Below are positions 1 to 64,000 of a stretch of DNA of 64,000 nucleotides, in pieces. Under the pieces are notes generated by a model that made no database searches, was not told the DNA's origin, and saw only the letters and a list, made by a program, of their open reading frames with translations. The stretch lies in NCBI RefSeq assembly GCF_000585375.1, contig NZ_KK073874.1, positions 3,410,001 to 3,474,000 of the forward strand. The letters are read 5' to 3'. This DNA is from Cryptosporangium arvum DSM 44712. Its GTDB lineage: Bacteria; Actinomycetota; Actinomycetes; Mycobacteriales; Cryptosporangiaceae. A program made the position numbers and the translations under genes. The stretch's first letter is position 1. Each line of letters opens with the position of its first letter.

Positions 1-188
1 GGGAAGTGCTGGAATTGATGGCCGAGGGCCTGAACAACCCCGCCATCGCCCGACGGCTGACGGTCAGCGAACGCACGATTGAGAGCCATGTGCGGCACGT
101 GATGCTCAAACTCGACCTGTCCGAATCCGACGACGGACACCGTCGGGTCCTGGCCGTACTCGCCTATCTCCGCGCCCACCCCGCCTGA
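1..188 (+). CDS. LuxR-family regulator, C-terminal end (5' end outside window)
   Basis: Only the last 62 codons are present, read from base 3. They form a complete LuxR/GerE helix-turn-helix: EVLELMAEGLNNPAIARRL followed by TVSERTIESHVRHVMLKL. The tail, about 20 residues ending in HRRVLAVLAYLRAHPA, is typical of NarL-type response regulators and other small LuxR proteins. An in-frame GTG at base 6 lies inside the first HTH helix, so it is not the true start. The N-terminal domain (receiver, ATPase or other sensor) cannot be seen, so the signal is unknown. Confidence 0.85.
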   Translation, partial: EVLELMAEGLNNPAIARRLTVSERTIESHVRHVMLKLDLSESDDGHRRVLAVLAYLRAHPA

Positions 189-355
189 CGAGAGCGCCGA
201 CGACCTGGCCCGGCTCACCGCACTGGCGCTCAGCCGCGGCGGACGGCTGCTCCGCGATCCCTACGACACCACGTACGGCTCGCGCCAGGTGGTGCTCGCC
301 GGGATCCGGCGGCACCGGCTCGATCCATAACGGGCTGCTGCACCACGGCGGCTGC

Positions 356-802
356 GTGCGCGCCCCGGACGTCGTCCACGGCACCGCGGACGCGACGCTG
401 GTGCACGTCGAGGGGGACACCGCACAGGCTTACGTGCACAACTACGGGACCACGGGCATTCTCGCCCGGGTCACGCTGCGACTGGAACCGGCGCAGGACT
501 GGTCCGCGTTCTACGCGAGCTTCGCCGGCCTCGAGCCGGTGCTGCCGCTGCTGGCCGCGTTCGCCGCGCTGGAGCCGACGCCTCGGTTGGTCTCCGTCGA
601 CCCGGCCGGGCTCGTCGCGTCGCTCCCGCCCGACCCGGCGTTGCCCGACGGCCGGGCGAGCCTGCGGGTGATCCTCGACCGCAGCACGGTGGAGGTGGCG
701 AGCGCGCTGGTGCTCGCGGCCGGCGGTCGGGTGGAGGACGTGCGGCCGGGAGCGTCGGCGGCGATGCGGCTGAGCACGCTCAGCTCCGGCCGGGCGGAGT
801 GA
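356..802 (+). CDS. unrecognised protein, possibly the 3' part of a frameshifted gene
   Basis: I do not recognise this 148-codon frame. Codon usage is strongly G/C at third positions throughout, as in real genes of the window, so it is probably coding. The GTG at 356 has no clear ribosome binding site, and the same frame stays open upstream to at least base 290 without a better start. Bases 187-300 look equally coding in another frame (ending ...TYGSRQVVLAG), which then stops at 328-330. One frameshift near base 300 would join the two into a protein spanning about 187-802. It could therefore be a broken gene, a sequencing error, or two unrelated small proteins. No membrane segment or known motif is evident. 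Confidence 0.4.
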   Translation: MRAPDVVHGTADATLVHVEGDTAQAYVHNYGTTGILARVTLRLEPAQDWSAFYASFAGLEPVLPLLAAFAALEPTPRLVSVDPAGLVASLPPDPALPDGRASLRVILDRSTVEVASALVLAAGGRVEDVRPGASAAMRLSTLSSGRAE

Positions 803-847
803 TCTCAGTGCGCGCACGGGATCCTAACCGAACACTCGGAGCACACG

Positions 848-1609
848 ATGAGCACTACCCTGACCGGCACCACCGCCCTGGTCACCGGCGCCAGCGGCGG
901 CATCGGAGCCGCCACCGCCCTCTCACTCGCCGCCCAGGGCGCGAACGTCGCCCTGGTCGCCCGCCGCAAAGACCGTCTCGACGAGCTGGCCGAACGCATC
1001 CGCACCGCGGGCGGCACCGCACTGGTCATCGAAGCCGACCTCACCGACCAGACTCGGGCCGCTGCCGCGGTCGAGCAGACCGTGCAAGCCTTCGGGGGGC
1101 TGAACATCCTGATCAACAACGCCGGCGTCATGCTGCTCGGCCCGGCCGAGAGCGCGCCGCTGGACGAATGGGACCGGATGCTGGCCATCAACATCCAGGG
1201 CCTGCTCTACACCACCCACGCCGCCCTTCCGCACCTTCTGGACGCGGCCGCGAGTGAGCGCGCCAGCGCGGACATCGTCAATGTCGGCTCACTCGCCGGC
1301 CGGGTCCCGATCGCCGGGTCGGCCGTCTACAGCCTCACCAAAACCGGGCTCAACGCGTTCACCGAGGCGCTGCGCCAAGAGGTCACCGGCCGGCACGTCC
1401 GGGTGTCGCTGATCGAGCCGGGCCCGGTCGCCACGGAGCTGTTCACGCACATCCGTCCGGAGATCCTCGCGGCCGGCCAGCAGGCGTTCGCCAACGCCAC
1501 CCTGCTGCACGCCGAGGACATCGCCGACACGATCACGTACGTCGTCACCCGCCCGGCGCGCGTCGTCATGAGCGAGATCCTCGTCCGTCCCGACGGCAGC
1601 CAGTGGTGA
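848..1609 (+). CDS. SDR-family NAD(P)-dependent oxidoreductase
   Basis: This 253-residue classical short-chain dehydrogenase has the Rossmann glycine motif TGASGGIG at about residues 13-20, NNAG at 90-93, catalytic Ser near 148 and YSLTK (Tyr161, Lys165). Basic residues after beta-2 (ARRKDR) suggest NADP(H) preference, which is inference from the family. The ATG at 848 is about 45 bases after the previous frame ends. The gene converges on the CGNR gene with only a few bases between the stops, so it is probably transcribed alone. Substrate unknown. Confidence 0.85.
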   Translation: MSTTLTGTTALVTGASGGIGAATALSLAAQGANVALVARRKDRLDELAERIRTAGGTALVIEADLTDQTRAAAAVEQTVQAFGGLNILINNAGVMLLGPAESAPLDEWDRMLAINIQGLLYTTHAALPHLLDAAASERASADIVNVGSLAGRVPIAGSAVYSLTKTGLNAFTEALRQEVTGRHVRVSLIEPGPVATELFTHIRPEILAAGQQAFANATLLHAEDIADTITYVVTRPARVVMSEILVRPDGSQW

Positions 1610-1614
1610 GGCGA

Positions 1615-2160
1615 TCACGCGGTCGAGGACTGCCTCCGGCGGGCTCGGGACGCTCGCAGGTTCAGCGTGTTGCCGCAGGTCTTCATGTCGTGCCAGACAC
1701 GGGTGCCGCTGCGCGACCGGTCGTAGAACGCCGCTCCGCAAGCCGGGTTCTGGCAGGTCTTGAGCCGGCCCAGCTCGCCGGTGCGCGAGGCGAGCAGCGC
1801 CTCGAGCGCGACCAGCGAGGTGATGGCGGCAGCGCCACGGCCGCGCGGCCCGTACACCAGGTCGCCGTCGCGGACGGAGACGTCGGCCGCCATCGCCAGC
1901 GACCCGTCGTTCTCGGATTCGCCGGTGACCCAGCCGCGGACGCGGCCGCGGAGAGTGCGCAGAGCGGCGAGGTCTTTTTCGGTGAGCGAGATCGACGGGG
2001 TCGTGCGGCCGGTTTGCCGGGCCCAGGCCCGGAGCGTCCCGTCCAGCCAGCGCTGGGCCGTGCTCGTCTCGTCGAGCAGATCGGGGAGCGAGGCGACCGG
2101 CATGCCGGCCGTGTTCAGCAGATCCTGAACCAGGCGCAGGCCCCCGGGGGCTTCGGTCAA
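1615..2160 (-). CDS. CGNR-type zinc-finger / ABATE-domain regulator-like protein
   Basis: The 181-residue protein has an alpha-helical N-terminal half (ABATE-like, a putative stress-induced regulator domain) and a C-terminal zinc-finger-like segment: CQNPAC, then FYDRSRSGTRVWHDMKTCGN, then a basic tail. In the family the finger usually reads CxxxxC...CxMxxCGNRxKxxxxR. Here CGNR is CGNT and the methionine-flanking cysteine position is H-D-M, so only three of the usual four cysteines are present. DNA binding is inferred from the family. The upstream gap (2161-2397) presumably holds its promoter; I see no strong motif in it. Confidence 0.75.
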   Translation of the reverse strand: MTEAPGGLRLVQDLLNTAGMPVASLPDLLDETSTAQRWLDGTLRAWARQTGRTTPSISLTEKDLAALRTLRGRVRGWVTGESENDGSLAMAADVSVRDGDLVYGPRGRGAAAITSLVALEALLASRTGELGRLKTCQNPACGAAFYDRSRSGTRVWHDMKTCGNTLNLRASRARRRQSSTA

Positions 2161-2397
2161 GCCCAGGCGTCCGGTGCTTCCGGCGGTGTGGTCGTCCGTC
2201 GCGGCCGCAAACCTACCTCGGCCGACATCACCCTGGGCTGTACGCCTATGTCACATGACGCTCGACTCGCTGATCCGGGAAGCGCTGTGCACGCCAGTGA
2301 CGTCTGCTCGTCACCCACGGGTTCGGGGAGACTGAGCCTCCGGTTTCGAGTCGTCCCCACCGAGCGTCCCAGCCGCCTGGTCGTACAAGCGGCACGC

Positions 2398-3906
2398 TCA
2401 CGCGGATCTCGTCCCTCGGCGCAGCACGAAGCGCTGGATCTTTCCGCTGGCTGTCTTCGGCAGCGACTCCACGACGTGGACCTGCCGCGGATAGGCGTGG
2501 GCGGAGTACCTGGTGCGGACCAGGTCCTGCAGCTGGGCCAGGAACGTCGGGCCCGGCGATTCTCCGTCGGCGAGGACGACGTAGGCGACGACGATCTCGC
2601 CGCGGAGCTCATCCGGTGCTCCCACGACCGCGACGTCCGCGACCGCGGGATGCGTGACGAGCACGGACTCGACGTCGAACGGGCCGATGCGGTACCCGGC
2701 GGCGAGGATGACGTCGTCGTCGCGGGCCGTGAAGTAGAAGGCCCCGTTCTCGTCGACCCGTCCGGTGTCACCGGTGAGGTAGTACCGGCCGTCGGCGGTG
2801 AAACGCTCCCGGGTGCGCTCCGGAGCGTCGACGTAGCCCTCGAACCACATCAGCGGGCTGGCTTCGACGTCCAGTGCGATCTGACCGTCCAGCACCGTTG
2901 CCGTGAATCCCGGTAGAGGCCGGCCCATGGAACCGGATTCCACGACAGAGCGAACAGAGGCGTGCCAGCCGTTGAGGATCACCATGCCCTGCTCGGTTTG
3001 CCCGTAGTGGTCGCGCACCTCGGTGCCCAGCGCGTCCGGCGCCCAGGCGGTCACGTCCGGAGTGAGTGGTTCACCCGCCGAAGACGCCCGGCGGAGTCTC
3101 GCCGTCCCGACACCACGCAGCGCGCGGTACATCGTGGGGGCGCCGGCGAAGTTGGTGACGCCGCAGCGGTTCATGACCTCGAGCGTCCGCCGCGGATCGA
3201 AGCCGCCCTCGACCAGCAGGTTCGCGCGCCCGTGCGCGAGCGGCCCGAGGATCGCGTAGTAGAGGCCGTAGGCCCAACCGGGGTCGGCGGCGTTCCAGTA
3301 GACGTCGTCCTCGGTGACGTCGAGGCCGTAGTGCAGGTAGGAGCGGAAGGCCGCGAGGGCGCGGACGGGGACGGGGACCGCTTTCGGGGCGCCGGTCGTG
3401 CCGCTGGTGTACAGCTCGACCAACTGGCCGCCGCCACCGATCGGACGGCGGTCCCGGAGCGGCTCGGCGGCACGGATTCGCGCGTCCAGCTCGTCATTGA
3501 CCGAAACGACGGCGACACCCTCCAGCTTGGCGGCCTGCCCCGGCTCGCTGATCGCCAGCCGGACCCCGCTCGCGGTCAGCCGAGCGCTGATGGCATCCGG
3601 TGCGAACGCGGTGAACAGGGGCACGTGGATCGCGCCGAGCCGCCAGATCGCCAGGAGCGCGACCGGTAGCTCGAGCCGCTTACCCATGAGCACCGCCACC
3701 CGGTGCCCGGCCTCGACCCCGGCCGACCGCAGCACGGTCGCCAGGCGCCGCGACCGGTCGGCCAACTCCCCGTAACTCAAGGAGCGGATCGAGAGGTCCG
3801 CCGCGACGACGCGGAACGCTACGGCGTCGGGGTCGTGCCGGTCGCAGAGCAGCCAGGCGGCGTCGGCGTCGGCCGTGGCCGCTTCGTGGAGCCAGTCGTT
3901 CATCAT
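2398..3906 (-). CDS. acyl-CoA synthetase (AMP-forming, acetyl/medium-chain type)
   Basis: About 502 residues of the adenylate-forming ANL superfamily. The phosphate loop YTSGTTGAPKAVP, the hinge region YLTGDTGRVDENGAFYFTAR and the C-terminal catalytic lysine motif LPKTASGKIQRFVLR are all present. It should activate a carboxylic acid to the acyl-CoA via an acyl-adenylate. The start is the ATG whose first four bases (ATGA) overlap the stop of the upstream hydrolase gene; a second ATG follows immediately. Reading further upstream merely enters that gene out of frame. It is last in the leftward four-gene operon, so it probably activates the acid released by the upstream hydrolases. Specificity cannot be read from sequence. 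Confidence 0.9.
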   Translation of the reverse strand: MMNDWLHEAATADADAAWLLCDRHDPDAVAFRVVAADLSIRSLSYGELADRSRRLATVLRSAGVEAGHRVAVLMGKRLELPVALLAIWRLGAIHVPLFTAFAPDAISARLTASGVRLAISEPGQAAKLEGVAVVSVNDELDARIRAAEPLRDRRPIGGGGQLVELYTSGTTGAPKAVPVPVRALAAFRSYLHYGLDVTEDDVYWNAADPGWAYGLYYAILGPLAHGRANLLVEGGFDPRRTLEVMNRCGVTNFAGAPTMYRALRGVGTARLRRASSAGEPLTPDVTAWAPDALGTEVRDHYGQTEQGMVILNGWHASVRSVVESGSMGRPLPGFTATVLDGQIALDVEASPLMWFEGYVDAPERTRERFTADGRYYLTGDTGRVDENGAFYFTARDDDVILAAGYRIGPFDVESVLVTHPAVADVAVVGAPDELRGEIVVAYVVLADGESPGPTFLAQLQDLVRTRYSAHAYPRQVHVVESLPKTASGKIQRFVLRRGTRSA

Positions 3907-4799
3907 GCCTCCAGCGGAAGGACGGCGGGTGCGGGCGTGATGCGGGCACGGACCGTGCCGAGTCGTTCGATCTCCACCGTGACCTCGTCGCCGGGGCGGA
4001 GCCACGGGTAGGTGTCCGGGCCGTGCAGCGACGAGAGCTCCAGTAGGCAACCCGTGCCCACCGTGCCGCTGCCGACGACGTCGCCTGGGCACAGCTGTGT
4101 GCCGCGCGAGGCGTAGGCGAGCATCTGGCCGAACGACCACCGGATGTCGGCCCAGGTGCCGCCGCCGTGGGGCCGGCCGTTGACCGCGGCCGACATGCGC
4201 AGCGCGTAACCCTGGCCGTCGCGGCGGTCGGCGAGTTCGTCCGGCGTCACCAGGAACGGCCCGAGCGACGTGGCGCCGTCCTTGCCCTTCGCTGGGCCGA
4301 GCCCGACCCGCGACTCCTCCTGCTGCACGTCCCGGGCGCTCCAGTCGACCAGAACGGTGTAGCCGGCGATGCACTCCTCGGCCTCCGCCGGCGTCAGGTC
4401 CGCGCCGGGGCGCCCGACGACGGCGGCGACTTCGATCTCGTAGTCGAACCGCTCGCTGCCGGGTGAGATCGGTACGTCGTCCTCCGGCCCGCGGATCGCC
4501 GCCGGGTTCGTGAAGTAGAAGACGGGCTGGCGGTACCAGACCGGGTCGACCGACCGGCCGAACGCCGCAGTGGCGTTGCGGGCGTGCTCCTCGAACGACA
4601 GGAAGTCCCGTACCGACGGCGGTCGCGTGATCGGCGCGTGCAACCGCGTGCCGGCGAGCGGCACGATTTCCGCCGGTGTCCGCGCGGCGGCCGCGGTGAG
4701 GTCGCCCAGGACGTCGATCAACGGGACGTCGAAACCGTGGACGAGTTCACCGACGACCAGCCCCGCCCGGCGGTGCCGGCCGTACGTCACCCACCGCAT
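3903..4799 (-). CDS. fumarylacetoacetate hydrolase (FAH) family protein
   Basis: About 298 residues with the FAH-superfamily core. The metal-binding acidic residues lie in RFDYEIEVAAVVG and near WSARDVQQEE, and the C-terminal part ends in GDVVGSGTVGTG and PGDEVTVEIE. Members hydrolyse C-C bonds or decarboxylate/tautomerise 2-oxo acids using Mg or Mn. The start at MRWVTYG is chosen because it lies one base after the upstream stop (TGACATG); the nine codons before it would overlap that gene. It is coupled on both sides in the leftward catabolic operon, so it probably acts on a ring-opened or beta-dicarbonyl-like intermediate (inference). Confidence 0.88.
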   Translation of the reverse strand: MRWVTYGRHRRAGLVVGELVHGFDVPLIDVLGDLTAAAARTPAEIVPLAGTRLHAPITRPPSVRDFLSFEEHARNATAAFGRSVDPVWYRQPVFYFTNPAAIRGPEDDVPISPGSERFDYEIEVAAVVGRPGADLTPAEAEECIAGYTVLVDWSARDVQQEESRVGLGPAKGKDGATSLGPFLVTPDELADRRDGQGYALRMSAAVNGRPHGGGTWADIRWSFGQMLAYASRGTQLCPGDVVGSGTVGTGCLLELSSLHGPDTYPWLRPGDEVTVEIERLGTVRARITPAPAVLPLEA

Positions 4800-4800
4800 G

Positions 4801-5715
4801 TCAGGCACGGCTCCGGATCGGGCCACCGTGGAAAGCGGTCATGTCCGGCCAGATCGTGGTCAGGTCGAGGCGGGTGCCCAGCGGCTGCCCGTCCAGCTCG
4901 CTGTAGGCGCGGTGCAGGTTCCCGACCATGCGCTCGGCGTCCTTCCAGCCGGCGAACGGGTTGTCGGTGTGCCGCAGAGCGGTCTCCAGCGGTGTCCACC
5001 CGGCCGTGTGCCCGGTGCGCGCGATCTCGTCGACAAAAGCCGCGTAGGACCCCAACGCGTCCAGCAGCCGGGGAATGTCGGAACCGCGGCAGACCGGGCC
5101 GTGCCCGGGCACGAGCACCTCCGGGTCGAGGGCCCGGATCGCCGCGAGTGCCTTCGGGTAGCCGGCGAGGCTGCCTTCGGCCAGGAACGGCTGTCCCCCC
5201 GCGAACGCGATGTCCCCGGCGAAGAGCACGCGCGTCTCCGGTAACCAGACGATCAGGTCACCCCGGGTGTGCGCCGGCCCGACCTCGTGCAGCTCCACCA
5301 CCTGCGAGCCCAGGTGCAGGGTCATCGACCCGGTGAACGTGACGTCGGGGGCGCGTACCTCCAGGTGACCGTAGTCGGGGTCGGTGAGCACGGCCGCCGC
5401 GACCAGCCCGGCCGCGACGACGTCCTCCCGGCACAGCGCGTGCCCCACGATCGGGGTCGACGACGGCAGCAGCCAGTTGCCGTAGGTGTGGTCGCCGTGG
5501 TGGTGGGTGTTGACCGCGGCCCAGGTGCCGCCGGGCGCCACGCTGGCGGCGGACGCGAGCAGCGCCCGGTTGCGGACTTCGGTGGAGGTGGTGTCGATCA
5601 GCAGCGCACGGCCGGCGGGACCGACGATCACGCCGGTGTTGTTGATCATCCACGTGCCGTCGGGCTGGACGTAGGCGTGCACACCCGGCGCGACCTCGAG
5701 CAACTCGGGTGTCAT
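4801..5715 (-). CDS. metallo-beta-lactamase-fold hydrolase
   Basis: About 304 residues. The dizinc motif HHHGDH sits in VNTHHHGDHTYGN; further metal ligands lie in FAGDIAF and VPGHGPVC. This is the layout of the glyoxalase II / MBL-fold hydrolase group, which includes thioesterases and lactonases. The start (MTPELLEVAPGVHAYV) is the ATG overlapping the upstream amidohydrolase stop as ATGA; the open frame upstream of it is antisense noise. It is second in the leftward catabolic operon. Lactone or thioester hydrolysis would fit between the amidohydrolase and FAH steps, but that is inference. Confidence 0.87.
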   Translation of the reverse strand: MTPELLEVAPGVHAYVQPDGTWMINNTGVIVGPAGRALLIDTTSTEVRNRALLASAASVAPGGTWAAVNTHHHGDHTYGNWLLPSSTPIVGHALCREDVVAAGLVAAAVLTDPDYGHLEVRAPDVTFTGSMTLHLGSQVVELHEVGPAHTRGDLIVWLPETRVLFAGDIAFAGGQPFLAEGSLAGYPKALAAIRALDPEVLVPGHGPVCRGSDIPRLLDALGSYAAFVDEIARTGHTAGWTPLETALRHTDNPFAGWKDAERMVGNLHRAYSELDGQPLGTRLDLTTIWPDMTAFHGGPIRSRA

Positions 5716-7145
5716 CGGGTGCTCCGGCGCGCGTCGGCCAGGAACTCCTGGGCCATCGGCTCGATGGCGGCCCAGGCCCCGGGCGGTGTGCCCGGCAGCG
5801 TCGCACCGGCGTCGGTGACCCGCGCGAGGATGCCGGCCGCGGCGGCGTCGGCCTTCGTGGCCAGACCCGCCAGGTCGTGGTCGACGAGCTCCCCGTCCTG
5901 CTTGACCACCCGGCCGTCGACAAGCACCGTCCGGACGTCCGCCACGGTCGTCTGGAAAACCAGCGTGCCGTACACGTCGGTCCGGGGATGCTGCTCGAAC
6001 GAACCGCCACCGACGATGACGACGTCGGCCCGCTTGCCCGGTGTGAGCGAACCGATCCGGTCGCCGAGGCCCAGCGCATCGGCGCCGTTGACGGTTCCCC
6101 AGGTCAGGGCGTCCTTCGCCGTGCTGATCACCGCGTCGGGCATCTCGCCGGCGAGATTCTGCTGGTGGGTGGCGTCCCAGCGGGCGAAGCCGAGACCGAA
6201 TCGCATCTGGTGCCACAGGTCACCGCTGTTGAGCGAGATGACGTCGGCCGAGAGCGTCGGCGCGAGCCCGTACTGCCGGCAGGCGGCGAACACCGGGCGG
6301 CCCATCCCCATGTTCAGCTCGGTCTCCACCGAGATCGACACCTTGCCGCCGGTGCGGGCCAGTGCCTTCCACTCGGGGTCGGAGAGCGCGTTGCAGTGCA
6401 CGTGCACGATGTCCGGGCCGAGCATTCCCAACGCGTCGAGCTCGGTGACGCCGAAGGTCAGCGCGCTGCCCCAGACGCAACCGGTGTGGTTGACGATCAG
6501 CGCACCGCGCTCCCGGGCGATGGCCAGCTCGTCCAGGGTCTGCTGCCACGGCACACCGAACGGCTCGCTCAGGGAGACACCGAGGGTCAGCAGACCGTCG
6601 TTCGTCGGGAAGTACGTGTCGGCGATGCGGTGGTAGTCACGGAGGCGGTCGGCGTGGGTGCCGAACTTCGGGGCCATCGGTGAGCTCTCGAAGAAGCCGT
6701 GGCAGTGCGCGGCTCGGATGCCGGCCTCCTGCAGACCCTGCACGGCGGCGTCGGAGTGATCCGGGGTGTTGTTGCAGTGCGAGAAGTCCAGCAGCGTGGT
6801 CACGCCGGCGTTGAGCGCATCGACGGCCCCGAGCAGTTGGCCCAGGCGGACGTCGTCGGGCGTGTAGGCAGGCGAGATCGCCAGTCGGATGCCGAAGTAG
6901 TAATCGCCGAGCGTCCAGTCGCCGCAGATTCCGCGGATGAGGGACTGCCAGGTGTGGCGGTGGGTGTCGACCAAGCCCGGAAGCACGATCTGGCCGGTCG
7001 CGTCGATGATCTCGGCGTCGGTGACGTCCAGCTTCGGGGCGACGGCGACGATCTCGCCGTCGTGGATGAGGACGTCGCCGACGGGGAGGTCCCCGAGCGC
7101 CGGGTCCATGGTGACGACGTGGCCGCCGGTGACGAGGGTGCGCAT
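5712..7145 (-). CDS. amidohydrolase-superfamily deaminase/hydrolase
   Basis: About 477 residues of the amidohydrolase (TIM-barrel) superfamily, closest in style to the ATZ/TRZ and SAH/MTA deaminase branch. An N-terminal beta-sandwich strand (VTMDPALG) is followed by the metal motif in LVDTHRHTWQSL, then HVHCNAL and TLSADVISLNSGD, and a C-terminal GKRADVVIV returning to the sandwich. The start at MRTLVTGGHVV is supported by GGAGG about seven bases upstream. It is the first enzyme of the leftward operon under the LysR gene. It probably removes an amine or halide, or hydrolyses a C-N bond, on the imported compound. Confidence 0.87.
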   Translation of the reverse strand: MRTLVTGGHVVTMDPALGDLPVGDVLIHDGEIVAVAPKLDVTDAEIIDATGQIVLPGLVDTHRHTWQSLIRGICGDWTLGDYYFGIRLAISPAYTPDDVRLGQLLGAVDALNAGVTTLLDFSHCNNTPDHSDAAVQGLQEAGIRAAHCHGFFESSPMAPKFGTHADRLRDYHRIADTYFPTNDGLLTLGVSLSEPFGVPWQQTLDELAIARERGALIVNHTGCVWGSALTFGVTELDALGMLGPDIVHVHCNALSDPEWKALARTGGKVSISVETELNMGMGRPVFAACRQYGLAPTLSADVISLNSGDLWHQMRFGLGFARWDATHQQNLAGEMPDAVISTAKDALTWGTVNGADALGLGDRIGSLTPGKRADVVIVGGGSFEQHPRTDVYGTLVFQTTVADVRTVLVDGRVVKQDGELVDHDLAGLATKADAAAAGILARVTDAGATLPGTPPGAWAAIEPMAQEFLADARRSTR

Positions 7146-7224
7146 GATGGCCTCCGCAACAGTGGGGATGAACCGACCACCGCAGCGCACCACGGCCGAG
7201 CGCCGGGATCATGTACCTAGTCGG

Positions 7225-8106
7225 TCATGATCCCCGGGCGGCGACCGCGGCGACCGCGGCGGCCGCGCGGCGGAACGCCTGCACGATCGGCCGATCGTCG
7301 GAGTCGCGGAGGACGGCGGCCACTTCCACCGGCGCCCCATCGAACGGGACGAACCGGACGTCGGGTCGGGCGTAGTAGCGAGCCGCCGCACCGCCGTGCA
7401 GGCCCAGCAGGCCGCTGGTGGCCACCGCCGACGGGATGCCGCCCGGCGTACGCACCGCGGGCGCGCGCCGCGGGCCGTGGCTCGCGGGACCAGCCCAGTC
7501 GGCCATGCGGGGATGCGCACCTGACAGCGTGATCCAGCCGGCGTCCGCGACGTCGTCACGGGTGAGTCGCGGAGCGTCGGCCAGCGCGGACGCCACCGGC
7601 ACCACGACCACACTCGGGCTGGTGAGGACCGGCTCGAAGACGAGCCCGTCCAAGTCTCCGAGGTAGTGCACCAGCCCCACGTCGATGTCGCCCCGGCGAA
7701 CCGCGTCGTACTGGTTCCACAGGTCGAGTTCCTCGTGCACCAGACGCACGCCCGGGACCACCGCGCGGAGCAGAGCCCGCAACGCCGGCCAGCGGTCGGC
7801 CATGCCGAAGCCGAGGACACCCACGCGCAGGACGCTTTCGTCGGTGTCCCGGACGATCTCGGCGGCGGACCGTAGCTCCGCGACCTCGGCGAGCACCGTC
7901 CGGGCGTGCGCGACGACCCGTGCGCCCTCGGGCGTGAGCGTGACCCGCCGGCTCGTCCGCTCGAACAACCGGACACCCAGCTCCCGTTCCAGCCGTTGCA
8001 CGCGTCGCCCGAAATGGCCGGCTGCCACGAAATGCTCCGCTGCGGCCCGGCCGAAGTGAAGTTCTTCGGCGAGCGTGACGACGTAGCGCAACGCATCGAG
8101 GTCCAT
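7225..8106 (-). CDS. LysR-family transcriptional regulator
   Basis: About 293 residues. The N-terminal winged HTH starts MDLDALRYVVTLAEELHFGRAAAEHF and continues into RRVQRLERELGVRLFERTSRRVTLTPEG. A C-terminal substrate-binding domain follows. The start is the ATG preceded by GGAGGC; 13 upstream codons are excluded. Odd point: the recognition-helix stretch that usually reads SQPALSRQI is VAAGHFGRRV here, so its operator may be unusual. It sits between the two divergent arms of the catabolic island and is the obvious candidate regulator, probably responding to a pathway intermediate. Confidence 0.9.
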   Translation of the reverse strand: MDLDALRYVVTLAEELHFGRAAAEHFVAAGHFGRRVQRLERELGVRLFERTSRRVTLTPEGARVVAHARTVLAEVAELRSAAEIVRDTDESVLRVGVLGFGMADRWPALRALLRAVVPGVRLVHEELDLWNQYDAVRRGDIDVGLVHYLGDLDGLVFEPVLTSPSVVVVPVASALADAPRLTRDDVADAGWITLSGAHPRMADWAGPASHGPRRAPAVRTPGGIPSAVATSGLLGLHGGAAARYYARPDVRFVPFDGAPVEVAAVLRDSDDRPIVQAFRRAAAAVAAVAARGS

Positions 8107-8426
8107 CGCAGCCTCCCGCCAGCACTGTAAACGGGTCGGCGCCACTTGCTAGTTGTGAAGCTCTACTACACATCCGCCATGACGCTAACGCAGCCCGGTC
8201 AACCTGCATAGATCTATGACATCTCTTGATCGTTTTTGAATCTCGAACAGCCGCGGTTTACAGATGTGAACTAATGCTTGACACCTCGTTGTGACACGGG
8301 CTACTTTTCGGCCACCGAGGCAGCACCCGGACCCAGCGGTCGAGCTGCCCCATCCACCGACGCGACGATGCGGCCGGTCCGGTCGGACCGACAGTCGCTC
8401 GTGCGTGAGCTGACTGGAGGTCCGCT
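8107..8426 (+). promoter_or_regulatory. divergent control region of the catabolic island
   Basis: This 320-base non-coding stretch is clearly AT-richer than its surroundings. It contains a perfect 12-bp palindrome CATAGATCTATG at 8207-8218, plausibly a LysR site. For the rightward operon there is a near-consensus promoter: TTGACA at 8278-8283, an 18-bp spacer, then TACTTT at 8302-8307. This predicts a transcript start near 8314 and a leader of about 110 bases. GGAGG at 8416-8420 serves the GTG at 8427. Confidence 0.65.
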
Positions 8427-9380
8427 GTGCCTTCCCGTGAGATCGAGTTCCTCAGTGGCGGCGAAACCGTGCGGGGAGACCTGCTCCTGCCCGAGGGTGA
8501 AGGGCCGTTTCCCGTCGTCGTCATGGCCGGTGGCTGGTGCTACGTCAAGGAATTACGCCAGCCGCAGTACGCCGCGGACTTCGTCCGCCGGGGGTTCGCC
8601 GCGCTGATCTTCGACTACCGCCGGATGGGCGCCAGCGAGGGCACCCCCCGCCAGCACATCAACCCGTGGGACCAGATCGAGGACTACAAGAACGCGATCA
8701 CGTTCGCGGCCGGCCAGCCCGAACTGGACGCCGACCGGATCGGGATCTGGGGCATCTCCTACAGCGGCGGCCACGTGCTGATCGTCGGGGCCATCGATCC
8801 GCGCGTGAAGTGCGTCGTGTCCAACGTCCCGGTGATCGACGGTTACCAGACCATGTGGCGGATGCACGGCACCGACCGGTTCCGCAAGCTCAAGGCGTTC
8901 GTCGCCGAGGACAGGGCCAAGCGCACCGAGACCGGTGAGCCCGGCTACATGGCGATGTCGGGCGTGCCGGCCAACCCCGACGACGCGTTCTCGGTCTGGC
9001 CCGACAACGACGTGCTGGCCGTGTTCAACGAGTTGAAGGCCACCCAGGCGCCTCGGCACGAGCACCGCAACACGGTCGAGTCGCTCGAGTTGCTGATGGA
9101 GTACAACGCCGCGCCTTATGCTCCGCGCCTGCTCGACAAGCCGGTGATGATGATCGTCGCCGACCAGGACGACATCACGATGTGGGACCAGGAGATCGGC
9201 GCGTTCACGGCGATCCCGAGCTCCAAGAAGGAGCTGGTGGTGCTGCCCGCCACCGACCACATGACGCTCTACAGCAACGTCACCGCGCTCGACTACGCCG
9301 CCAAGGCCGCGGGTTCCTGGTTCGACCGGCACCTCAAGGAGCTGCCGACGGTCGCCAACCAGATCGTCAAGTACGCCTGA
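8427..9380 (+). CDS. alpha/beta hydrolase (CocE/dienelactone-hydrolase-like)
   Basis: About 317 residues with an alpha/beta-hydrolase fold. The oxyanion region is VVMAGGWCYV, the nucleophile elbow is GIWGISYSGG (Ser111 the likely nucleophile, as in CocE-like GxSYxG), and further segments are IVADQDD (acid) and LPATDHMTLY (His). There is no signal peptide, so it is cytoplasmic. The start is the GTG with GGAGG seven bases upstream. As first gene of the rightward operon it is followed 13 bases later by the importer genes. It probably cleaves an ester or amide of the transported compound. Confidence 0.87.
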   Translation: MPSREIEFLSGGETVRGDLLLPEGEGPFPVVVMAGGWCYVKELRQPQYAADFVRRGFAALIFDYRRMGASEGTPRQHINPWDQIEDYKNAITFAAGQPELDADRIGIWGISYSGGHVLIVGAIDPRVKCVVSNVPVIDGYQTMWRMHGTDRFRKLKAFVAEDRAKRTETGEPGYMAMSGVPANPDDAFSVWPDNDVLAVFNELKATQAPRHEHRNTVESLELLMEYNAAPYAPRLLDKPVMMIVADQDDITMWDQEIGAFTAIPSSKKELVVLPATDHMTLYSNVTALDYAAKAAGSWFDRHLKELPTVANQIVKYA

Positions 9381-9393
9381 GCGGGAGCACACG

Positions 9394-10434
9394 ATGTCGG
9401 GTCAGTTGAGCGAACGGACGGCCGTGCCACCGGGCTCGTCCCGGCAGTTCTGGGCCGACCTGCGGTGGCGCGGGGCGCCGGTGGGCGTGCCCTGGCTGGT
9501 GGCGCTGCTCATGCTGGTGGTCAGCGTGATCCTGTACCCCAGCAGCATCGGCTTCGGTGGCCTGGCCACGATGACGCCGCTGCTGGGCGTACTGATCATC
9601 GCCTCGCTGGGGCAGTCCCTCGTGATCGGCACCGGCGGCATCGACCTGAGCGTGTCGTCCGTCGTGACCGTCGTGGGCGTCATCTTCGTGCTGGAGGCGG
9701 GGACGCCGGGCGGCTCGATCCCGCTGGCGCTGGTCTACTCGCTGGCCGCCGGCCTGGTCTGCGGTGTGGTCAACGGTGTTCTGGTCGAGTACCTGGCGCT
9801 CAGCCCGCTGGTTTCGACGCTGGCCACCGGCCAGATCATGGCCGGGCTGGCCAACATCTGGTACGGCGGGGGCGCGAACCGGCTCGCGGTTCCGCCGGAC
9901 TGGCGCAGCTTCACCGGCAGCACGTTCGGCCGAGGCATCAGCTACCTCCTGCTCGCCGCGACCGTGCTCGTCGTGTTGGCCGGCGTCGTACTGAGCTACA
10001 CGGCGGTCGGCCGGCGGCTGACCGCGGCGAGCACCAGCCCGAAGGCCGGGCGCTACCAAGGCATCGCGGTCCGGCGCTACCGCGCCGCGACGTACGTCCT
10101 CGCGTCGCTGCTCTACAGCGTCGCGGGCGTCTTCCTGGTCGGCAGCATCGGCACCCCGACGCTGTCACTGGGAGACGTCTACCAACTGTCCACGATCGTC
10201 GTCGTCGTGCTCGGCGGCGCGGCGCTGTCCGGTGGCCGCCTGCACCCCGGCGCCACGATGGCGGGCGCTCTGTTCCTCTCGCTCATCAACCAGGACGTGG
10301 CCGCGACCGGGGCCGCCGCCGGTACGCAGGGCGTCATCCAGGGCGCCGTCCTGGTGCTCGCGATGCTCGCCACGTCGATTGGTGCACTGCGGATGCTGCT
10401 CCGGCGGCGCCGCGGAAGCACCGCACCCTCCTAA
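9394..10434 (+). CDS. ABC sugar-type transporter permease (RbsC family)
   Basis: About 346 residues, mostly hydrophobic, with eight or more predicted membrane segments and the family signature around LGQSLVIGTGGIDLSVSS and LGGAALSGG. This is the BPD_transp_2 family used by ribose/xylose and autoinducer-2 importers. It would form the membrane channel together with the permease half of the fusion protein at 11844-14432, probably as a heterodimer. Substrate not determinable. Confidence 0.92.
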   Translation: MSGQLSERTAVPPGSSRQFWADLRWRGAPVGVPWLVALLMLVVSVILYPSSIGFGGLATMTPLLGVLIIASLGQSLVIGTGGIDLSVSSVVTVVGVIFVLEAGTPGGSIPLALVYSLAAGLVCGVVNGVLVEYLALSPLVSTLATGQIMAGLANIWYGGGANRLAVPPDWRSFTGSTFGRGISYLLLAATVLVVLAGVVLSYTAVGRRLTAASTSPKAGRYQGIAVRRYRAATYVLASLLYSVAGVFLVGSIGTPTLSLGDVYQLSTIVVVVLGGAALSGGRLHPGATMAGALFLSLINQDVAATGAAAGTQGVIQGAVLVLAMLATSIGALRMLLRRRRGSTAPS

Positions 10435-10529
10435 TCCCACCCCTTCGAAACCCCCGTGGTTCCGCGCTGCCCGAATTTCGCCGGAACCGCCCAGATCCGC
10501 ACTGACTCATCTGGAGAGAAGAGGACATC

Positions 10530-11813
10530 GTGGGCGCACTGTCGAGACCCCGCCGGCCCCGCTTACGGGCGCTGATCGGCCTCACCGCACTCGTCGCCGC
10601 CACCGCGCTGGGCGGCTGCACGTCATCGACGACCAGCAGCAGCGACGCCAAGGGCGACGCGTCCGAGTACGCCGCCGCGCCGCTGGAGCTCAGTGACGCG
10701 CAGCGCGACGAGATCCTGAAGAAAGCGTTCCTGACCGACGAGATCAAGGCCGCCGACCTCGACCCGACCATCGTGCAGGGCCTCGAGGAGGCCGGACGCG
10801 ACTACTCGGACGAGCAGGTCAAGGCAGCCGCGGCGTGCCTGGACAAACCGACCTGCACGATCGGCAAGGGCGAGCAGACGCTGGCGATCCTCGACGGCGC
10901 GGGCTCCGACCTGTGGCGGCGCATCACCCGGGCCCAGATCACGGTGCAGGCGACGTCGTACCCGAACATCGGGACGGTCATCTACCTGCAGGCCGACGGC
11001 AACCTGCAGACCATGCAGGCGAACCTCCAGACGCTGATCGCCCGCAAGGTCACCGGCATCGTCACCTACGACGACTTCGGACCGGCCATGACCGCCGCCT
11101 ACCAGCAGGCCACCAACAAGGGCATTCCGGTCGTGGCCTACGGCGGCATCCCCGGCAAGGACGCCACGAAGGCAGTGGTCTCCCAGGTGGCGTCGGACTT
11201 CTGCGACGACGGCAACCAGATGGCGCAGACCACGGCCAAGATGCTGAACAACACCGGCAACGTCGCGTTCTTCACCGGAACGCCGGGCAACCCGCAGGGG
11301 GCCGGCTGGCAGGCCTGCGCGGAGACCTGGTTCAAGCAGAACGCGCCGAACATCGCGGTGGTCAACCGGTCCAACACCAGCTGGACCGAGGGCGGCGCCG
11401 TCTCCGCGACGACCGCGCTGATCTCCACCGGCAAGAAGGTCGACGCGGTCCTCTACGACTACGCGAAGCAGACCGTCAACATCGTCCAGACCTACCAGCA
11501 GGCCAAGCAGAAGGTTCCGGCCCAGGTGACCTGGACCTCGGACAACTCCCTGCTGCAGATGTGGGAGAAGGACCTCGGCACGCCCAACGAGTGGCAGCTC
11601 GCCTACTCCAGCAGCATCAACTTCGAGGGTGCGATCGCGCTGTCGGCGCTGATGAATCACCTGCAGGGCAAGGACGTCCCGTCGATGTTGATGTTCCCGC
11701 TGCCGTTCGTGCCGGCCAAGAAGGGCGACTACGTGGCCGACCAGCCGGCCAACGCCCCCGGCCCGACGCTGATGCCCGACGCGCTGCTGAGCCAGGTTCT
11801 CGGCGCGGCCTGA
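10530..11813 (+). CDS. ABC transporter substrate-binding lipoprotein
   Basis: About 427 residues. An N-terminal basic stretch and hydrophobic segment end in the lipobox LGGC, with Cys30 the predicted lipidated residue, so the mature protein is anchored outside the membrane. The remainder resembles type I periplasmic binding proteins of the ribose class (ITGIVTYDDFGPAM, VAYGGIPGKDATK, GNVAFFTGTPGN). The GTG start has GAGAAGAGG upstream. It lies between permease and ATPase-permease genes and supplies substrate recognition for the importer. Confidence 0.92.
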   Translation: MGALSRPRRPRLRALIGLTALVAATALGGCTSSTTSSSDAKGDASEYAAAPLELSDAQRDEILKKAFLTDEIKAADLDPTIVQGLEEAGRDYSDEQVKAAAACLDKPTCTIGKGEQTLAILDGAGSDLWRRITRAQITVQATSYPNIGTVIYLQADGNLQTMQANLQTLIARKVTGIVTYDDFGPAMTAAYQQATNKGIPVVAYGGIPGKDATKAVVSQVASDFCDDGNQMAQTTAKMLNNTGNVAFFTGTPGNPQGAGWQACAETWFKQNAPNIAVVNRSNTSWTEGGAVSATTALISTGKKVDAVLYDYAKQTVNIVQTYQQAKQKVPAQVTWTSDNSLLQMWEKDLGTPNEWQLAYSSSINFEGAIALSALMNHLQGKDVPSMLMFPLPFVPAKKGDYVADQPANAPGPTLMPDALLSQVLGAA

Positions 11814-11843
11814 TCCGGCCGGAATCCAGAGGAGGGAGTGGCG

Positions 11844-14432
11844 ATGAGGTCGGTGGAGAGTACGAGCACGTCCACGCTCCTCGGCGGTGCTACCGGCACC
11901 GGTCTGACCGCCGAGGGCCTCACCAAGACGTTCGGGTCGACGACCGCGCTGAACGACATGTCGGCGACGTTCGCCCGCGGGGTCGTGCACGGGCTGATCG
12001 GCGAGAACGGCTCCGGCAAGTCGACGTTCGTCAAGCTGGTGGCCGGTATGCACCGCGCCGACGCGGGCCGGGTGGTGCTCGACGGCGTGCCCGTCGCCGA
12101 CACCTCCGGCACCCACCGGTCGGCCGCCCGGATCGCGTGCGTCTACCAGGACGGCTCACTGATCGACGAGCTCACCGTCGCACAGAACCTCGACGTGATC
12201 GTCGAGCCGGCGCTCCGGCCGTCCGCTCCCGACGGTTCCTGGCACCGGCAGGTCCTGGACGCGGCGCGGCTCACCGACGTCGAGGAGAACACCCGCGCCG
12301 GCGACCTGCCGAACAACGAGAAGCGGCTGGTCGAGATCGCCGCGGTGCTGGCGCGTCGGCCGGACGTCGTGCTCTTCGACGAGTCGACCTCGACGCTCGA
12401 CGAGCGCGGCGTGGAGTGGGTGCTCGCCCGGATGCGCGAGCTGGCCGACGGTGGCGCGTGCGTCGTCTTCGTGACCCACCGCCTGCACGAGGTACTGGCC
12501 ATCACGTCGCACGTCACGGTGCTGCGTGACGGGGTGCTGGTCGCCGAGGTGCCCACCGAGGGCGCCACCACCGAGCAGCTGGTGCGGCACATGGCGGGAC
12601 GGGAGGTGGCCGCGTTCACCCGCCGGACGGGCGCGGCCCCGGCCGACGCGGAGGTGGCGCTACGGGCCGCCGGGCTGCGTGCGGCGCGGTGCGGCCCGAT
12701 CGACCTCACCGTGCGCCGCGGGGAGATCGTCGGCATCGGTGGTGCGGCCGGGAACGGCCAGGCCGAGCTGATCCGGGCCCTGGCCGGCGACGGTGTCGAC
12801 GCGGGGGAGGTGATCGTCGACGGTGCTCCGCTGCGCGGTGCCGGGTCCGCCGTCGACGCCGGCACCGTGTTCGTGAGCTCGGACCGGCGGTCGGAGTCGC
12901 TGTCCAGCCTGTTGTCGATCCGCGAGAACTACACGCTGGCGCTGACCGCGACGTCCGGCCGGTGGTGGCGCTGGCTGCGTCGCCGCCCGGAGGTGGCCGA
13001 GGCCGACGCGCTGGCCGACCGGTACGACCTCGCACGCTCCTCGATCGAACAGCCGGTCGGCACGCTCTCCGGCGGCAACCAGCAGAAAGTCGCGATCGGG
13101 CGGATGGTGGCCCGGGACCCGAAGGTGCTGCTGATCGAGGAGCCCACCGAAGGCGTCGACGTCCGCGCCCGCTTCGACATCTACCGCTCGCTGGTCGAGG
13201 TCGCCGATCGGGGCACCGCTGTCGTCTTCACCTCGAGCGACGCCGGCGAACTGCGGCTGCTGGCCGATCGGGTGCTCGTCCTCGCCCGCGGGCGGCAGGT
13301 CGCCGAGCTGTCCGGCGACGAGGTGACCGAGGAAGCGATCGTGCACGCGTTCACCACGGCCAAGGAGCAGCAGGACGCCCGCTCGGCCGCGGCGGTCGCC
13401 GACGAGGCCCGGGAACTCGACGAGAAACCCGAGGTCGTCGCCCGCCGCCGGGCCGGTCTCCGGCCCCGCCGGCAGCTCACGTTCACGCCGGCGACGTTCG
13501 GCCTGCTGGCGGTGCTTCTGGTCGCGCTCGCGGCCTACGGCACCGCCCGGGACGCCCGGTTCGGCACGATCGACAACCTCGGTTCGATCATGCAGCTCAG
13601 CGTGCCGCTCGCCCTCGCCGCGCTGGCCCAGTTGCCGGTGCTGCTGGTGGGGGAGATCGACGCGTCGATCGGGTCGATGATGGGGCTGATCGTCGTCCTT
13701 CTCTCGTTCCGGCCGGACGGGTCGCCAGCGGTGTTGTTCGTGCTGGCGGTGCTGGCCGGGGCGGTCCTCGGTGCGGTCAACGCGCTGCTCGTCGTGGGGC
13801 TGCGGATCACCGCGGTCATCGCGACGATCGCCACGCTCGGCGTTTATCTCGGGGTTGCGCGAATACTGCGGCCCGAACCCGGTGGGTTGATCAACAACGA
13901 CCTGGCCGTGCTGATGGGTCAGGGCGTCGCGTACATCCCGCTGATGTTCCTCGTCGTGGTCGTCCTCGCGATCGCGGTCGACGTCTACGTGAACACCACC
14001 CGGGGCGGTCTCCGGTCGCGCGCGGTCGGCTACTCGGCGCTGCGGGCCTCCCAGCTCGGCGTGCCGTCGTCTCGCCTCCGTGCCGCGGCGTACGTGCTCG
14101 GCGGTGCGATCGCCGGCCTCGGCGCCGTGACGCTCGCGGCCCAGACCGGGGTCGGCGACCCCAGCTCCGGCTCGGGCTACACGCTGCTCTCGATCGCGGT
14201 CCCGGTGATCGGCGGCGCGCTGCTCGCCGGTGGGCGCGGCTCGGCGATCGGCTGCGTCCTGGGCGCGCTGTTCGTCGCCGAAGTGCAGACGTTCATCCCG
14301 TTCGTGAACTTCCCGACCGGCGGCTACCTGATTGCCGTCGGTGTCCTCACCGTGCTCGCGCTGATCGTCGGCTCGGCCCGGCTCTCGGCGTGGACGCTCC
14401 CGATCCGCAACATCCGGCGACTCGGAAAGTAG
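11844..14432 (+). CDS. fused ABC importer: two ATPase domains plus permease (RbsA-RbsC fusion)
   Basis: About 862 residues. Domain 1 (about 20-260) has Walker A GENGSGKST at 53-61 and Walker B VVLFDES, but the signature loop reads LPNNEKRLVEIAA instead of LSGGQ. Domain 2 (about 265-510) has the RbsA-style degenerate Walker A GAAGNGQAE and an intact signature LSGGNQQKVAIGR with Walker B VLLIEEPTEG. Residues about 540-862 form a BPD_transp_2 permease (LVGEIDASIGSMMGL, VIGGALLAGG). RbsA and RbsC are usually separate; here they are fused while a second permease stays separate. ATG 11844 is preferred over GTG 11838 because GGAGG at 11831-11835 is eight bases away. Confidence 0.92.
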   Translation: MRSVESTSTSTLLGGATGTGLTAEGLTKTFGSTTALNDMSATFARGVVHGLIGENGSGKSTFVKLVAGMHRADAGRVVLDGVPVADTSGTHRSAARIACVYQDGSLIDELTVAQNLDVIVEPALRPSAPDGSWHRQVLDAARLTDVEENTRAGDLPNNEKRLVEIAAVLARRPDVVLFDESTSTLDERGVEWVLARMRELADGGACVVFVTHRLHEVLAITSHVTVLRDGVLVAEVPTEGATTEQLVRHMAGREVAAFTRRTGAAPADAEVALRAAGLRAARCGPIDLTVRRGEIVGIGGAAGNGQAELIRALAGDGVDAGEVIVDGAPLRGAGSAVDAGTVFVSSDRRSESLSSLLSIRENYTLALTATSGRWWRWLRRRPEVAEADALADRYDLARSSIEQPVGTLSGGNQQKVAIGRMVARDPKVLLIEEPTEGVDVRARFDIYRSLVEVADRGTAVVFTSSDAGELRLLADRVLVLARGRQVAELSGDEVTEEAIVHAFTTAKEQQDARSAAAVADEARELDEKPEVVARRRAGLRPRRQLTFTPATFGLLAVLLVALAAYGTARDARFGTIDNLGSIMQLSVPLALAALAQLPVLLVGEIDASIGSMMGLIVVLLSFRPDGSPAVLFVLAVLAGAVLGAVNALLVVGLRITAVIATIATLGVYLGVARILRPEPGGLINNDLAVLMGQGVAYIPLMFLVVVVLAIAVDVYVNTTRGGLRSRAVGYSALRASQLGVPSSRLRAAAYVLGGAIAGLGAVTLAAQTGVGDPSSGSGYTLLSIAVPVIGGALLAGGRGSAIGCVLGALFVAEVQTFIPFVNFPTGGYLIAVGVLTVLALIVGSARLSAWTLPIRNIRRLGK

Positions 14433-14437
14433 GAGAC

Positions 14438-15298
14438 ATGGCTGATTTGACCGGACAGGTCGCACTGGTGACCGGAGCCGCGCGCGGACAGGGCCGCGCG
14501 CACGCGCTCGCGCTGGCCGAGGCCGGCGCCGACATCATCGCGGTGGACGCCTGCGCGGACGTCGAGACCGCGCCGTACCCGCTGGCCACGGCGGAGGACC
14601 TCGCGGCGACGGTGAAGGAGATCGAAAAGCTCGACCGGCGGGTCGTCGCGGCGGAGTGCGACGTGCGCGACAGCGCGGGCCTGGACGACGTGGTCGCCCG
14701 GGGCCTGGCGGAGTTCGGGCGGATCGACGTGCTGGTGGCCAACGCGGGCATCTGGGCGCTGGGCCGGCTCTGGGAGATCACCGAGGCGCAGTGGCAGGAG
14801 ATGCTCGACATCAACCTGACCGGCGTGTGGCGCACGGTGAAGGCGGTCGTGCCGCACATGATCGAGCAGAAGCGCGGCGCGATCGTGCTGACCTCGTCGG
14901 TCAACGGGTTCGAGGCCGGCGGCGGCATGACGCACTACGTCGCGGCCAAGCACGGCGTGCTCGGGTTGATGCGTAACGCCGCGATCGAACTCGGCCCGTA
15001 CAACATCCGCTGCAACGCGGTGTGCCCCGGCATCGTCGACACGAAGATGAACGACTGGCCGGGTGCGTACGACATGATGGCCGGCCACGAGGGCGGCACG
15101 CCGGAGGACCGCAGGCACAACGCGTACGGCTGGTCGGCGCTGGCCGGCCGGGGCCTGCTCGACCCGCGGACGGTCAGCCGCTCGGTGGTGTTCCTCGTCT
15201 CCGACGACGCCCGGGACATCACCGGCGTCGCCCTGCCGGTCGACGGTGGACACGCGGTGCTGCCCGGCTCCAACCCCGACCCGATCCGCTCGCTGTGA
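14438..15298 (+). CDS. mycofactocin-coupled SDR oxidoreductase (copy 1)
   Basis: About 286 residues. The motif TGAARGQGRAHA and the extra loop after beta-2 (DIIAVDACADVETAPYPLATAEDL) are diagnostic of the mycofactocin-coupled SDR subfamily, in which the nicotinamide cofactor is held tightly and re-oxidised through mycofactocin. Catalytic residues lie in SSVNG and HYVAAK. The start follows the transporter stop by five bases with GGAG upstream. It is one of three such enzymes in this operon, with no mycofactocin biosynthesis gene in the window. It probably oxidises an alcohol intermediate. Confidence 0.9.
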   Translation: MADLTGQVALVTGAARGQGRAHALALAEAGADIIAVDACADVETAPYPLATAEDLAATVKEIEKLDRRVVAAECDVRDSAGLDDVVARGLAEFGRIDVLVANAGIWALGRLWEITEAQWQEMLDINLTGVWRTVKAVVPHMIEQKRGAIVLTSSVNGFEAGGGMTHYVAAKHGVLGLMRNAAIELGPYNIRCNAVCPGIVDTKMNDWPGAYDMMAGHEGGTPEDRRHNAYGWSALAGRGLLDPRTVSRSVVFLVSDDARDITGVALPVDGGHAVLPGSNPDPIRSL

Positions 15299-15305
15299 GC
15301 TCGTG

Positions 15306-16847
15306 ATGATCTCTCCCACCTGGGTCTCGCCGGTGCGCTGGGACGAGGCCGAGGCGTTGGTCGAGCCGACCCCGGCGGAGTTGGGCCGCATCGCTCCCGA
15401 TCGGCTGCACGTCGTCGACGGCGACGTGCGGCTGGACGGCGCGGCGCTGCTGGCCGCGGTGGCCGGGGCCCAGCACCGGCTGCGCGCGGTCGGCGTCGGC
15501 CGGGGTGACGTGGTCGGCGTCCAGTTGCCGAACTGGTGGGAAGCGGTCGTCGTCGCGCACGCGGTCTGGGGGATGGGCGCGGTGCTCTGCCCGGTGCCGG
15601 TGAACTACCGGGGCGCGGAGCTGGACCGGATCCTGGCCGCCACACCGGTGGCGGCGTTCGTGGTGCCGGCCCGGTACCGGGGCGTGAACCATCCGGCGCT
15701 GGTCGGGGACGTGCTGGAGCGCCGGGGAATCTCGGCTCCGGTGGTCGAGGTGCGTGGCGCCTCGCCGTTCCCGGGAACCGGCGCCGCGCCGGAGCTGGAC
15801 GCCGCGCTGGACGACGTCTGCGTCCTGATGTTCACCTCCGGCACCACCGGCACGCCGAAAGGCGTGCTGCACAGCCACCGCACGCTGCTGGCCGACGCCT
15901 GGTCGATCGCCCGGTTGTTCGCGCTCGACGGCGACCTCGTCTACATGCCCTCGCCGGTCGGGCACGTCACCGGGCTGGTCTACGGCGTGATGATGCCGCT
16001 GCTGGTCGGCGGGGCGGTGCTGCTCCAGGCCGAGTGGGAGGCAGCCGTCGGGGCCGACCTGATCGAGGAGCACGGGGCCACGTTCTGCGTCGGCGCGACG
16101 CCGTTCCTGCGCGGCCTGACCGACGAGTACGCCCGGCGCGGCACCGCGTCGGCGCTCACCGGGTTCGCCTGCGGTGGCGCGGACATCCCGGCGGCGCTGG
16201 TCCGGCGGGCCACCGACGTGCTCGGCGCGGCCGTCACCCGGGCCTACGGGCTGACCGAGATGCCGACCGTCACCTGCGGCGGGCCGGACGACCCGGAGCG
16301 TGTCCGGTTCGAAACGGACGGACGGCTGACCGGGTCGTCGCAGGCCCGGCTGAACGACGACGGCGAACTGGAGGTCCGGGGCCCGGAGCTGTGCCTCGGA
16401 TACCTCGACCCGGAGCACACCCGGGCGTCGTTCACCGACGACGGCTGGTTCCGGACCGGTGACCTGGCCCGGCTCGGCGCCGACGGCAGCGTGACGATCA
16501 CCGGGCGGGCGAAGGACATCATCGTGCGCGGCGGCGAGAACATCGGCGTCAAGGAGATCGAGGACTACCTGCTCGACCACCCGGCGATCCGGGACGTCGC
16601 CGTGGTCGGTGTGCCGGACGACGTGCTCGGTGAGCGCGCCTGCGCGTTCCTGGTCACCGCGGCGCCGCTGACGCTGGCCGAGATCGCTGAGTTCCTGCTC
16701 GCACGGCGGATCGCCAAGCACAAACTGCCGGAGTACGTGCTGGTCGTCGACGGGCTGCCGCGCACGCCGAGCGGCAAGATCCAGAAGTTCCGGCTGCGGG
16801 AACAGGCCGTGGCCGAGCTGGCCGCCGGGCGGGGTGAGCGCCGGTGA
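15306..16847 (+). CDS. acyl-CoA synthetase / AMP-dependent ligase (FadD-like)
   Basis: About 513 residues of the ANL superfamily. The ATP loop is MFTSGTTGTPKGVLHSH, the middle motif is AYGLTEMPTVTCGG, the hinge is WFRTGDLARLGADG followed by GRAKDIIVRGGENIG, and the catalytic Lys lies in LPRTPSGKIQKFRLR. It should make an acyl-CoA from a carboxylic acid and ATP. The start (MISPTW, or the GTG one codon before) is seven bases after the SDR stop and lacks a strong binding site, so translation is probably coupled. It overlaps the E1 gene by GTGA. It is distinct from the ligase at 2398, so the pathway probably activates two acids. Confidence 0.9.
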   Translation: MISPTWVSPVRWDEAEALVEPTPAELGRIAPDRLHVVDGDVRLDGAALLAAVAGAQHRLRAVGVGRGDVVGVQLPNWWEAVVVAHAVWGMGAVLCPVPVNYRGAELDRILAATPVAAFVVPARYRGVNHPALVGDVLERRGISAPVVEVRGASPFPGTGAAPELDAALDDVCVLMFTSGTTGTPKGVLHSHRTLLADAWSIARLFALDGDLVYMPSPVGHVTGLVYGVMMPLLVGGAVLLQAEWEAAVGADLIEEHGATFCVGATPFLRGLTDEYARRGTASALTGFACGGADIPAALVRRATDVLGAAVTRAYGLTEMPTVTCGGPDDPERVRFETDGRLTGSSQARLNDDGELEVRGPELCLGYLDPEHTRASFTDDGWFRTGDLARLGADGSVTITGRAKDIIVRGGENIGVKEIEDYLLDHPAIRDVAVVGVPDDVLGERACAFLVTAAPLTLAEIAEFLLARRIAKHKLPEYVLVVDGLPRTPSGKIQKFRLREQAVAELAAGRGERR

Positions 16848-18781
16848 ACCGCGCCGAGCTGCTGAGCGCCTACCGCCGGATGCGGCTGATCCGGGTCACC
16901 GAGGAACGGGTCGCGGTCCTCTACGCGCAGGGCCAGGTGCCCGGGTTCGTGCACACGTCGGTCGGGCAGGAGGCGGTCGCGGTGGGCGCGCTGTTCCGCG
17001 TCCGCCCCACCGACGTCATCACGTCGACCCACCGCGGCCACGGGCACGTGCTGGCCAAAGGCCTGCCCCCGGAGCGGATGTTCGCGGAGCTGATGGGTAA
17101 GGACGCCGGCGCCAACCGCGGCCGGGGCGGGTCGATGCACGTCGCCGACCCGGAGCTGGGGATCTTCGGTGCCAACGGCATCGTGGGGGCCGGGCTGCCG
17201 ATCGCGACCGGGGCGGCGTACGCGCTCCGCCCCCGCGGCGACGTCGCGATCGCGTTCTTCGGGGACGGCGCCGTGTCCACGGGTGCGTTCCACGAGTCGC
17301 TCAACCTCGCCGCGCTGTGGCAGCTGCCGGTCGTGTACGTGTGCGAGAACAACGGGTTCTCGGAGTTCTCGCGCACCGGTGACCAGCATCCGGTGCCGGT
17401 CGCGCAGCGAGCCGTCGCGTACGGGATGCCGTTCCAGCAGGTCGACGGCAACGACGTCGAAGCGGTGGACGCGGTGATGGACGCCGCGCTGGCCGCGGTG
17501 CGGTCCGGAGGCGGTCCGCGGCTGGTCGAAGCGGTGACGCTGCGGGTGCGGGGCCACTACGAGGGGGATCCCCAGCGGTACCGGGGCGCGGCGGATCTGC
17601 CCGCTGACCCACTGGTGGTGGCCCGCGAGCGGCTGCTGGCGTCCGGCGTTCCCCGGCCGGAGATCGACGAGATCGACGACGAGATCGCGAGGGTGGTCGC
17701 GTCGGCGGAGAAGTTCGCGGTCGACGCGCCGGAGCCGGACCCGGCGACGGCGCGGGAGTTCGTGACCGCCCCGCGGAGGTTCGTCGCCGTGACCGATCCC
17801 GGAGCGGGCACCCCGGTCTCCACCTCCCGGATCATCCGGCAGGCGCTCTCCGACGCGCTCACCGACGACCCCACGGTGTTCCTGGCCGGTATCGACGTCG
17901 CCGGCGGCAACGTGTTCGGGCTGACCCGCGGGCTGGCCGAGCAGTGGCCGGACCGCGTGCTGGACACACCGATCGCCGAGACCGCGATCATGGGCCTCGG
18001 CGTCGGCGCGGCGATGGCCGGGCTGCGCCCGGTGGTCGAGCTGATGTACCTGGACTTCCTCGGTGTCTGCCTCGACCAGCTGATGAACCAGGCTGCCAAG
18101 CTGCGGTTCATGACCGGCGGCGCCGTCACCGTGCCGATGGTCGTGCGGACGCAGTTCGGGTCCGGCCGCTCGTCGGGCAGCCAGCACTCGCAGAGCCTCG
18201 AGGCGCTGCTGGCCCACCTGCCGGGCCTGACCGTCGTGATGCCCAGCGACCCGGCCGACCACTACGGCCTGCTGCGCAGCGCGATCGACGACGACAACCC
18301 GGTCGTGTTCATCGAGAACCGGCTGATCTACGAGCGCAAAGGCCCGCTGCCCGCTCGCGGGTACCGGGTGCCGCTGGGTTCGGCGCGGGTCGTGCGCCCC
18401 GGGACCGACCTCACGATCGTGTCCTGGTCACGCATGGTGCACCTCTCGCTGGCGGCCGCCGCGCAACTGGCTTCGGAAGGCGTCGACGCCGAAGTGGTCG
18501 ACCTGCGCACGATCACACCGCTCGACCGCGACGCGGTGCTGCGCTCGCTCGCCCGCACCAACCGCCTGTTGATCGTCCACGAGGCGGTCACCGACTTCGG
18601 CGTCGGCGCCGAACTCGCCGCGCTGGCCGTGAACGAGGGCTTCTGGTCGCTGGACGCGCCGGTGCGGCGGGTCGGTGCGCCGGCCACGCCCGCGCCCTAC
18701 GCCCCCGCGCTCGAACGCACCTGGATCCCCACCGAGAACGACATCATCCGCGCCGCCCGCGAGCTGACCGCGGACCGCTAG
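16844..18781 (+). CDS. fused E1 alpha-beta 2-oxoacid (acetoin/pyruvate-type) dehydrogenase
   Basis: About 645 residues. The N-terminal half (1 to about 320) is an E1-alpha with the thiamine diphosphate motif GDG at 140-142 through ENN at 168-170, and HRGHGHVLAKG. The C-terminal half (from about 330) is an E1-beta with TPIAETAIMGLGVGAAM and the typical DQLMNQAAKLRFMTGG. Alpha and beta are usually separate genes in acetoin and branched-chain complexes. No E2 or E3 gene is adjacent. It would decarboxylate a 2-oxo acid or cleave an acyloin (inference). The GTG start overlaps the ligase stop. Confidence 0.88.
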   Translation: MNRAELLSAYRRMRLIRVTEERVAVLYAQGQVPGFVHTSVGQEAVAVGALFRVRPTDVITSTHRGHGHVLAKGLPPERMFAELMGKDAGANRGRGGSMHVADPELGIFGANGIVGAGLPIATGAAYALRPRGDVAIAFFGDGAVSTGAFHESLNLAALWQLPVVYVCENNGFSEFSRTGDQHPVPVAQRAVAYGMPFQQVDGNDVEAVDAVMDAALAAVRSGGGPRLVEAVTLRVRGHYEGDPQRYRGAADLPADPLVVARERLLASGVPRPEIDEIDDEIARVVASAEKFAVDAPEPDPATAREFVTAPRRFVAVTDPGAGTPVSTSRIIRQALSDALTDDPTVFLAGIDVAGGNVFGLTRGLAEQWPDRVLDTPIAETAIMGLGVGAAMAGLRPVVELMYLDFLGVCLDQLMNQAAKLRFMTGGAVTVPMVVRTQFGSGRSSGSQHSQSLEALLAHLPGLTVVMPSDPADHYGLLRSAIDDDNPVVFIENRLIYERKGPLPARGYRVPLGSARVVRPGTDLTIVSWSRMVHLSLAAAAQLASEGVDAEVVDLRTITPLDRDAVLRSLARTNRLLIVHEAVTDFGVGAELAALAVNEGFWSLDAPVRRVGAPATPAPYAPALERTWIPTENDIIRAARELTADR

Positions 18782-18806
18782 GTCCCGACGACAGAGGAGC
18801 AGAAAC

Positions 18807-19562
18807 ATGAAACTGGACGGACGTATCGCGATCATCACCGGCGCCGGGTCGGGCATGGGCCGGGCGATGGCGCAGGAGTTCGTGGCGAACGGCGCCACGG
18901 TCGTCGCGGTCGACGTGCGCACCGACCCGGTCGCCGAGACCGTGAAGCTGCTCGACGACGGCCGCAGCGTCGCCCAGACCGCGGACGTGTCGAGCCGGGC
19001 CGACGTCGAGCGGGTGGTCACCGAGGCCGTCGAGCGCTTCGGCCGGGTCGACATCCTCTGCAACAACGCCGGTGTGCTCGACGACTACACTCCCGCGCAC
19101 GAGACCACCGACGAGCTGTGGAACCGGGTGATCGGGGTCAACATCAACGGTCCGTTCCTGTTCTCACGCGCGGCGCTGACTCCGATGCTCGAGCAGGGCA
19201 AGGGCGTGATCATCAACACCGCGTCGATCTCCTCGTTCGTCGCCGGTGGCGGCGGTGCGGCCTACACGTCGTCGAAGCACGCGGTTCTCGGCCTGACCAA
19301 GCAGCTGGCGTTCGACTACGGCAAGCGCGGGGTGCGGGTCAACGCGATCTGCCCCGGTGCGATCCACACCGGGATGACCGGGCACCTGATGACGGCCGAC
19401 GGACGCAACCCGCACGTCGACGCGGCCATCGCCGCGACCCCCGCGGGCCGGTGGGGTAAACCCGAGGAGATCGCGCACATGGCGCTGTTCCTCGCGAGCG
19501 ACGAAGCCGATTTCATCCACGGCGCCGCGTTTACTGTGGATGGTGGCTGGCTCCTGCCGTAG
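18807..19562 (+). CDS. classical SDR oxidoreductase (FabG-like)
   Basis: About 251 residues. TGAGSGMGRAMA at the N-terminus, acidic DVRTD after beta-2 (NAD preference inferred), NNAGV, catalytic Ser in TASISSF and the Tyr-Lys pair in AAYTSSKHAV, and the C-terminal FTVDGGW. The start has GAGGAG about eight bases upstream. It lacks the mycofactocin loop and is therefore the ordinary NAD(P)-linked member of the operon, 25 bases after the E1 gene. Confidence 0.9.
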   Translation: MKLDGRIAIITGAGSGMGRAMAQEFVANGATVVAVDVRTDPVAETVKLLDDGRSVAQTADVSSRADVERVVTEAVERFGRVDILCNNAGVLDDYTPAHETTDELWNRVIGVNINGPFLFSRAALTPMLEQGKGVIINTASISSFVAGGGGAAYTSSKHAVLGLTKQLAFDYGKRGVRVNAICPGAIHTGMTGHLMTADGRNPHVDAAIAATPAGRWGKPEEIAHMALFLASDEADFIHGAAFTVDGGWLLP

Positions 19563-19604
19563 GGAATTACGACGGCGGGTCGGTTATCGGGAAAGGACAA
19601 CGGG

Positions 19605-20318
19605 GTGACAAGCGATTCAGCGGCCGAGCAGGCCGGAGCATCTCCGCTGACCGGCGTGGGTGAGCAACTGCGGCGGGCGCGTCAGGCGGCGGGCATCTCG
19701 GTGCGCGAGATGGCCCGCCGGGTCGACGTGTCGCCGAGCTTCATCTCGCAGGTCGAGCTGGGTCGCACGAAGCCGTCGGTCGGCACGCTCTACGCGATCG
19801 CCAGCGAGTTGGGCGTCCCGCTGGACGATCTGATGCCGATCGGCCAGGCCCTACCGGAGCCGGCGGCCCCGCCGGCGCGTCCGGTGCCGGAGGGGGACGA
19901 CCGCCTGCAGCTGATCCGCCGCGGCGTGTTGCGGCCGTTCGACGCCGAGCCGGAGAACACCGGCTCGGAGGCGCCGGTGCAGCGGGCCGACCGGCGCCAC
20001 GAACTGCGGATGGGATCCGCGGTGTGGGGGCGGCTGACCGCCGACCACGACCCCGACAACGACTTCCTGCACGTCGTCTACGCACCGGGCGGCGAGTCGT
20101 GCCCGGCCGACAACATGATCCACCACCGGGGCCACGAGTACGGCTACGTGATCGCCGGCCTCCTCGACGTCCAGGTCGGGTTCACGCACTACACGCTGCA
20201 CGCCGGCGACTCGATCAGCTTCGCGTCGACCACGCCGCACCGGCTGTCCAACCCCGGTGGGGTCGACTCCGTGTCGTTGTGGATGGTCGTCGGCCGGGGC
20301 GGGACGCCTGTTCTGTAG
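19605..20318 (+). CDS. XRE-family regulator with C-terminal cupin sensor
   Basis: About 237 residues. The N-terminal HTH_XRE (about 18-75) includes LRRARQAAGISVREMARRVD, VSPSFISQVELGRTKPSVGT and LYAIASELGVPLDDLM. A linker rich in Pro follows, then a C-terminal cupin barrel (about 145-232) with HHRGHEYGYVIAG and HAGDSISFASTTPH, whose histidines could bind metal or ligand. This is the MerR-unlike PuuR/SutR-style architecture that senses small metabolites. Its position inside the operon suggests local, ligand-responsive control in addition to LysR. Confidence 0.9.
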   Translation: MTSDSAAEQAGASPLTGVGEQLRRARQAAGISVREMARRVDVSPSFISQVELGRTKPSVGTLYAIASELGVPLDDLMPIGQALPEPAAPPARPVPEGDDRLQLIRRGVLRPFDAEPENTGSEAPVQRADRRHELRMGSAVWGRLTADHDPDNDFLHVVYAPGGESCPADNMIHHRGHEYGYVIAGLLDVQVGFTHYTLHAGDSISFASTTPHRLSNPGGVDSVSLWMVVGRGGTPVL

Positions 20319-20349
20319 TACCTCTTCTCGTTTTCGCAAGGAGGTTGCC

Positions 20350-21180
20350 ATGACGCGTGCCCGGAACAAGGTCGCGCTGGTCACCGGAGCCGCCCGCGGG
20401 CAGGGCCGGAGCCATGCGCTCCGGCTCGCCCGGGAGGGCGCCGACATCATCGCCGTCGACATCTGCCGACAGATCGCCACCGTGCCCTATCCGATGCCGA
20501 CCGAGGAGGACCTGGCCGAGACCGCACGGCTGGTCGAGGAGACCGACCGGCGGATCGTGACCGCCGTCGCCGACGTCCGCGACCTCGACGAGCTGACCGG
20601 CGTGGTGGACGACGCGGTCGAACGGCTCGGGCGGCTCGACATCGTCGCGGCCAACGCCGGTATCCACAGCGGGGGAGTGCCCACCTGGGAGATGGACGAC
20701 CAGATGTGGCAGGACCTCGTCGACGTCAACCTGACCGGCGTCTGGATCACCTGCAAGGTCGCCGTCCCGCACCTGATCGCGGCCGGCGGCGGCAGCATCG
20801 TGATCACGAGCTCGGTCGCCGGGATGCGGCCGTTCGGCGGTATCGCGCACTACGTCAGCGCGAAGCACGCGCTGATGGGGCTCACCAAGACGCTGGCGCA
20901 GGAGCTGGGGCAGCACAACATCCGGGTCAACGCGGTGAACCCGACCCAGGTCGACACGCCGATGATCATGAACCCGCTGATCTACCAGCTCTTCCTCCCT
21001 GACGTCCCGGAGCCGACGAAGGAGCAGTTCGCGGTGGCGTCGCAGGAGGGCATGCTGCTGCCGACGCCGTGGGTCGAGCCGAGCGACGTCAGTGACGCTC
21101 TCGTCTTCCTCTCCTCGGACGAGGCCCGGTTCATCACCGGCATCGGGCTGCCGGTGGACGCGGGGGTGCTGGCGAAATGA
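20350..21180 (+). CDS. mycofactocin-coupled SDR oxidoreductase (copy 2)
   Basis: About 276 residues. It carries TGAARGQGRSHA and the subfamily loop ADIIAVDICRQIATVPYPMP before EEDLAETARLVEE, then NAGIHSGG, SSVAGM and HYVSAKHALMG. It is more similar to copy 3 than to copy 1, sharing the NPTQVDTPMI and PTKEQFA segments, so the two downstream copies look like a tandem duplication. A strong AAGGAGG lies seven bases before the ATG. It overlaps copy 3 by ATGA. The N-terminal frame extended to 20257 is excluded. Confidence 0.92.
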   Translation: MTRARNKVALVTGAARGQGRSHALRLAREGADIIAVDICRQIATVPYPMPTEEDLAETARLVEETDRRIVTAVADVRDLDELTGVVDDAVERLGRLDIVAANAGIHSGGVPTWEMDDQMWQDLVDVNLTGVWITCKVAVPHLIAAGGGSIVITSSVAGMRPFGGIAHYVSAKHALMGLTKTLAQELGQHNIRVNAVNPTQVDTPMIMNPLIYQLFLPDVPEPTKEQFAVASQEGMLLPTPWVEPSDVSDALVFLSSDEARFITGIGLPVDAGVLAK

Positions 21181-22004
21181 AGCTGGCCGGGAAAGTCGCG
21201 TTCATCACCGGGGCGGCCCGGGGGCAGGGCCGCAGCCATGCGGTGACGCTCGCCGCCGAGGGCGCCGACATCATCGCGGTCGACCTGTGCGCCCCGCTCG
21301 ACACGGTCGGCTACCCGCTGGCGACCGAGGAGGACCTCGCCGAGACCGTGCGCCAGGTGGAGGCGCTCGACCGGCGCATCGTCGCCCGGGTCGCCGACGT
21401 CCGGGACACCGCCGGCCTGCGCGCGGCCGTGGACGAGGGCGTCGCCGAGCTGGGGCGGCTGGACATCGTCGCGGCCAACGCCGGCATCCTCTCCAGTGGC
21501 TCGACGCAGGAGCTGACCGAGGCGGCGTGGCGCGAGATGATCGACGTCAACCTCTCCGGCGTCTGGCGGACCTGCAAGGTGGCGATTCCGCACGTCATCG
21601 CCGGTGGCCGTGGTGGTTCGCTGATCCTCACCAGCTCGGTGGCCGGGCTGAAGTCGTACCCGAACGTGGGGCACTACGTGGCGGCGAAGCACGGCGTCGT
21701 GGGGTTGGCGCGCACGCTCGCCACCGAGCTCGGGCCGTACGGCATCCGCGTCAACACGGTCAACCCGACCCAGGTCGACACGGACATGATCCAGAATGAC
21801 GTGATGTATCACCTGTTCGTGCCGGACGAGGACAATCCCACGAAGGAGCAGTTCGCCGCCGCGTCCCGCGCGACCGGCCTGCTACCCGTCGACTGGATCG
21901 AGTCGCGTGACGTCAGCGAGGTCGTGTTGTTCCTCGCGTCCGACGCGGCCCGCTACCTCACCGGGATCGCGCTCCCGATCGACGCCGGGGCGACGCTGCG
22001 GTGA
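21177..22004 (+). CDS. mycofactocin-coupled SDR oxidoreductase (copy 3)
   Basis: About 275 residues. TGAARGQGRSHAVTLAAEG, the loop DLCAPLDTVGYPLATEEDL, then NAGILSSG, SSVAGLKSYP and HYVAAKHGVVG. NPTQVDTDMI and NPTKEQFAAASRATG match copy 2. Start and stop overlap the neighbours (ATGA and GTGA), so it is translationally coupled on both sides. In this family a dedicated redox carrier replaces free NAD, so substrates are typically alcohols that would give unfavourable equilibria or reactive products (family knowledge). Confidence 0.92.
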   Translation: MKLAGKVAFITGAARGQGRSHAVTLAAEGADIIAVDLCAPLDTVGYPLATEEDLAETVRQVEALDRRIVARVADVRDTAGLRAAVDEGVAELGRLDIVAANAGILSSGSTQELTEAAWREMIDVNLSGVWRTCKVAIPHVIAGGRGGSLILTSSVAGLKSYPNVGHYVAAKHGVVGLARTLATELGPYGIRVNTVNPTQVDTDMIQNDVMYHLFVPDEDNPTKEQFAAASRATGLLPVDWIESRDVSEVVLFLASDAARYLTGIALPIDAGATLR

Positions 22005-22762
22005 GTCTGCTCGACCGGTTCCGGCTCGACGGCCGGGTGGCGATCGTGACCGGGGCGTCGTCCGGTCTCGGGGTGGCGTTCGCGGCCGGCTTCGCCGAGG
22101 CCGGCGCGGACGTCGTGCTGGCGGCCCGGCGCGCCGACCGGCTGGCCGGCACCGCCGATCTGGTGTGCGCCGCCGGCCCTCGCGCGCTGGCCGTGACCAC
22201 GGACGTGACCGACCCCGACCAGTGCGCCGCGCTGGTGGACGCCGCAATGGCCGAGTTCGGCCGCGTTGACGTGCTGATCAACAACGCCGGCGTCGGCACC
22301 GCGGTCCCGGCGCTGCGCGAGACGCCCGACCAGTTCTCGGCCGTCGTCGACCTGAACCTTAACGCGAGCTACTGGGTCGCCCAGGCCTGCGGGCGCGTGA
22401 TGCGACCGGGCAGCGCGATCGTCAACGTGTCCAGCGTTCTGGCGATCACGACGGCGGGCTTGCCACAGGCCGCGTACACCGCGAGCAAGGCCGGCGTGAT
22501 CGGCCTGACCCGTGATCTGGCGCAGCAGTGGGGGAGCCGCCGGGGAATCCGGGTGAACGCGATCGCGCCGGGTTTCTTCAAGTCGGAGATGACCGACCAG
22601 TACCCGCCGGGGTACCTGGAGAGCCTGCGAGGCCGCATGCTGCTCGGCCGGATGGGCGACCCGCAGGAGCTGGCCGCGACGGCGGTGTGGCTGGCGTCGG
22701 ACGCCGCGGGCTACGTCACCGGGCAAACGGTGGTCGTCGACGGCGGCGTCACGATCACCTAG
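22001..22762 (+). CDS. classical SDR oxidoreductase
   Basis: About 253 residues. TGASSGLGVAFA, AARRADR after beta-2 (NADP preference inferred), NNAGVG, SSVLAIT and YTASKAGVIG for the catalytic Ser-Tyr-Lys, and a C-terminal GQTVVVDGGVTIT. The GTG start overlaps copy 3 of the mycofactocin enzymes as GTGA. It is the last gene of the rightward catabolic operon; 133 bases without a clear feature follow before the next gene on the opposite strand. Confidence 0.9.
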   Translation: MSLLDRFRLDGRVAIVTGASSGLGVAFAAGFAEAGADVVLAARRADRLAGTADLVCAAGPRALAVTTDVTDPDQCAALVDAAMAEFGRVDVLINNAGVGTAVPALRETPDQFSAVVDLNLNASYWVAQACGRVMRPGSAIVNVSSVLAITTAGLPQAAYTASKAGVIGLTRDLAQQWGSRRGIRVNAIAPGFFKSEMTDQYPPGYLESLRGRMLLGRMGDPQELAATAVWLASDAAGYVTGQTVVVDGGVTIT

Positions 22763-22895
22763 CGCGGTGCGGACGGGCGCAGCGTACGGAGACACGTCGA
22801 GCCCTCGCGGCACGAGCGGGCACTCGCTGCCGGTACCGAACCGGCCCCGCCGAGGCCGGCCACCCAACCCGGCCAGCCTCCCGGTACGCCGGGGG

Positions 22896-23618
22896 TCACG
22901 TCGCCCCGTCGTCCGGTCCTGCTCCGGTCGCGCCACGCCGACCGGTGGCGAACCGTCTCACCGCGAGCTCCGCCATGTCGATCCCGGTGAAGGTCGGCGG
23001 CACGATGTGCGGCGGGAGATCGGAGTGGTCGACCTGATTGGCCGCGACGAGTTCGCGGACACCACCCACCGCGGCAATGGTGCCCAACACCAGCGGCGCT
23101 GCTACCAACGCAGCCCGGACCACCGTGCGCAGCCGGGCCGGGAGCCGCAGCGCGGCCGGGATCGGTTGCGCCGGCGTGATCCGCCACCAGCGCCACAGCC
23201 AGACGAGGAGCACGGCCAGGCCGAGTACTCCGCTGGCCAGGTCCACCTTCGTCGACTGATTCTCGCCCAACGCCGAATCCAGGCGGTCCCACGCGAGGTG
23301 AGTCGCTGCTCCGATCATCAGCGAGACGGCGATCCACCACACCGCGGTCGCCCGGCGCCAGACGAACCGTTCGGCGGGCGGCCACGCGCGCCCCGCGGCG
23401 GCCGGCGGCATGAGCGCGACGGCGGGCCGTTTGAGCAGCACGTGGAACACCACGAGCAGGGCCAGGGCGAGCAACGGGTCGAGCCAGAACACCGACGACG
23501 TGTGGTGGGCGGCGGTGAGCAGAGTAGTGCCGGGAGGTTGAGCCAGGGCAGCGCGACGTAGTACGTGCGCGTCTCGGCCGGCGTCGTCGTCCTCGGCCGT
23601 CGCGCGTTCGTGCCTCAC
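22896..23618 (-). pseudogene. DUF4184-like membrane protein, 5'-truncated and frameshifted
   Basis: The 240-codon frame encodes several hydrophobic helices plus MIGAATHLAWDRL, which resembles the DUF4184 family (GTATHVVWD). The family N-terminus, about 50 residues starting MPFTxSHxAAVLP, is absent. Just upstream another frame encodes TRTYYVALPWLNLP (about 23540-23590), the segment expected immediately before this one, so a frameshift near 23540 separates them. The first ~40 codons of the long frame are therefore not native. It is probably a decayed gene; a sequencing error could explain the frameshift but not the missing N-terminus. Confidence 0.55.
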
Positions 23619-23625
23619 GACGTCA

Positions 23626-24282
23626 CTACCCGGTCAGGCCTTTCAAAAGGATGTCCAGAACGGCGTCGATGCCGGCCTGACGTTCGTCCGATGACATGGC
23701 GGTGGACAGGTTGGGTAGCAGTGTCGACAGCCCGTGCGCGGTGGCCCAGCAGGCCAGGGCCGCCCCGGGGACGCTCTCCGGGCTGAGTGCTTCCACCTCG
23801 ACGAGGCGATCGAGGGCCGCCATCAGGTAGTGGTCGGGCTTCGGGCGGCCGTCCCAGTCCGGTCCGTGGTCGGCGTCCGGCGCGGGGAGGGCGAGGGCGG
23901 AGGGCTCGCTCATCGCCATCCGGAACAGGCCGGGCTCCTCCAGCGCGAACAGCACGTAGCCACGGCCGACCTCCCGTAGGTGGGCGATCGCCGCCGCACG
24001 TGGATCGTTCGGCTCCGCCACCACCACCCGGTCGAGATGCGCGGCGATCGCCGCGCCCATCTCCGTGAGCGCCTTCAGGGCGACCGCCCGCTTGAACTCC
24101 GACAGAGTGTCGAAATGCCGGTAGGCGGCGTTCGCGGTCACACCGACCGACCGGGCGACCTCACGCAAGACGACAGCCTCCGGACCGCCCGTGGATGCCA
24201 GCCCCATCCCGGCGTCGATCAGCGCCAGCCGCAGGTTGCCGTGATGGTAGGTCGACCTGCGTTCGCCGGTGGGTCGTGCCAT
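23626..24282 (-). CDS. TetR-family transcriptional regulator
   Basis: About 218 residues. The N-terminal TetR HTH reads YHHGNLRLALIDAGMGLASTGG, VVLREVARSVGVTANAAYRHFDTLSEF. The C-terminal ligand domain resembles the WHG (TetR_C_33) type. The ATG start lies at the end of a short gap to the next gene upstream. A 20-bp palindrome at 24891-24910, two genes upstream in the divergent region, is a candidate operator (inference). Ligand unknown. Confidence 0.88.
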   Translation of the reverse strand: MARPTGERRSTYHHGNLRLALIDAGMGLASTGGPEAVVLREVARSVGVTANAAYRHFDTLSEFKRAVALKALTEMGAAIAAHLDRVVVAEPNDPRAAAIAHLREVGRGYVLFALEEPGLFRMAMSEPSALALPAPDADHGPDWDGRPKPDHYLMAALDRLVEVEALSPESVPGAALACWATAHGLSTLLPNLSTAMSSDERQAGIDAVLDILLKGLTG

Positions 24283-24350
24283 CTATCGTGCCTACCTGTC
24301 CGCTGCTCGCCGGCTCCCCACGATAGAGGCAGCGGGAGAAGCGCCGGGCG

Positions 24351-24857
24351 TCAGACACCGGCATGCGGGGCGGGCTTCGCCTTCGCTTTGCGGACGATGT
24401 CGCGAGCGAAGCCCACGGTCTCGATCCGGGTGTGCCGGCGGATGGCCGGACTGAGCCCCGACATGCCGCCCAGCACGCGGAGCAGCGGGCTCAGGATGAG
24501 CTCGACCGTGCAGAGGAACTCCGAGGTCTCGGCGGTCTGCTCGGTGGCCGACATCGTCCAACGAACCTGGAGGTGCGCGGGAACCAGGTGGAACAGGTAG
24601 ACGCGGCTGCGGCGAGAGTGCATCTCGACGTGGGTCGGCGAGGCGGTGACCTCCCGGTAGTGCTGGATGATGAGGTGACCGCCGATGGCCTCGACGTTGA
24701 CCGTGCCGCGGACGCCGTCCTGGACGGTGATGCCCGCCGCGCGGTGCGCGGTCGGAGCGGCGGCCTGGTATTCGGCGTCGGACAGGGTGAAGAGCCAGTC
24801 GCTCAGGTCGACCCGGTCGAGGGGAACGTCGAGCGTCGTCCGTCCGGTGTGCTTCAT
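24351..24857 (-). CDS. conserved-looking hypothetical protein
   Basis: About 168 residues starting MKHTGRTTLDVPLDRVDLSDWLFTL; 13 codons upstream of this ATG are excluded because they run over the divergent promoter. The middle has alternating beta strands (HLIIQHYREVT, RSRVYLFHLVPAHLQVRWTM), compatible with a START/SRPBCC-like or lipocalin-like fold. The C-terminus is helical and basic. I cannot assign a function. It is divergent from the LuxR ATPase at 24958 and shares its control region. Confidence 0.65.
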   Translation of the reverse strand: MKHTGRTTLDVPLDRVDLSDWLFTLSDAEYQAAAPTAHRAAGITVQDGVRGTVNVEAIGGHLIIQHYREVTASPTHVEMHSRRSRVYLFHLVPAHLQVRWTMSATEQTAETSEFLCTVELILSPLLRVLGGMSGLSPAIRRHTRIETVGFARDIVRKAKAKPAPHAGV

Positions 24858-24890
24858 GGGGGCAAGGAAAGTGCTTGCGCGCGCGTGGCA

Positions 24891-24910
24891 CATCACTCGA
24901 TCGAGTAATG
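24891..24910. promoter_or_regulatory. palindromic operator, probably TetR-type
   Basis: CATCACTCGATCGAGTAATG is a 20-bp inverted repeat with one mismatched pair and a perfect 12-bp core (ACTCGATCGAGT, 24895-24906). It lies between the divergent genes 24857 and 24958 and covers the -35 position of a likely rightward promoter whose -10 is TATACT at 24920-24925. Binding here would block the LuxR ATPase gene and perhaps its divergent neighbour. The nearby TetR gene (23626-24282) is the likely binder, by inference. Confidence 0.6.
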
Positions 24911-24957
24911 TTCACAGCGTATACTTTGCTTTCTCCGTGGCCCGAGAGGTGAAACGG

Positions 24958-27240
24958 ATGAGTGATCCCGCCCTGCGCGGCCGGGAATCGCAGCTTTCCG
25001 TTCTGCGCGGCCGACTGGATGCCCTCGTGTCGGGCCAGGGCGGCGTCGCGGTGATCCACGGTGCGGCCGGCATGGGGAAGACCAGGCTGATCCGCGACCT
25101 CGTCGCGCTCGGCGACCAGCGTGGTGTCGTCGTGCGATACGGAAGGTGCGACGTGCTGGCCCGGTCGGTGCCGCTCGGCACGCTGCTCGCGGCACTCCTC
25201 GATGGTTCCGATCTCGATCCGGAGCCGCTCCGCTCGGTCAGCCACCAACCTTTCTGGCTCATCCGTGCGATGCAGGACGCCCTGAAGAGAGCTACTGCCG
25301 ACGGCCCGGTGTTGATCGCGCTCGACGACCTGCAGTGGGCGGATCCCGACACTCTCTCCGCGCTGATCGCCCTGACGGAGAGCTCGAGCGGGTATCGCGT
25401 CCTGTGGTTGATCACGGTGCGCGCCGGGAGCACGACCCCGCTGGTGGCGGCGGCGCTGGAGCGGTTGGCGGCGAACGGGGCGATCCGGGTCGAGATCGGC
25501 CCGCTCGACCTGCCTGCCGTCACGGACATCACTCGCGACCTGCTGACTGCCGAACCGGGGCGCGGCCTGCCGGCCGCGGTGGCCGGCGCCGAGGCGCAGC
25601 CGCTGTTTCTGGTCGAGTTGTTGCGCGGGCTACGCGAGGACGGCTCGATCGCCGTGGCCGGCGGCGTCGCTGAACTGACGACCGTCTCCCTTCCCCGCCG
25701 GGTCCGCGTGCTGGTCGACGGACAACTCCGACAGCTGACCGAGAGCGCTCGGCACACGGTTCAGCTGGGGGCGGCGCTGGGCCGCCGATTCACCGGTGCT
25801 GAACTCGCCGAGCTCGCCGAGCGCACACCGGCGGCCATGCTGACCACGATCGAGGAAGCCATTTCCGCGGGCCTGTTCGTGGCCGCCGGTGACGACCTCG
25901 GCTTCCGCCACGAGCTGGTGCGGGAGGCCGTCGAGGCGAGCGTGCCGGCAACGGTGTTCTCCGCGCTGCGGCGCGACGCGATCGGCGCGCCGCCGGCCGA
26001 GGCTCCCGCGATGGCTGCTCGCCGCGGCCGCCGTGCCTCACGGCCCGGCCGGGCGGAACGGGACCTGCTCCTGGTCCCGAGGGCGTTACGAGCGATGGAG
26101 CGTCTCGAGTGGCGACATTCCCTCGAGCTGATCGGCGACGCGGTGGCGGTCGTCCACGCTCAGGGGCCCGGTGCACCCCACCTCTGGCGTGCGGACGTCT
26201 GGCAGGCGCACTTGTACCTGGCGTGCGCGCGGCCGAGCGACGCCCTCGCGCTCGCCGATTCAGGTCTGGCCGCCGCCCAGCACCAGGGACTGTCCGGGCT
26301 CGCGCCGGCCTGGTCGTCCGTCCGCGCTCGCGCGTTGCTCGACGTCGGCCGGCTCGCCGATGCACGGATCGCGGCCGAGGATCTGCTCGCCGTGTCAGCG
26401 GACGCGGGCCATCTCCACGACGTCGCTCTCTACGTCATCGGCTGCATCGGCCTGCACACGGGTGGACCGGCCGACATCGAGCGCACCCGCGCGGCAGCCG
26501 AACGTCTCCGCACGGCGGCGCAGCCCTCGACCCGTCGGCTGGGGGCCTCGCTGACCGCACGACTCGACGGCGTACTCGATCCGCTCGGCGAACTGGTCGA
26601 TGCCCCGCTCCTGGCGGTGACCACGCCCTGGTCGTATTCCGACGCCGTGTGGCAGGTTCGGTTGCTGCTCGCCGCCGGCGAGGCGGATGCCGCGCAGACC
26701 GTCGCGGCCCGGCTCACCGGGATCGCCGTCGATCGTCCCGACTTCCCCTACCTCCGCGCCTCCGCGGCCCACGCCCGAGCGCTCGTGCACGACGACGCGG
26801 CCCTGGCCGCCGAGGCCGCCGCCGGCCATTCCGACGATCCTCGGCTGCTCGTCCGCGCGGCGGCCATCGAGGACGCCGGCCGGCTCCTGCCGTCCACAGC
26901 GCGCGACCAGGCGATCGCGCGCCTCGCCGAGGCGCTGTCGCTGTACTCCACCGCCGGGGCCGACCTCGACGTCGCCAGGGTCCGCGCGCTGCTGCGGCAG
27001 CGGGGCGTCCGGCGCACGGTCGGCTCGTCGGTCACGTCCTGGCCGGAGCTCACCGACGCGGAGTCCACGGTGGCCCAGTTCGCCGCGGCCGGCTCGACGA
27101 ACCAGGCGATCGCCGCGCGCATGCACATCTCCCCGCACACGGTGAACTCACACCTGCGGCACATCTACGACAAGCTCGGAGTCCGCTCGCGCGTCGAGCT
27201 GACCCGGCTCGTGACCGAGCGGGCGCACCGGGCGCCGTAG
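24958..27240 (+). CDS. LAL-type LuxR regulator (ATPase + HTH)
   Basis: About 760 residues. An N-terminal AAA-type ATPase has Walker A HGAAGMGKT and Walker B VLIALDDLQWAD. A long helical, TPR-like middle follows. The C-terminal LuxR HTH reads LTDAESTVAQFAAAGSTNQAIAARMHIS, PHTVNSHLRHIYDKLGVRS. The start at MSDPALRGRE is preferred; upstream codons overlap the promoter and operator. The ATPase loop is complete and the length is a little below the usual 850-950 of the family. Controlled probably by the palindrome just upstream. Converges on the broken transporter gene with 11 bases between. Confidence 0.88.
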   Translation: MSDPALRGRESQLSVLRGRLDALVSGQGGVAVIHGAAGMGKTRLIRDLVALGDQRGVVVRYGRCDVLARSVPLGTLLAALLDGSDLDPEPLRSVSHQPFWLIRAMQDALKRATADGPVLIALDDLQWADPDTLSALIALTESSSGYRVLWLITVRAGSTTPLVAAALERLAANGAIRVEIGPLDLPAVTDITRDLLTAEPGRGLPAAVAGAEAQPLFLVELLRGLREDGSIAVAGGVAELTTVSLPRRVRVLVDGQLRQLTESARHTVQLGAALGRRFTGAELAELAERTPAAMLTTIEEAISAGLFVAAGDDLGFRHELVREAVEASVPATVFSALRRDAIGAPPAEAPAMAARRGRRASRPGRAERDLLLVPRALRAMERLEWRHSLELIGDAVAVVHAQGPGAPHLWRADVWQAHLYLACARPSDALALADSGLAAAQHQGLSGLAPAWSSVRARALLDVGRLADARIAAEDLLAVSADAGHLHDVALYVIGCIGLHTGGPADIERTRAAAERLRTAAQPSTRRLGASLTARLDGVLDPLGELVDAPLLAVTTPWSYSDAVWQVRLLLAAGEADAAQTVAARLTGIAVDRPDFPYLRASAAHARALVHDDAALAAEAAAGHSDDPRLLVRAAAIEDAGRLLPSTARDQAIARLAEALSLYSTAGADLDVARVRALLRQRGVRRTVGSSVTSWPELTDAESTVAQFAAAGSTNQAIAARMHISPHTVNSHLRHIYDKLGVRSRVELTRLVTERAHRAP

Positions 27241-27251
27241 CCAGGTAGCAG

Positions 27252-28275
27252 TCACTTCACGTAGAGGTTGTTCAGTCCCGTGTTGCCATTGGGTGCGCTG
27301 AGGTAGATGCCGCCGATCTTCGACCCGTACACGGTGGTCTGCCGGTCGTAGAGCATCGGAACGATCGGAACGACCCTTGTCATGATGTCCCGGTCGAGCG
27401 CCCCCCACCGTTGGTTCGCCCGGTTGAGATCGACCATCGAGTGGATCTCGTCGATCGCCGTGTTCGTCTCGGCGTCGTCCATGTAGGCGACGTTCAGATT
27501 GCCGGTCGGAGTGATGGCCCGGCCATCGAATATCGGCGACAGGATCGTCGTCGCCGGCTCGCTGACGCCCGCGCCCCAGATCTTCTGCAATCCTTCCCGG
27601 TCGAGGGCGAAGTTCATTGCCTTGCGGACGTTGACGTCGGTCACCCGTCGGGTGTTGAAGATCAGCATCCAGACGAATTGTGTGTAGCCAGTGAGGAGTC
27701 GTTCTCGCGCGTGGCCGTCTGCGACCACCGTCGGGTAGAGGTCTGCCGGGATCGACGCGTCCCGGAACGTCAGCGCGGACCGTGCTGAGCCCTGATCGGC
27801 CAGCAGGAGCTCGGTCGCCTGCGCGGCGGTATTGGTGAACTCCACGACGTAGGAGTCCGGGTAGTCGTGCCGGATCGGATCCGTCTCGGCGTTCCAGTGG
27901 GTGTTCCGGACCAGCGTCAGCTTCGCCGAGTGGTCATAGGACAGGACCTTGCACGGCCCGGACGAGAACGGCCGGTTGTCGTACTGCGTTCCGGTGTCCT
28001 TCGCCGCGGGAACCGGCGACGACGTCGGTAGCGCCATGACGAAGGGCGTGTCCGCGTGCGGCAGCGGGAACGTGAAGACGATCGTCTTCGCGTCCACGAC
28101 CTCGACATTGAGTGGGATCCGTGCTCCACCGTCGTAGGGGCCTTTGTAGACGGCGTCGTAGTCTCGAGGGTGCCGTCGTCGTTCTCCCGGTACTGGGTCA
28201 GCGTCCGGTGGATCAGGTTCGAACCGGTGTCGTCTGCGCAGGCACCGTGTAGGCCCGCTGCGGGTCCAGATGGTG
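27252..28275 (-). pseudogene. broken oligopeptide/solute-binding protein (SBP family 5)
   Basis: The 3' part (27252 to about 28163) encodes about 300 residues typical of the C-terminal half of family 5 solute-binding proteins (ILVRNTHWNAETDP-like region, NVRKAMNFALDREGLQKIWG). Upstream, two short pieces of the same protein appear in other frames: GSNLIHRTLTQYRENDDGTLE (about 28164-28230) and HLDPQRAYTVPAQTT (about 28228-28275). About 60 expected residues between the first and second pieces are missing, and no signal peptide or lipobox remains. It is a deleted, frameshifted remnant joined at about 28275 to a recombinase fragment. No permease or ATPase genes accompany it. Confidence 0.75.
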
Positions 28276-28450
28276 CTTGCGGCCGGTTGGTCCAGGGGCG
28301 GCGGCGGGAGCAACCGACGTCGATGAACTCCGCAGAGATTCGTCCGTGGCCGGTGACCAGATCGATGGCGACCTGGCGCTGCCAACCGGTCGAAGACTCC
28401 GGGTCTTGAAACTCCCGTGTGGATACGCGTGCGTAGAACGCGAACCGCAA
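28274..28450 (-). pseudogene. serine recombinase N-terminal fragment
   Basis: About 59 codons encode LRFAFYARVSTREFQDPESS followed by GWQRQ and FIDVGCSRRRPWTNRPQA. This matches the start of large serine recombinases, including the catalytic serine in ARVST. The rest of the catalytic domain and the DNA-binding part are missing. The fragment fuses directly to solute-binding-protein sequence near 28275. It is probably a scar of a departed integrative element. Bases 28451-28571 next to it hold nothing I can identify. Confidence 0.7.
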
Positions 28451-28571
28451 CCCGGCGCTGCCCTCGGATGGACGCGGTTGCTTCGGGTTCTGTTGAAGCC
28501 AGGCGCCGGGCCACCGAAAGGCATGCGGCGGCGCAGCCAACGCATTCGGTCTCTTGACACTCCGGGGTGAT

Positions 28572-30302
28572 TCACTCCACAAGTTTGCCCGTCGTCGAAA
28601 CCTCACGGATGAGCGCCGCGATTTCCACGGGCGTCTCGGCGATCGGCTCCTGATCGATCTCGCCGGGCCCGGACCACACCATGTTGACGCGCAGCGACTC
28701 GTCCGGCTCGGGGAAGTCGGAGCGATTGTGGCAACCACGCGTCTCGCGGCGCTCGATCGCGGCCTCGATCGTCGCCCTGGCCGAGAGCAGCGAGGACCGA
28801 AGATCGAACGCGTGCGCGAGGTCCTGGAAGCCGGCGAGGTCGGGGTGGACGCCGATGCTCTTCGTCGCGCTCTCGATGTCGTCGAGTTGGACGAGGCCCG
28901 CTCGCAGGCCGTTGTCGTCGCGTACCACACCGGCGTGCTCGGTCATCGTGTCCCGGATCGCGCGCTGGAGAGCCCGGACGTTCTCCGGTCCGTCCGCGGC
29001 GAGCAGTTCGCTCACTTCGTCACGGGCCAGCGCGACGGCGGCTGCGCTGCGCGGTTGGGCCTCGATGTCGGCGGAGTAGTCCGCGGCGGCGTCGCCGACG
29101 ATCCGGCCGTAGACGAGCAGTTCGGTCAGGGAGTTGCCGCCGAGCCGGTTCGCGCCGTGCAACCCGCTCGCGGCCTCGCCGATCGCGTAGAGCCCCGCCA
29201 CGCCGGTGCCGTGGTCCTCGGGCCGTACCCAGACCCCGCCCATCGAGTAGTGCGCGGTCGGCGCGATCTCGATCGGCGTCGTCGTGATGTCGAGCATCTG
29301 CAGCTCGATCAGAGTCTGGTAGACGCGGGGGAGCCGCTGCATGATCGTTTCCCGCGGTAGGTGGGAGACGTCGAGCCATACACCACCGTGCGGGGTGCCC
29401 CGGCCTTCCTTGATCTCCGTGTAGGCGGCAAGGGCGATCCGGTCGCGGGTGGAGAGCTCCATCCGGGCCGGGTCGTAGCGCTCCATGAATCGTTCACCGA
29501 GCGCATTGCGGAGGATGCCGCCCTCACCGCGGGCAGCCTCCGACACGAGAGTTCCGGCGGCGCTTTCCGGCTCGATCAGGCCCGACGGGTGGAATTGGAC
29601 CAGCTCGGGGTCGCGGATGCGCGCGCCCGCGGTGAGCGCGAGCCGGAACGCGTCGCCCGTGTTCTCGTCGCGCCGGGACGAGGTTCGCCGCCAGATGCGG
29701 GTGTGGCCGCCGGCGGCGAGAATCACCGCGTCGGCGTGCACCAGGTAGCGGGCGCCGTCGTCGATGTCGAAGCCGTAGGCGCCGAACACCACCCCGTCCC
29801 GGGTGAGGAGGCGGGTGACGTACAGGGTGTCGATGATCGGCACGCCGAGTTGCCGGACCCGGTTGACCAGGGTTCGCTGGATCTCCAGCCCGGTGTAGTC
29901 GCCGGCGAACGCCGTGCGCCGGTAGGTGTGCGCGCCGAAGAAGCGCTGCGAGATACGGCCGTCGGCTTCGCGAGCCAAGGGCATGCCCCATCGTTCGAGG
30001 TCCGCGATGCCCCTGGCGGCGTTCTCGGCGACGATCCGGACGGTGTGCGGGTCGGCGAGGAAGTAGCTCTCCTTGAGCGTGTCGGCGGCATGCTGCTGCC
30101 AGGTGTCCGCCGGGTCCATCGTGCCGAGCGCCGCGTTGATGCCGCCTGCGGCAAGCGTCGTGTGCGCGTCGGCGACCGGGCGTTTTCCCACCAGCAGAAC
30201 GTCGGTGCCGCGCTCGGCCAACTGGATCGCGGCACGCAATCCGGCGCCACCGGACCCGATCACCAGCACCGACGTCGCGAGCCGGCGCTCGGACGGGCTC
30301 AT
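28572..30302 (-). CDS. succinate dehydrogenase/fumarate reductase-type flavoprotein
   Basis: About 576 residues. The N-terminal dinucleotide motif is VIGSGGAGLRAAIQLAE. In DAHTTLAAGGINAALG the His is at the position that carries covalent FAD in SdhA/FrdA. VQFHPSGL, GANRLGGNSLTELLV and a C-terminal helical domain ending RRETRGCHNRSDFPEPDE are SdhA/FrdA features; L-aspartate oxidase is the alternative. No iron-sulphur or membrane subunit gene is nearby, so it may be a stand-alone reductase or oxidase. The start at MSPSERRLA is chosen by homology; a CACT box promoter lies at 30421-30451, leaving a leader of about 110 bases. Confidence 0.85.
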   Translation of the reverse strand: MSPSERRLATSVLVIGSGGAGLRAAIQLAERGTDVLLVGKRPVADAHTTLAAGGINAALGTMDPADTWQQHAADTLKESYFLADPHTVRIVAENAARGIADLERWGMPLAREADGRISQRFFGAHTYRRTAFAGDYTGLEIQRTLVNRVRQLGVPIIDTLYVTRLLTRDGVVFGAYGFDIDDGARYLVHADAVILAAGGHTRIWRRTSSRRDENTGDAFRLALTAGARIRDPELVQFHPSGLIEPESAAGTLVSEAARGEGGILRNALGERFMERYDPARMELSTRDRIALAAYTEIKEGRGTPHGGVWLDVSHLPRETIMQRLPRVYQTLIELQMLDITTTPIEIAPTAHYSMGGVWVRPEDHGTGVAGLYAIGEAASGLHGANRLGGNSLTELLVYGRIVGDAAADYSADIEAQPRSAAAVALARDEVSELLAADGPENVRALQRAIRDTMTEHAGVVRDDNGLRAGLVQLDDIESATKSIGVHPDLAGFQDLAHAFDLRSSLLSARATIEAAIERRETRGCHNRSDFPEPDESLRVNMVWSGPGEIDQEPIAETPVEIAALIREVSTTGKLVE

Positions 30303-30420
30303 CGGAGGCACCGGCTGACGCGGAGGGAACCCGGAAGGTGGGGGATTGTCGCCATGTGTGTCCAATCGCGATGTGCGCCGCTGGTGCCGGATGACACGGC
30401 GAGCGGCTCGGGGCGGCCCG

Positions 30421-30451
30421 ACGCTAGCGGCGCTCAGTGACGAATCAGTGC
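30421..30451 (-). promoter_or_regulatory. CACT box promoter (site g) for the flavoprotein gene
   Basis: Read leftward: GCACTGATTC, GTCACTGAGC, GCCGCTAGCGT. CACT occurs at positions 2 and 13 of the 31-bp box, and the -10-like TAGCGT ends it. It is the reverse-facing partner of the site at 30462-30492, with only ten bases between the two boxes. Confidence 0.7.
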
Positions 30452-30461
30452 GCTCGCGGGC

Positions 30462-30492
30462 GCACTGATCACGCATCCGGCCTTCCTAGCGT
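30462..30492 (+). promoter_or_regulatory. CACT box promoter (site a) for the universal stress gene
   Basis: Reads GCACTGATCA, CGCATCCGGC, CTTCCTAGCGT. The first repeat is perfect and the second is degenerate (GCATC). The TTCCTAGCGT end is identical to sites b, c and d. The predicted transcript start is about 30499, 50 bases before the ATG at 30551. Confidence 0.7.
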
Positions 30493-30550
30493 CCGGCCGA
30501 ACGTCTCCCGCCGGTGTGCATCCCGGTGACCCCGCCGAAAGGTGCCTCGC

Positions 30551-31393
30551 ATGGCAACGAAGTACGCCCACGTTCTGGTCGGCACTGATGGATCGGAGAA
30601 GGCCGACCGTGCCGTGCGGTGGGCTGCCAGGGAAGCGGTGCTGCGCGGCGAACCGCTCCGCATCGTCCACGCGTTTCTCTGGCCGTATCTGCGCGTGTCG
30701 ACCGCTCCGGTGCCCGGTCTGCCGGGCACCGGCCTCCGGCAGGCGGCCGAGGATTTGCTCGCGGCGGCCGTGACGACAGCCCGTGGGGCCGCCCCCGGAG
30801 TCGACGTGACGACGAGTCTGCCGGTGGGCGCACCGGTCGGAGTGCTGCGGGCGGCCGCCGAAAACGCGGAGCTGGTCGTGGTCGGTAGCGACGGACTCGG
30901 GCGCGTTGCCGGGCTGATCGTCGGGTCTGTGAGTACGGATCTGGTTGCGCGTTCCCGTTGCCCGCTCGTCGTGGTTACCGGTCATGCCGGCGAACGCATC
31001 GGCGAGCCCCGGGTCGTTGCGGGTATCGACGGATCGGACCACCACGAGGTGAAGGCGGTGCTGGATTTCACGTTCCGGGAAGCGGCCTGGCGCACAGCTT
31101 CGGTGACCGTCGTGCACGCCACCCGCGGCCGGCGCGCGGACAGCGAGGGCGATACCGCGGTCCCGACTGCGATGGCCGCGTGGTCCGACCGGTATCCCGA
31201 CGTTGCCGTCCGCTACGTGGACGACTCGCGATCGCCCGCTACTGCCCTCGCCGCTCAGGCTGATGACGCTGATCTGCTGGTGCTCGGTACCCGCGGTCGG
31301 GGCGGGCTGGCCGGTCTGGTGCGCGGCTCCGTCGGTCAGGTCCTTCTTCAACACGCACGCTGTCCGGTCGCCGTGGTCCACGGCGACACCTGA
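30551..31393 (+). CDS. tandem universal stress protein (UspA family)
   Basis: About 280 residues with two UspA domains (about 5-140 and 150-280). Each has the ATP-binding pattern G-x2-G-x9-G-S/T: GSDGLGRVAGLIVGS and GTRGRGGLAGLVRGS. The first strand motifs are HVLVGTDGSEKAD and RVVAGIDGSDHHE. Tandem Usp proteins are common in actinomycetes and often respond to hypoxia or stationary phase. ATG 30551 is preferred over GTG 30542 because AAAGG lies at a suitable distance. It is driven by a CACT box and diverges from the SdhA-like gene. Confidence 0.93.
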   Translation: MATKYAHVLVGTDGSEKADRAVRWAAREAVLRGEPLRIVHAFLWPYLRVSTAPVPGLPGTGLRQAAEDLLAAAVTTARGAAPGVDVTTSLPVGAPVGVLRAAAENAELVVVGSDGLGRVAGLIVGSVSTDLVARSRCPLVVVTGHAGERIGEPRVVAGIDGSDHHEVKAVLDFTFREAAWRTASVTVVHATRGRRADSEGDTAVPTAMAAWSDRYPDVAVRYVDDSRSPATALAAQADDADLLVLGTRGRGGLAGLVRGSVGQVLLQHARCPVAVVHGDT

Positions 31394-31440
31394 CGCTCCG
31401 GCCGGTGGTGACTCCTCTCCGAAACAGGTTGAATGTCCGT

Positions 31441-34146
31441 ATGACGTCACCGCCCATCGTGATCGGCCGCGCCGCCGAACTCGGTGAGCTCGACCGTTTG
31501 ATCCGGGAGTTACCTCGGGGCGGAGGTGTGCTGACGCTGGAGGGCGAAGCGGGAATCGGTAAGACGGCCCTCGTCCTCGCCGCGGCAAGGCTCGCCGGGC
31601 GCGCCGGTTATCGGGTATTGAGCTGTGGCGCCGTCGGCGTCGAGGCCGCTGTCGGCTTCGACGGGCTCCGACGACTGTTGGAGCCGGTGCTCGGCCGCGC
31701 CGAGGCTCTGCCCGAGCGACAGCGCGTCGCACTGTTGACAGCGTTGGGTCGCTGCGAGGGCCCGGCGCCTGACCTGCTGTTACTCGGCCTCGCGACGCTG
31801 AGGCTCCTCGAGGAGGTCGCCGCCGAGCGGCCCTTGCTCCTGGTGGTGGAGGACATCCGCCAGATCGACCCCTCCAGCCTCGACGTGGTCGGTTTCGTCA
31901 GCCGCCGATTGACCAATACGCCGATTCTTCTGCTGGCCACCCAGCGTCCGGCTGCTGGAGCGGATGCCCCACCGCTCGCCGGGCCGGTGCTCCGGATCGC
32001 GCGATTGAGCGAGGCCGCAGCCGGCGAGGTCGCCGACCAGTTGGGTGTCACGCCGGACACGCGGCGGATGCTGCTCGACAGGGCTGCCGGAAATCCGCTC
32101 GCACTCCGCGAACTGGCCACCGCAGTGCACCAGCATGGCCTGACGAGCGTTACCGGCGTGCCCGAGCACCTGCCGATGACCGACCTCCTGGAACGGACGT
32201 TCGTCGGTCAGATCTCCGAGTTCCCGGAATCCACCCGTCGGATGCTCTTGGTGCTCGCGGCCGCGGAAGATCTCCCACTCATCGACGTGCTCGCCGCCGC
32301 CCGCCGCTTCGCTGTCGAACCGGAAGACCTGGACGTCGCAGAGACCGCCGGACTGATCCGGATCAGCGGTGACCGGGCGGTCTTCCGGCATCCGCTAGTC
32401 GCGTCCGCGGTCTATCGTGCCGGAGACGCCGCGGAACGCGACGCGGTCCACCGGGCATTGTCCGAGACGACGGTGGACGCGGACCGCGCCGCCTGGCACC
32501 GCGCGCTGGCCACTCATGCCGAAGACGAGTCGGTCGCCGCCGCGCTGGCCTCGGCCGGGCAGCGTGCCCGCCGCCGGGGAGCCCTGGCCGACGCCGGCCG
32601 GGCGTTGTGTCGTGCTGCCGCGCTCACCGCGTCCGGCGAGGTTCGCGCGGCCCGTCTGGTCGAAGCGTCCGAGGCGTTCCGGGGTGCAGGGAGATGGTAC
32701 GACGCCGTCCGAGCCGGACAGGAAGCCATCCCGCTGACCACGGATCCCGCGCTGCTGGTTCCACTCGCGCAGACCTACGCGATGATGAGCGACCTCGGCG
32801 TACCGGGCGACGTCGACCAGGCGGTTTTCGACGAGATCCTGGGCCGGTTACCCAGCGATCAGGGGCGCGTCGGCGTCCTGAGCGCCGCGGCGATGGCGGC
32901 GGTCTCGCGGTTCGAACCGCGGGCCTCGATCCGCGAGGCTCTGGAACCGGTCGGCCGGTCGATCGACGATCCGCTGCTGATCGCGGTGCTCACCGTTCTC
33001 GATCCCGTGCGCTACGCGACGAGGTTCCGGCAGCAATTCTCCGGTGCGATACGCAGTACGGACGACCCGGTCCACTTGATGGTGCTCGGTCGGGCGGCGG
33101 AGGCCGTGCACGACGTGCCCGGCTCGGTCCAGGCTCTGGATCGAGCCGTCGATGGTTTCCGCCGGGCCGGTTCACCGCGTGACGTCTGCCTCGCGCTGGC
33201 CCGCCGGGGGAGGGTTCGGCTGGCCGCCGGGCTGTTGACCGCCGCGGACGGCGATCTGCGCGCGTCGCTCCGGGTCGCCGAGGATCTCGAGCTGACGACG
33301 ATCGTCGCGTCCGCCGTCGTCGCGCTCGCCCGGCTGCGGCTGCGGCGCGGTGATTCCACCGCGGCCACCGACGCGCTGTCCAGGGAGGCAGAGCTGGTGG
33401 GTGTACACCCGCGCCGTCCGCTGGCGGCGGATTTCGCGTGGACTCGCGGCCTGCTCGCTCTGGCCGAAGGACGCGCCGGCGACGCGTGGGAGCGCTTTCG
33501 CGCGGTGTCCGTCGACCGCGAGACGTCACGCTGGGCCCTGGCCGATCTGGTCGAGGCCGGGATCGCTTCCGGACGTGGCGACGAGGTGCAGGACTTCGTC
33601 GAGGACGCCGCTCGGGAGGCCGCCGTTTTCCGGTCGCCACACCTGACGTCGAGCGTCCACCGTAGCCAGGCGCTGCTAGGGAGCGGCGTGGCCACCGACG
33701 CCCTCTACCAGGAGGCGATCCGGATCGGCCGGGAAGGCGTGGGTGGTCTCGAGTTGGCACGCACCCATCTGTTGTACGGCGCGTGGCTCCGTCAGCAGCG
33801 TCGGGTCGTGGAGGCCCGCGAACCGCTCACCGACGCCCTCCAGGAGTTCGACCGGTTACGCGTCGCTCCCTTGGCCGAACGCGCTGCGGCCGAACTGCGC
33901 GCCGCCGGTGTCAGCCCGGCTCGAGACGGCCGGGCGGCGACCGTTGACGCGGCAGCCGTGTTGACGCCGCAGGAGCTGCAGATCGCGCGTCTCGCTGCGG
34001 CCGGACTGACCAATCGGGAAATCGCAGACCAGGTCTTCCTGTCGCACCGCACGGTCGGAGCGCACCTGTACCGCATCTATCCGAAGCTGGGCATATCAAC
34101 CCGCAACGAGCTGGCGGGCTTGCTCGGGCGATCGGGCGTGGCCTGA
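31441..34146 (+). CDS. LAL-type LuxR regulator (ATPase + HTH)
   Basis: About 901 residues. Walker A EGEAGIGKTALV, Walker B LLLVVEDIRQIDPSS, a long helical repeat region, and the C-terminal HTH LTPQELQIARLAAAGLTNRE, IADQVFLSHRTVGAHLYRIYPKLG. Complete by comparison with the family. The start is the ATG at MTSPPIVIGR, preceded by twelve codons of open frame with no better site. It lies 47 bases after the stress protein gene on the same strand, so it may share the CACT box transcript. No box of its own was found. Confidence 0.9.
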   Translation: MTSPPIVIGRAAELGELDRLIRELPRGGGVLTLEGEAGIGKTALVLAAARLAGRAGYRVLSCGAVGVEAAVGFDGLRRLLEPVLGRAEALPERQRVALLTALGRCEGPAPDLLLLGLATLRLLEEVAAERPLLLVVEDIRQIDPSSLDVVGFVSRRLTNTPILLLATQRPAAGADAPPLAGPVLRIARLSEAAAGEVADQLGVTPDTRRMLLDRAAGNPLALRELATAVHQHGLTSVTGVPEHLPMTDLLERTFVGQISEFPESTRRMLLVLAAAEDLPLIDVLAAARRFAVEPEDLDVAETAGLIRISGDRAVFRHPLVASAVYRAGDAAERDAVHRALSETTVDADRAAWHRALATHAEDESVAAALASAGQRARRRGALADAGRALCRAAALTASGEVRAARLVEASEAFRGAGRWYDAVRAGQEAIPLTTDPALLVPLAQTYAMMSDLGVPGDVDQAVFDEILGRLPSDQGRVGVLSAAAMAAVSRFEPRASIREALEPVGRSIDDPLLIAVLTVLDPVRYATRFRQQFSGAIRSTDDPVHLMVLGRAAEAVHDVPGSVQALDRAVDGFRRAGSPRDVCLALARRGRVRLAAGLLTAADGDLRASLRVAEDLELTTIVASAVVALARLRLRRGDSTAATDALSREAELVGVHPRRPLAADFAWTRGLLALAEGRAGDAWERFRAVSVDRETSRWALADLVEAGIASGRGDEVQDFVEDAAREAAVFRSPHLTSSVHRSQALLGSGVATDALYQEAIRIGREGVGGLELARTHLLYGAWLRQQRRVVEAREPLTDALQEFDRLRVAPLAERAAAELRAAGVSPARDGRAATVDAAAVLTPQELQIARLAAAGLTNREIADQVFLSHRTVGAHLYRIYPKLGISTRNELAGLLGRSGVA

Positions 34147-34315
34147 AGCCCGCCGTCGTCAGAGTCGTCCGACGTATTACCCCGCGCCTGCGCTGCGGAC
34201 AGGATCAGTTCCCAGGGCAAGTGCAGACGGGACGGCCCGGCGGACGGAGGTTCCACAGTGACGAGCCAAGTCGAAGACGACGCTTTCATCTCGCCGCCGG
34301 TGTGGTGACAGGGCT

Positions 34316-37111
34316 GTGCTGCGATTCACGATTCTCGGGCCGGTAGGCGTTCGGCGCGGCGACCTCGAATTGGAGGCGGGCGGGCGGCAGCAGCGGGTGG
34401 TGCTCGCGTTGCTGCTGGCCAGGGCGGGTTCGAACGTGAGCGTGTCCGAGCTGATCGACGCTCTCTGGGAGGAAGACCCGCCTACGAGCGCGGTGAACGT
34501 CGTCCACCGCCACATCGGCATGCTGCGTCGAGTGATCGAGCCGGACCTGCCGGTGCGCATGGTGGGCAACTACATCATTCGCACCGCGGCCGGGTACCGG
34601 CTCCGGGCGGACATCGAGTCGCTGGACCTGCTCCGCTTCCGGGCACTGGCCGACCAGGCGCGGGACGCCACCGCACCCGGCCGGGCGATCCGCCTCTACA
34701 CCGAGGCGCTCACGCTCTGGCAGGGTCCGTCCGCCGCGGGACTCGAATCGATGTCTGGCGTCCACCCGGTGTGCGTCGCGATCGACGCCGAGTGCTCGCT
34801 GGTCGTCCGCGAGGCGGCCGACGTCGCGCTGCGCGACGGGCCGGTGGGCCTGGTGATCCCCGCACTGCGGCGGGCCGCACAGCTCAGCCCGTTGGACGAG
34901 GCCCTGCAGGCGCGGCTCATCCTTTTGCTGGCGGCCGACGGCAGGCAGTCCGAGGCCGTCGACCTGTTCCGGACGGTCCGGCGGCGTCTGGACGAGGAGC
35001 TCGGCGTCGAACCGTCGCGGGAGCTGTTCGACGCGTACGAACGTCTGCTGCACCAGCGGACCACACCGTCCACGCGACCGGCACGCCCCGTGCCGATGCC
35101 GGCCGGGCCGCAGCCGGTTCCGGCGCAGCTCCCGGCGGACCACCCGTTCTTCAGCGGCCGGGGCGAGGTGCTGGCGCGGGCCGAAGCTCTCCTCGCGGAG
35201 GACCGGCGGCACAACCGGCCGACGGTCGCGCTGGCGATCGACGGGATGCCCGGCGTCGGCAAGACGACGGTCGCCGTGCACCTCGGCCACCGGTTGGCCC
35301 TGGATTATCCGGACGGCCAGCTCTACGCCGACCTCCGGGGCTTTGCCGACGAGGGCGCGGCGATGGCCCCGGCCGAGGCGTTGCAAGGCTTCCTAAGTTC
35401 CCTCGGCGTTCCACTGTCCGACATCCCGACGGAGCTGCACGCGTTGGCCGGGCTGTACCGCAGCATGCTCGCCGGTCGGAGCGTGCTGATCGTTCTCGAC
35501 AACTGCCGCGACTACGAGCAACTGCGCCACCTCCTGCCGGCGGCGCCCAAGAGCCTGGTGATCGTCACCAGCCGCACCCGCCTGACGGGCCTGATCGCCG
35601 GTGGCGGCGGTCAACCGCTGCCCTTGGACCTGCCGAGCCGAGCCGAGGCCCAGGCGTTCGTGGCGCGGCGGCTAGGCCACGAGCGGGTGGCCGCGGAACC
35701 CGCTGCGGTGGACGAGATCGTCGACCGCAGCGGCCGGTTGCCGCTGGCGCTGGCGCTGGTGACCGCACGGGCCGCGGTGTTGCCCGGCACCACGCTCACG
35801 GCGATCGCCGCCGAACTGGCCACGACCCGGGAACTGGTCGGCTTCGGGCCGGACGCGGCGACCGATCTGCGGGTGGTCTTCTCCTGGTCGTACCGTGCTC
35901 TGACGCCGGACGCGGCCCGCCTGTTCCGGTTGTTGCCGCTTCACCCCGGACCGGATCTGACTCCGGTCTCGGCCGCCGCCCTCGCCGGCATCGACACCCG
36001 CACCGGCGTCGCCCTGCTGGGTGAATTGACGTCCCACATGATGTTGCACGGCCGAGACGGACGGCACCAGCTGCACGGTCTGCTACGCGCCTACGCCGAG
36101 TACCTGAGCGAGAAGCTCGATGACCCGGCGTTGCGCAGGGCCGCGACGCTCCGCGTGTTCGAGCACTACCGGCGGGCGGCGCACGCCGCCCACCGGTGGC
36201 TGGAGCCGCAGCTGCCGGCGCCGCAACCGCCTCCGGCCCCGGACGGCGTGATGCCGCGACGATTCCTCGGGCAGGACGACGCCATGGCGTGGTTCACCGC
36301 CGAGCGGCAGGTGCTGGCCGCGATCGTCACCCAGGCCCAGGACGCTCCTGCGCTCGCCTGGCACACCGCGCTGGCTATGCAGGACTTCCTGCACTTCAGC
36401 GGCCGGACACCGGAATGGGCCGCGATCGCCCGCGCGGGTCTGGACGCCGCGATGGCTGACGGTGACGTAGAGGGACAGGCCCGGCTGCTTCGCAGCCTGT
36501 CCGGCGCGCTGTTCATGCTCCGCGACCTCGACGAGGCGATGACGCACCTGCGGGAGGCCCGCCGCATCGTCGAATCGATCGGCGACGACACCCAGCTGGC
36601 CGCCGTCGATCTCAACTCGGCCTACGTGCAGGGTGCCCAGCGACGCCATGCCGACGCCATCCGGCACGGCGAGCACGCACTGGACACCTACCGCCGGACC
36701 GGCGACGTACGCAATCAGGCCGCTGCGCTCCGCGTCATCGCGGCGAACGTCGCCGCACTGGGGCGGCGGGACGAGGCGGTGGATCTGTTGCGGGATGCGC
36801 TGGCGCTGTCGAACGCCGACGATGACGTGCGAGGTGCCGGCCATGGCTTGGACCTGCTCGGTAAGACGTACCGGCAGGTCGGTGACCGCCGGAACGCGGT
36901 CGTCCATTGGCACCGCGCGGCCGAGAGTTACCGCCGGGCTGGCACCCCCGCGGCCCGGGCCGCGGTGCTGCTGGCGATCGGCGACCTGCACCATCAGACC
37001 GGCGACCGCAACGCCGGACGCGCTGCCTGGATCGAGGCGCGCGACGCCCTCGGTGACGCGGCGGGACCGCTGGTCCGCGCGCTGCAGTCCCGCCTCGTCG
37101 AGCCGGCGTGA
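34316..37111 (+). CDS. AfsR/SARP-family regulator (OmpR-type DNA-binding, BTAD, NB-ARC, TPR)
   Basis: About 931 residues. The N-terminal winged HTH (about 10-95: LGPVGVRRGDLELEAGGRQQ, LIDALWEEDPPTSAVNVVH) is followed by a bacterial transcriptional activation domain (about 100-245), an NB-ARC ATPase with Walker A GMPGVGKTTVA near 309-316 and LIVLDNCRDYEQL, then TPR-like repeats to the end. This is the AfsR architecture. SARPs bind direct repeats spaced one helical turn apart, just upstream of the -10. Two divergent pairs of such boxes flank this gene (30421-30492 and 37988-38059), making it the leading candidate for their regulator (inference). The GTG start is chosen from the domain boundary. 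Confidence 0.92.
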   Translation: MLRFTILGPVGVRRGDLELEAGGRQQRVVLALLLARAGSNVSVSELIDALWEEDPPTSAVNVVHRHIGMLRRVIEPDLPVRMVGNYIIRTAAGYRLRADIESLDLLRFRALADQARDATAPGRAIRLYTEALTLWQGPSAAGLESMSGVHPVCVAIDAECSLVVREAADVALRDGPVGLVIPALRRAAQLSPLDEALQARLILLLAADGRQSEAVDLFRTVRRRLDEELGVEPSRELFDAYERLLHQRTTPSTRPARPVPMPAGPQPVPAQLPADHPFFSGRGEVLARAEALLAEDRRHNRPTVALAIDGMPGVGKTTVAVHLGHRLALDYPDGQLYADLRGFADEGAAMAPAEALQGFLSSLGVPLSDIPTELHALAGLYRSMLAGRSVLIVLDNCRDYEQLRHLLPAAPKSLVIVTSRTRLTGLIAGGGGQPLPLDLPSRAEAQAFVARRLGHERVAAEPAAVDEIVDRSGRLPLALALVTARAAVLPGTTLTAIAAELATTRELVGFGPDAATDLRVVFSWSYRALTPDAARLFRLLPLHPGPDLTPVSAAALAGIDTRTGVALLGELTSHMMLHGRDGRHQLHGLLRAYAEYLSEKLDDPALRRAATLRVFEHYRRAAHAAHRWLEPQLPAPQPPPAPDGVMPRRFLGQDDAMAWFTAERQVLAAIVTQAQDAPALAWHTALAMQDFLHFSGRTPEWAAIARAGLDAAMADGDVEGQARLLRSLSGALFMLRDLDEAMTHLREARRIVESIGDDTQLAAVDLNSAYVQGAQRRHADAIRHGEHALDTYRRTGDVRNQAAALRVIAANVAALGRRDEAVDLLRDALALSNADDDVRGAGHGLDLLGKTYRQVGDRRNAVVHWHRAAESYRRAGTPAARAAVLLAIGDLHHQTGDRNAGRAAWIEARDALGDAAGPLVRALQSRLVEPA

Positions 37112-37981
37112 TCAGGGTGTCCCGTGAAACCGGCGTAGCGCCGCCAGCGTGGCCGCAGGGTTCTGCTCGGGGATGAAGTGCCCGCTCTCGATCGCTTCGC
37201 CGGTCACGTCGTCGGCCCAGTTCCGCCAGACGGCCAGCGGGTCGTACCAGGTACCCACGGCCCCGCTGCCTGCCCAGAGCACCTGCACGGGGCAGGAGAT
37301 CCGGTTTCCGGCCGCGCGGTCCGCGTCGTCGTCGGCGCGGTCGCACGTCGCGCCGGCCCGGTAGTCCTCGCAGATCGCGTGGACGACCCGCGGATCTCGG
37401 ACGTGTCGGGCGTATTCGCCGACGGCCGGGAACGTCCGCATCGCGCCGCCGAACTGGGCGTCGAAGAAGAACCACTCGGGGTCGGCGGCGATCAGCGTCT
37501 CGGGCAGCGGGTAGGGCTGGGCGAGCACGGCCCAGTGCCAGTAGCCCAGGGCGAACCGGTCGTCGGCGCGAGCCCACACCTCACCGGTCGGCACGATGTC
37601 CAGCACGGTCAGCCGACGGACGGCGGCGGGACGGTCCAGCGCCAGGCGATATCCGACCCGGCCGCCGCGGTCGTGCCCGGCCACGTCGAACGTCTCGAAT
37701 CCCAGGTGACGCATGAGTGCGATCGCGTCCCGGGCCATCGCGCGCTTGCCGTAGGTCGAGTGGTCGGCGACCGTGGCGGGCGCGCTGCTCTCGCCGTAAC
37801 CGCGAAGATCCGGGGCGACGACGGTGAAGCCTTCGGCGAGTGCGTCCGCGATCGGATTCCACAGCTCGTGGGTCTCGGGGTAGCCGTGCAGGAGCAGCAG
37901 CGGCGGGCCGTCGCCGCCGTACCGCACTCGTAGCTCCACGTCGCCGACGTCGATCCGGGTGGTGGTGAATCGGTCTGCCAT
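37112..37981 (-). CDS. alpha/beta hydrolase, haloacetate-dehalogenase-like
   Basis: About 289 residues. The nucleophile elbow is GHDRGGR with Asp104, not Ser, as in epoxide hydrolases and haloalkane/haloacetate dehalogenases. Several residues match fluoroacetate dehalogenase: the Arg pair in DRGGR (105 and 108), the His149-Trp150 halide-site pair in YWHW, the cap Tyr in DYRAG, Asp near VLDIVPT (128), and the catalytic His268 in SGHFIPE. It would be expected to hydrolyse 2-haloacids or epoxides in the cytoplasm. The ATG lies only six bases after the -10 of CACT box f, so the message is probably leaderless. It ends directly against the AfsR gene. Confidence 0.85.
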   Translation of the reverse strand: MADRFTTTRIDVGDVELRVRYGGDGPPLLLLHGYPETHELWNPIADALAEGFTVVAPDLRGYGESSAPATVADHSTYGKRAMARDAIALMRHLGFETFDVAGHDRGGRVGYRLALDRPAAVRRLTVLDIVPTGEVWARADDRFALGYWHWAVLAQPYPLPETLIAADPEWFFFDAQFGGAMRTFPAVGEYARHVRDPRVVHAICEDYRAGATCDRADDDADRAAGNRISCPVQVLWAGSGAVGTWYDPLAVWRNWADDVTGEAIESGHFIPEQNPAATLAALRRFHGTP

Positions 37982-37987
37982 GCCGCG

Positions 37988-38018
37988 AAGTTAGGCCCTC
38001 GCAGTGACGCCTCAGTGC
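37988..38018 (-). promoter_or_regulatory. CACT box promoter (site f) for the dehalogenase-like gene
   Basis: Read leftward: GCACTGAGGC, GTCACTGCGA, GGGCCTAACTT. Repeats are at positions 2 and 13 and the -10 is TAACTT. The predicted start of transcription coincides with the ATG at 37981. Forms a divergent pair with site b, ten bases apart. Confidence 0.65.
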
Positions 38019-38028
38019 GGTTCGGTGC

Positions 38029-38059
38029 GCACTGGTTCGGCACTCGGTCTTCCTAGCGT
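38029..38059 (+). promoter_or_regulatory. CACT box promoter (site b) for the esterase operon
   Basis: Reads GCACTGGTTC, GGCACTCGGT, CTTCCTAGCGT. Both CACT repeats are perfect and 11 bp apart. The leader to the GTG at 38095 is about 30 bases. Confidence 0.75.
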
Positions 38060-38094
38060 CAGCGCCGAAAGCCACACCGCTCAGGGAGGCATCA

Positions 38095-39048
38095 GTGTCC
38101 GAAGTAGTTCTGGAACCGGCCGCACAGGATTTCGCGGACGCCACGTCCAAGCCGCCGTTCATCTATCAGCTCTCGCCCGTCGAGGCCCGCAAGGTTCTGG
38201 ACGACGTCCAGGCCGCTCCGGTCGACGCACCCGCCGTCGACGAGCACTGGGTCCTCGTGGCCGCCGCGGTCGGCGACGTCCGGGCGCGCATCGTGAAGCC
38301 CCAGGGCGCCACCGGCACGTTGCCGGTCGTCCTCTACGTCCACGGGGGTGGATGGGTACTGGGCAACGCCGGTACCCACGACCGGCTCGTCCGCGAATTC
38401 GCCGTCGGGATCAGCGCCGCGGTGGTCTTCGTCGAATACACGCCGTCACCGGACGCGCACTACCCGGTTGCCATCGAGCAGGCCTACGCGACCGCGCGCT
38501 GGGTGGTCGCCGAGGGCGCCGCCCACGGCCTGGACGCCTCCCGGATGGCCGTGGCGGGTGACTCGGTCGGCGGCAACATGACCGCGGCGCTGGCGATCCT
38601 GGCCAAGCAGCGGGGCGACGTCACGTTCGTGCAGCAGTCGATGTACTACCCGGTCACCGATGCCCGGCAGAACACCGAGAGCTACCGCACGTTCGCCGAC
38701 GGGCCGTTCCTCACCGCCGCCGGGATGGCCTGGTTCTGGGACCAGTACGCCCCCGACCACTCGGTGCGCTCGGAGATCACGGCGTCGCCGAATCTGGCCA
38801 CGCCGGAGGACCTCGCCGGGCTCCCGCCCGCGTTCCTGCTCGTGGACGAGGCCGACGTCCTCCGCGACGAGGGCGAGGCGTACGCGGCCAAGCTCCGCGC
38901 GGCCGGCGTGCCGGTCACAACGGTCCGCTACGACGGCATCTGCCACGACTTCATGATGCTCAACCCGCTGAAGGACACGCACGCCGCGCAGGGTGCCACC
39001 GCCCAGGCGATCGCGGTGCTGCGCGAGGCCCTCGGGGTGACCCGATGA
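38095..39048 (+). CDS. alpha/beta hydrolase fold-3 esterase (HSL family)
   Basis: About 317 residues. The oxyanion-hole motif HGGGW is at 83-87 and the nucleophile motif GDSVGG has Ser157. The acid is in LLVDEADVLRDEG and the His in ICHDFMML. This is the hormone-sensitive-lipase-like family of small-ester hydrolases, cytoplasmic (no signal). The GTG start has AGGGAGG about eight bases upstream. It is first in an operon driven by CACT box b and overlaps the next hydrolase gene by ATGA. Confidence 0.92.
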   Translation: MSEVVLEPAAQDFADATSKPPFIYQLSPVEARKVLDDVQAAPVDAPAVDEHWVLVAAAVGDVRARIVKPQGATGTLPVVLYVHGGGWVLGNAGTHDRLVREFAVGISAAVVFVEYTPSPDAHYPVAIEQAYATARWVVAEGAAHGLDASRMAVAGDSVGGNMTAALAILAKQRGDVTFVQQSMYYPVTDARQNTESYRTFADGPFLTAAGMAWFWDQYAPDHSVRSEITASPNLATPEDLAGLPPAFLLVDEADVLRDEGEAYAAKLRAAGVPVTTVRYDGICHDFMMLNPLKDTHAAQGATAQAIAVLREALGVTR

Positions 39049-39752
39049 CGCGGCCGACGGTGGTCCTGGTCCACGGCGCGTTCGCCGACTCCAGCGGCTG
39101 GGGAGGCACGATCACCCACCTGCTCGACGCCGGCTACCCGGTCGTCGCCGCGTCGAACCCGCTGCGCAGCGTGGCCGCGGACGCCGCCCAGGTGCGTGCA
39201 CTGGTCGACAGCATCGACGGCCCGGTCGTCCTGGTCGGGCACTCGTACGGCGGCGTCGTCGTCTCGACGGCCTCGGCCGGAGCCACGAACGTCCGGGCGC
39301 TGGTCTACGTCGCGGCGTTCGCCCCGGCGGAGGGCGAGAGCGCCGCGTCACTCGCCGCGCTCTACCCGGGCAGCACCCTCGGCGAAGCGCTCCGTCCGGT
39401 ACCGCTGCCGGACGGCGGTCAGGACCTCTACCTCGACCGAGGGCTCTTCCACCAGCAGTTCTGCGCGGACGTACCCGAGGACCTGTCGACGCTGATGGCC
39501 GCCACCCAGCGTCCGATCACGGCGGCCGCCTTGAACGAGGCCGTCGCCGGGCCGCAGGGATGGCAGTCGATCCCGAGCTACTTCCTGATCGCCGGGGCCG
39601 ACCGGAACATCCCGGCGCAGGCGCAGCACTTCGTCGCCGAACGGGCGAAGGGCGTCGTCCGCGAGATCGCGGACGGATCGCACGCGACCTTCATCGCGCA
39701 CCCCGACGTGGTCGCGGCGCTCATCGACCAGGCCGCGAGCGAATCGGCCTGA
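39045..39752 (+). CDS. alpha/beta hydrolase (cytoplasmic member of a tandem pair)
   Basis: About 235 residues. VLVHGAFADSSGWGG, nucleophile elbow VGHSYGGVVV (Ser67) and DGSHATFIAHP for the His. It belongs to the AB_hydrolase_6 type resembling pyrethroid hydrolase/EstC-like and salicylate-esterase-like proteins. It is closely similar along its whole length to the next gene product, including LFHxQFxADVP and AGADRNIP segments, but lacks its signal peptide. The ATG overlaps the upstream stop. A hairpin follows the gene. Confidence 0.9.
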   Translation: MTRPTVVLVHGAFADSSGWGGTITHLLDAGYPVVAASNPLRSVAADAAQVRALVDSIDGPVVLVGHSYGGVVVSTASAGATNVRALVYVAAFAPAEGESAASLAALYPGSTLGEALRPVPLPDGGQDLYLDRGLFHQQFCADVPEDLSTLMAATQRPITAAALNEAVAGPQGWQSIPSYFLIAGADRNIPAQAQHFVAERAKGVVREIADGSHATFIAHPDVVAALIDQAASESA

Positions 39753-39759
39753 TCCGTCC

Positions 39760-39789
39760 GTGGGTGGCGGGGACACCCCCGCCACCCAC
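39760..39789 (+). terminator. strong GC hairpin between the two paralogous hydrolases
   Basis: A perfect 13-bp stem (GTGGGTGGCGGGG, 39760-39772, with its complement at 39777-39789) has a four-base loop. There is no T-run, as is usual in actinomycete intrinsic terminators. It could terminate the operon or attenuate the secreted paralogue downstream. Confidence 0.6.
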
Positions 39790-39809
39790 ACGACAAGAAA
39801 GGCACCCCT

Positions 39810-40619
39810 GTGTTCGGACGTACCACTCGACGGCTGGCGGCCCTCGCCACCGCATTGCTGGCCGTCGTCTCGGTCGTGACGCTCGGGCCGAGCGCCGCCA
39901 CGGCGACAGCTTCCGCCCCGAAGCCGACGATCGTGCTGGTCCACGGCGCGTTCGCGGACTCCAGCGGATGGAACGGCGTGACAGCCCGGTTGTTGCGGGC
40001 CGGCTACCCGGTCGTGGCCGCCGCCAACCCTCTGCGTGGCGTCGCCTCTGACGCCGCGCAGGTGAAGGCGCTGCTCGACCGCATCAGCGGCCCGATCGTC
40101 CTGGTCGGACATTCGTACGGCGGCGCGGTGATCTCCCGAGCCGCAGTCGGCGACAAAGACGTGAAGGCACTCGTGTACGTGGCCGCCTTCGCGCCGGCCG
40201 CGGGGGAGAGCGGCGCCGACCTGTCCGCCAAGTTCCCCGGCAGCACGCTCGCCGACACCCTGCGGCCGGTGCCGCTCCCGGGCGGCGGAGAGGATCTCTA
40301 CGTCGACCGGAAGCTGTTCCACCGGCAGTTCGCCGCCGATGTCCCGGCGCGCGATGCCGCGCTGATGGCCGCCGCACAGCGTCCGATCACGTCGGCGGCA
40401 CTCGCGGAGGACGCGGCGGGGCCGCAGGCCTGGCAGTCGATCCGCAGCTACTTCCTGATCGCCGGCGCCGACCGGAACATCCCGCCGCGCGTCCAGCAGT
40501 TCATGGCCCAGCGCGCGAAGGGCGTCGTTCGGACGGTTCCCCGCGCGTCACACGCGGTGTTCGTCTCGCAGCCCGGCACCACCGCATCGTTCATCATTCG
40601 GGCCGCGTCGAGGGCCTAA
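39810..40619 (+). CDS. alpha/beta hydrolase with signal peptide (secreted paralogue)
   Basis: About 269 residues. The N-terminus TTRRLAALATALLAVVSVVT followed by LGPSAATATASA is a Sec-type signal peptide with probable cleavage around residues 30-36. The mature part closely matches the preceding gene: VLVHGAFADSSGWNG, VGHSYGGAVI, AGADRNIPPRVQ and ASHAVFVSQP. The pair therefore looks like a tandem duplication where one copy gained (or the other lost) export. GTG start with AAGAAAGG upstream. A 14-bp hairpin terminator follows at 40626-40660. Confidence 0.9.
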   Translation: MFGRTTRRLAALATALLAVVSVVTLGPSAATATASAPKPTIVLVHGAFADSSGWNGVTARLLRAGYPVVAAANPLRGVASDAAQVKALLDRISGPIVLVGHSYGGAVISRAAVGDKDVKALVYVAAFAPAAGESGADLSAKFPGSTLADTLRPVPLPGGGEDLYVDRKLFHRQFAADVPARDAALMAAAQRPITSAALAEDAAGPQAWQSIRSYFLIAGADRNIPPRVQQFMAQRAKGVVRTVPRASHAVFVSQPGTTASFIIRAASRA

Positions 40620-40625
40620 CCGATC

Positions 40626-40660
40626 ACCGCGCCGGCGTGCCGGGCCCACGCCGGCGCGGT
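40626..40660 (+). terminator. hairpin terminator after the secreted hydrolase
   Basis: A perfect 14-bp stem (ACCGCGCCGGCGTG at 40626-40639 and its complement at 40647-40660) with a seven-base loop starts seven bases after the stop codon. No T-run. It separates the hydrolase operon from the sigma-factor remnant. Confidence 0.75.
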
Positions 40661-40675
40661 CAGGGAAGGACAGAA

Positions 40676-41366
40676 ATGACTCTCGCGTCCCTCGCTCCCG
40701 CCGACCACGCCACCGAAAACATCGACTATTCCGACTACCCCACGGTCGCGCCCCTGTTCCGACGCTTCGCGGAACTGACCGATGACGCCCCCGAAAGAGC
40801 GGTGCTCCGCGAGCAACTGGTTTTCATCCACCTCCCGCTGGCCGAGCACCTCGCGCGGCGGTTCGCCCGCCGGGGCGAACCGACGGTACTTCCGTGACCA
40901 CGCGTGGTATGTCCGGCCGCCCCGGCGGCTGCAGGACCTGCACCTCCGGCTCAATGCCGCGTCCGCGGAGATGTTCCAGCGTGATCAGCGGGCGCCGACG
41001 GCGAGTGCGCTCGCCTCGCACCTCGGAGTATCGGCCGCCGATGTGCACGAAGGGCTGCAGCTGACGAACGCCTACGCACCGCTTCCGTTGGACGCGCCCG
41101 TCCCGCAGCATTCGGACGGTCCGTCGCTGGTCGAGTCGATCGGTGACTACGACGAGGCGCTGGCCCTGGTCGACAACCGCGAAGCGCTGAAAAGGCTGCT
41201 CGCCGATCTGCCCGAGCGGGAGCGCCGGATCCTCGGCCTGCGGTTCTTCGACGGGTGGACCCAGACCCAAATCGCACTCCACGTGGGCGTCTCCCAGATG
41301 CAGGTCTCCCGCCTGCTCGCCGCGACGCTCGCCCGCCTCCGCCGGCAAATGCTGGCCGATGCCTGA
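40676..41366 (+). pseudogene. SigB/SigF-type sigma factor lacking region 2
   Basis: The ATG at 40676 (AAGGA upstream) opens a frame typical of the family N-terminus (TDDAPERAVLREQLVFIHLP, LAEHLARRFARRGEP). That frame stops at 40897. From about 40880 another frame continues with RYFRDHAWYVRPPRRLQDLH, region 3, and an intact region 4 (LPERERRILGLRFFDGWTQT, QIALHVGVSQMQVSRLLA) to 41366. The expected 40 or so residues between GEP and RYFRD, carrying most of region 2 for core binding and -10 recognition, are missing. The deletion also shifts the frame. No functional sigma factor can be made without frameshifting, and region 2 would still be absent. Confidence 0.85.
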
Positions 41367-41389
41367 CCCGACTTCCGAACGGACGGTTC

Positions 41390-42412
41390 ATGTCACATCA
41401 CCTCGACTCACCCCTCGCCCGCCAGGACCCGCGGCTCAACATCACCGACCAGTACGTTTTCGACGACCGCGACGGCACGGTCTTCGTCCTCAACACCCGC
41501 ACGTCCTTAGCCGGTGACACGACACCGCACGGCTTCCACGAAGAGGGTCGCTATGAGGTCCGGATCCAGCTGGACCAGGCGGACGTCGAAGATCTGACGT
41601 TCCGCTTCGCGTTCGACGAGGAGGACGAGGACGCACAGCGGTACCGGCTGTGGCGCCTGGAAGGCGACGCCGCCGGAGACGACACCGCGATAGGGGCCGA
41701 GATCGTCTACGGGCGCACGGGGCAGGTGATCGACTCCCCGGACGGTATCCGCGTCTGGACCGGGCGGGCACTCGACCCGTTCTTCCTCGACCTCGACCAG
41801 CTCGCCGCCGTCGACCGGCTGTTCCTGCACGGCGAGGACGCTGAGCTGACCGGCTATCTGCCGGGCAAAGCCGCCAACACCTTTGCGGACGCGACCGTGC
41901 AGAGCATCGTCCTGCGGGTTCCCCATTCGGATCGTGCGCTGTTCGCCGAACGCGACATCCGGGTGTGGAGCACGACCCGGCTCGCGACCGACGCCGGCGG
42001 CTGGCGTCCGATCGGCCGGGCGGGCCTGCCGATGATCTGGCCGATCTTCCGCGACGCGAACAGCGACGCCGCGAGTACCGCCAACGAGACGCATCCGAGC
42101 CGGGACGCGGCGAACTACGGCTCGGCGATCCGGGAGCTGGTCGCCGCGGCGGTCCGGCGCCTGGGCACGTCGTCCCGCCCGGAGGCGTACGCCGCCCGCG
42201 TCGCCGACCGCATCGTGCCGGATTCGTTGCCGTACCGGGTCGGCACGGCGGCGACGTTCGGCTTCGCGGCGTTCAACGGTCGCCACCTCGTCGACAACGC
42301 ACCCGAGGTGATGTTCTCCCTGGCCACGAACTCGGCGGTCAGCACCGGCCTGCCACCGGAGCTGTCCGCCGGGACACGATCGTCGTCGTTCCCCTTCGTG
42401 GTGCCCGTCTAG
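41390..42412 (+). CDS. DUF4331-family protein
   Basis: About 340 residues starting MSHHLDSPLARQDPRLNITD, which is the typical DUF4331 opening (SSHREAP/DxTD-like), followed by QYVFDDRDGTVFVLNTRT and repeated beta-rich segments. The family is of unknown function, often secreted or near sigma/anti-sigma genes; no signal peptide is visible here. The ATG lies 24 bases after the sigma remnant, and 45 upstream codons of open frame overlap that gene and are excluded. Its stop overlaps the stop of the LuxR gene on the other strand. Confidence 0.8.
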   Translation: MSHHLDSPLARQDPRLNITDQYVFDDRDGTVFVLNTRTSLAGDTTPHGFHEEGRYEVRIQLDQADVEDLTFRFAFDEEDEDAQRYRLWRLEGDAAGDDTAIGAEIVYGRTGQVIDSPDGIRVWTGRALDPFFLDLDQLAAVDRLFLHGEDAELTGYLPGKAANTFADATVQSIVLRVPHSDRALFAERDIRVWSTTRLATDAGGWRPIGRAGLPMIWPIFRDANSDAASTANETHPSRDAANYGSAIRELVAAAVRRLGTSSRPEAYAARVADRIVPDSLPYRVGTAATFGFAAFNGRHLVDNAPEVMFSLATNSAVSTGLPPELSAGTRSSSFPFVVPV

Positions 42413-45201
42413 CCCGTGACCTCGGAGCGCAGCGCTTCCGCCAGGTCACGCCGCGATTGGACGCCGCGTTTCAGGAAGACCTTGCGGAGGTGATACTCGA
42501 CCGTCCGGACGCTGAGGAACAAGCGTGCGGCGATCTCGCGGTTCGTCAGACCGTCGACGACCAAGTGCGCCACGTTCGCTTCCTGCACCGTCAGCGCATC
42601 GCCGGGATCGACCAGGCGGCTCCGGGCCGTTTCTCCGGTGGCTTCGAGTTCGCGCTGTGCCCGGGCGGCGAACGCGGCCGCTCCACGGCTCGACAGCAGG
42701 TCGTGCGCAACGCGGAGCTCGCTCCGGGCATCGACGCGGCGGCGCTGCCGGCGTAGCCACTCTCCGTAAGCTAGCCGCGCACGCCCCTCGTAGACGGCGA
42801 GCCCGCCGCGTCGGTACCGGTCGATTGCTTCGGAGTAGTACTTCTCGGCCTCGTCGCCGGCCAACTGGGCCCGGGCCGCTGCGAGCATGCCCAAAGCCCA
42901 GTCTCCGCCGATCGGCGCGGTGAGATCGGTGAGATCGGCGAGGGCGCGATCGGCGGTCGCCCGATCACCTACCCGTACGGCGGCCTCGATCACTTCGGCC
43001 AGGATCCGTGACGTGTAGGTGACCTGACGGATGTGTCCCATCTCTTCGCGCCCGGCCCGGAGCGCCCCGGCGGCGTCGCCGGTGCCGTTCGCGAGGATCG
43101 CTTCGGCGAAGTTGGCGATGCTCAACGCGGAACCGTCACCGTGCGCGATCGCGGTCCGTCGTAGCTCCGCCGCGAGCGCCTCGACGGCCGCCTGGTCGCC
43201 GCGCCAAGCGGCTATCAGGAGTCGTTGATGCCGTGGGAACGGATGACCGATCGCCTCCTTGATCACGTCGATCTCGTCCACGATCAGCTGGGCGTCGTCC
43301 AGCCTTCCTTGGACGAGCAGAGCGGAGCCGGCCAAGGACAGGACCATCGGCAGAACGGTCAGCAGCCCGTCGGCTCGCGCGAGCTCGATGTGCCGCTCGT
43401 TCAGGGCCAGTAACGCGTCCGCGTCCCAGACGTCGATGGCGGCGACGCCGTCCAGACCCGCGGTCTGAGGTGGGATCAGGGCTTCCGGCGCGTCGAGAAG
43501 TCCGGCGATGGCCGACCGGAGCACCGGAATCGCTTCCACCCGTGCCCCGAGCCCGATCAGCGCCTGTCCGCGGAGCAGGAGGTCGACGGGGTTGGTGGAG
43601 TCGGGATCGGTCGCGTCGTACACCACGCGGCAGACGTCGCTCCACGGGTAGACGTCACCGTCCGCGTCGAGGTCGGTGAGGCCGCCGGCGAAGATCGCCG
43701 CGAACAGCGCGTCGTAGTAGGCGCTGCGGGCGAGGGCCGGGTCCAGCGGGCTCAACCGCCTGGCGACGGCGAGGATGTCGCGAGCGATGTCCGGGCTGCC
43801 CCGACGGGCCCAGTCGACCTGTGCTCGGAGGAGATCGACGCGGGCCGCCCCGAGCGGGTCGAGCGCATCGGTCGGCAGGACGCTCAGCAACGTTTCAGCC
43901 GCGTCGGGAGCCCCGGCGTCGAGCTTCGCCTGCGCCGCGGCCAGCAGGCGGCGGGCCCGGTCGCCCGGTAGGGGACTGAGTGCGGCCGCACGCTCCAGGA
44001 ACGCCGCCGCAGCAGCGACTCCGCCCCGGCCGCGAGCCCGCACCGCCGACCGGTCGAGCGCGTCGGCGATGTCCTCGTCGGGCTCGACGGCGGCGTGACC
44101 GCGGTGCCACGCGCGCCGGTCCGGATCGTTCTCGACGGGCGTCGCCTCGGCGAGCGCGGCGTGTGCCTGGCGACGGTCGGGCGGTGGTGCATCGCGATAG
44201 ATCGCCGACCGGACCAGCGGGTGCCGGAATTCGACGCGCGCGCCAACGGTGAGTGCGCCGGAGTGTTCCGCCACGTCGATCGCGTCCGAGCTGAGCGACA
44301 GCGCGCGGACCGCCAGCCGGAGCAGATGAGGATCACCGGTCGGGTCCGCCGCGGCGACCAGGAGCACTCGCCGGGCGGCCGGCGGTAGATCGCTGAGTTG
44401 ATCCAGCAGGCTCTTCTCGATCCGGGAGGCCAGTGGCGCGGTTGCCGCCACCGTGTAACCCCCGGCCATCTCGGTCGGGCCCAGCGCCGACGGCAGCTCG
44501 CGGAGCGCGAGCGGGTTACCGCGCGCCTCGGCGACCAGACGGTCACGGACCCGGGTGTCGATCTGCCCGGGCAGGAGCTGCTTCAGTAACCGCCGAGCGT
44601 CGTCGTCGTTCAGGCCGGTCACCGCGAGCCCGGGAAGTCCTCGGAACGACGCGTCGACCGTCCGCATCACGAAGACCAGAGCGATGCCCTCGGAGCCCAG
44701 CCGCCTCGCGCTGAAGGCCAGCGCCTGGCGAGATGCCTCGTCGAGCCACTGCGTGTCGTCGATCAGGCAGCAGACCGGTCCGTCGGCGGCTACCTCGGTG
44801 AGCAGCCCGAGTACGGCAAGACCGATCAGGAAGGAGCTCGGCGCGGCGCCGGTACGGAAGCCGAGGGCCGTCTCCAACGCGTCACGCTGGGGTGCGGGCA
44901 GGCTTTCGGCCCGGTCGAGCATGCCCGCGAGCAGTTGGTGCAGGCCGGCGTACGGCAGCTCCATCTCCGATTCGACGCCGACCGTGCGCTCGACCCGGAT
45001 CTCGTCGGTGAACCGGGCGAGCGCGGCCTGGGCAAGCGCGGTCTTCCCGATGCCCGGGTCGCCCTGCACGACGAGTGCCGAGCTGGTACCGGCACGGGCG
45101 TCGTCGAACAGAGTGCGGAAAACCCCCAGCTCCGCGGCGCGGCCCGGCAGGTCCGACTCGTTGTGCGCGCCGACCGTGGCACGCCGGATGCGCTCAACCA
45201 C
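42409..45201 (-). CDS. LAL-type LuxR regulator (LAL-A)
   Basis: About 930 residues. Walker A VQGDPGIGKTALAQ, Walker B VCCLIDDTQWLDEASRQ, a sensor-like VFVMRTVDASF, a long helical middle, and the C-terminal HTH LTVQEANVAHLVVDGLTNRE, IAARLFLSVRTVEYHLRKVF. Very similar along its length to the product of 58442-61240. The GTG start lies inside the second copy of a 14-bp direct repeat; the shared upstream sequence supports this start in both paralogues. Divergent from another LAL gene at 45345. Stop overlaps DUF4331. Confidence 0.92.
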   Translation of the reverse strand: MVERIRRATVGAHNESDLPGRAAELGVFRTLFDDARAGTSSALVVQGDPGIGKTALAQAALARFTDEIRVERTVGVESEMELPYAGLHQLLAGMLDRAESLPAPQRDALETALGFRTGAAPSSFLIGLAVLGLLTEVAADGPVCCLIDDTQWLDEASRQALAFSARRLGSEGIALVFVMRTVDASFRGLPGLAVTGLNDDDARRLLKQLLPGQIDTRVRDRLVAEARGNPLALRELPSALGPTEMAGGYTVAATAPLASRIEKSLLDQLSDLPPAARRVLLVAAADPTGDPHLLRLAVRALSLSSDAIDVAEHSGALTVGARVEFRHPLVRSAIYRDAPPPDRRQAHAALAEATPVENDPDRRAWHRGHAAVEPDEDIADALDRSAVRARGRGGVAAAAAFLERAAALSPLPGDRARRLLAAAQAKLDAGAPDAAETLLSVLPTDALDPLGAARVDLLRAQVDWARRGSPDIARDILAVARRLSPLDPALARSAYYDALFAAIFAGGLTDLDADGDVYPWSDVCRVVYDATDPDSTNPVDLLLRGQALIGLGARVEAIPVLRSAIAGLLDAPEALIPPQTAGLDGVAAIDVWDADALLALNERHIELARADGLLTVLPMVLSLAGSALLVQGRLDDAQLIVDEIDVIKEAIGHPFPRHQRLLIAAWRGDQAAVEALAAELRRTAIAHGDGSALSIANFAEAILANGTGDAAGALRAGREEMGHIRQVTYTSRILAEVIEAAVRVGDRATADRALADLTDLTAPIGGDWALGMLAAARAQLAGDEAEKYYSEAIDRYRRGGLAVYEGRARLAYGEWLRRQRRRVDARSELRVAHDLLSSRGAAAFAARAQRELEATGETARSRLVDPGDALTVQEANVAHLVVDGLTNREIAARLFLSVRTVEYHLRKVFLKRGVQSRRDLAEALRSEVTG

Positions 45202-45260
45202 GGATGCGAACGCAGTGTGTCGGCTGTGGGACCACGGATGCGAACACGAACGAACCCTAT
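45198..45260 (-). promoter_or_regulatory. LAL-A promoter with tandem 14-bp repeat
   Basis: On the top strand CCACGGATGCGAAC occurs at 45198-45211 and again at 45232-45245, 34 bases apart. Read leftward, a -10-like TAGGGT (45254-45259) precedes the first repeat, and the second repeat contains the GTG start codon. The same arrangement and spacing recur upstream of the paralogue at 61237-61298. The repeats would lie within the 5' leader, so they may act as an autoregulatory operator or an RNA element. Confidence 0.6.
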
Positions 45261-45344
45261 CGACGCCGGGGTCTTCCTGTGACGCGGGGGCGGTGCGGTG
45301 TGCGACATCGTCGGAACCGTTGGCGACAGCGGTCAGGAGGGAAC

Positions 45345-48101
45345 GTGCACGATGAGCTGGTAGGCCGCGAGGCCGAGTTGGCAGTCATCGACGAGGTGCT
45401 GAACCGCACCCGGCCGGGGCTGTTCTTTCGAGGTGAGAGTGGGATCGGCAAGACGGCGCTGCTACGCGAGAGCACACACCGGGCGGGACAGCAGGGCTAC
45501 ACGGTGCTGTGGTGCCGCGGCGTCCAGCACGAGCAGGCCCTGCGCTACAGCGGGCTTCATCAGGCGCTCCATCCACTCTTGTCCGGGACCCCAGAGCTGC
45601 CGCCGAGCGAGCGGCAGGCCATGGAGACGCTTTTCGGGATCTCGGACGGACCGTCACCGTGCCACTCGCTGGTCCGCCGAGCCGCACTCGGCCTGCTCGT
45701 TCGGGCGGCCTCCCGGACGCCCGTGCTGCTCGTGCTCGACGATTTCGATGCGCTCGACCCCGACAGCGTCGATGTCGTCGAGCACGTACTGGAGCACCGG
45801 GGAGAGGCGCCGCTGGTCGTGCTGGCGGCGGCAGGCACCGGCACTGCCGGCCCGCTGGGGGTGGCCCGGTGGGACCTCGCCGGGCTGTCGGACGCCGCCG
45901 CGTCCGCACTCGTCGAGGCCGTGGCCCCTCGGCTCGCCGCGGTCGATCGCGACGTCGTGCGGGACCTCGCGCAGGGCAATCCGCTGGCACTGGCCGAATG
46001 GTCCCGGAACCTGATGGATCACAACGTACCCCTGGGTACGTGCCGGTACGACCTGATCGATTTCCCGGTCCGGCTGACGCAGGCTTTCGGGGTCTCCCGG
46101 CACAAGTTTCCTCGCCGGACGTCGCGCCTGTTGCTGCTCGTCGCGGCGTTTGACGGCGACATCGCTGATCTTCCGGGTGAGGAGGGCGAGCTCTGGCGCG
46201 CCGCCGCCGTGCTCGGGCTGACGCGTTCCGACCTGTGCCCCGCCGAGCAGGCGGGCGTGGTGACCGTGGAGCGCGGCGAGGTTCTTTTCTGTCACCCGCT
46301 GACCCGGGCAGTGCACTACGGCACGGCGTCGCCGGCGGCGCGGGTGGAGGTGCACAGGGCGTTCGCCGATACCCTGACTCCCGATTCGGACCGGGTGGTG
46401 TGGCATCGCGCCGCGGCGACCGAGGGCCGCGACGATCTGCTGGCTGCGCGCCTGCACGCCATCGGCGAAAAGGCTAGGAGGAGCGGGACCGTCGCCAGGG
46501 CCGCGACTGCCTACGAGTGGGCGGCCCGGCTCTCCACCGCGAGTGACGCCGCCGCATACCGTCTCGGCCTGGCGGCCGACGCGGCGCTGCGTTCCGGGCA
46601 TCGGCGGCTCGGCGCCCAGCTGATCTCGGAGGCCCGATCGCTCGCCGACGGCCCGGCCGCCGTTCCTGATCTGATCCTTCCGGAGTATTACGCGCGGCTC
46701 ATGAACGACGTCCCCGGTCTGAGCGCCGACGACCTGCTGGACGGCCTTCCCGAGCTACCGTCCACCCACCGGGGGCTCGCCACGATGATCGCCGCGATGG
46801 ACGTCTACAACTCCGGTGACCCGGGCGGGAAAGCGGAGCGGATCGAGGGAGCGACGCTTCGGCTCGGTTCGGCGGCGGACGATCCGCTGCGCGTCATCAC
46901 GTTGTCCGTGGTCGCACCCCAGCGACACGCACGCGAACTGATCCCGATCGTTCGACGGCTCAGCGGACCGGCCGCGGAGCTCGAGTCCACGTATCTGATG
47001 GTCGGCATGGGGGGTGCCGCCGAGGCGCTGCGGTTGATCCCCGAAGCGGAGCGGTGCTACCGGGCCGCAGTCGCGGCGTCAGTCACCGACAGTTCGTTGC
47101 TCGAACGATGCATGTCGATGGTCCGCCACGCATCGCTGCTGACCCTGACCGGCGCGTTCGCCGAGGCGCTGGCGGAGGCGGAGGATGTCCACCGACTCGC
47201 CGTCCGACTCGACCTGACCGAGGTCGCGGCCTCGTCGGCCGCGACCGCCGCCCGGGTGTACGCCTGGCAGGGCAACGTTCCCGCTGCTGCGGAGGCCCTC
47301 ACCCGCAGCACTCGCCTGGCCCATCTGGCACATCCCCATCCGGCGACCCTCACCGAGGTGGCGTCGGCGCGTGCCGCCGTCGCCCTGGTCCAGGGTCGAC
47401 CGGCGGACGCCGTACACGCGCTGCTCGGGGTGGCCGAGCACCGCATCTGGGCCGGAGCCACGATCGGTGACCTGGCCGAGGCCGCGAGCAAGCTGGACAG
47501 GGGATTCGCCGTGGTGGACACGGTGAAGAGTGTCGCCGAGGACGCGGATGTCTTCGCCTCGGATCTGCTGCGCCACCTGACGCTGCGAGCCCGCGCACTC
47601 GGCGGGGAGAGCGCGCTGTTCGACGCCGCTCTCGCTGTTCCCGGCGAAGAGCGATTTCCGGTGGAGTGGGCTCGGACGCGCCTGGCCTACGGCGAATGGC
47701 TGCGTCGAGGCCGTCACAAGATCCGGGCCCGCTCGCATCTCGCAGCGGCGATGGCGGTGTTCGCCCGGGTGGAAGCGGTCCCCTGGCGTGACCGCGCGGC
47801 GGCGGAGATGCGTGCGGCCGGCGGCGCCGTGGAATCGTCCGGCATGGATTCGGACGGCCACCCCGGCCGGGTTGTCCTGACACCGCAGGAGCGACAAGTC
47901 GCCCGGCTGGCGGGCGGCGGCCTGTCGAACCGGGACATCGCGGGCCGCCTCGCGCTGTCGCCACGCACTGTCGGAACCCACCTGTCGAACGCCTACGCGA
48001 AGCTCGGAATCCGTGGGCGGGCCGAGTTGGCAGCGCTCGTTCGGGATCGCCCGGAGCCGGAGACAACGGGTGTTGCCGCGCAGACCCGCAGCTCACGCTG
48101 A
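45345..48101 (+). CDS. LAL-type LuxR regulator (LAL-B, divergent from LAL-A)
   Basis: About 918 residues. VGREAELAVIDEVLN at the start, Walker A RGESGIGKTALL, Walker B VLLVLDDFDALDPDS, helical middle, and C-terminal HTH LTPQERQVARLAGGGLSNRD, IAGRLALSPRTVGTHLSNAYAKLG. The GTG start at 45345 is backed by AGGAGGG five bases upstream; 90 codons of earlier open frame cross the divergent promoter and are excluded. Belongs to a different LAL subgroup from LAL-A. Its first ~20 residues resemble the remnant at 61326. Confidence 0.9.
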   Translation: MHDELVGREAELAVIDEVLNRTRPGLFFRGESGIGKTALLRESTHRAGQQGYTVLWCRGVQHEQALRYSGLHQALHPLLSGTPELPPSERQAMETLFGISDGPSPCHSLVRRAALGLLVRAASRTPVLLVLDDFDALDPDSVDVVEHVLEHRGEAPLVVLAAAGTGTAGPLGVARWDLAGLSDAAASALVEAVAPRLAAVDRDVVRDLAQGNPLALAEWSRNLMDHNVPLGTCRYDLIDFPVRLTQAFGVSRHKFPRRTSRLLLLVAAFDGDIADLPGEEGELWRAAAVLGLTRSDLCPAEQAGVVTVERGEVLFCHPLTRAVHYGTASPAARVEVHRAFADTLTPDSDRVVWHRAAATEGRDDLLAARLHAIGEKARRSGTVARAATAYEWAARLSTASDAAAYRLGLAADAALRSGHRRLGAQLISEARSLADGPAAVPDLILPEYYARLMNDVPGLSADDLLDGLPELPSTHRGLATMIAAMDVYNSGDPGGKAERIEGATLRLGSAADDPLRVITLSVVAPQRHARELIPIVRRLSGPAAELESTYLMVGMGGAAEALRLIPEAERCYRAAVAASVTDSSLLERCMSMVRHASLLTLTGAFAEALAEAEDVHRLAVRLDLTEVAASSAATAARVYAWQGNVPAAAEALTRSTRLAHLAHPHPATLTEVASARAAVALVQGRPADAVHALLGVAEHRIWAGATIGDLAEAASKLDRGFAVVDTVKSVAEDADVFASDLLRHLTLRARALGGESALFDAALAVPGEERFPVEWARTRLAYGEWLRRGRHKIRARSHLAAAMAVFARVEAVPWRDRAAAEMRAAGGAVESSGMDSDGHPGRVVLTPQERQVARLAGGGLSNRDIAGRLALSPRTVGTHLSNAYAKLGIRGRAELAALVRDRPEPETTGVAAQTRSSR

Positions 48102-49253
48102 CTGCCGCTGGGCGGCGGTCAGGCGCCTGGCGACCACCGCGACGACCTTTCCTCGCACCCAGGCCAGAAACGGGTTGGACGGCACGAAGAACTGCGCCTT
48201 CAGATGGGCGAGAAGCTGATGCTTGCGGACCAGCGGTCGCATCCGCTTCTCCCAGGCGGTGAACGCTGCGGGGAGGTCGTCCGGATGCGCGGCCAGCGCG
48301 TCGCCGAGCGCGACCCCGCCGATCATTCCCGCGCTGGCGCCCATGCCGGAGTAGAGCGTGAGGCACCAGGCCGAGTCACCCAGTAGCACGACCCGCCCGT
48401 CGTGCCAGCGCGGCATCCGTACCTGGTGTACGGAGTCGAACAAGCGGTCGGGTTGACGCCGCAGCTGATCGAGCGCGTAGGCGACCATGCCCCCACCGTC
48501 CAGCCCGGCGAAACGGGAAGTGAGCGTGGTGATCGCGTCGTTCCGGAACTCCGCGTCGACGTCTCGCGTCCGGTAGGCGAACAGCGCGGTGGGAGTGCGA
48601 TCGCGGAACGGGAAGATCCACAGGGAGCGTCCCGGTTGGGCGAGGATCACCTGGTCGCTGTCGGGGTAACCAGGCACCTGATGGCCGAGGGAGAACGCGC
48701 AGACGATGGCGTGCATGGACCGCATGAACTTCTCGTCCGGGCCGAAGACCAGCCGGCGTACGGTCGAGCGCAGACCGTCCGCTCCGACCACGAGGTCGTA
48801 GTCCTCCTCGTAGGTCCGGTCACCCCCGGTGTCGAGCAGCGTCACCCGGGCCGCTTCCGCCGTCTGCTGCACCGCGACCGGCACCGTGGCGAAACGCACC
48901 TCGATCCGGCCCTCGATCCGTTTCCGCAGTGCCTCCTCGATGTCGCCGCGCATCACCCCCTCCGGATTGCCCGGCTGGTCCAGGAACCCGGCGCTGTGGT
49001 GGCGTCTGCCGGCCCGGTCCACCGTCCAGGTGTGGTGTTCGGGCGGCGTGCGTAGATGCATGTGCGCGAGCACGCCGAGCCGCGCCGCTGCCGCCTTGCC
49101 GACCGGGAAGAGCCCGACGAAGTAGCCGCCGGTCCGGCGTTCCGGGGAGCGCTCCACGACGACCGGCGTCCATCCCGCCTCGTGGAGCCTGATCGCGGTG
49201 GCCATCCCCGAGATCCCGAGGCCGACCACCAGGACTCGGCGCTGCCCGGTCAT
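48093..49253 (-). CDS. FAD-dependent monooxygenase (PHBH-fold)
   Basis: About 386 residues. VLVVGLGISGMATAIRLHEAGW (FAD-binding, GxGxxG), YDLVVGADGLRSTVRRL (the DG fingerprint) and VVLLGDSAWCLTLYSGMGAS (the GD fingerprint) identify the class A flavoprotein hydroxylase family. In the last motif the usual proline after GDAAH is absent. The start at MTGQRRVL overlaps the upstream stop as ATGA. Co-transcribed with the NmrA-like gene from CACT box c. It hydroxylates an unidentified, probably aromatic or polyketide-like substrate. Confidence 0.88.
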   Translation of the reverse strand: MTGQRRVLVVGLGISGMATAIRLHEAGWTPVVVERSPERRTGGYFVGLFPVGKAAAARLGVLAHMHLRTPPEHHTWTVDRAGRRHHSAGFLDQPGNPEGVMRGDIEEALRKRIEGRIEVRFATVPVAVQQTAEAARVTLLDTGGDRTYEEDYDLVVGADGLRSTVRRLVFGPDEKFMRSMHAIVCAFSLGHQVPGYPDSDQVILAQPGRSLWIFPFRDRTPTALFAYRTRDVDAEFRNDAITTLTSRFAGLDGGGMVAYALDQLRRQPDRLFDSVHQVRMPRWHDGRVVLLGDSAWCLTLYSGMGASAGMIGGVALGDALAAHPDDLPAAFTAWEKRMRPLVRKHQLLAHLKAQFFVPSNPFLAWVRGKVVAVVARRLTAAQRQSA

Positions 49254-49993
49254 CGGGCCGACCACTCCGCCAGACCGGTGTTGCCCAGCTTGGCTCCGGC
49301 CCCGGGAAGCAGGAGCCGCTCGCCGAGGGGCACGCCGAAGAACGGTGTCGCCGACGGGTCGGTGACGACCGTGCGCTCGTCGCCTCGGACCGCGCTCAGC
49401 CGGCGGGCGAACTCGTCGAACGCCATCGCCTCGGGCCCGGCGACCTCCACGATGCCCTGGGCGGCCGGACCCGTCACGGTCGTCGCCAGCGCGTTCACCA
49501 GGTCGGGCACGGCGATCGGCTGCACCAGCGTGCCCGGCAGCCGTACGGTGCCTCCCTCGACGCTGTTGTCGACCAGCATCGCGAGGAAGTCGAAGAACTG
49601 CGTGGATCGCACGATGGTGTACGGCACGTCGCCCTCGTGCACGGCCTGTTCCTGCGCCAGCTTGGCCCGGTAGTAGCCCAACTCGTGGGGGCGGTCGACC
49701 CCGACGATGGACAACGTGACGTGGTGCCCGACCCCGGCTTTGCTTTCGGCGGTCAGCAGGTTGCGGGTGGAGGTCCGGAAGAAGTCGGTGGCCGGGCCCT
49801 CCGACATGTCGGGCGAATTGGTGACGTCCAGGGTCGCCGCCGCGCCCTCCAGAGCGGCGTCCAGACCGGTGCCGGTAATGGTGTCGAACCCGGTCGTGAT
49901 GTCCGCGGCGACCACCTCGTGCCCCTGGTCCCGCAAGTTGGCGACGACGCTACGGCCGACCCGGCCGGCTCCTCCGACGACGACGATCTTCAT
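49250..49993 (-). CDS. NmrA-like / atypical SDR NAD(P)-binding protein
   Basis: About 247 residues. MKIVVVGGAGRVGRSVVANL is the dinucleotide-binding start; IVRSTQFFDFLAML and YYRAKLAQEQAV are typical of the NmrA/quinone-oxidoreductase-2-like atypical SDRs. Lys in YYRAKL could be catalytic. The start has GGGAGGA about ten bases upstream; 14 earlier codons are excluded because they enter the promoter. The transcript probably starts near 50029 from CACT box c and includes the FAD monooxygenase downstream. Confidence 0.85.
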   Translation of the reverse strand: MKIVVVGGAGRVGRSVVANLRDQGHEVVAADITTGFDTITGTGLDAALEGAAATLDVTNSPDMSEGPATDFFRTSTRNLLTAESKAGVGHHVTLSIVGVDRPHELGYYRAKLAQEQAVHEGDVPYTIVRSTQFFDFLAMLVDNSVEGGTVRLPGTLVQPIAVPDLVNALATTVTGPAAQGIVEVAGPEAMAFDEFARRLSAVRGDERTVVTDPSATPFFGVPLGERLLLPGAGAKLGNTGLAEWSAR

Positions 49994-52476
49994 GACTGTG
50001 TTCCTCCCGCGTGGACGACCGTTCGATGCGCCCACACGCTAGGAACACTCAGTGCGGATTGAGTGACGTTCGCCTCCTGCGAAGTCAGCACGTTCTCGGG
50101 GTCGGCTTTGCGGCTGTGGACCGTCCCGCCGGTCGCCTCCAGCGCACTCTTCGCGCGGGCCGCGAATCCGGCCGCGCCGCGACTCGACAGGACGCTGTGA
50201 GCGGCCTGAAGCTGCTCGCGGGCGTCGACTCGACGGCGCTGCCGACGCAGCCATTCCCCGTACGCCAGGCGGGCGCGGCCCTGGTGAGCGGCGAGGCCAC
50301 CGCGTCCGAGCCGTTCGATTGCCTCACAGTGGTGGTGGTCCTCGGCGCCGGTCTGCGTCGCGGCCTCGACCAGCTCGGACGCGATTCGCGACGTGAACGT
50401 CACCTGGCGGATGTGGGCCAGCTCGACGGAACCCGCCCGCACGGCGTCCTCGTACCGTCCGAGTCCGTTGGCCAGAGTCGCTTCCGCGTAATGCGCGGTG
50501 CTGAGCGGCGCGCCGTCTCCGGTCGCGGCTGCGCCCCGCCGGAGCTCCGCCGTGTGCCGCGCGACCTCCGCGGAGTCTCCCCGCCAGGCCGCGAGCTGCA
50601 CCCTGGTGTGCGGCGGGAACGTGTACCCGATGGCCTCGCCGATCACGTCGACCTCATCCACGAGCAGCTCGGCCTTGTCGAGCCGGCCCAGGTTCAGGCA
50701 GGCCGTCCCGGCGTACGACAGGATGATCGGCAATGCGGTCAGTAGCCCCTCGGACCGTGCGCTCACGATCTGGCGCTGGCACAGGGCCAACAGCGTTTGC
50801 ACGTCCCAGACGTCGGCGGCCGCGATCGCCTCGAGACCGATCGACTGCGGCGGGATCAGGTCCACCGGCGAGTCGAGCAGCCCGGCGAGTGCAGTGCGCA
50901 GCACCGGTACGGCCTCCGCCCGCGCGCCGATCTCAATCAGCGCCTGGCCCCGGATCAGGACGTCGACCGGATGGGTCGAGTCCGGGTCGGTCTCGTCGAA
51001 CACCTCCTGGCAGATGTCCCGCCAGGGATAGCCGTCGACGCCCGGCCCGTGGTCCGCGTCGTCGTCAGGGCGACCACCCTGGGCTATCGCCACCCGCAGC
51101 GCGCCGTACTGGGCGCTGCGGGTCAGTTCCGCGTCCACGCCCGCGAGCTGCCGTGCGGCGGCAAGGATGTCGTGGGCGATCTCGGGGGTGCGGCTTCGGG
51201 CGAAGTCGGCCTGTGCCAGCAGCAGACCGGCCAGCCCTGACCCGCGGCGGTCGAGAGCAGCGACCGGCAGGTTCTCCAGCAGTATCCGAGCGGCCTCCGG
51301 CGCACCGGCATCGAGCTTGGCCTGCGCCGCGGCGAGCATGCGGCGAGCCCGGTCCGACGGTGCCGGGCTCAGCGCCGCGGCGCGTTCGAGGAAGGCGGCG
51401 GCTGCCGAGACACCACCGCGGCGGCGCGCGCGGACCGACGATCCGTCGAGTTCGGCGGCGACGCTCTCGTCCGGTTCGACGGTGGCATAGCCGCGATGCC
51501 AGGCACGGCGGTCCGGATCGTCCTCGGCGATAGTCGCCTCGGCCAGTACCGCGTGCGACCGACGGCGCTCGGGGGGTGACACGGCCCGGTAGATGCCCGA
51601 TCTGATCAGCGGATGGCGGAACTCCACGCGGGAGTCGATCGTGAGGTCGCCGGTACGCTCGGCTTCCTCGACCGCCTCCCCGTCGATCGACAGCGCGCGG
51701 ACCGCCCGCCGGAGCAGCGACGGGTCGCCCGTCGGGTCCGCCGCAGCGAGCAGCATTACCTGGCGGGCGTCCGCCCGGAGGCCGCTGATCCGGTCGAGCA
51801 GGCTGTTCTCGATGCGGGTGGCCAGCGGCATCGCGTCGTTCACCGTGAAGCCACCGGCCAGGTCGGCCGGGGACCGTCCGAGCGGGAGTTCGCGGAGCGC
51901 CAGGGGATTGCCCTTGGCCTCCGCGAGAATCTGGTCCCGGATCCGGCCGTCGATGGGTGCGACCACCAGTTGGGCGAGCAGCCGCTTGGCGTCCGCTTCG
52001 GCGAGACCGGTGAGCGCCAGTTCGGGAAGTCGTGAGAACACGGCGCCGATCGTCCGCATCACGAAAACCAGCACGGACAGCCCGATCAGGAACGGGCCCG
52101 GCACCGGGCCGGCGCGGAGCCCGAGGGCCACCTCCAGCGCGTCCCGCCGGGGCTCCGGCAGACTCCCGACCCGGTCGAGCAGGCCGAACAACAGCATGTG
52201 AAGCCCGGCGTACGGCAGTTCCATCTCCGACTCGACGCCGACGGTGCATTCGACGCGGAGGCCTTCGCCGAACCGGGCGAGCGCCGTGTGTGTCAGCGCG
52301 GTCTTCCCGATGCCCGCCTCTCCGTGTACTACAAGAGTCGCGCTGGCGCCCTCACGCCCTCCGTCGAAGAGCCTTCGTAAGGCCTCGAGCTCAGCGGTTC
52401 GTCCACGAAGGTCCGAACGGGTGCGGACACGATCGAACTCTAGCGGGCCGTACCCGCAGGTAGCGTGAGCCGGCAC
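49990..52476 (-). pseudogene. decayed LAL-type LuxR regulator (LAL-C), lacking Walker B region and HTH
   Basis: An 828-codon open frame clearly paralogous to LAL-A, with Walker A HGEAGIGKTAL intact. Three in-frame deletions are visible against LAL-A. About 44 residues holding Walker B are missing after PFLIGL (junction near 52075). Close to 40 residues are missing near 50340. The HTH is gone: the frame reads LTSQEANV and then runs through the promoter box of the next gene (TQSALSVPSVW...) to a stop at 49990. It can no longer bind DNA through a LuxR domain or hydrolyse ATP normally. A box (site d) still stands upstream, so a protein may be made. Confidence 0.8.
50036..50066 (-). promoter_or_regulatory. 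CACT box promoter (site c) for the NmrA/monooxygenase operon
   Basis: Read leftward: TCACTCAATC, CGCACTGAGT, GTTCCTAGCGT. It lies inside the 3' end of the decayed LAL-C frame, starting exactly where that protein stops resembling its family. Leader to the ATG at 49993 about 36 bases. Confidence 0.75.
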
Positions 52477-52524
52477 CGACTCGGGACGAGTTCAGGCGGG
52501 CCGGGCCGGTCGGTCATGCGGGCA

Positions 52525-52565
52525 ACGCTAGGAACGCCCGGTGCGGGACGAGTGACGATCGAGTG
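52525..52565 (-). promoter_or_regulatory. CACT box promoter (site d) with a third repeat, upstream of LAL-C
   Basis: Read leftward: a third CACTCGATCGT copy (52555-52565), then TCACTCGTCC, CGCACCGGGC, GTTCCTAGCGT. Three repeats stand at exact 11-bp intervals (CACT, CACT, CACC). It lies between the short ECF sigma gene and LAL-C, on the LAL-C strand. Confidence 0.72.
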
Positions 52566-52575
52566 CCAGGGCCGT

Positions 52576-53172
52576 TCAGGCCGACGCGAGGGCGACGAGC
52601 GCGGCGGCGTCGCCCGTCCGTGAGGCTCGGAGAAAGGCGCTCAGCAGCACCAGGTGCGCCCCCGGCGCAGCGGGAGCCCGGGTCCGCTCGGACACGCTGA
52701 GCCTCAGCCGGGCACGTCGGGCGAGCTGCCGGGCATTCGTTTCGCTGAGGCCGAGAGCGGAACCGATCTGGTGATACGGCCACCCGAACGCCTCCCGCAG
52801 GAGGTAGATGACCCGTTCCCGGGGCAGGAGGACGTCCGTGAGCAGCCGAACCACCGACCGTAAGTCGTCGGCCTGTTCGGCGGTCCGGGCGGGATCGGCG
52901 TCCGGCCCCTCGACGCGTTCCAACCACGATCCGGCCGGGATCGCCGGTCGGCGGCGCGCCGATCGGATCGCACTCACCGATAGCCGGGCCGTGGTCCGGC
53001 ACAGGAAAGCCGAGGGGTCCACGACGACGGAGCGGTCCGTGCGCTGCCAGCGCATCCAGGCGTCCTGCACGATGTCGTCCGCCTCGGCGATTCCGCCGGC
53101 GACGTGATGCGCGATGGCCAGTAGCCGATCGCGGACGTCCAGGAACTCGCCGAGACCCAGGTCTGTGCTCAT
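52576..53172 (-). CDS. ECF sigma factor (SigJ/ECF41-like), C-terminally short
   Basis: About 198 residues. Sigma region 2 (LLAIAHHVAGGIAEADDIVQ, DAWMRWQRTD) and region 4 (LPRERVIYLLREAFGWPYHQ, IGSALGLSETNARQLARRAR) are both present. SigJ/ECF41-type proteins normally continue for about 100 residues with a SnoaL/NTF2-like regulatory domain starting near LLxAFLxASRxGD. Here LVLLSAFLRASRTGDAAALV is followed at once by a stop. ECF41 factors lacking this tail can be constitutively active, by family knowledge. The ATG is nine bases after the -10 of CACT box e, so leader is very short or absent. No anti-sigma gene is adjacent. Confidence 0.85.
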   Translation of the reverse strand: MSTDLGLGEFLDVRDRLLAIAHHVAGGIAEADDIVQDAWMRWQRTDRSVVVDPSAFLCRTTARLSVSAIRSARRRPAIPAGSWLERVEGPDADPARTAEQADDLRSVVRLLTDVLLPRERVIYLLREAFGWPYHQIGSALGLSETNARQLARRARLRLSVSERTRAPAAPGAHLVLLSAFLRASRTGDAAALVALASA

Positions 53173-53180
53173 GGCCCGGG

Positions 53181-53211
53181 ACGCTAGGGAGCGGCAGTGC
53201 CGAACGAGTGT
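53181..53211 (-). promoter_or_regulatory. CACT box promoter (site e) for the ECF sigma factor
   Basis: Read leftward: ACACTCGTTC, GGCACTGCCG, CTCCCTAGCGT. Both repeats are perfect. It starts at the last base of the NADH dehydrogenase stop codon and ends nine bases before the sigma ATG, a compact, near-leaderless promoter. Confidence 0.75.
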
Positions 53212-54530
53212 CAGGTGCCGCTCGCCCGTTGCCGGAGAGCATTGCGGGCGGTGACCTGCTGCGTGGTGACCACGGCTTCCGAGCGTGTCCGGCCCAGGAA
53301 GCTGATCGTCCAGCGCAGCAGTACCGTCGCCTTGTTCCGCAGGCCGTACAGATACCAGACGTGCACGCCCAGCCAGATCAGCCAGCCGACGGTGCCGCTG
53401 AGCCGGATCCGGCCGAGATCGGCGATCGCGAAGAAGCGCGACACCGCAGCAAGGTTGCCCTTGTCGAAGTAGGAGAACGGTTTGCTCGCCCGCCCACCCT
53501 TCAGCCGCCGGGCAATGGCGCGACCCGCGTAGCGGCCGCCTTGGATCGCGACCTGGGCGACGCCGGGGAGCCGGTCCAGGCTCATGGCCTCGCCGAGCAC
53601 GAAGATCTCGGGGTGTCCGGGCACCGTGAGGTCGGGCTCGACGAGGATCCGTCCGGCCCGATCGGTGGGCGCGCCCGTGGCCTCGGCGAGGCGCGCGGCG
53701 AGGCCGGTGCCGGAGACACCCGCGGACCAGATCTTGGTCATCGCCTCGACGGACTCGACTCCGGTCACTGTCTCGACCTTCACCCCGAGTTCGTCGAGCC
53801 CGACCACCCTGGCACCGAGACGGACGTCCACGCCGATCTTGCGCAGTCGGCGCTCGGCCTTGGCGGACAGGCGCGGGTCGAAGGTCGGCAACACCCGGTC
53901 GACCGCGTCGAGCAGGACGATGTGCGCCTGCCGAGGGTCGATGCGCCGGTATTGCCCCGGCAGGGTGCGGTGGGCGATCTCCGCGATCTGCCCGGCCATC
54001 TCGACGCCCGTGGGGCCTGCGCCGACGATCGCGAACGTCAGCCAGTGCTGCTGTTCCGCGCGGTCGGTGGCGAGTTCGGCCATCTCGAAGGCGCTGAACA
54101 CCCGCCCACGAATCTCCAGTGCGTCGTCGATCGTCTTCAGGCCGGGGGCGTACGTGGCGTATTCGTCGTGCCCGAAGTACGACTGCGTGGCGCCCGCCGC
54201 GACGACGAGCGTGTCGTACTCGATCCGTCGAGTGGTGCCGTCGGACGCGGTCACGGTGACGTTCCTGGACGACGGGTCCACGTCGGTGACGGTGCCGAGC
54301 ACGAACTCGGTGTTCCGCTGCCTGCGGACCACCTCGCGGACCGAAACGGCGACCTCGCCGGGGGAGAGGATGCCGGCTGCCACTTGGTAGATGAGCGGCT
54401 CGAAGATGTGGTGGTTGGTCCCGTTGATCAGAGTGACGTCCGCCGGGGCTCGCTTCAGGGCCCGGGCGGCGTACAGCCCGCCGAAACCAGCGCCGACGAT
54501 CACGACCCGGTGCCGCGCCTGCTCGGTCAT
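53211..54530 (-). CDS. type II NADH dehydrogenase-like flavoprotein (NDH-2)
   Basis: About 439 residues. The first FAD motif is VVIVGAGFGGLYAARAL, the second NAD motif is FAIVGAGPTGVEMAGQIAE, and the C-terminal membrane-association helix region includes WLIWLGVHVWYLYGLRNKAT. In NDH-2 the FAD-contact motif near residue 320 usually reads GD; here it is FVLGEAMSLDRLPGVAQVA, with Glu in place of Asp. It transfers electrons from NADH to quinone without pumping protons. Start at the ATG with GAGGAGCC-like site upstream. The gene's 3' end abuts the CACT box of the sigma gene. Confidence 0.9.
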   Translation of the reverse strand: MTEQARHRVVIVGAGFGGLYAARALKRAPADVTLINGTNHHIFEPLIYQVAAGILSPGEVAVSVREVVRRQRNTEFVLGTVTDVDPSSRNVTVTASDGTTRRIEYDTLVVAAGATQSYFGHDEYATYAPGLKTIDDALEIRGRVFSAFEMAELATDRAEQQHWLTFAIVGAGPTGVEMAGQIAEIAHRTLPGQYRRIDPRQAHIVLLDAVDRVLPTFDPRLSAKAERRLRKIGVDVRLGARVVGLDELGVKVETVTGVESVEAMTKIWSAGVSGTGLAARLAEATGAPTDRAGRILVEPDLTVPGHPEIFVLGEAMSLDRLPGVAQVAIQGGRYAGRAIARRLKGGRASKPFSYFDKGNLAAVSRFFAIADLGRIRLSGTVGWLIWLGVHVWYLYGLRNKATVLLRWTISFLGRTRSEAVVTTQQVTARNALRQRASGT

Positions 54531-54560
54531 GTCAGGCTCCTCGTGTGTCCGTTGTCGTCC

Positions 54561-55313
54561 TCAGGACGCCGGCGCGGACGAGAACGTGACACCCACGAGC
54601 GCAGGAATCGTCGCCTCGAAGCGCCGGCGGTGGGCGACCATTTCCCAGTACGCGTCCGCCAGTTCCTCCGGGGCGATGCTCGGCAGCTCCACCCCGGGCG
54701 GCAGTGCCACGGGTAGTTCGCCGGAGGTGATGGCCCGGTGCCCGGCGCTACCGCGGACCAACGCGTTGACGTTGATCGTTCCCACGTAGACGCCGTGGTC
54801 GGCCAGTTCGCCGTGCAATGAGGCCAGGTAGTTGCGGGCGGCCGCCATCGCCGGGCCGACGCCGCTCATACCGGGCATCGGCTCGACCGCGGAGGCGCCG
54901 TGCGTCACCAGGATCGCGCCGTCGCCGCGTGCGATCATGCCCGGCACGACCGAGCGCACGATCGCCATCGGCGTGAACACGTAGAGGTCGAGGTAGCGCT
55001 GGAGCGCCTCCGGCGTCAACTCGGCTGCGGGGGTGAACGGCGCGGTGGTGATCGGCGCGTATTCCACGACGTCGATCGGCCCGAGCTTTTCCTCGACGGC
55101 GGCGAGCAGCGCCGGCACGTCCGCGGTGGCGGTCAGGTCGGCCGGAAACGCGTACGCCTCGACGCCGCCCGCGGCCAGCTCGCGGACGAGATCGTCGAGC
55201 GGCGCCGGTCGACGGGCGACGAGTGCGACACGGTAGCCCTCACGGGCGAATCGACGGGCAATCGCGCTGCCGAGGCCGGTGCCGGCGCCGAAGACGGCGA
55301 TGGTGCGAGACAT
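54561..55313 (-). CDS. atypical SDR-like protein without the Tyr-Lys catalytic pair
   Basis: About 250 residues. The cofactor motif is AVFGAGTGLGSAIARRFA with ARRPAPL after beta-2. The region that normally holds YxxxK reads GVGPAMAAARNYLASLHGEL, so the catalytic Tyr and Lys are replaced, and NNAG reads EYAPIT. The protein probably binds NADP(H) but may not be a normal dehydrogenase. Start at MSRTIAVFG with GAGGAGC upstream; ten upstream codons are excluded. An inverted repeat lies at 55341-55355 between it and the AraC gene. Confidence 0.82.
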   Translation of the reverse strand: MSRTIAVFGAGTGLGSAIARRFAREGYRVALVARRPAPLDDLVRELAAGGVEAYAFPADLTATADVPALLAAVEEKLGPIDVVEYAPITTAPFTPAAELTPEALQRYLDLYVFTPMAIVRSVVPGMIARGDGAILVTHGASAVEPMPGMSGVGPAMAAARNYLASLHGELADHGVYVGTINVNALVRGSAGHRAITSGELPVALPPGVELPSIAPEELADAYWEMVAHRRRFEATIPALVGVTFSSAPAS

Positions 55314-55340
55314 GGAGCTCCTCGTGCTGGTGAATGTGCA

Positions 55341-55355
55341 CACTCACCGTAAGTG
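55341..55355. promoter_or_regulatory. 15-bp inverted repeat between the atypical SDR and AraC genes
   Basis: CACTCACCGTAAGTG pairs perfectly except for one position (5 versus 11). Such ACTTACGGT-type repeats are common operators of TetR or HxlR proteins. It is placed about 30 bases upstream of the SDR ATG and within any longer version of the AraC gene. Binder unknown. Confidence 0.5.
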
Positions 55356-55421
55356 GGCGTCAACGAGACGATCCATGTCTTGGATCACGGCTATTCATAT
55401 CCGTTCGTCTATCCTGCGGGG

Positions 55422-56339
55422 GTGGATGTAGTTGGAGAGGCGCTGATGGCAATGCGTGCGGGTCCGGCGGTTTCCCGCCGGGCCGCGCTCCGCGGCCCGT
55501 GGGGGCTGCGCGTTGCCGGCGGGCCCGGGCTCGGTTTCCACGTGGTACTTCAGGGATCGGCCTGGCTCGTGCCGCCGGACGCCGCGAACCCGACCGAGCT
55601 GACGACCGGCGACGTCGTCCTCGTGCGCAACGGCTCCGGTTACGGTCTCGCCGACCATCCGGGCAGCCCACTTCCCGACGTGGCGGTTCTGGAGCTTTCG
55701 GGAGACGAGGACCTCGCTGTCATCGGCACCGACGGCGAGCCGTCGACCGTCGTCCTCTGCGGATCGTTCGCCTTGCGCCACAATCGTCCGCACCCGTTGA
55801 TCGCCGGCCTACCCGAGGCGGTGCACCTCCCCGCGCGGACGGGCGTCGACCAGCGACTGCGGTCGGTCGTGGACCTTCTCGGCGCCGAACTCGACGGCGA
55901 CGCGCCGGGTACCAGCGCCGCGATTCCCGCGTTGCTGGACCTGCTGCTCCTGTATACCGTCCGCACCTGGTACGACCGGCAGGCCGACCGCGGCGTCGGA
56001 GGCTGGGCGGCGGCCCTCCGCGATCCGGCGATCAGCCGCGCTCTGTTTCACCTCCAACGCGCGCCCGAGCGATCGTGGACGGTCGCGGACCTAGCGTCCG
56101 TAGCGAGTCTGTCCCGGCCGGTGTTCGCCCGCCGCTTCACCGACCTCGTCGGGCAACCACCGCTGACGTACCTGACCTGGTGGAGGATGACGCTCGCCGG
56201 CCGGATGCTGCACGCCGACGACAGCACGCTCTCGGTCGTCGCGGCCCGCGTGGGCTATGCCTCCGAGTTCGCGTTCAGCAAGGCGTTCCGCCGGGCCTTC
56301 GGCGTTTCCCCCGGAACCTACCGACGTTCGGCGTCCTGA
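55422..56339 (+). CDS. AraC-family regulator with N-terminal cupin domain
   Basis: About 305 residues from the GTG at 55422 (VDVVGEALMAMRAGPAVSRR), a start that matches how this AraC cupin family usually begins. A longer version from GTG 55353 would cover the inverted repeat. A TATCCT -10-like element at 55410-55415 just before the GTG would give a nearly leaderless message. The N-terminal cupin (PGLGFHVVLQGSAWLVPPDA, LTTGDVVLVRNGSGYGLAD) is followed by two AraC HTHs: SWTVADLASVASLSRPVFAR and STLSVVAARVGYASEFAFSK. It probably controls the divergent SDR gene. Confidence 0.85.
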   Translation: MDVVGEALMAMRAGPAVSRRAALRGPWGLRVAGGPGLGFHVVLQGSAWLVPPDAANPTELTTGDVVLVRNGSGYGLADHPGSPLPDVAVLELSGDEDLAVIGTDGEPSTVVLCGSFALRHNRPHPLIAGLPEAVHLPARTGVDQRLRSVVDLLGAELDGDAPGTSAAIPALLDLLLLYTVRTWYDRQADRGVGGWAAALRDPAISRALFHLQRAPERSWTVADLASVASLSRPVFARRFTDLVGQPPLTYLTWWRMTLAGRMLHADDSTLSVVAARVGYASEFAFSKAFRRAFGVSPGTYRRSAS

Positions 56340-56360
56340 TCACCGGGCCGGCTACATCCC

Positions 56361-56391
56361 TTGACTTGAAGCGCTTCAGGTTCTGCACACT
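56361..56391 (+). promoter_or_regulatory. MerR-type promoter with 19-bp spacer and palindromic operator
   Basis: TTGACT (-35, 56361-56366) and CACACT (-10-like, 56386-56391) are separated by 19 bp. The spacer starts with the perfect palindrome TGAAGCGCTTCA (56367-56378). An over-long spacer carrying the operator is the hallmark of MerR-controlled promoters. The predicted transcript start falls on the ATG at 56398, so the message is probably leaderless. Confidence 0.7.
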
Positions 56392-56397
56392 CGGGGC

Positions 56398-56820
56398 ATG
56401 GTTCCGATCCAGGAAGTCGCGCGCCGGAGCGGGCTGCCCGAGGCGACGCTCCGGTACTACGAGCGCATCGGGCTGATCGCGCCCGTTCCGCGCGACGAGA
56501 GCAGCGGGCACCGCCGCTACGACCCGGACATCGTGCAGACGATCGAGGCCCTGGCGTGCCTGCGCACGGCCGGGATGGGCATCGACGACATGCGTGCCTA
56601 CCTGCGCGGAATGTCGGACGCCCCCGACGCGGCGGGACGCCAGCGCGAGCTGTTCGAGAAGCACGCGGCCCGGATCGCCGAACAGATCGACACGCTGCGC
56701 AGTCGACAGCGGTACCTCGAGGCGAAGGTGCTGCTGTGGGGGTCCAGGGAGCGCGGCGACGGCGCGGCCGAAGAACGGGCGATCGACGAGGTCACCCGGG
56801 CCGCATCCGAGTTGAGGTGA
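56398..56820 (+). CDS. MerR-family regulator
   Basis: About 140 residues. The N-terminal winged HTH reads VPIQEVARRSGLPEATLRYY followed by ERIGLIAPVPRDESSGHRRY, and a coiled-coil dimerisation helix follows (QIDTLRSRQRYLEAKVLLW). There is no C-terminal metal-binding cysteine set, so it belongs to the group that regulates adjacent oxidoreductase genes. It is autoregulated through the 19-bp spacer promoter and leads the epimerase gene five bases downstream. Confidence 0.92.
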   Translation: MVPIQEVARRSGLPEATLRYYERIGLIAPVPRDESSGHRRYDPDIVQTIEALACLRTAGMGIDDMRAYLRGMSDAPDAAGRQRELFEKHAARIAEQIDTLRSRQRYLEAKVLLWGSRERGDGAAEERAIDEVTRAASELR

Positions 56821-56825
56821 GTTGG

Positions 56826-57797
56826 ATGGCACAGGTATTGGTCACCGGCGGCAGCGGTTTCGTCGGTGCGCACACGATCGTCCGGTTGCTCGACGCCGGT
56901 CACGAGGTCCGCACGACGGTGCGGTCGCTGCGGAGGGCCGGGGAGGTCCGGGCGATGGTGGCCCGCCCCGGCGCCGCGCTGACGTTCGCCGAAGCCGACC
57001 TGACGGTCGACGACGGGTGGGTTGCCGCCGTCGAGGGGTGCGAGTACGTCCTGCACGTAGCGTCCCCGTTCCCGGCGGGTGAGCCGTCGGACCCGGAGGA
57101 GATCATCGCGCCGGCGCGCGACGGCGCCGTGCGGGTGCTGCGTGCGGCCTCCGCGGCCGGTGTCCGCCGGACCGTGCTGACGTCGTCGTTCGCGGCGATC
57201 GGTTACGGGGATGCGCTCGACCGGCCGTATGACGAGTCGGACTGGACGGATCCGGCCGGCGATCTGCCCGCCTACATCCGCTCCAAGACGATCGCCGAGC
57301 GCGCCGCCTGGGACTACGCCGCCTCGGTGGGGGCGGAGTTGGCTGTGATCAACCCGACCGGCATTTTCGGACCCGTCCTCGGACCGGACTACTCGACGTC
57401 GATCGGCCTGGTCAGAGCCATGCTCGACGGCAGGATGCCCACCGTGCCCAAGGCGTCGTTCGGCATCGTCGACGTGCGTGACGTGGCCGACGCGCACATC
57501 CGGGCCATGACGACGCCGGACGCCGCCGGCAAGCGGTTCCTCTGCACCTCGGCCGCGGCCGACGACCCGTTCGCCGGAGCACAAGGCAGCTACCTGGAAA
57601 TCGCCCGGATCCTTCGGCGCCGGTTCCCCGCGCTGGCCGATCGATTCCCGACCGAGGAAGCAACCGGGCCGGAGGTACCGGCGAAGGCGTACCGGATCGA
57701 GCGGATCCGGACCGTCCTCGGCTGGGATCCCCGCTCGGCAGAGGGCGCGGTGGTAGCGACAGCGGAGAGCCTGGTACCCCTCGCCGACGCCGCATAG
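56826..57797 (+). CDS. NAD-dependent epimerase / dihydroflavonol-reductase-like SDR
   Basis: About 323 residues of the extended SDR family. VLVTGGSGFVGAHTIVRLLD is the NADP motif, TSSFAAIGYG holds the active-site Ser, and AYIRSKTIAERAAW holds the YxxxK pair. The remainder resembles DFR-type aldehyde or ketone reductases (PTGIFGPVLG, FGIVDVRDVADAHI). It is the target of the MerR gene that precedes it, a common pairing. ATG 56826 follows GAGGTGAG and lies five bases after the MerR stop. Confidence 0.9.
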   Translation: MAQVLVTGGSGFVGAHTIVRLLDAGHEVRTTVRSLRRAGEVRAMVARPGAALTFAEADLTVDDGWVAAVEGCEYVLHVASPFPAGEPSDPEEIIAPARDGAVRVLRAASAAGVRRTVLTSSFAAIGYGDALDRPYDESDWTDPAGDLPAYIRSKTIAERAAWDYAASVGAELAVINPTGIFGPVLGPDYSTSIGLVRAMLDGRMPTVPKASFGIVDVRDVADAHIRAMTTPDAAGKRFLCTSAAADDPFAGAQGSYLEIARILRRRFPALADRFPTEEATGPEVPAKAYRIERIRTVLGWDPRSAEGAVVATAESLVPLADAA

Positions 57798-57837
57798 GTC
57801 ACTGTCACGAACTTCCGGGATGCGGAGTCCTTGTCGC

Positions 57838-58269
57838 ATGACATGGGAGACCTCTTGGCGCTGGATGCGCGTCGGCTTGATTCTGCTCGCCGGCCTCGAC
57901 GGGCTGGTCGGTGCGTGGCAGTACTTCTTTCCGCGGTCGTTCTTCGACGACTTCCCGACCGTGCGGCTCGACCCGCCGTACAACGAGCACCTGGTGGCCG
58001 ACGTCGGCGGGCTCAATCTCGCGATCGTCACCGTGCTGGTGATCGCCGCCGTGGTACTGGAGTACAAGATCGTGATGGCCGGACTGGCCGGCTTCGCGGT
58101 GTACTGCGGGACGCATTTCGTGTATCACGTGACGAACTTCGACGGGTTCCCGGTGCAGGACGCGGTGGCGGTCGGGACCGGACTCGGCATCGAGTTCGTA
58201 CTGACGATCGCTCTGCTGTTCTTCGGCTATCACATCCGGACGCGCGAGCCTTCCGCTGCGGAAAGGTGA
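57838..58269 (+). CDS. small integral membrane protein, unknown function
   Basis: About 143 residues with four predicted membrane segments: around 10-32 (VGLILLAGLDGLVGAWQYFF), 60-80 (LNLAIVTVLVIAAVVLEY), 82-102 (IVMAGLAGFAVYCGTHFVYH) and 118-138. It resembles DUF4345-like small membrane proteins but is not firmly assignable. ATG at 57820 or 57838; the second is preferred from the hydrophobic start. Possibly co-transcribed with the MerR-epimerase pair, 40 bases downstream. A hairpin lies between it and the converging LAL gene. Confidence 0.7.
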   Translation: MTWETSWRWMRVGLILLAGLDGLVGAWQYFFPRSFFDDFPTVRLDPPYNEHLVADVGGLNLAIVTVLVIAAVVLEYKIVMAGLAGFAVYCGTHFVYHVTNFDGFPVQDAVAVGTGLGIEFVLTIALLFFGYHIRTREPSAAER

Positions 58270-58408
58270 CTGCAGGTCGTCAAACGGCGGGTACACGTCG
58301 GCCATCACTGCCCCGACCGCGTCTTCGGCCTGCGAGACCGTCGCGCCGCAGAAACACGACTACCTTGACCAGTTTTTGGTACACCTCCCGGAGGAAGTCG
58401 TCGAACGT

Positions 58409-58434
58409 ACCGGCGCGCGACATTGCGCGCCGGT
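58409..58434. terminator. bidirectional hairpin between converging genes
   Basis: A perfect 10-bp stem (ACCGGCGCGC at 58409-58418 and its complement at 58425-58434) with a six-base loop lies just beyond the stop of LAL-D (58442) and after the membrane protein gene. It probably terminates both transcripts. The remaining bases 58270-58408 show nothing I can identify. Confidence 0.65.
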
Positions 58435-58441
58435 GCATTCG

Positions 58442-61240
58442 TCACAGCCGGGCCGTGCCTTCCGCGCGCAGCGCATCCGCCAGGTCACGCCGGGACCGGA
58501 CGCCGCGCTTCAGGAACACCTTGCGGAGGTGGTACTCCACCGTCCGGACGCTAAGAAACAGGCGGGCGGCAATCTCGCGGTTCGACAGGCCGTCCGCAAC
58601 CAGGCGCGCCACGTTCGCCTCCTGCACCGTCAACGCGTCGCCGGGATCGACCAGGCGGCTCAGGGCCGTTTCCCCGGTCGCTTCGAGTTCGCGGCGTGCC
58701 CGCGCGGCGAACGCGGCCGCGCCACGACCGGACAGCAACTCGTACGCGGTGCGGAGTTCGCCCCGGGCATCGATGCGGCGGCGACGGCGGCGCAGCCATT
58801 CCCCGTAGGCCAGCCGAGCGCGGCCCTCGTACACAGCGAGACCACCCCGCCGGTAGCGTTCGACCGCTTCGCGGTGGTGGGCCTCGGCGTCGGCCGGATC
58901 GCTGGTCAGCGCCCGGCCGGCCGCGAGCATGCCCAGCGCCCAGTCCCCGCCGACCGGCTCGGTGAGTGCGGTGAGCTCAGCGAGCGCGCGGTCGGCGATG
59001 GCTCGGTCGCCGACCCGCACCGCCGCCTCGACCAGTTCGGCCAGGATGCGTGAGCTGTAGGTGAGCAGGTGGATCTGATCCAACTCCCCACGGCCGACCC
59101 GCAACACGTCCTCCGGGTTGCCGACACCATTGGCCAGAATCGCCTCGGCGAAGTTGGCGATGGTCGGCGTGACCAGGTCTCCCGCGGCGACGTTCTGCCG
59201 GAGCTCACTGGCCAACCGCGACACGGTCCCGGTGTCTCCGCGCCAGGCCGCGGTCAGCAACCGGTGGGTCCGCCGGAACGGGTGCCCGATCGCGTCTTTG
59301 ATCACGTCGATCTCGTCCGCGATGAGTTCGGCCTCGGCGAGTCGGCCCTGCGCCAACCGGGCGGCGCCGGCGTACGACAGGACCAGCGGAAGCACGGTCA
59401 GCTGCCCGTCGGCACGCGCCAGCCCGACGTGCCGATCGGACAAGGTCCACAGCGCGTCCACGTCCCAGGTTTCGATGGCGGCGTTGCTGTCCAGGCCGGC
59501 CGATCGGGAGGGGATGAGGGGCGCGGACGCGTCGATGAGGCCGGCCACGGCGCGGCGGAGCACTGGGATCGCCTCCGCGCGTTTTCCGAGCCCGATCAGC
59601 GCGCGGCCACGCAGCAACAGGTCCATCGGGTGAGTGGAGTCGGCGTCGGTCGCGTCGAACACCGCCCGGCAGAGATCGCTGAAGGGGACATCACCTGTGC
59701 CGGGATCAGACCGTGTACCTCCGAGTGTGTACTGCGCGATGAACAGAGCCTCGTAATGCGCTTTGCGCACGAAGTCCGCGTCGTGGACGTCTGGCCAACT
59801 CGCAGCGGCCAGGATCTCACGCACGACTCTCGGGCTCCGGCGCCGGGCGAAGTCGGCCTGCGCACGGAGGAGCGCGACCTGGGCCGTGCCGATCGGATCG
59901 AGGGCATCGGCCGGCAGGACGCTCAGCAACCGCTCGGCGGCCTCCGGGGCGCCGGCTTCGAGTTTGGCCCGCGACGCGGCCAGCAGCCGGCGTGCCCGGT
60001 CGGCCGGCCTGGGGGTGAGAGCGGCCGCCCGCTCCAAGAACGCCGCGGCCGCGGCGACGCCTCCGCGACCCCGTGCCCGCACGGCCGATTCCTCCAGCAC
60101 CCCGGCGATCTCCTCGTCCGGCTCGACCGCGGCCTGGCCGCGGTGCCAGGCACGCCGGTCCGGATCGAGTTCGACCGGTGTCGCTTCGGCGAGTGCGGCG
60201 TGTGCTCGGCGCCGGTCGGGCGGTGACGCGGTGCGATAGATCGCCGAACGGATCAACGGGTGCCGGAAACCGACACGTGTACCGAGGGTGAGCGCGCCGG
60301 AGCGTTCGGCCTCGTCGATCGCGTCCGGGCTCAATGACAGCCCACGGACCGCCGCCCGGAGCAGCTGAGGATCGCCGGTCGGGTCCGCTGCGGCCACCAG
60401 CAGTACCCGGCGGGCGGCCTCCGGCAGGCTGCCGAGTTGATCCAGCAGACTCTTTTCGATCCGGGTGGTCAGCGTCGTATTCCCCGCGACCGTGTAGCCC
60501 CCGGCGATCTCGGTGGGGCTCAGAGCCGACGGCAGTTCATGCAGCGCGAGCGGATTCCCGCGTGCCTCGGAGACGAGGCGGTCTCGGACCCGCGCGTCGA
60601 TCCGGCCGGGCAGAACCTGGGCCAATAGCCCGCGGGCGTCGTCGTCGTTCAGACTGGGCACGGCCAACTCGGGAAGTCCGCGGAACGTCGCGTCGACCGT
60701 TCGCATCACAAAGACCAGCACGACGCCTTCGGAACCCAACCGGCGGGCGCTGAAGGCCAGGGCTTGTCGGGAAGCGTCGTCGAGCCACTGCGTGTCGTCG
60801 ATCAAGCAACAGATCGGTCCCTCGACGGCCACCTCGGTGAGGAGCCCGAGAACGGCCACACCGATGAGAAAAGGGCTCGGGGCGTCACCGGTGCGTAGGC
60901 CGAGTGCTCTCTCCAGCGCGTCGCGCTGAGGGGCTGGTAGACCGGCAGCCCGATCGAGCATTCCCGCGGTCAGCTGATGCAGGCCGGCGTAGGGCAGCTC
61001 CATCTCCGATTCGACGCCGACCGTGCGCTCGACCCGCATCCTGGTCGTGAACCGGCCGAGTGCCGCCTCGGCGAGCGCGGTCTTGCCGATGCCCGGATCG
61101 CCGTGCACCACCAGGGCTGCGCTGTTACCGGCGCGGGCGTCGTCGAGGAGCTTGCGGACGACCTCCAGTTCCGCGACGCGGCCCCGCAGCTCCGACCCGG
61201 TCGAGGGGGCCACGTCAAGTCGCCGGTTCCACTCAACCAC
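58442..61240 (-). CDS. LAL-type LuxR regulator (LAL-D, close paralogue of LAL-A)
   Basis: About 932 residues. Walker A VHGDPGIGKTALAE, Walker B ICCLIDDTQWLDDASRQ, VFVMRTVDATF, a long helical middle and the C-terminal HTH LTVQEANVARLVADGLSNRE, IAARLFLSVRTVEYHLRKVF. It is intact at every site where LAL-C is deleted. The GTG start (VVEWNRRLDV) sits within the second 14-bp repeat exactly as in LAL-A; about 90 codons of open frame upstream are excluded. Divergent from a remnant of a LAL-B-like gene. Confidence 0.92.
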   Translation of the reverse strand: MVEWNRRLDVAPSTGSELRGRVAELEVVRKLLDDARAGNSAALVVHGDPGIGKTALAEAALGRFTTRMRVERTVGVESEMELPYAGLHQLTAGMLDRAAGLPAPQRDALERALGLRTGDAPSPFLIGVAVLGLLTEVAVEGPICCLIDDTQWLDDASRQALAFSARRLGSEGVVLVFVMRTVDATFRGLPELAVPSLNDDDARGLLAQVLPGRIDARVRDRLVSEARGNPLALHELPSALSPTEIAGGYTVAGNTTLTTRIEKSLLDQLGSLPEAARRVLLVAAADPTGDPQLLRAAVRGLSLSPDAIDEAERSGALTLGTRVGFRHPLIRSAIYRTASPPDRRRAHAALAEATPVELDPDRRAWHRGQAAVEPDEEIAGVLEESAVRARGRGGVAAAAAFLERAAALTPRPADRARRLLAASRAKLEAGAPEAAERLLSVLPADALDPIGTAQVALLRAQADFARRRSPRVVREILAAASWPDVHDADFVRKAHYEALFIAQYTLGGTRSDPGTGDVPFSDLCRAVFDATDADSTHPMDLLLRGRALIGLGKRAEAIPVLRRAVAGLIDASAPLIPSRSAGLDSNAAIETWDVDALWTLSDRHVGLARADGQLTVLPLVLSYAGAARLAQGRLAEAELIADEIDVIKDAIGHPFRRTHRLLTAAWRGDTGTVSRLASELRQNVAAGDLVTPTIANFAEAILANGVGNPEDVLRVGRGELDQIHLLTYSSRILAELVEAAVRVGDRAIADRALAELTALTEPVGGDWALGMLAAGRALTSDPADAEAHHREAVERYRRGGLAVYEGRARLAYGEWLRRRRRRIDARGELRTAYELLSGRGAAAFAARARRELEATGETALSRLVDPGDALTVQEANVARLVADGLSNREIAARLFLSVRTVEYHLRKVFLKRGVRSRRDLADALRAEGTARL

Positions 61241-61298
61241 AGATGCGAACGCCCTGAGCCGGCTGCGTAACCACGCACGCGAACATGAACGAACCCTA
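61237..61298 (-). promoter_or_regulatory. LAL-D promoter with tandem 14-bp repeat
   Basis: Top strand CCACAGATGCGAAC (61237-61250) and CCACGCACGCGAAC (61271-61284) are 34 bases apart. Read leftward, a -10-like TAGGGT (61293-61298) lies eight bases before the first copy, and the second copy contains the start codon. Spacing and surrounding bases (GGTTCGTTC, CCCCGGCGT) match the LAL-A promoter. Confidence 0.6.
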
Positions 61299-61325
61299 TC
61301 TACGCCGGGGCGCTCCTGCGACGCG

Positions 61326-61541
61326 ATGTCCATGGTCGGCCGAGAGGTCGAGCTGGCCTTGATGAACGAGTTGTTGGACGATCGCGATGTTCTGGGCGCG
61401 GCTGCGCACGGGCTTCGACCTGGATGCCGACGAGATCTGCGACGCGTTCGACCGCGCCGTGGGCACCGTGCTCGCTCGTCTGCCCGAGGCGACGTGGGCG
61501 CAGCCATGACCGAGGGCGGCGCGGGGCGGGTGCAGCGGTGA
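61326..61541 (+). pseudogene. remnant of a LAL-B-like gene joined to another gene's 3' end
   Basis: The first ~22 codons (MSMVGREVELALMNELLDDRDV) match the opening of LAL ATPases (compare VGREAELAVIDEVLN of LAL-B). The frame then becomes nonsense. From 61387 a different frame encodes about 40 coding-like residues (FWARLRTGFDLDADEICDAF and onward to EATWAQP) ending at 61509; this looks like the C-terminus of an unrelated enzyme that I cannot name. So a divergent LAL partner was deleted almost entirely. The first frame ends at 61541, overlapping the TetR start as GTGA. Confidence 0.6.
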
Positions 61542-62098
61542 CCCCGGCGCTGAGTGGCACGCAGCCGGCGATCCTCGCCGCCTACGCCGAGCTGATCGAG
61601 GAGGTGGGCAGCGACGACGTGTCCAACCGGGCCATCGGGCGCCGGGCCGGTATCGGCGAGCGCACGGTGTTCCGCAACTTCCCGACGCGTGTCGACCTAC
61701 TGCTGGCGACCGCGGCGTGGATCGAGGCGACGCTGTTCGCCCGGGAGGAGTCGGCCTCGATCTTCGACGTCCCACTGGCGATCCGCGACGCGATGCAGCG
61801 GTACGACGCGCGGCCGGAGCTCGCGCACGTCGTCGCCGAGACCGCGATGCGCGGTGTGAGCGGCGCGGCGCCGTCACCAGGCCGGGCGCAGCTCGAGCGG
61901 CTGCTGGACGCCGAGGTGCCGTCCCTCGGCGCGGCGGAGCGCCGGTCGGTCGTCGCGGCGCTGTCACACCTGGACTCCGCCGGGGCCCGGGTGACGTTCC
62001 GCCGCGAGTTCGGGATGGACCGGCGTGACATCGCCGACGCCGCCGCGTGGGCGGCGGAGGCGGCGCTCGACACGATCCGCGACCGCGCCGCCCCGTAG
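61538..62098 (+). CDS. TetR-family transcriptional regulator
   Basis: About 186 residues from the GTG at 61538 (VTPALSGTQPAILAAYAEL). The HTH is DVSNRAIGRRAGIGERTVFR, FPTRVDLLLA. The C-terminal domain is helical with many Ala/Arg residues. Alternative earlier starts overlap the remnant. It converges on the carrier-protein ligase gene with eight bases between, so its own target may be that operon or something outside. Ligand unknown. Confidence 0.82.
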   Translation: MTPALSGTQPAILAAYAELIEEVGSDDVSNRAIGRRAGIGERTVFRNFPTRVDLLLATAAWIEATLFAREESASIFDVPLAIRDAMQRYDARPELAHVVAETAMRGVSGAAPSPGRAQLERLLDAEVPSLGAAERRSVVAALSHLDSAGARVTFRREFGMDRRDIADAAAWAAEAALDTIRDRAAP

Positions 62099-62106
62099 CG
62101 GGGGAC

Positions 62107-62907
62107 CTACGACAGCAGCGACCGGACCTCGGGCGGCCACCCGGACACGTCGTCGCCGTGGCGTCGGCGCAGGGCGAGCACGACGCGGTCGAGACCGAAC
62201 GCCAGGCACGAGCTGTGCGCCGTACCGGCGTCGGCGTCGGCGATGCCGAACACCTCCCCGAAGTGTTCCTTGTGGTAGTTGACCGACGCGATCGCCTGCA
62301 CGAGACCGTCGTCGACCTCGGCGGTGAACTCCGACTTGAGCCCCTGCGACCGTTGCGTCGACGCCAGCAGCACCCCGGTCCGGCCGAAGAACGGGTCGTT
62401 GGCGGCGACGACGTTGATGCCGAGCCCCAGCTCCCGCAGCCATCCGGCGGCACCGGTCAGCGTGCGGTCGCGCCACTCCTCGACCGCGCCGGCCGGGCCG
62501 AGGCACACCACTTCGTACATGCGGAACGACCGCAGCCGCCCGGTCTCGCTGGTCGCCTCGCCGCGGTAACACGCGGCCTCGACGCTGGCGACGACCGGCG
62601 ACGCCAGCGCGCGGTCGGCGAACACGGGATAGAGGTGGTGGCAGGCGGCCGCGGTGAGCACGAGGTCGGTGGCGGCGACGGGCCCGCCCTGCGGTGCGCC
62701 GTACACCGACCCCAGCAACTGCGGGAACGACTCCGGGTAACCCACCAGCTCGACGACGCGGCGGTCGATCACCGGTGGCGCGACGAAATGCTCCACGCAA
62801 GGGCCGAAGCGCCGGTCGATACCCCTTCGCAACCCGTCGACCAGCTCGGCCTCGGACCGCGGCGTCAGCCGGACGCCGGGAGTGCCCAGCGTGCTGGACG
62901 TCGTCAC
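62107..62907 (-). CDS. amino acid:[carrier protein] ligase-like protein (class II aaRS homologue)
   Basis: About 266 residues. The C-terminal motif SCLAFGLDRVVLAL is class II synthetase motif 3, and the segment CYRGEATSETGRLRSFRMYE contains motif 2 with its Arg residues. Cys113, an acidic EEW near 143-145 and Cys234 occupy positions like the zinc ligands (Cys-Glu-Cys) of the atypical seryl-tRNA-synthetase-like aa:CP ligases described from Bradyrhizobium. These lack the tRNA-binding domain and load an amino acid (Gly or Ala in the known cases) onto a carrier protein phosphopantetheine. No carrier protein is visible in the window; it may lie beyond the right edge. The start overlaps the next gene's stop as ATGA. 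Confidence 0.85.
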   Translation of the reverse strand: MTTSSTLGTPGVRLTPRSEAELVDGLRRGIDRRFGPCVEHFVAPPVIDRRVVELVGYPESFPQLLGSVYGAPQGGPVAATDLVLTAAACHHLYPVFADRALASPVVASVEAACYRGEATSETGRLRSFRMYEVVCLGPAGAVEEWRDRTLTGAAGWLRELGLGINVVAANDPFFGRTGVLLASTQRSQGLKSEFTAEVDDGLVQAIASVNYHKEHFGEVFGIADADAGTAHSSCLAFGLDRVVLALRRRHGDDVSGWPPEVRSLLS

Positions 62908-64000
62908 CGTGCGCCGCCGGACATCAGCAGCATCTGGGAGTTGGCCGCGACCAGGCGGCTGTTGCCGATCATCACCGGACCCGACAGCACGTCACGCATG
63001 ATGCGGGCGACGGAGTACGGGCCGGCCTCGCCGAACCCGGCCAGGCCGCAGACGCCGAGCGCGAGCCGGACGACGTCGACAGCGCCCTCGGACACGCCGA
63101 TCTTCAGGTCGTTGAGTTCGACGGTGAGCGCCAGGGTCGGCTCCTCGTCGCCGACGAGGACCGGGTCGGCGGCGAGCGTCGCCGCGGTCAGCTGCGCCTT
63201 GAGCCCGGCCAGCCGGACGTGCGCGAGGCCGAGGTTGGGGTTGTCCGCGACGGCGGGGCCGCGGCTCTTGGCCCGGCTGGCCCGGATCGCCCGGTCGACG
63301 GCCTCGGTCGCGAGCCCCACCCAGATGGCCGCCCACAGCAGGTGCGACATCGGCACCATCGTGCGGGCCGCGATGTCGCGGAACGGCACCGGGAGGATCT
63401 GGTCCTGGTCGAAGACCATGTCGAGGTGGAAGGCCGGGCTGCAGGTGCCGCGCATCCCCAGCGTGTTCCACGTGCCGGTCTGCTCCAGTGTGGTCTGTTC
63501 CCGGCTGACCAGCACGGAGACCTGGTTACCGGCCACCGCGCCCTCGTCGGCGCGCGCGGTCACCAGGTAACCCTGGGAGTGGGCGCCGTAGGACACCGCG
63601 CTGGCCTGCTTCACCAGCGTGTGCGATCCGCCCTCGCCACCGCCCACCCCGGCCCGGCTGCTGCGCAGGTCGCCGCCGATGCCCGGCTCGCTCGCCACCG
63701 ACGAGACCAGCCACTGCTCGTCGATCGACCGCTTCACCATCGCCGATTCGGGATGATGGCGGACCATGCAGGCGAGGTGGATCTGGTGCATCGCCCACAC
63801 CATCGCGGTCGCGCCGCAGGCGCGGGCGAGCCGGGTGGAGATCGTGACCAGCTCGGCCGGGTTCAGGCCCAGGCCACCCATCTCGACCGGCGCCGCGGCG
63901 TTGAGCAGGTTGCCTTCGCGCAGCGCGGCCACCGCCTCGGACGGGAAGCGGGCGTCGCGGTCGACCTCCGCCGCCGCCTCGGCGGCCCGGTCCGCGGCGT
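62904..64000 (-). CDS. acyl-CoA dehydrogenase-like flavoprotein (5' end outside window)
   Basis: At least 365 residues, open to the window edge. VEMGGLGLNPAELVTISTRLAR, LVSSVASEPGIGGDLRSS (the FAD/substrate loop), WNTLGMRGTCSPAFHLDMVF and a C-terminal four-helix domain (LGLAHVRLAGLKAQLTAATL) fit the acyl-CoA dehydrogenase superfamily, in the branch used by carrier-protein-linked oxidation. I could not place the catalytic base. The stop overlaps the start of the aa:CP ligase gene, so the two are co-translated. It probably oxidises an aminoacyl or acyl group while bound to a carrier protein (inference). Confidence 0.85.
   Translation of the reverse strand, partial: AADRAAEAAAEVDRDARFPSEAVAALREGNLLNAAAPVEMGGLGLNPAELVTISTRLARACGATAMVWAMHQIHLACMVRHHPESAMVKRSIDEQWLVSSVASEPGIGGDLRSSRAGVGGGEGGSHTLVKQASAVSYGAHSQGYLVTARADEGAVAGNQVSVLVSREQTTLEQTGTWNTLGMRGTCSPAFHLDMVFDQDQILPVPFRDIAARTMVPMSHLLWAAIWVGLATEAVDRAIRASRAKSRGPAVADNPNLGLAHVRLAGLKAQLTAATLAADPVLVGDEEPTLALTVELNDLKIGVSEGAVDVVRLALGVCGLAGFGEAGPYSVARIMRDVLSGPVMIGNSRLVAANSQMLLMSGGAR

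Follow-up and report, generated by a model that had tools for sequence, protein, structure and literature searches.

A 31-bp promoter built on direct CACT repeats occurs seven times in the 64,000-nucleotide stretch of Cryptosporangium arvum DSM 44712 DNA analysed here (the window), and comparison with the rest of the genome and with other genera indicates that these sites very probably belong to a real, local SARP regulon whose class of operator we did not find in print. We consider a local SARP regulon very probable because the sites are confined to one region of the genome, because they co-occur with a clade of SARPs, and because CACT is enriched in distant SARP loci.

The earlier note had listed seven sites with their strands, and all seven are present letter for letter. 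Seven is the correct count for the window, but the region holds ten, three of them 27-33 kb to the left of the window. When the pattern was run on the window with up to 2 mismatches, exactly the seven sites were returned, while 100 shuffles gave a mean of 0.16 and none reached seven. Leave-one-out matrix scores of the seven sites ranged from 16.0 to 36.7 bits, and the full matrix gave a best score of 18.2 in 20 random sequences with matched dinucleotide composition, so that the weakest site, 37988-38018 (16.0 bits, with TAACTT and not TAGCGT), is unremarkable alone; this site and the one at 30462 are degenerate. Genome-wide, the exact pattern CACTSN6CACYN7CCTAGNGT had 7 matches (control 0), the loose pattern CACT-N7-CACT-N9-TANNNT had 8 in 9.2 Mb, all within 86 kb (reversed control 0), and a fuller pattern with at most 1 mismatch had 9, all of these matches lying at 3377075-3463210 of the 9,195,993-bp contig. 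The regulon thus appears restricted to this region, as had been proposed, and the suggested genome-wide check of specificity, carried out with a pattern and not a matrix, did not speak against it. At 2 mismatches the fuller pattern added one window site and five scattered matches (6 in all in the reversed control). One of the five, at 3790715, is near a SigF-like gene related to one in module A, and no repeat array was found there; the other four had no clear partner gene. A chance origin of the sites is ruled out by the random sequences, the reversed controls and the genome-wide counts. Two pairs are paralogous copies (contig 3377074 with window 38029, and contig 3381072 with window 53181), so about eight sites are independent; downstream of 3381072 there is only an ECF gene relic, and the box at 3377074 is almost wholly inside the 3' end of the gene for SARP_A (below). 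The three boxes outside the window, the second SARP and the wider class of CACT repeats described below had not been foreseen by the earlier note.

The minus-strand box at 30421-30451 is the putative promoter of an SdhA/FrdA-like flavoprotein gene (28572-30302, -; FAD_binding_2 and Succ_DH_flav_C), which starts 118 nt downstream. The plus-strand box at 30462-30492, whose second repeat is degenerate (CATC), would drive a universal stress protein gene (30542-31393, +; two Usp stretches) and a LAL regulator gene (31405-34146, +; AAA_16 and GerE), which are separated by an 11-bp gap and probably co-transcribed; for the stress protein the gene caller placed the start internally, and the probable start, by eye, is the ATG at 30551. 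Boxes 37988-38018 (-) and 38029-38059 (+) form an outward-facing pair 10 bp apart, the putative promoters of an alpha/beta hydrolase gene (37112-37981, -), whose ATG lies 6 nt past the -10 hexamer TAACTT, and of a presumed esterase operon. This operon would start with an esterase of the hormone-sensitive lipase type (38095-39048, +; Abhydrolase_3, NCBIfam best match below cut-off) and continue through 39045-42412 (+) with two Abhydrolase_6 genes (39045-39752 and 39855-40619), an apparently split sigma gene (40676-40897 and 41043-41366) and a DUF4331 gene (41390-42412). The box at 50036-50066 (-), within the 3'-terminal coding part of the LAL gene upstream, is the putative promoter of genes for a NAD(P)H-binding protein (49250-49993, -; NAD_binding_10, called NmrA-like in the earlier note) and an FAD monooxygenase (48093-49265, -). 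That LAL-type gene (49990-52476, -) is itself a putative target of the box at 52525-52555 (-), which has a third CACT repeat 11 bp upstream; the gene carries AAA_16 only, with no GerE at E 0.001, and comparison of its C-terminus indicated that the LuxR-type HTH is missing. Finally, the box at 53181-53211 (-) starts where the upstream oxidoreductase gene has its stop codon and is the putative promoter of a SigJ-like (ECF41-type) sigma gene (52576-53172, -; Sigma70_r2 and r4_2), whose ATG is 8 nt past the hexamer and whose product is missing most of the C-terminal SnoaL-like part, the SigJ and SigX4 models matching only to 195/293 and 188/281, below cut-off. No clearly biosynthetic gene is seen behind the ten boxes. 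A reading frame of at least 3521 aa begins at contig position 3483437, some 20 kb away from the last box, and no box of 14 bits or more was found in 3474001-3494000.

The repeat unit is approximately CACTSNTTCSG, arranged as direct repeats at 11 bp, the last one preceding the -10 element TAGCGT. According to excerpts of PMC10936776, SARP repeats lie 11 or 22 bp apart, with 8 bp to the -10. The architecture found here agrees with this rule when the repeat is read as a heptamer ending in CACTS, a register of our choice, and the description of the promoters as SARP-style holds. In seven box-bearing regions the gap between CAC and CTAGCVT was 9 bases in 21 cases, all other gaps of 3-15 together occurring in 2; in another set of arrays, at SARP loci, the gap from CAC to the -10 is one base longer. 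As had been remarked, there is no TTGACA-like -35, the best match being 2-3 of 6 positions in all ten sites. The ATG follows the -10 hexamer by 6-8 nt in three genes of this genome and in two of relatives, a distance that agrees with the transcript starts expected by the earlier note.

The protein encoded at 34316-37111 (+; 931 aa, hereafter SARP_B) had been put forward as the DNA-binding regulator, and it is indeed a likely one, given its SARP domains, its nearest solved relative, AfsR, and the co-occurrence of its clade with boxes across genera. Pfam gave an OmpR-type winged HTH at the N-terminus, followed by a BTA domain (Trans_reg_C 32.1 bits, cut-off 26.2; BTAD 90 bits, cut-off 22.1) and then the domains of a large SARP (NB-ARC 24.9 bits, cut-off 23.5; TPR_12 47.3, cut-off 30.1). 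The AlphaFold model of residues 1-262 (mean pLDDT 89.9) had the AfsR structures 8k60 and 8hvr as top PDB matches (E 2.3e-15 to 5.7e-14, 33-34% identity), and AfsR chains were also the best solved relatives in a PDB sequence search. SARP_B is of AfsR type and does not score as an AfsR ortholog (393.3 bits vs the NCBIfam equivalog cut-off of 1430). A paralog at contig position 3374288 (G000:C1:3374288), SARP_A, is 75% identical to SARP_B and also AfsR-type; scored from a late start, it gave 89.5 for BTAD and 25.4 for Trans_reg_C, slightly below cut-off. Thr88 of AfsR is called highly conserved in SARPs in excerpts of PMC10936776. Its position is Arg in 27 of 27 aligned relatives, whose loci were found partly by this helix; Thr88 is conserved in the SARP family but does not define it. 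Two other large SARPs of the genome (3931798 and 8305613) have similar helices, and no such box was found in their 20-kb stretches.

The same promoters occur with the SARP clade in five more genera, in front of related genes (ECF sigma, esterase, universal stress protein, hydrolases) and usually with a third repeat at the 11-bp pitch, so that site-gene pairs are conserved together with the clade. The comparison of genes behind boxes used 7 regions and 10 of 74 loci, a box in G307 being outside these counts. Related stress protein genes with boxes were found in G055, G231, G307, L087 and L091, and esterase relatives (76-84% identity) with boxes in G055, G231, G150, G275, L089, L092 and L094. 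Many loci were found through the SARP, and its presence there is therefore built in; a scan of 160 Micromonospora genomes served as a SARP-blind test, which rests on 5 genomes. A SARP of at least 60% identity was present in 5, all with boxes (exact in 4, a three-repeat box in the fifth), while the other 155 gave single exact matches in 3. In a grid of 63 pitch/distance cells over the 74 SARP loci, pitch 11/distance 13 held 24 arrays and pitch 11/distance 14 held 9, the remaining 61 cells holding 6 together. By the array criterion, whose thresholds, including distance 14, were set after seeing the array distributions, 52 of the 74 loci had no array, among them Streptomyces groups with the same helix; promoter-like arrays were found in 0 of 23 control loci, which include L168, where the SARP helix search came up empty. 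In a set of 55 SARP loci that are more distant and were selected on protein sequence alone, CACT showed the highest enrichment among the 256 tetramers when repeats at 11 bp were counted, with Poisson values that treat related loci as independent; a single ortholog group supplies 14 of its 33 places, and some of the rest resemble coding coincidences inside the SARP gene. In a quick tree without bootstrap, with box labels assigned by us, the smallest clade that is well supported and extends beyond the two paralogs contained 19 SARPs, of which 18 are labelled box-bearing, the labels of L085, L099 and L101 resting on 2-mismatch matches only. The SARPs of box-bearing relatives range from 314 to 1206 aa from the matched start.

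The boxes might instead be operators of a LAL (LuxR-type, large ATP-binding) regulator, in which case the SARP would be a bystander or itself a target. Many LAL genes surround the boxes, several loci have boxes accompanied by relatives (56-62% identity) of the LAL at contig position 3384442, and in two Micromonospora loci such a LAL, GerE included, is fused in one frame to the SARP part. However, no match to the 3384442 LAL at E 1e-10 was found in the examined stretches, some ended by contig ends, of the box-bearing L087, L089, L091, L092, L093, L099 and G275, CACT repeats occur at SARP loci L121, L125 and L137 without a match to it, and the 11-bp pitch and 8-bp spacing agree with the published SARP rule, which makes a LAL operator an unlikely reading. 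It is still less probable that the motif is the promoter of an alternative (ECF) sigma factor such as the SigJ-like one encoded beside box 53181, which would then control itself and its neighbours. Sigma genes stand behind boxes more often than any other gene, and the promoters of one sigma factor would have sequence and spacing in common, but a -35/-10 pair does not consist of two or three like repeats at helical pitch, a third upstream repeat is present in 33 of the 35 sites of relatives, and L087, L089 and L091 have boxes and no match to the SigJ-like gene in the examined stretch. The -10 hexamer is also variable: over 45 sites (10 own and 35 others; no mismatch in 24, one in 12, two in 9) it is TAGCGT in 33, TAGCTT in 6 and something else in 6, the 45 being 50 matches minus five with 2 mismatches judged chance by eye (module A 1704, window 12393, G055 11935, G231 35229, L087 11832). 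That the boxes are passengers of duplication or recombination, spread with gene cassettes and serving no working regulon, is hardly credible, since, although two site pairs are paralogous flanks and several box edges fall at gene ends or junctions, most other sites have only the box and close flanks in common, and the same gene kinds recur behind boxes in five other genera with spacer bases changed and the core kept.

For a SARP regulon we propose that SARP_B and/or SARP_A would bind side by side on the 11-bp direct repeats, the last repeat (the heptamer ending in CACTS) standing 8 bp from the -10 TAGCGT. There being no usable -35, the SARPs would keep the main sigma factor at the promoter, the way AfsR does, and would switch on the local operons for esterase/hydrolases, flavoproteins, stress protein, SigJ-like sigma factor and LAL regulator. 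We infer here that the SARPs bind directly and activate, with the NB-ARC/TPR part as a gate. On sequence evidence, we hold it highly likely that the sites are SARP-dependent promoters of a local operon set working in this manner. With less assurance, though we lean towards it, SARPs with the helix N-V-V-H-R-H/Y-x-G (Arg for the usual Thr88) may form a subfamily that reads an operator alphabet of its own, with CACT repeated two to four times at the exact helical pitch before the -10; this subfamily would span the genus of the window, Micromonospora with its kin, Streptomyces, Nonomuraea, Kitasatospora and others. The focal clade would then run a portable, non-antibiotic regulon of stress and ester metabolism, with gene-plus-box cassettes shuffling at the box edge and the input half swapped among NB-ARC/TPR, none and a full LAL.

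SARPs have been studied as activators of antibiotic clusters and are used to wake silent clusters; here they would control a conserved regulon made up of stress, sigma and hydrolase genes. An operator word tied to a short helix would allow sequence-based prediction of regulons for the whole SARP subfamily, and with it the part played by the Thr88 and Arg92 positions in specificity could be tested directly. We found no CACT-type SARP operator in the open-licence literature of PubMed Central, a scope outside which most subscription papers fall, nor in the available parts of PMC12692060 and PMC10663231.

Among known systems, SARP_B resembles AfsR of Streptomyces coelicolor in having DNA-binding, BTA, nucleotide-binding and TPR parts in the same order (PMC10936776, in excerpts), and AfsR is the best match of its predicted fold. 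The afs box of the afsS promoter likewise has two 11-bp direct repeats in 22 bp, over the -35 position, with a poor -35 (same excerpts). The AfsR repeat, however, is given as CGTT(T/C)ATCGNN in excerpts of PMC10972967, against approximately CACTSNTTCSG here. Of the base-contacting residues of AfsR, Thr88 is replaced by Arg65 and Arg92 by a variable residue (Met, Leu, Thr or Ala), relatives of SARP_A/SARP_B have up to 3-4 repeats, and SARP_B falls far under the cut-off of the NCBIfam AfsR model.

The heptamer of cluster-situated SARPs (ActII-ORF4, DnrI, CcaR and others) is of the TCGAGC type, not CACT, and these regulators act on antibiotic clusters, whereas the boxes here precede esterase, stress protein, sigma factor and redox enzyme genes. 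What they have in common with the present promoters is heptameric direct repeats with 4-15 nt spacers overlapping the -35 region, three repeats being reported for DnrI and ActII-ORF4 (PMC10972967, in excerpts). PimR-type SARP-LALs add an ATP-binding half to the SARP part (PMC10972967 and PMC5930380, both in excerpts), as the two SARP-LAL-like fusions of Micromonospora do. The PimR site, with three heptamers and 4-nt spacers, is described in the same part of PMC10972967 as not overlapping the -35, and SARP-LALs are said there to be without a LuxR HTH, whereas the two fusions keep GerE, and SARP_A and SARP_B carry NB-ARC and TPR instead. The sigma gene behind box 53181 resembles SigJ of the ECF41 group as described in excerpts of PMC8999054, but its product is without most of the SnoaL-like regulatory extension, and in the present locus it appears as a target.

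All seven 31-bp boxes (CACT direct repeats forming predicted promoters) that an earlier note had placed in the window lie exactly where it put them, on the minus strand at 30421-30451, 37988-38018, 50036-50066, 52525-52555 and 53181-53211 and on the plus strand at 30462-30492 and 38029-38059, but the set was incomplete: three more were found left of the window, at contig positions 3377075 (+), 3381072 (-) and 3382370 (+). The whole-genome scan proposed in that note was run with a pattern on the single 9,195,993-bp contig, of which the window is 3410001-3474000. The loosest exact pattern, CACT-N7-CACT-N9-TANNNT, gave 8 matches genome-wide, not spread but every one inside a single 86-kb stretch, and its backward reading gave none in the whole genome. 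The ten sites of this genome have the consensus CACTggttCgG CACTGngccttCC TAGCGT, ending in the -10 hexamer, and a usable -35 is absent from them, as had been claimed. About eight of the ten are independent, because two were copied together with their flanks from two others (84.7-86.5% identity over 178-248 bp). In three genes behind these boxes the ATG lies 6, 7 or 8 bases past the hexamer, as would be expected of leaderless messages from a -10 placed there. The two outward-facing box pairs (window 30421-30492 and 37988-38059) have an identical 10-bp gap between their boxes and share 76% identity over 68 bp.

The region contains two paralogous modules with one AfsR-type large SARP each: SARP_B, the proposed regulator in the window (34316-37111), and SARP_A to the left of it (3374288-3377101), 75% identical to SARP_B. 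Each module also carries an esterase, additional hydrolases, whole sigma genes or fragments of them, and DUF4331, MerR and epimerase genes; some gene names in the left module come from likeness to window genes and not from a Pfam scan. Nine of the ten boxes precede the genes of an SdhA-like flavoprotein, an alpha/beta hydrolase, an NAD(P)H-binding protein with an FAD monooxygenase, a LAL (LuxR-type large ATP-binding regulator) whose HTH is missing, a SigJ-like sigma factor and a cupin, a universal stress protein gene with a LAL gene after it, and two esterase operons; the one at 3381072 precedes a relic in which about the first 20 codons of the sigma gene survive. Edges of boxes fall on gene ends: SARP_A stops at the TAG contained in the next box's -10 (3377075-3377104), a LAL gene's HTH is lost at the start of the box at window 50036-50066, and the box at window 53181-53211 starts at a stop codon. 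When the two esterase promoters are compared, their DNA identity begins at the box. LAL-type genes are abundant in the window (24685, 31405, 42409, 45075, 49990 and 58442 by Pfam, range 24685-61213), with further ones, judged by look, in the left flank. A SigF-like sigma gene (window 40676-41366) appears split in two pieces, and its paralog at 3379156-3379965 is apparently intact. A frame spanning 3521 aa or more opens about 9.4 kb beyond the right end of the window (locus L019, 9437-19999), with HAD-like, 3HCDH and ABC transporter genes near it, and may represent a polyketide synthase cluster.

Matches to SARP_B at E 1e-100 or better were obtained in 57 of 200 genomes drawn from the order, and a set of the loci from those 57 was examined with their surroundings. 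On a Micromonospora humi contig, relatives of the region's genes are present (esterase 82-84% identity, SARP 61%, LAL 59%, sigma 57%, DUF4331 67%), and boxes precede the esterase, stress protein and sigma genes. When 160 Micromonospora genomes were scanned blind to the SARP, the exact box was found in seven. Four of these (G055, G150, G231 and G275) are among the five genomes with a SARP of at least 60% identity, and in the fifth, G307, the stress protein gene is preceded by a three-repeat box that is one base off the exact pattern; the hits in G259, G288 and G322 are single, and relatives of the window-region genes were not found within about 1.5 kb of them. Exact hits occur in 4/5 genomes with a close SARP versus 3/155 of the others (Fisher's exact test, 6.6e-6). 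Among five genomes examined of the window's own family, only C. arvum combines a close SARP with clustered boxes; in G001-G003 the box was not found and no SARP exceeds about 41% identity, and G004 has one exact box hit and no SARP match at E 1e-100.

A SARP domain alignment search of the species collection supplied 74 loci out of the best 80 matches. At one mismatch or less they gave 20 box hits against 1 in the reversed control, all 20 in loci of Micromonospora, Actinoplanes, Paractinoplanes, Catellatospora and Asanoa, whereas at two mismatches the counts were 31 and 22, so that such hits were accepted only with supporting context. Sigma, esterase, stress protein, NAD(P)H-binding, hydrolase and DUF4331 genes again stand behind the boxes in relatives, and those of Micromonospora additionally precede amino acid permease and STAS protein genes. 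A third repeat 11 bp upstream is present at 33 of the 35 sites kept outside C. arvum versus 2 of its own 10. In the SARP tree, the two paralogs fall in a well-supported group of 19 proteins, the smallest such group to extend beyond them, and 18 of the 19 bear the box label; the sole exception, L105, belongs to a locus that ends at a contig end. A sister group of 20 has a four-repeat array near the SARP gene in 17 (L095, L102-L104, L106-L110, L112, L114-L116, L122, L126, L132 and L142). This conserved array, some 1.9-2.8 kb past the SARP start in the loci for which it was listed, has four 11-bp repeats, typically CACT, CACT, CAGT and CATC, and ends in CTAGG.

The predicted model of the SARP domain (mean pLDDT 89.9) matches best AfsR in promoter complexes, and AfsR R87, T88, S91, R92, R94 and K95 align without gaps with H64, R65, G68, M69, R71 and R72. 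In AfsR, T88, described as highly conserved across SARPs, contacts bases, as does R92 (PMC10936776), whereas R65 and M69 occupy these positions here. H64, R65 and G68 are invariant in 27/27 aligned relatives, with the caution that this helix had in part served to find the loci. Arg at 65 recurs in some control SARPs, but there it is accompanied by Gln at 64 and Ser at 68, so that R65 cannot by itself be the code. Even the helix described here may be insufficient, since the box was not found near the other two C. arvum SARPs with similar helices.

A motif-free count tallied, for each pitch from 5 to 22, all tetramers recurring at that spacing in 55 more distant loci, chosen by SARP peptide patterns and several again from Micromonospora. 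CACT at pitch 11 gave 33 cases against a mean of 6.2 at other pitches, the strongest signal of 256 tetramers, which its complement AGTG mirrors. At 22 loci whose SARPs are less similar and have no H-R helix, CACT gave 6 cases, about twice the other-pitch level, none of them with the -10 geometry. By a combined criterion, fixed after part of the data had been seen, arrays were found in 22 of 74 loci of the first kind (15/25 SARP clusters), in none of the same 74 read backwards and in none of 23 control loci (Fisher p 0.001); the other 52 showed no array, so either they use different operators or the operators lie outside the examined stretch. In eight loci from Streptomyces, Nonomuraea, Planotetraspora, Kitasatospora and Umezawaea, the repeats resemble CACTNTTTCRG, with variation, and the -10 lies one base farther.

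By analogy with AfsR, two SARP protomers probably sit side by side on the two -10-proximal repeats and carry sigma region 4 instead of a -35; where a third repeat exists, it may accommodate another protomer. The SigJ-like target has lost most of the extension by which ECF41 factors are restrained and could relay the signal, although part of that extension is reported to be necessary for activity (PMC8999054).

The input half of the SARP is variable, and in box-bearing relatives the protein measures from 314 to 1206 aa. In the Micromonospora genome G150 and on a second contig of G231, the SARP part runs in one frame into a LAL, giving single proteins of about 1200 aa with Trans_reg_C, BTAD, AAA_16 and GerE, that is, a SARP plus a complete LAL with its LuxR-type HTH (L082:8930-12547 and L186:1330-4902). 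Their LAL half shares 59-60% identity with the free-standing LAL gene of C. arvum at 3384442. The fusion suggests joint action of SARP and LAL, and it also feeds the rival view that a LAL takes part in reading the boxes. Published SARP-LALs are described as being without the LuxR HTH (PMC10972967), whereas the two Micromonospora fusions keep it.
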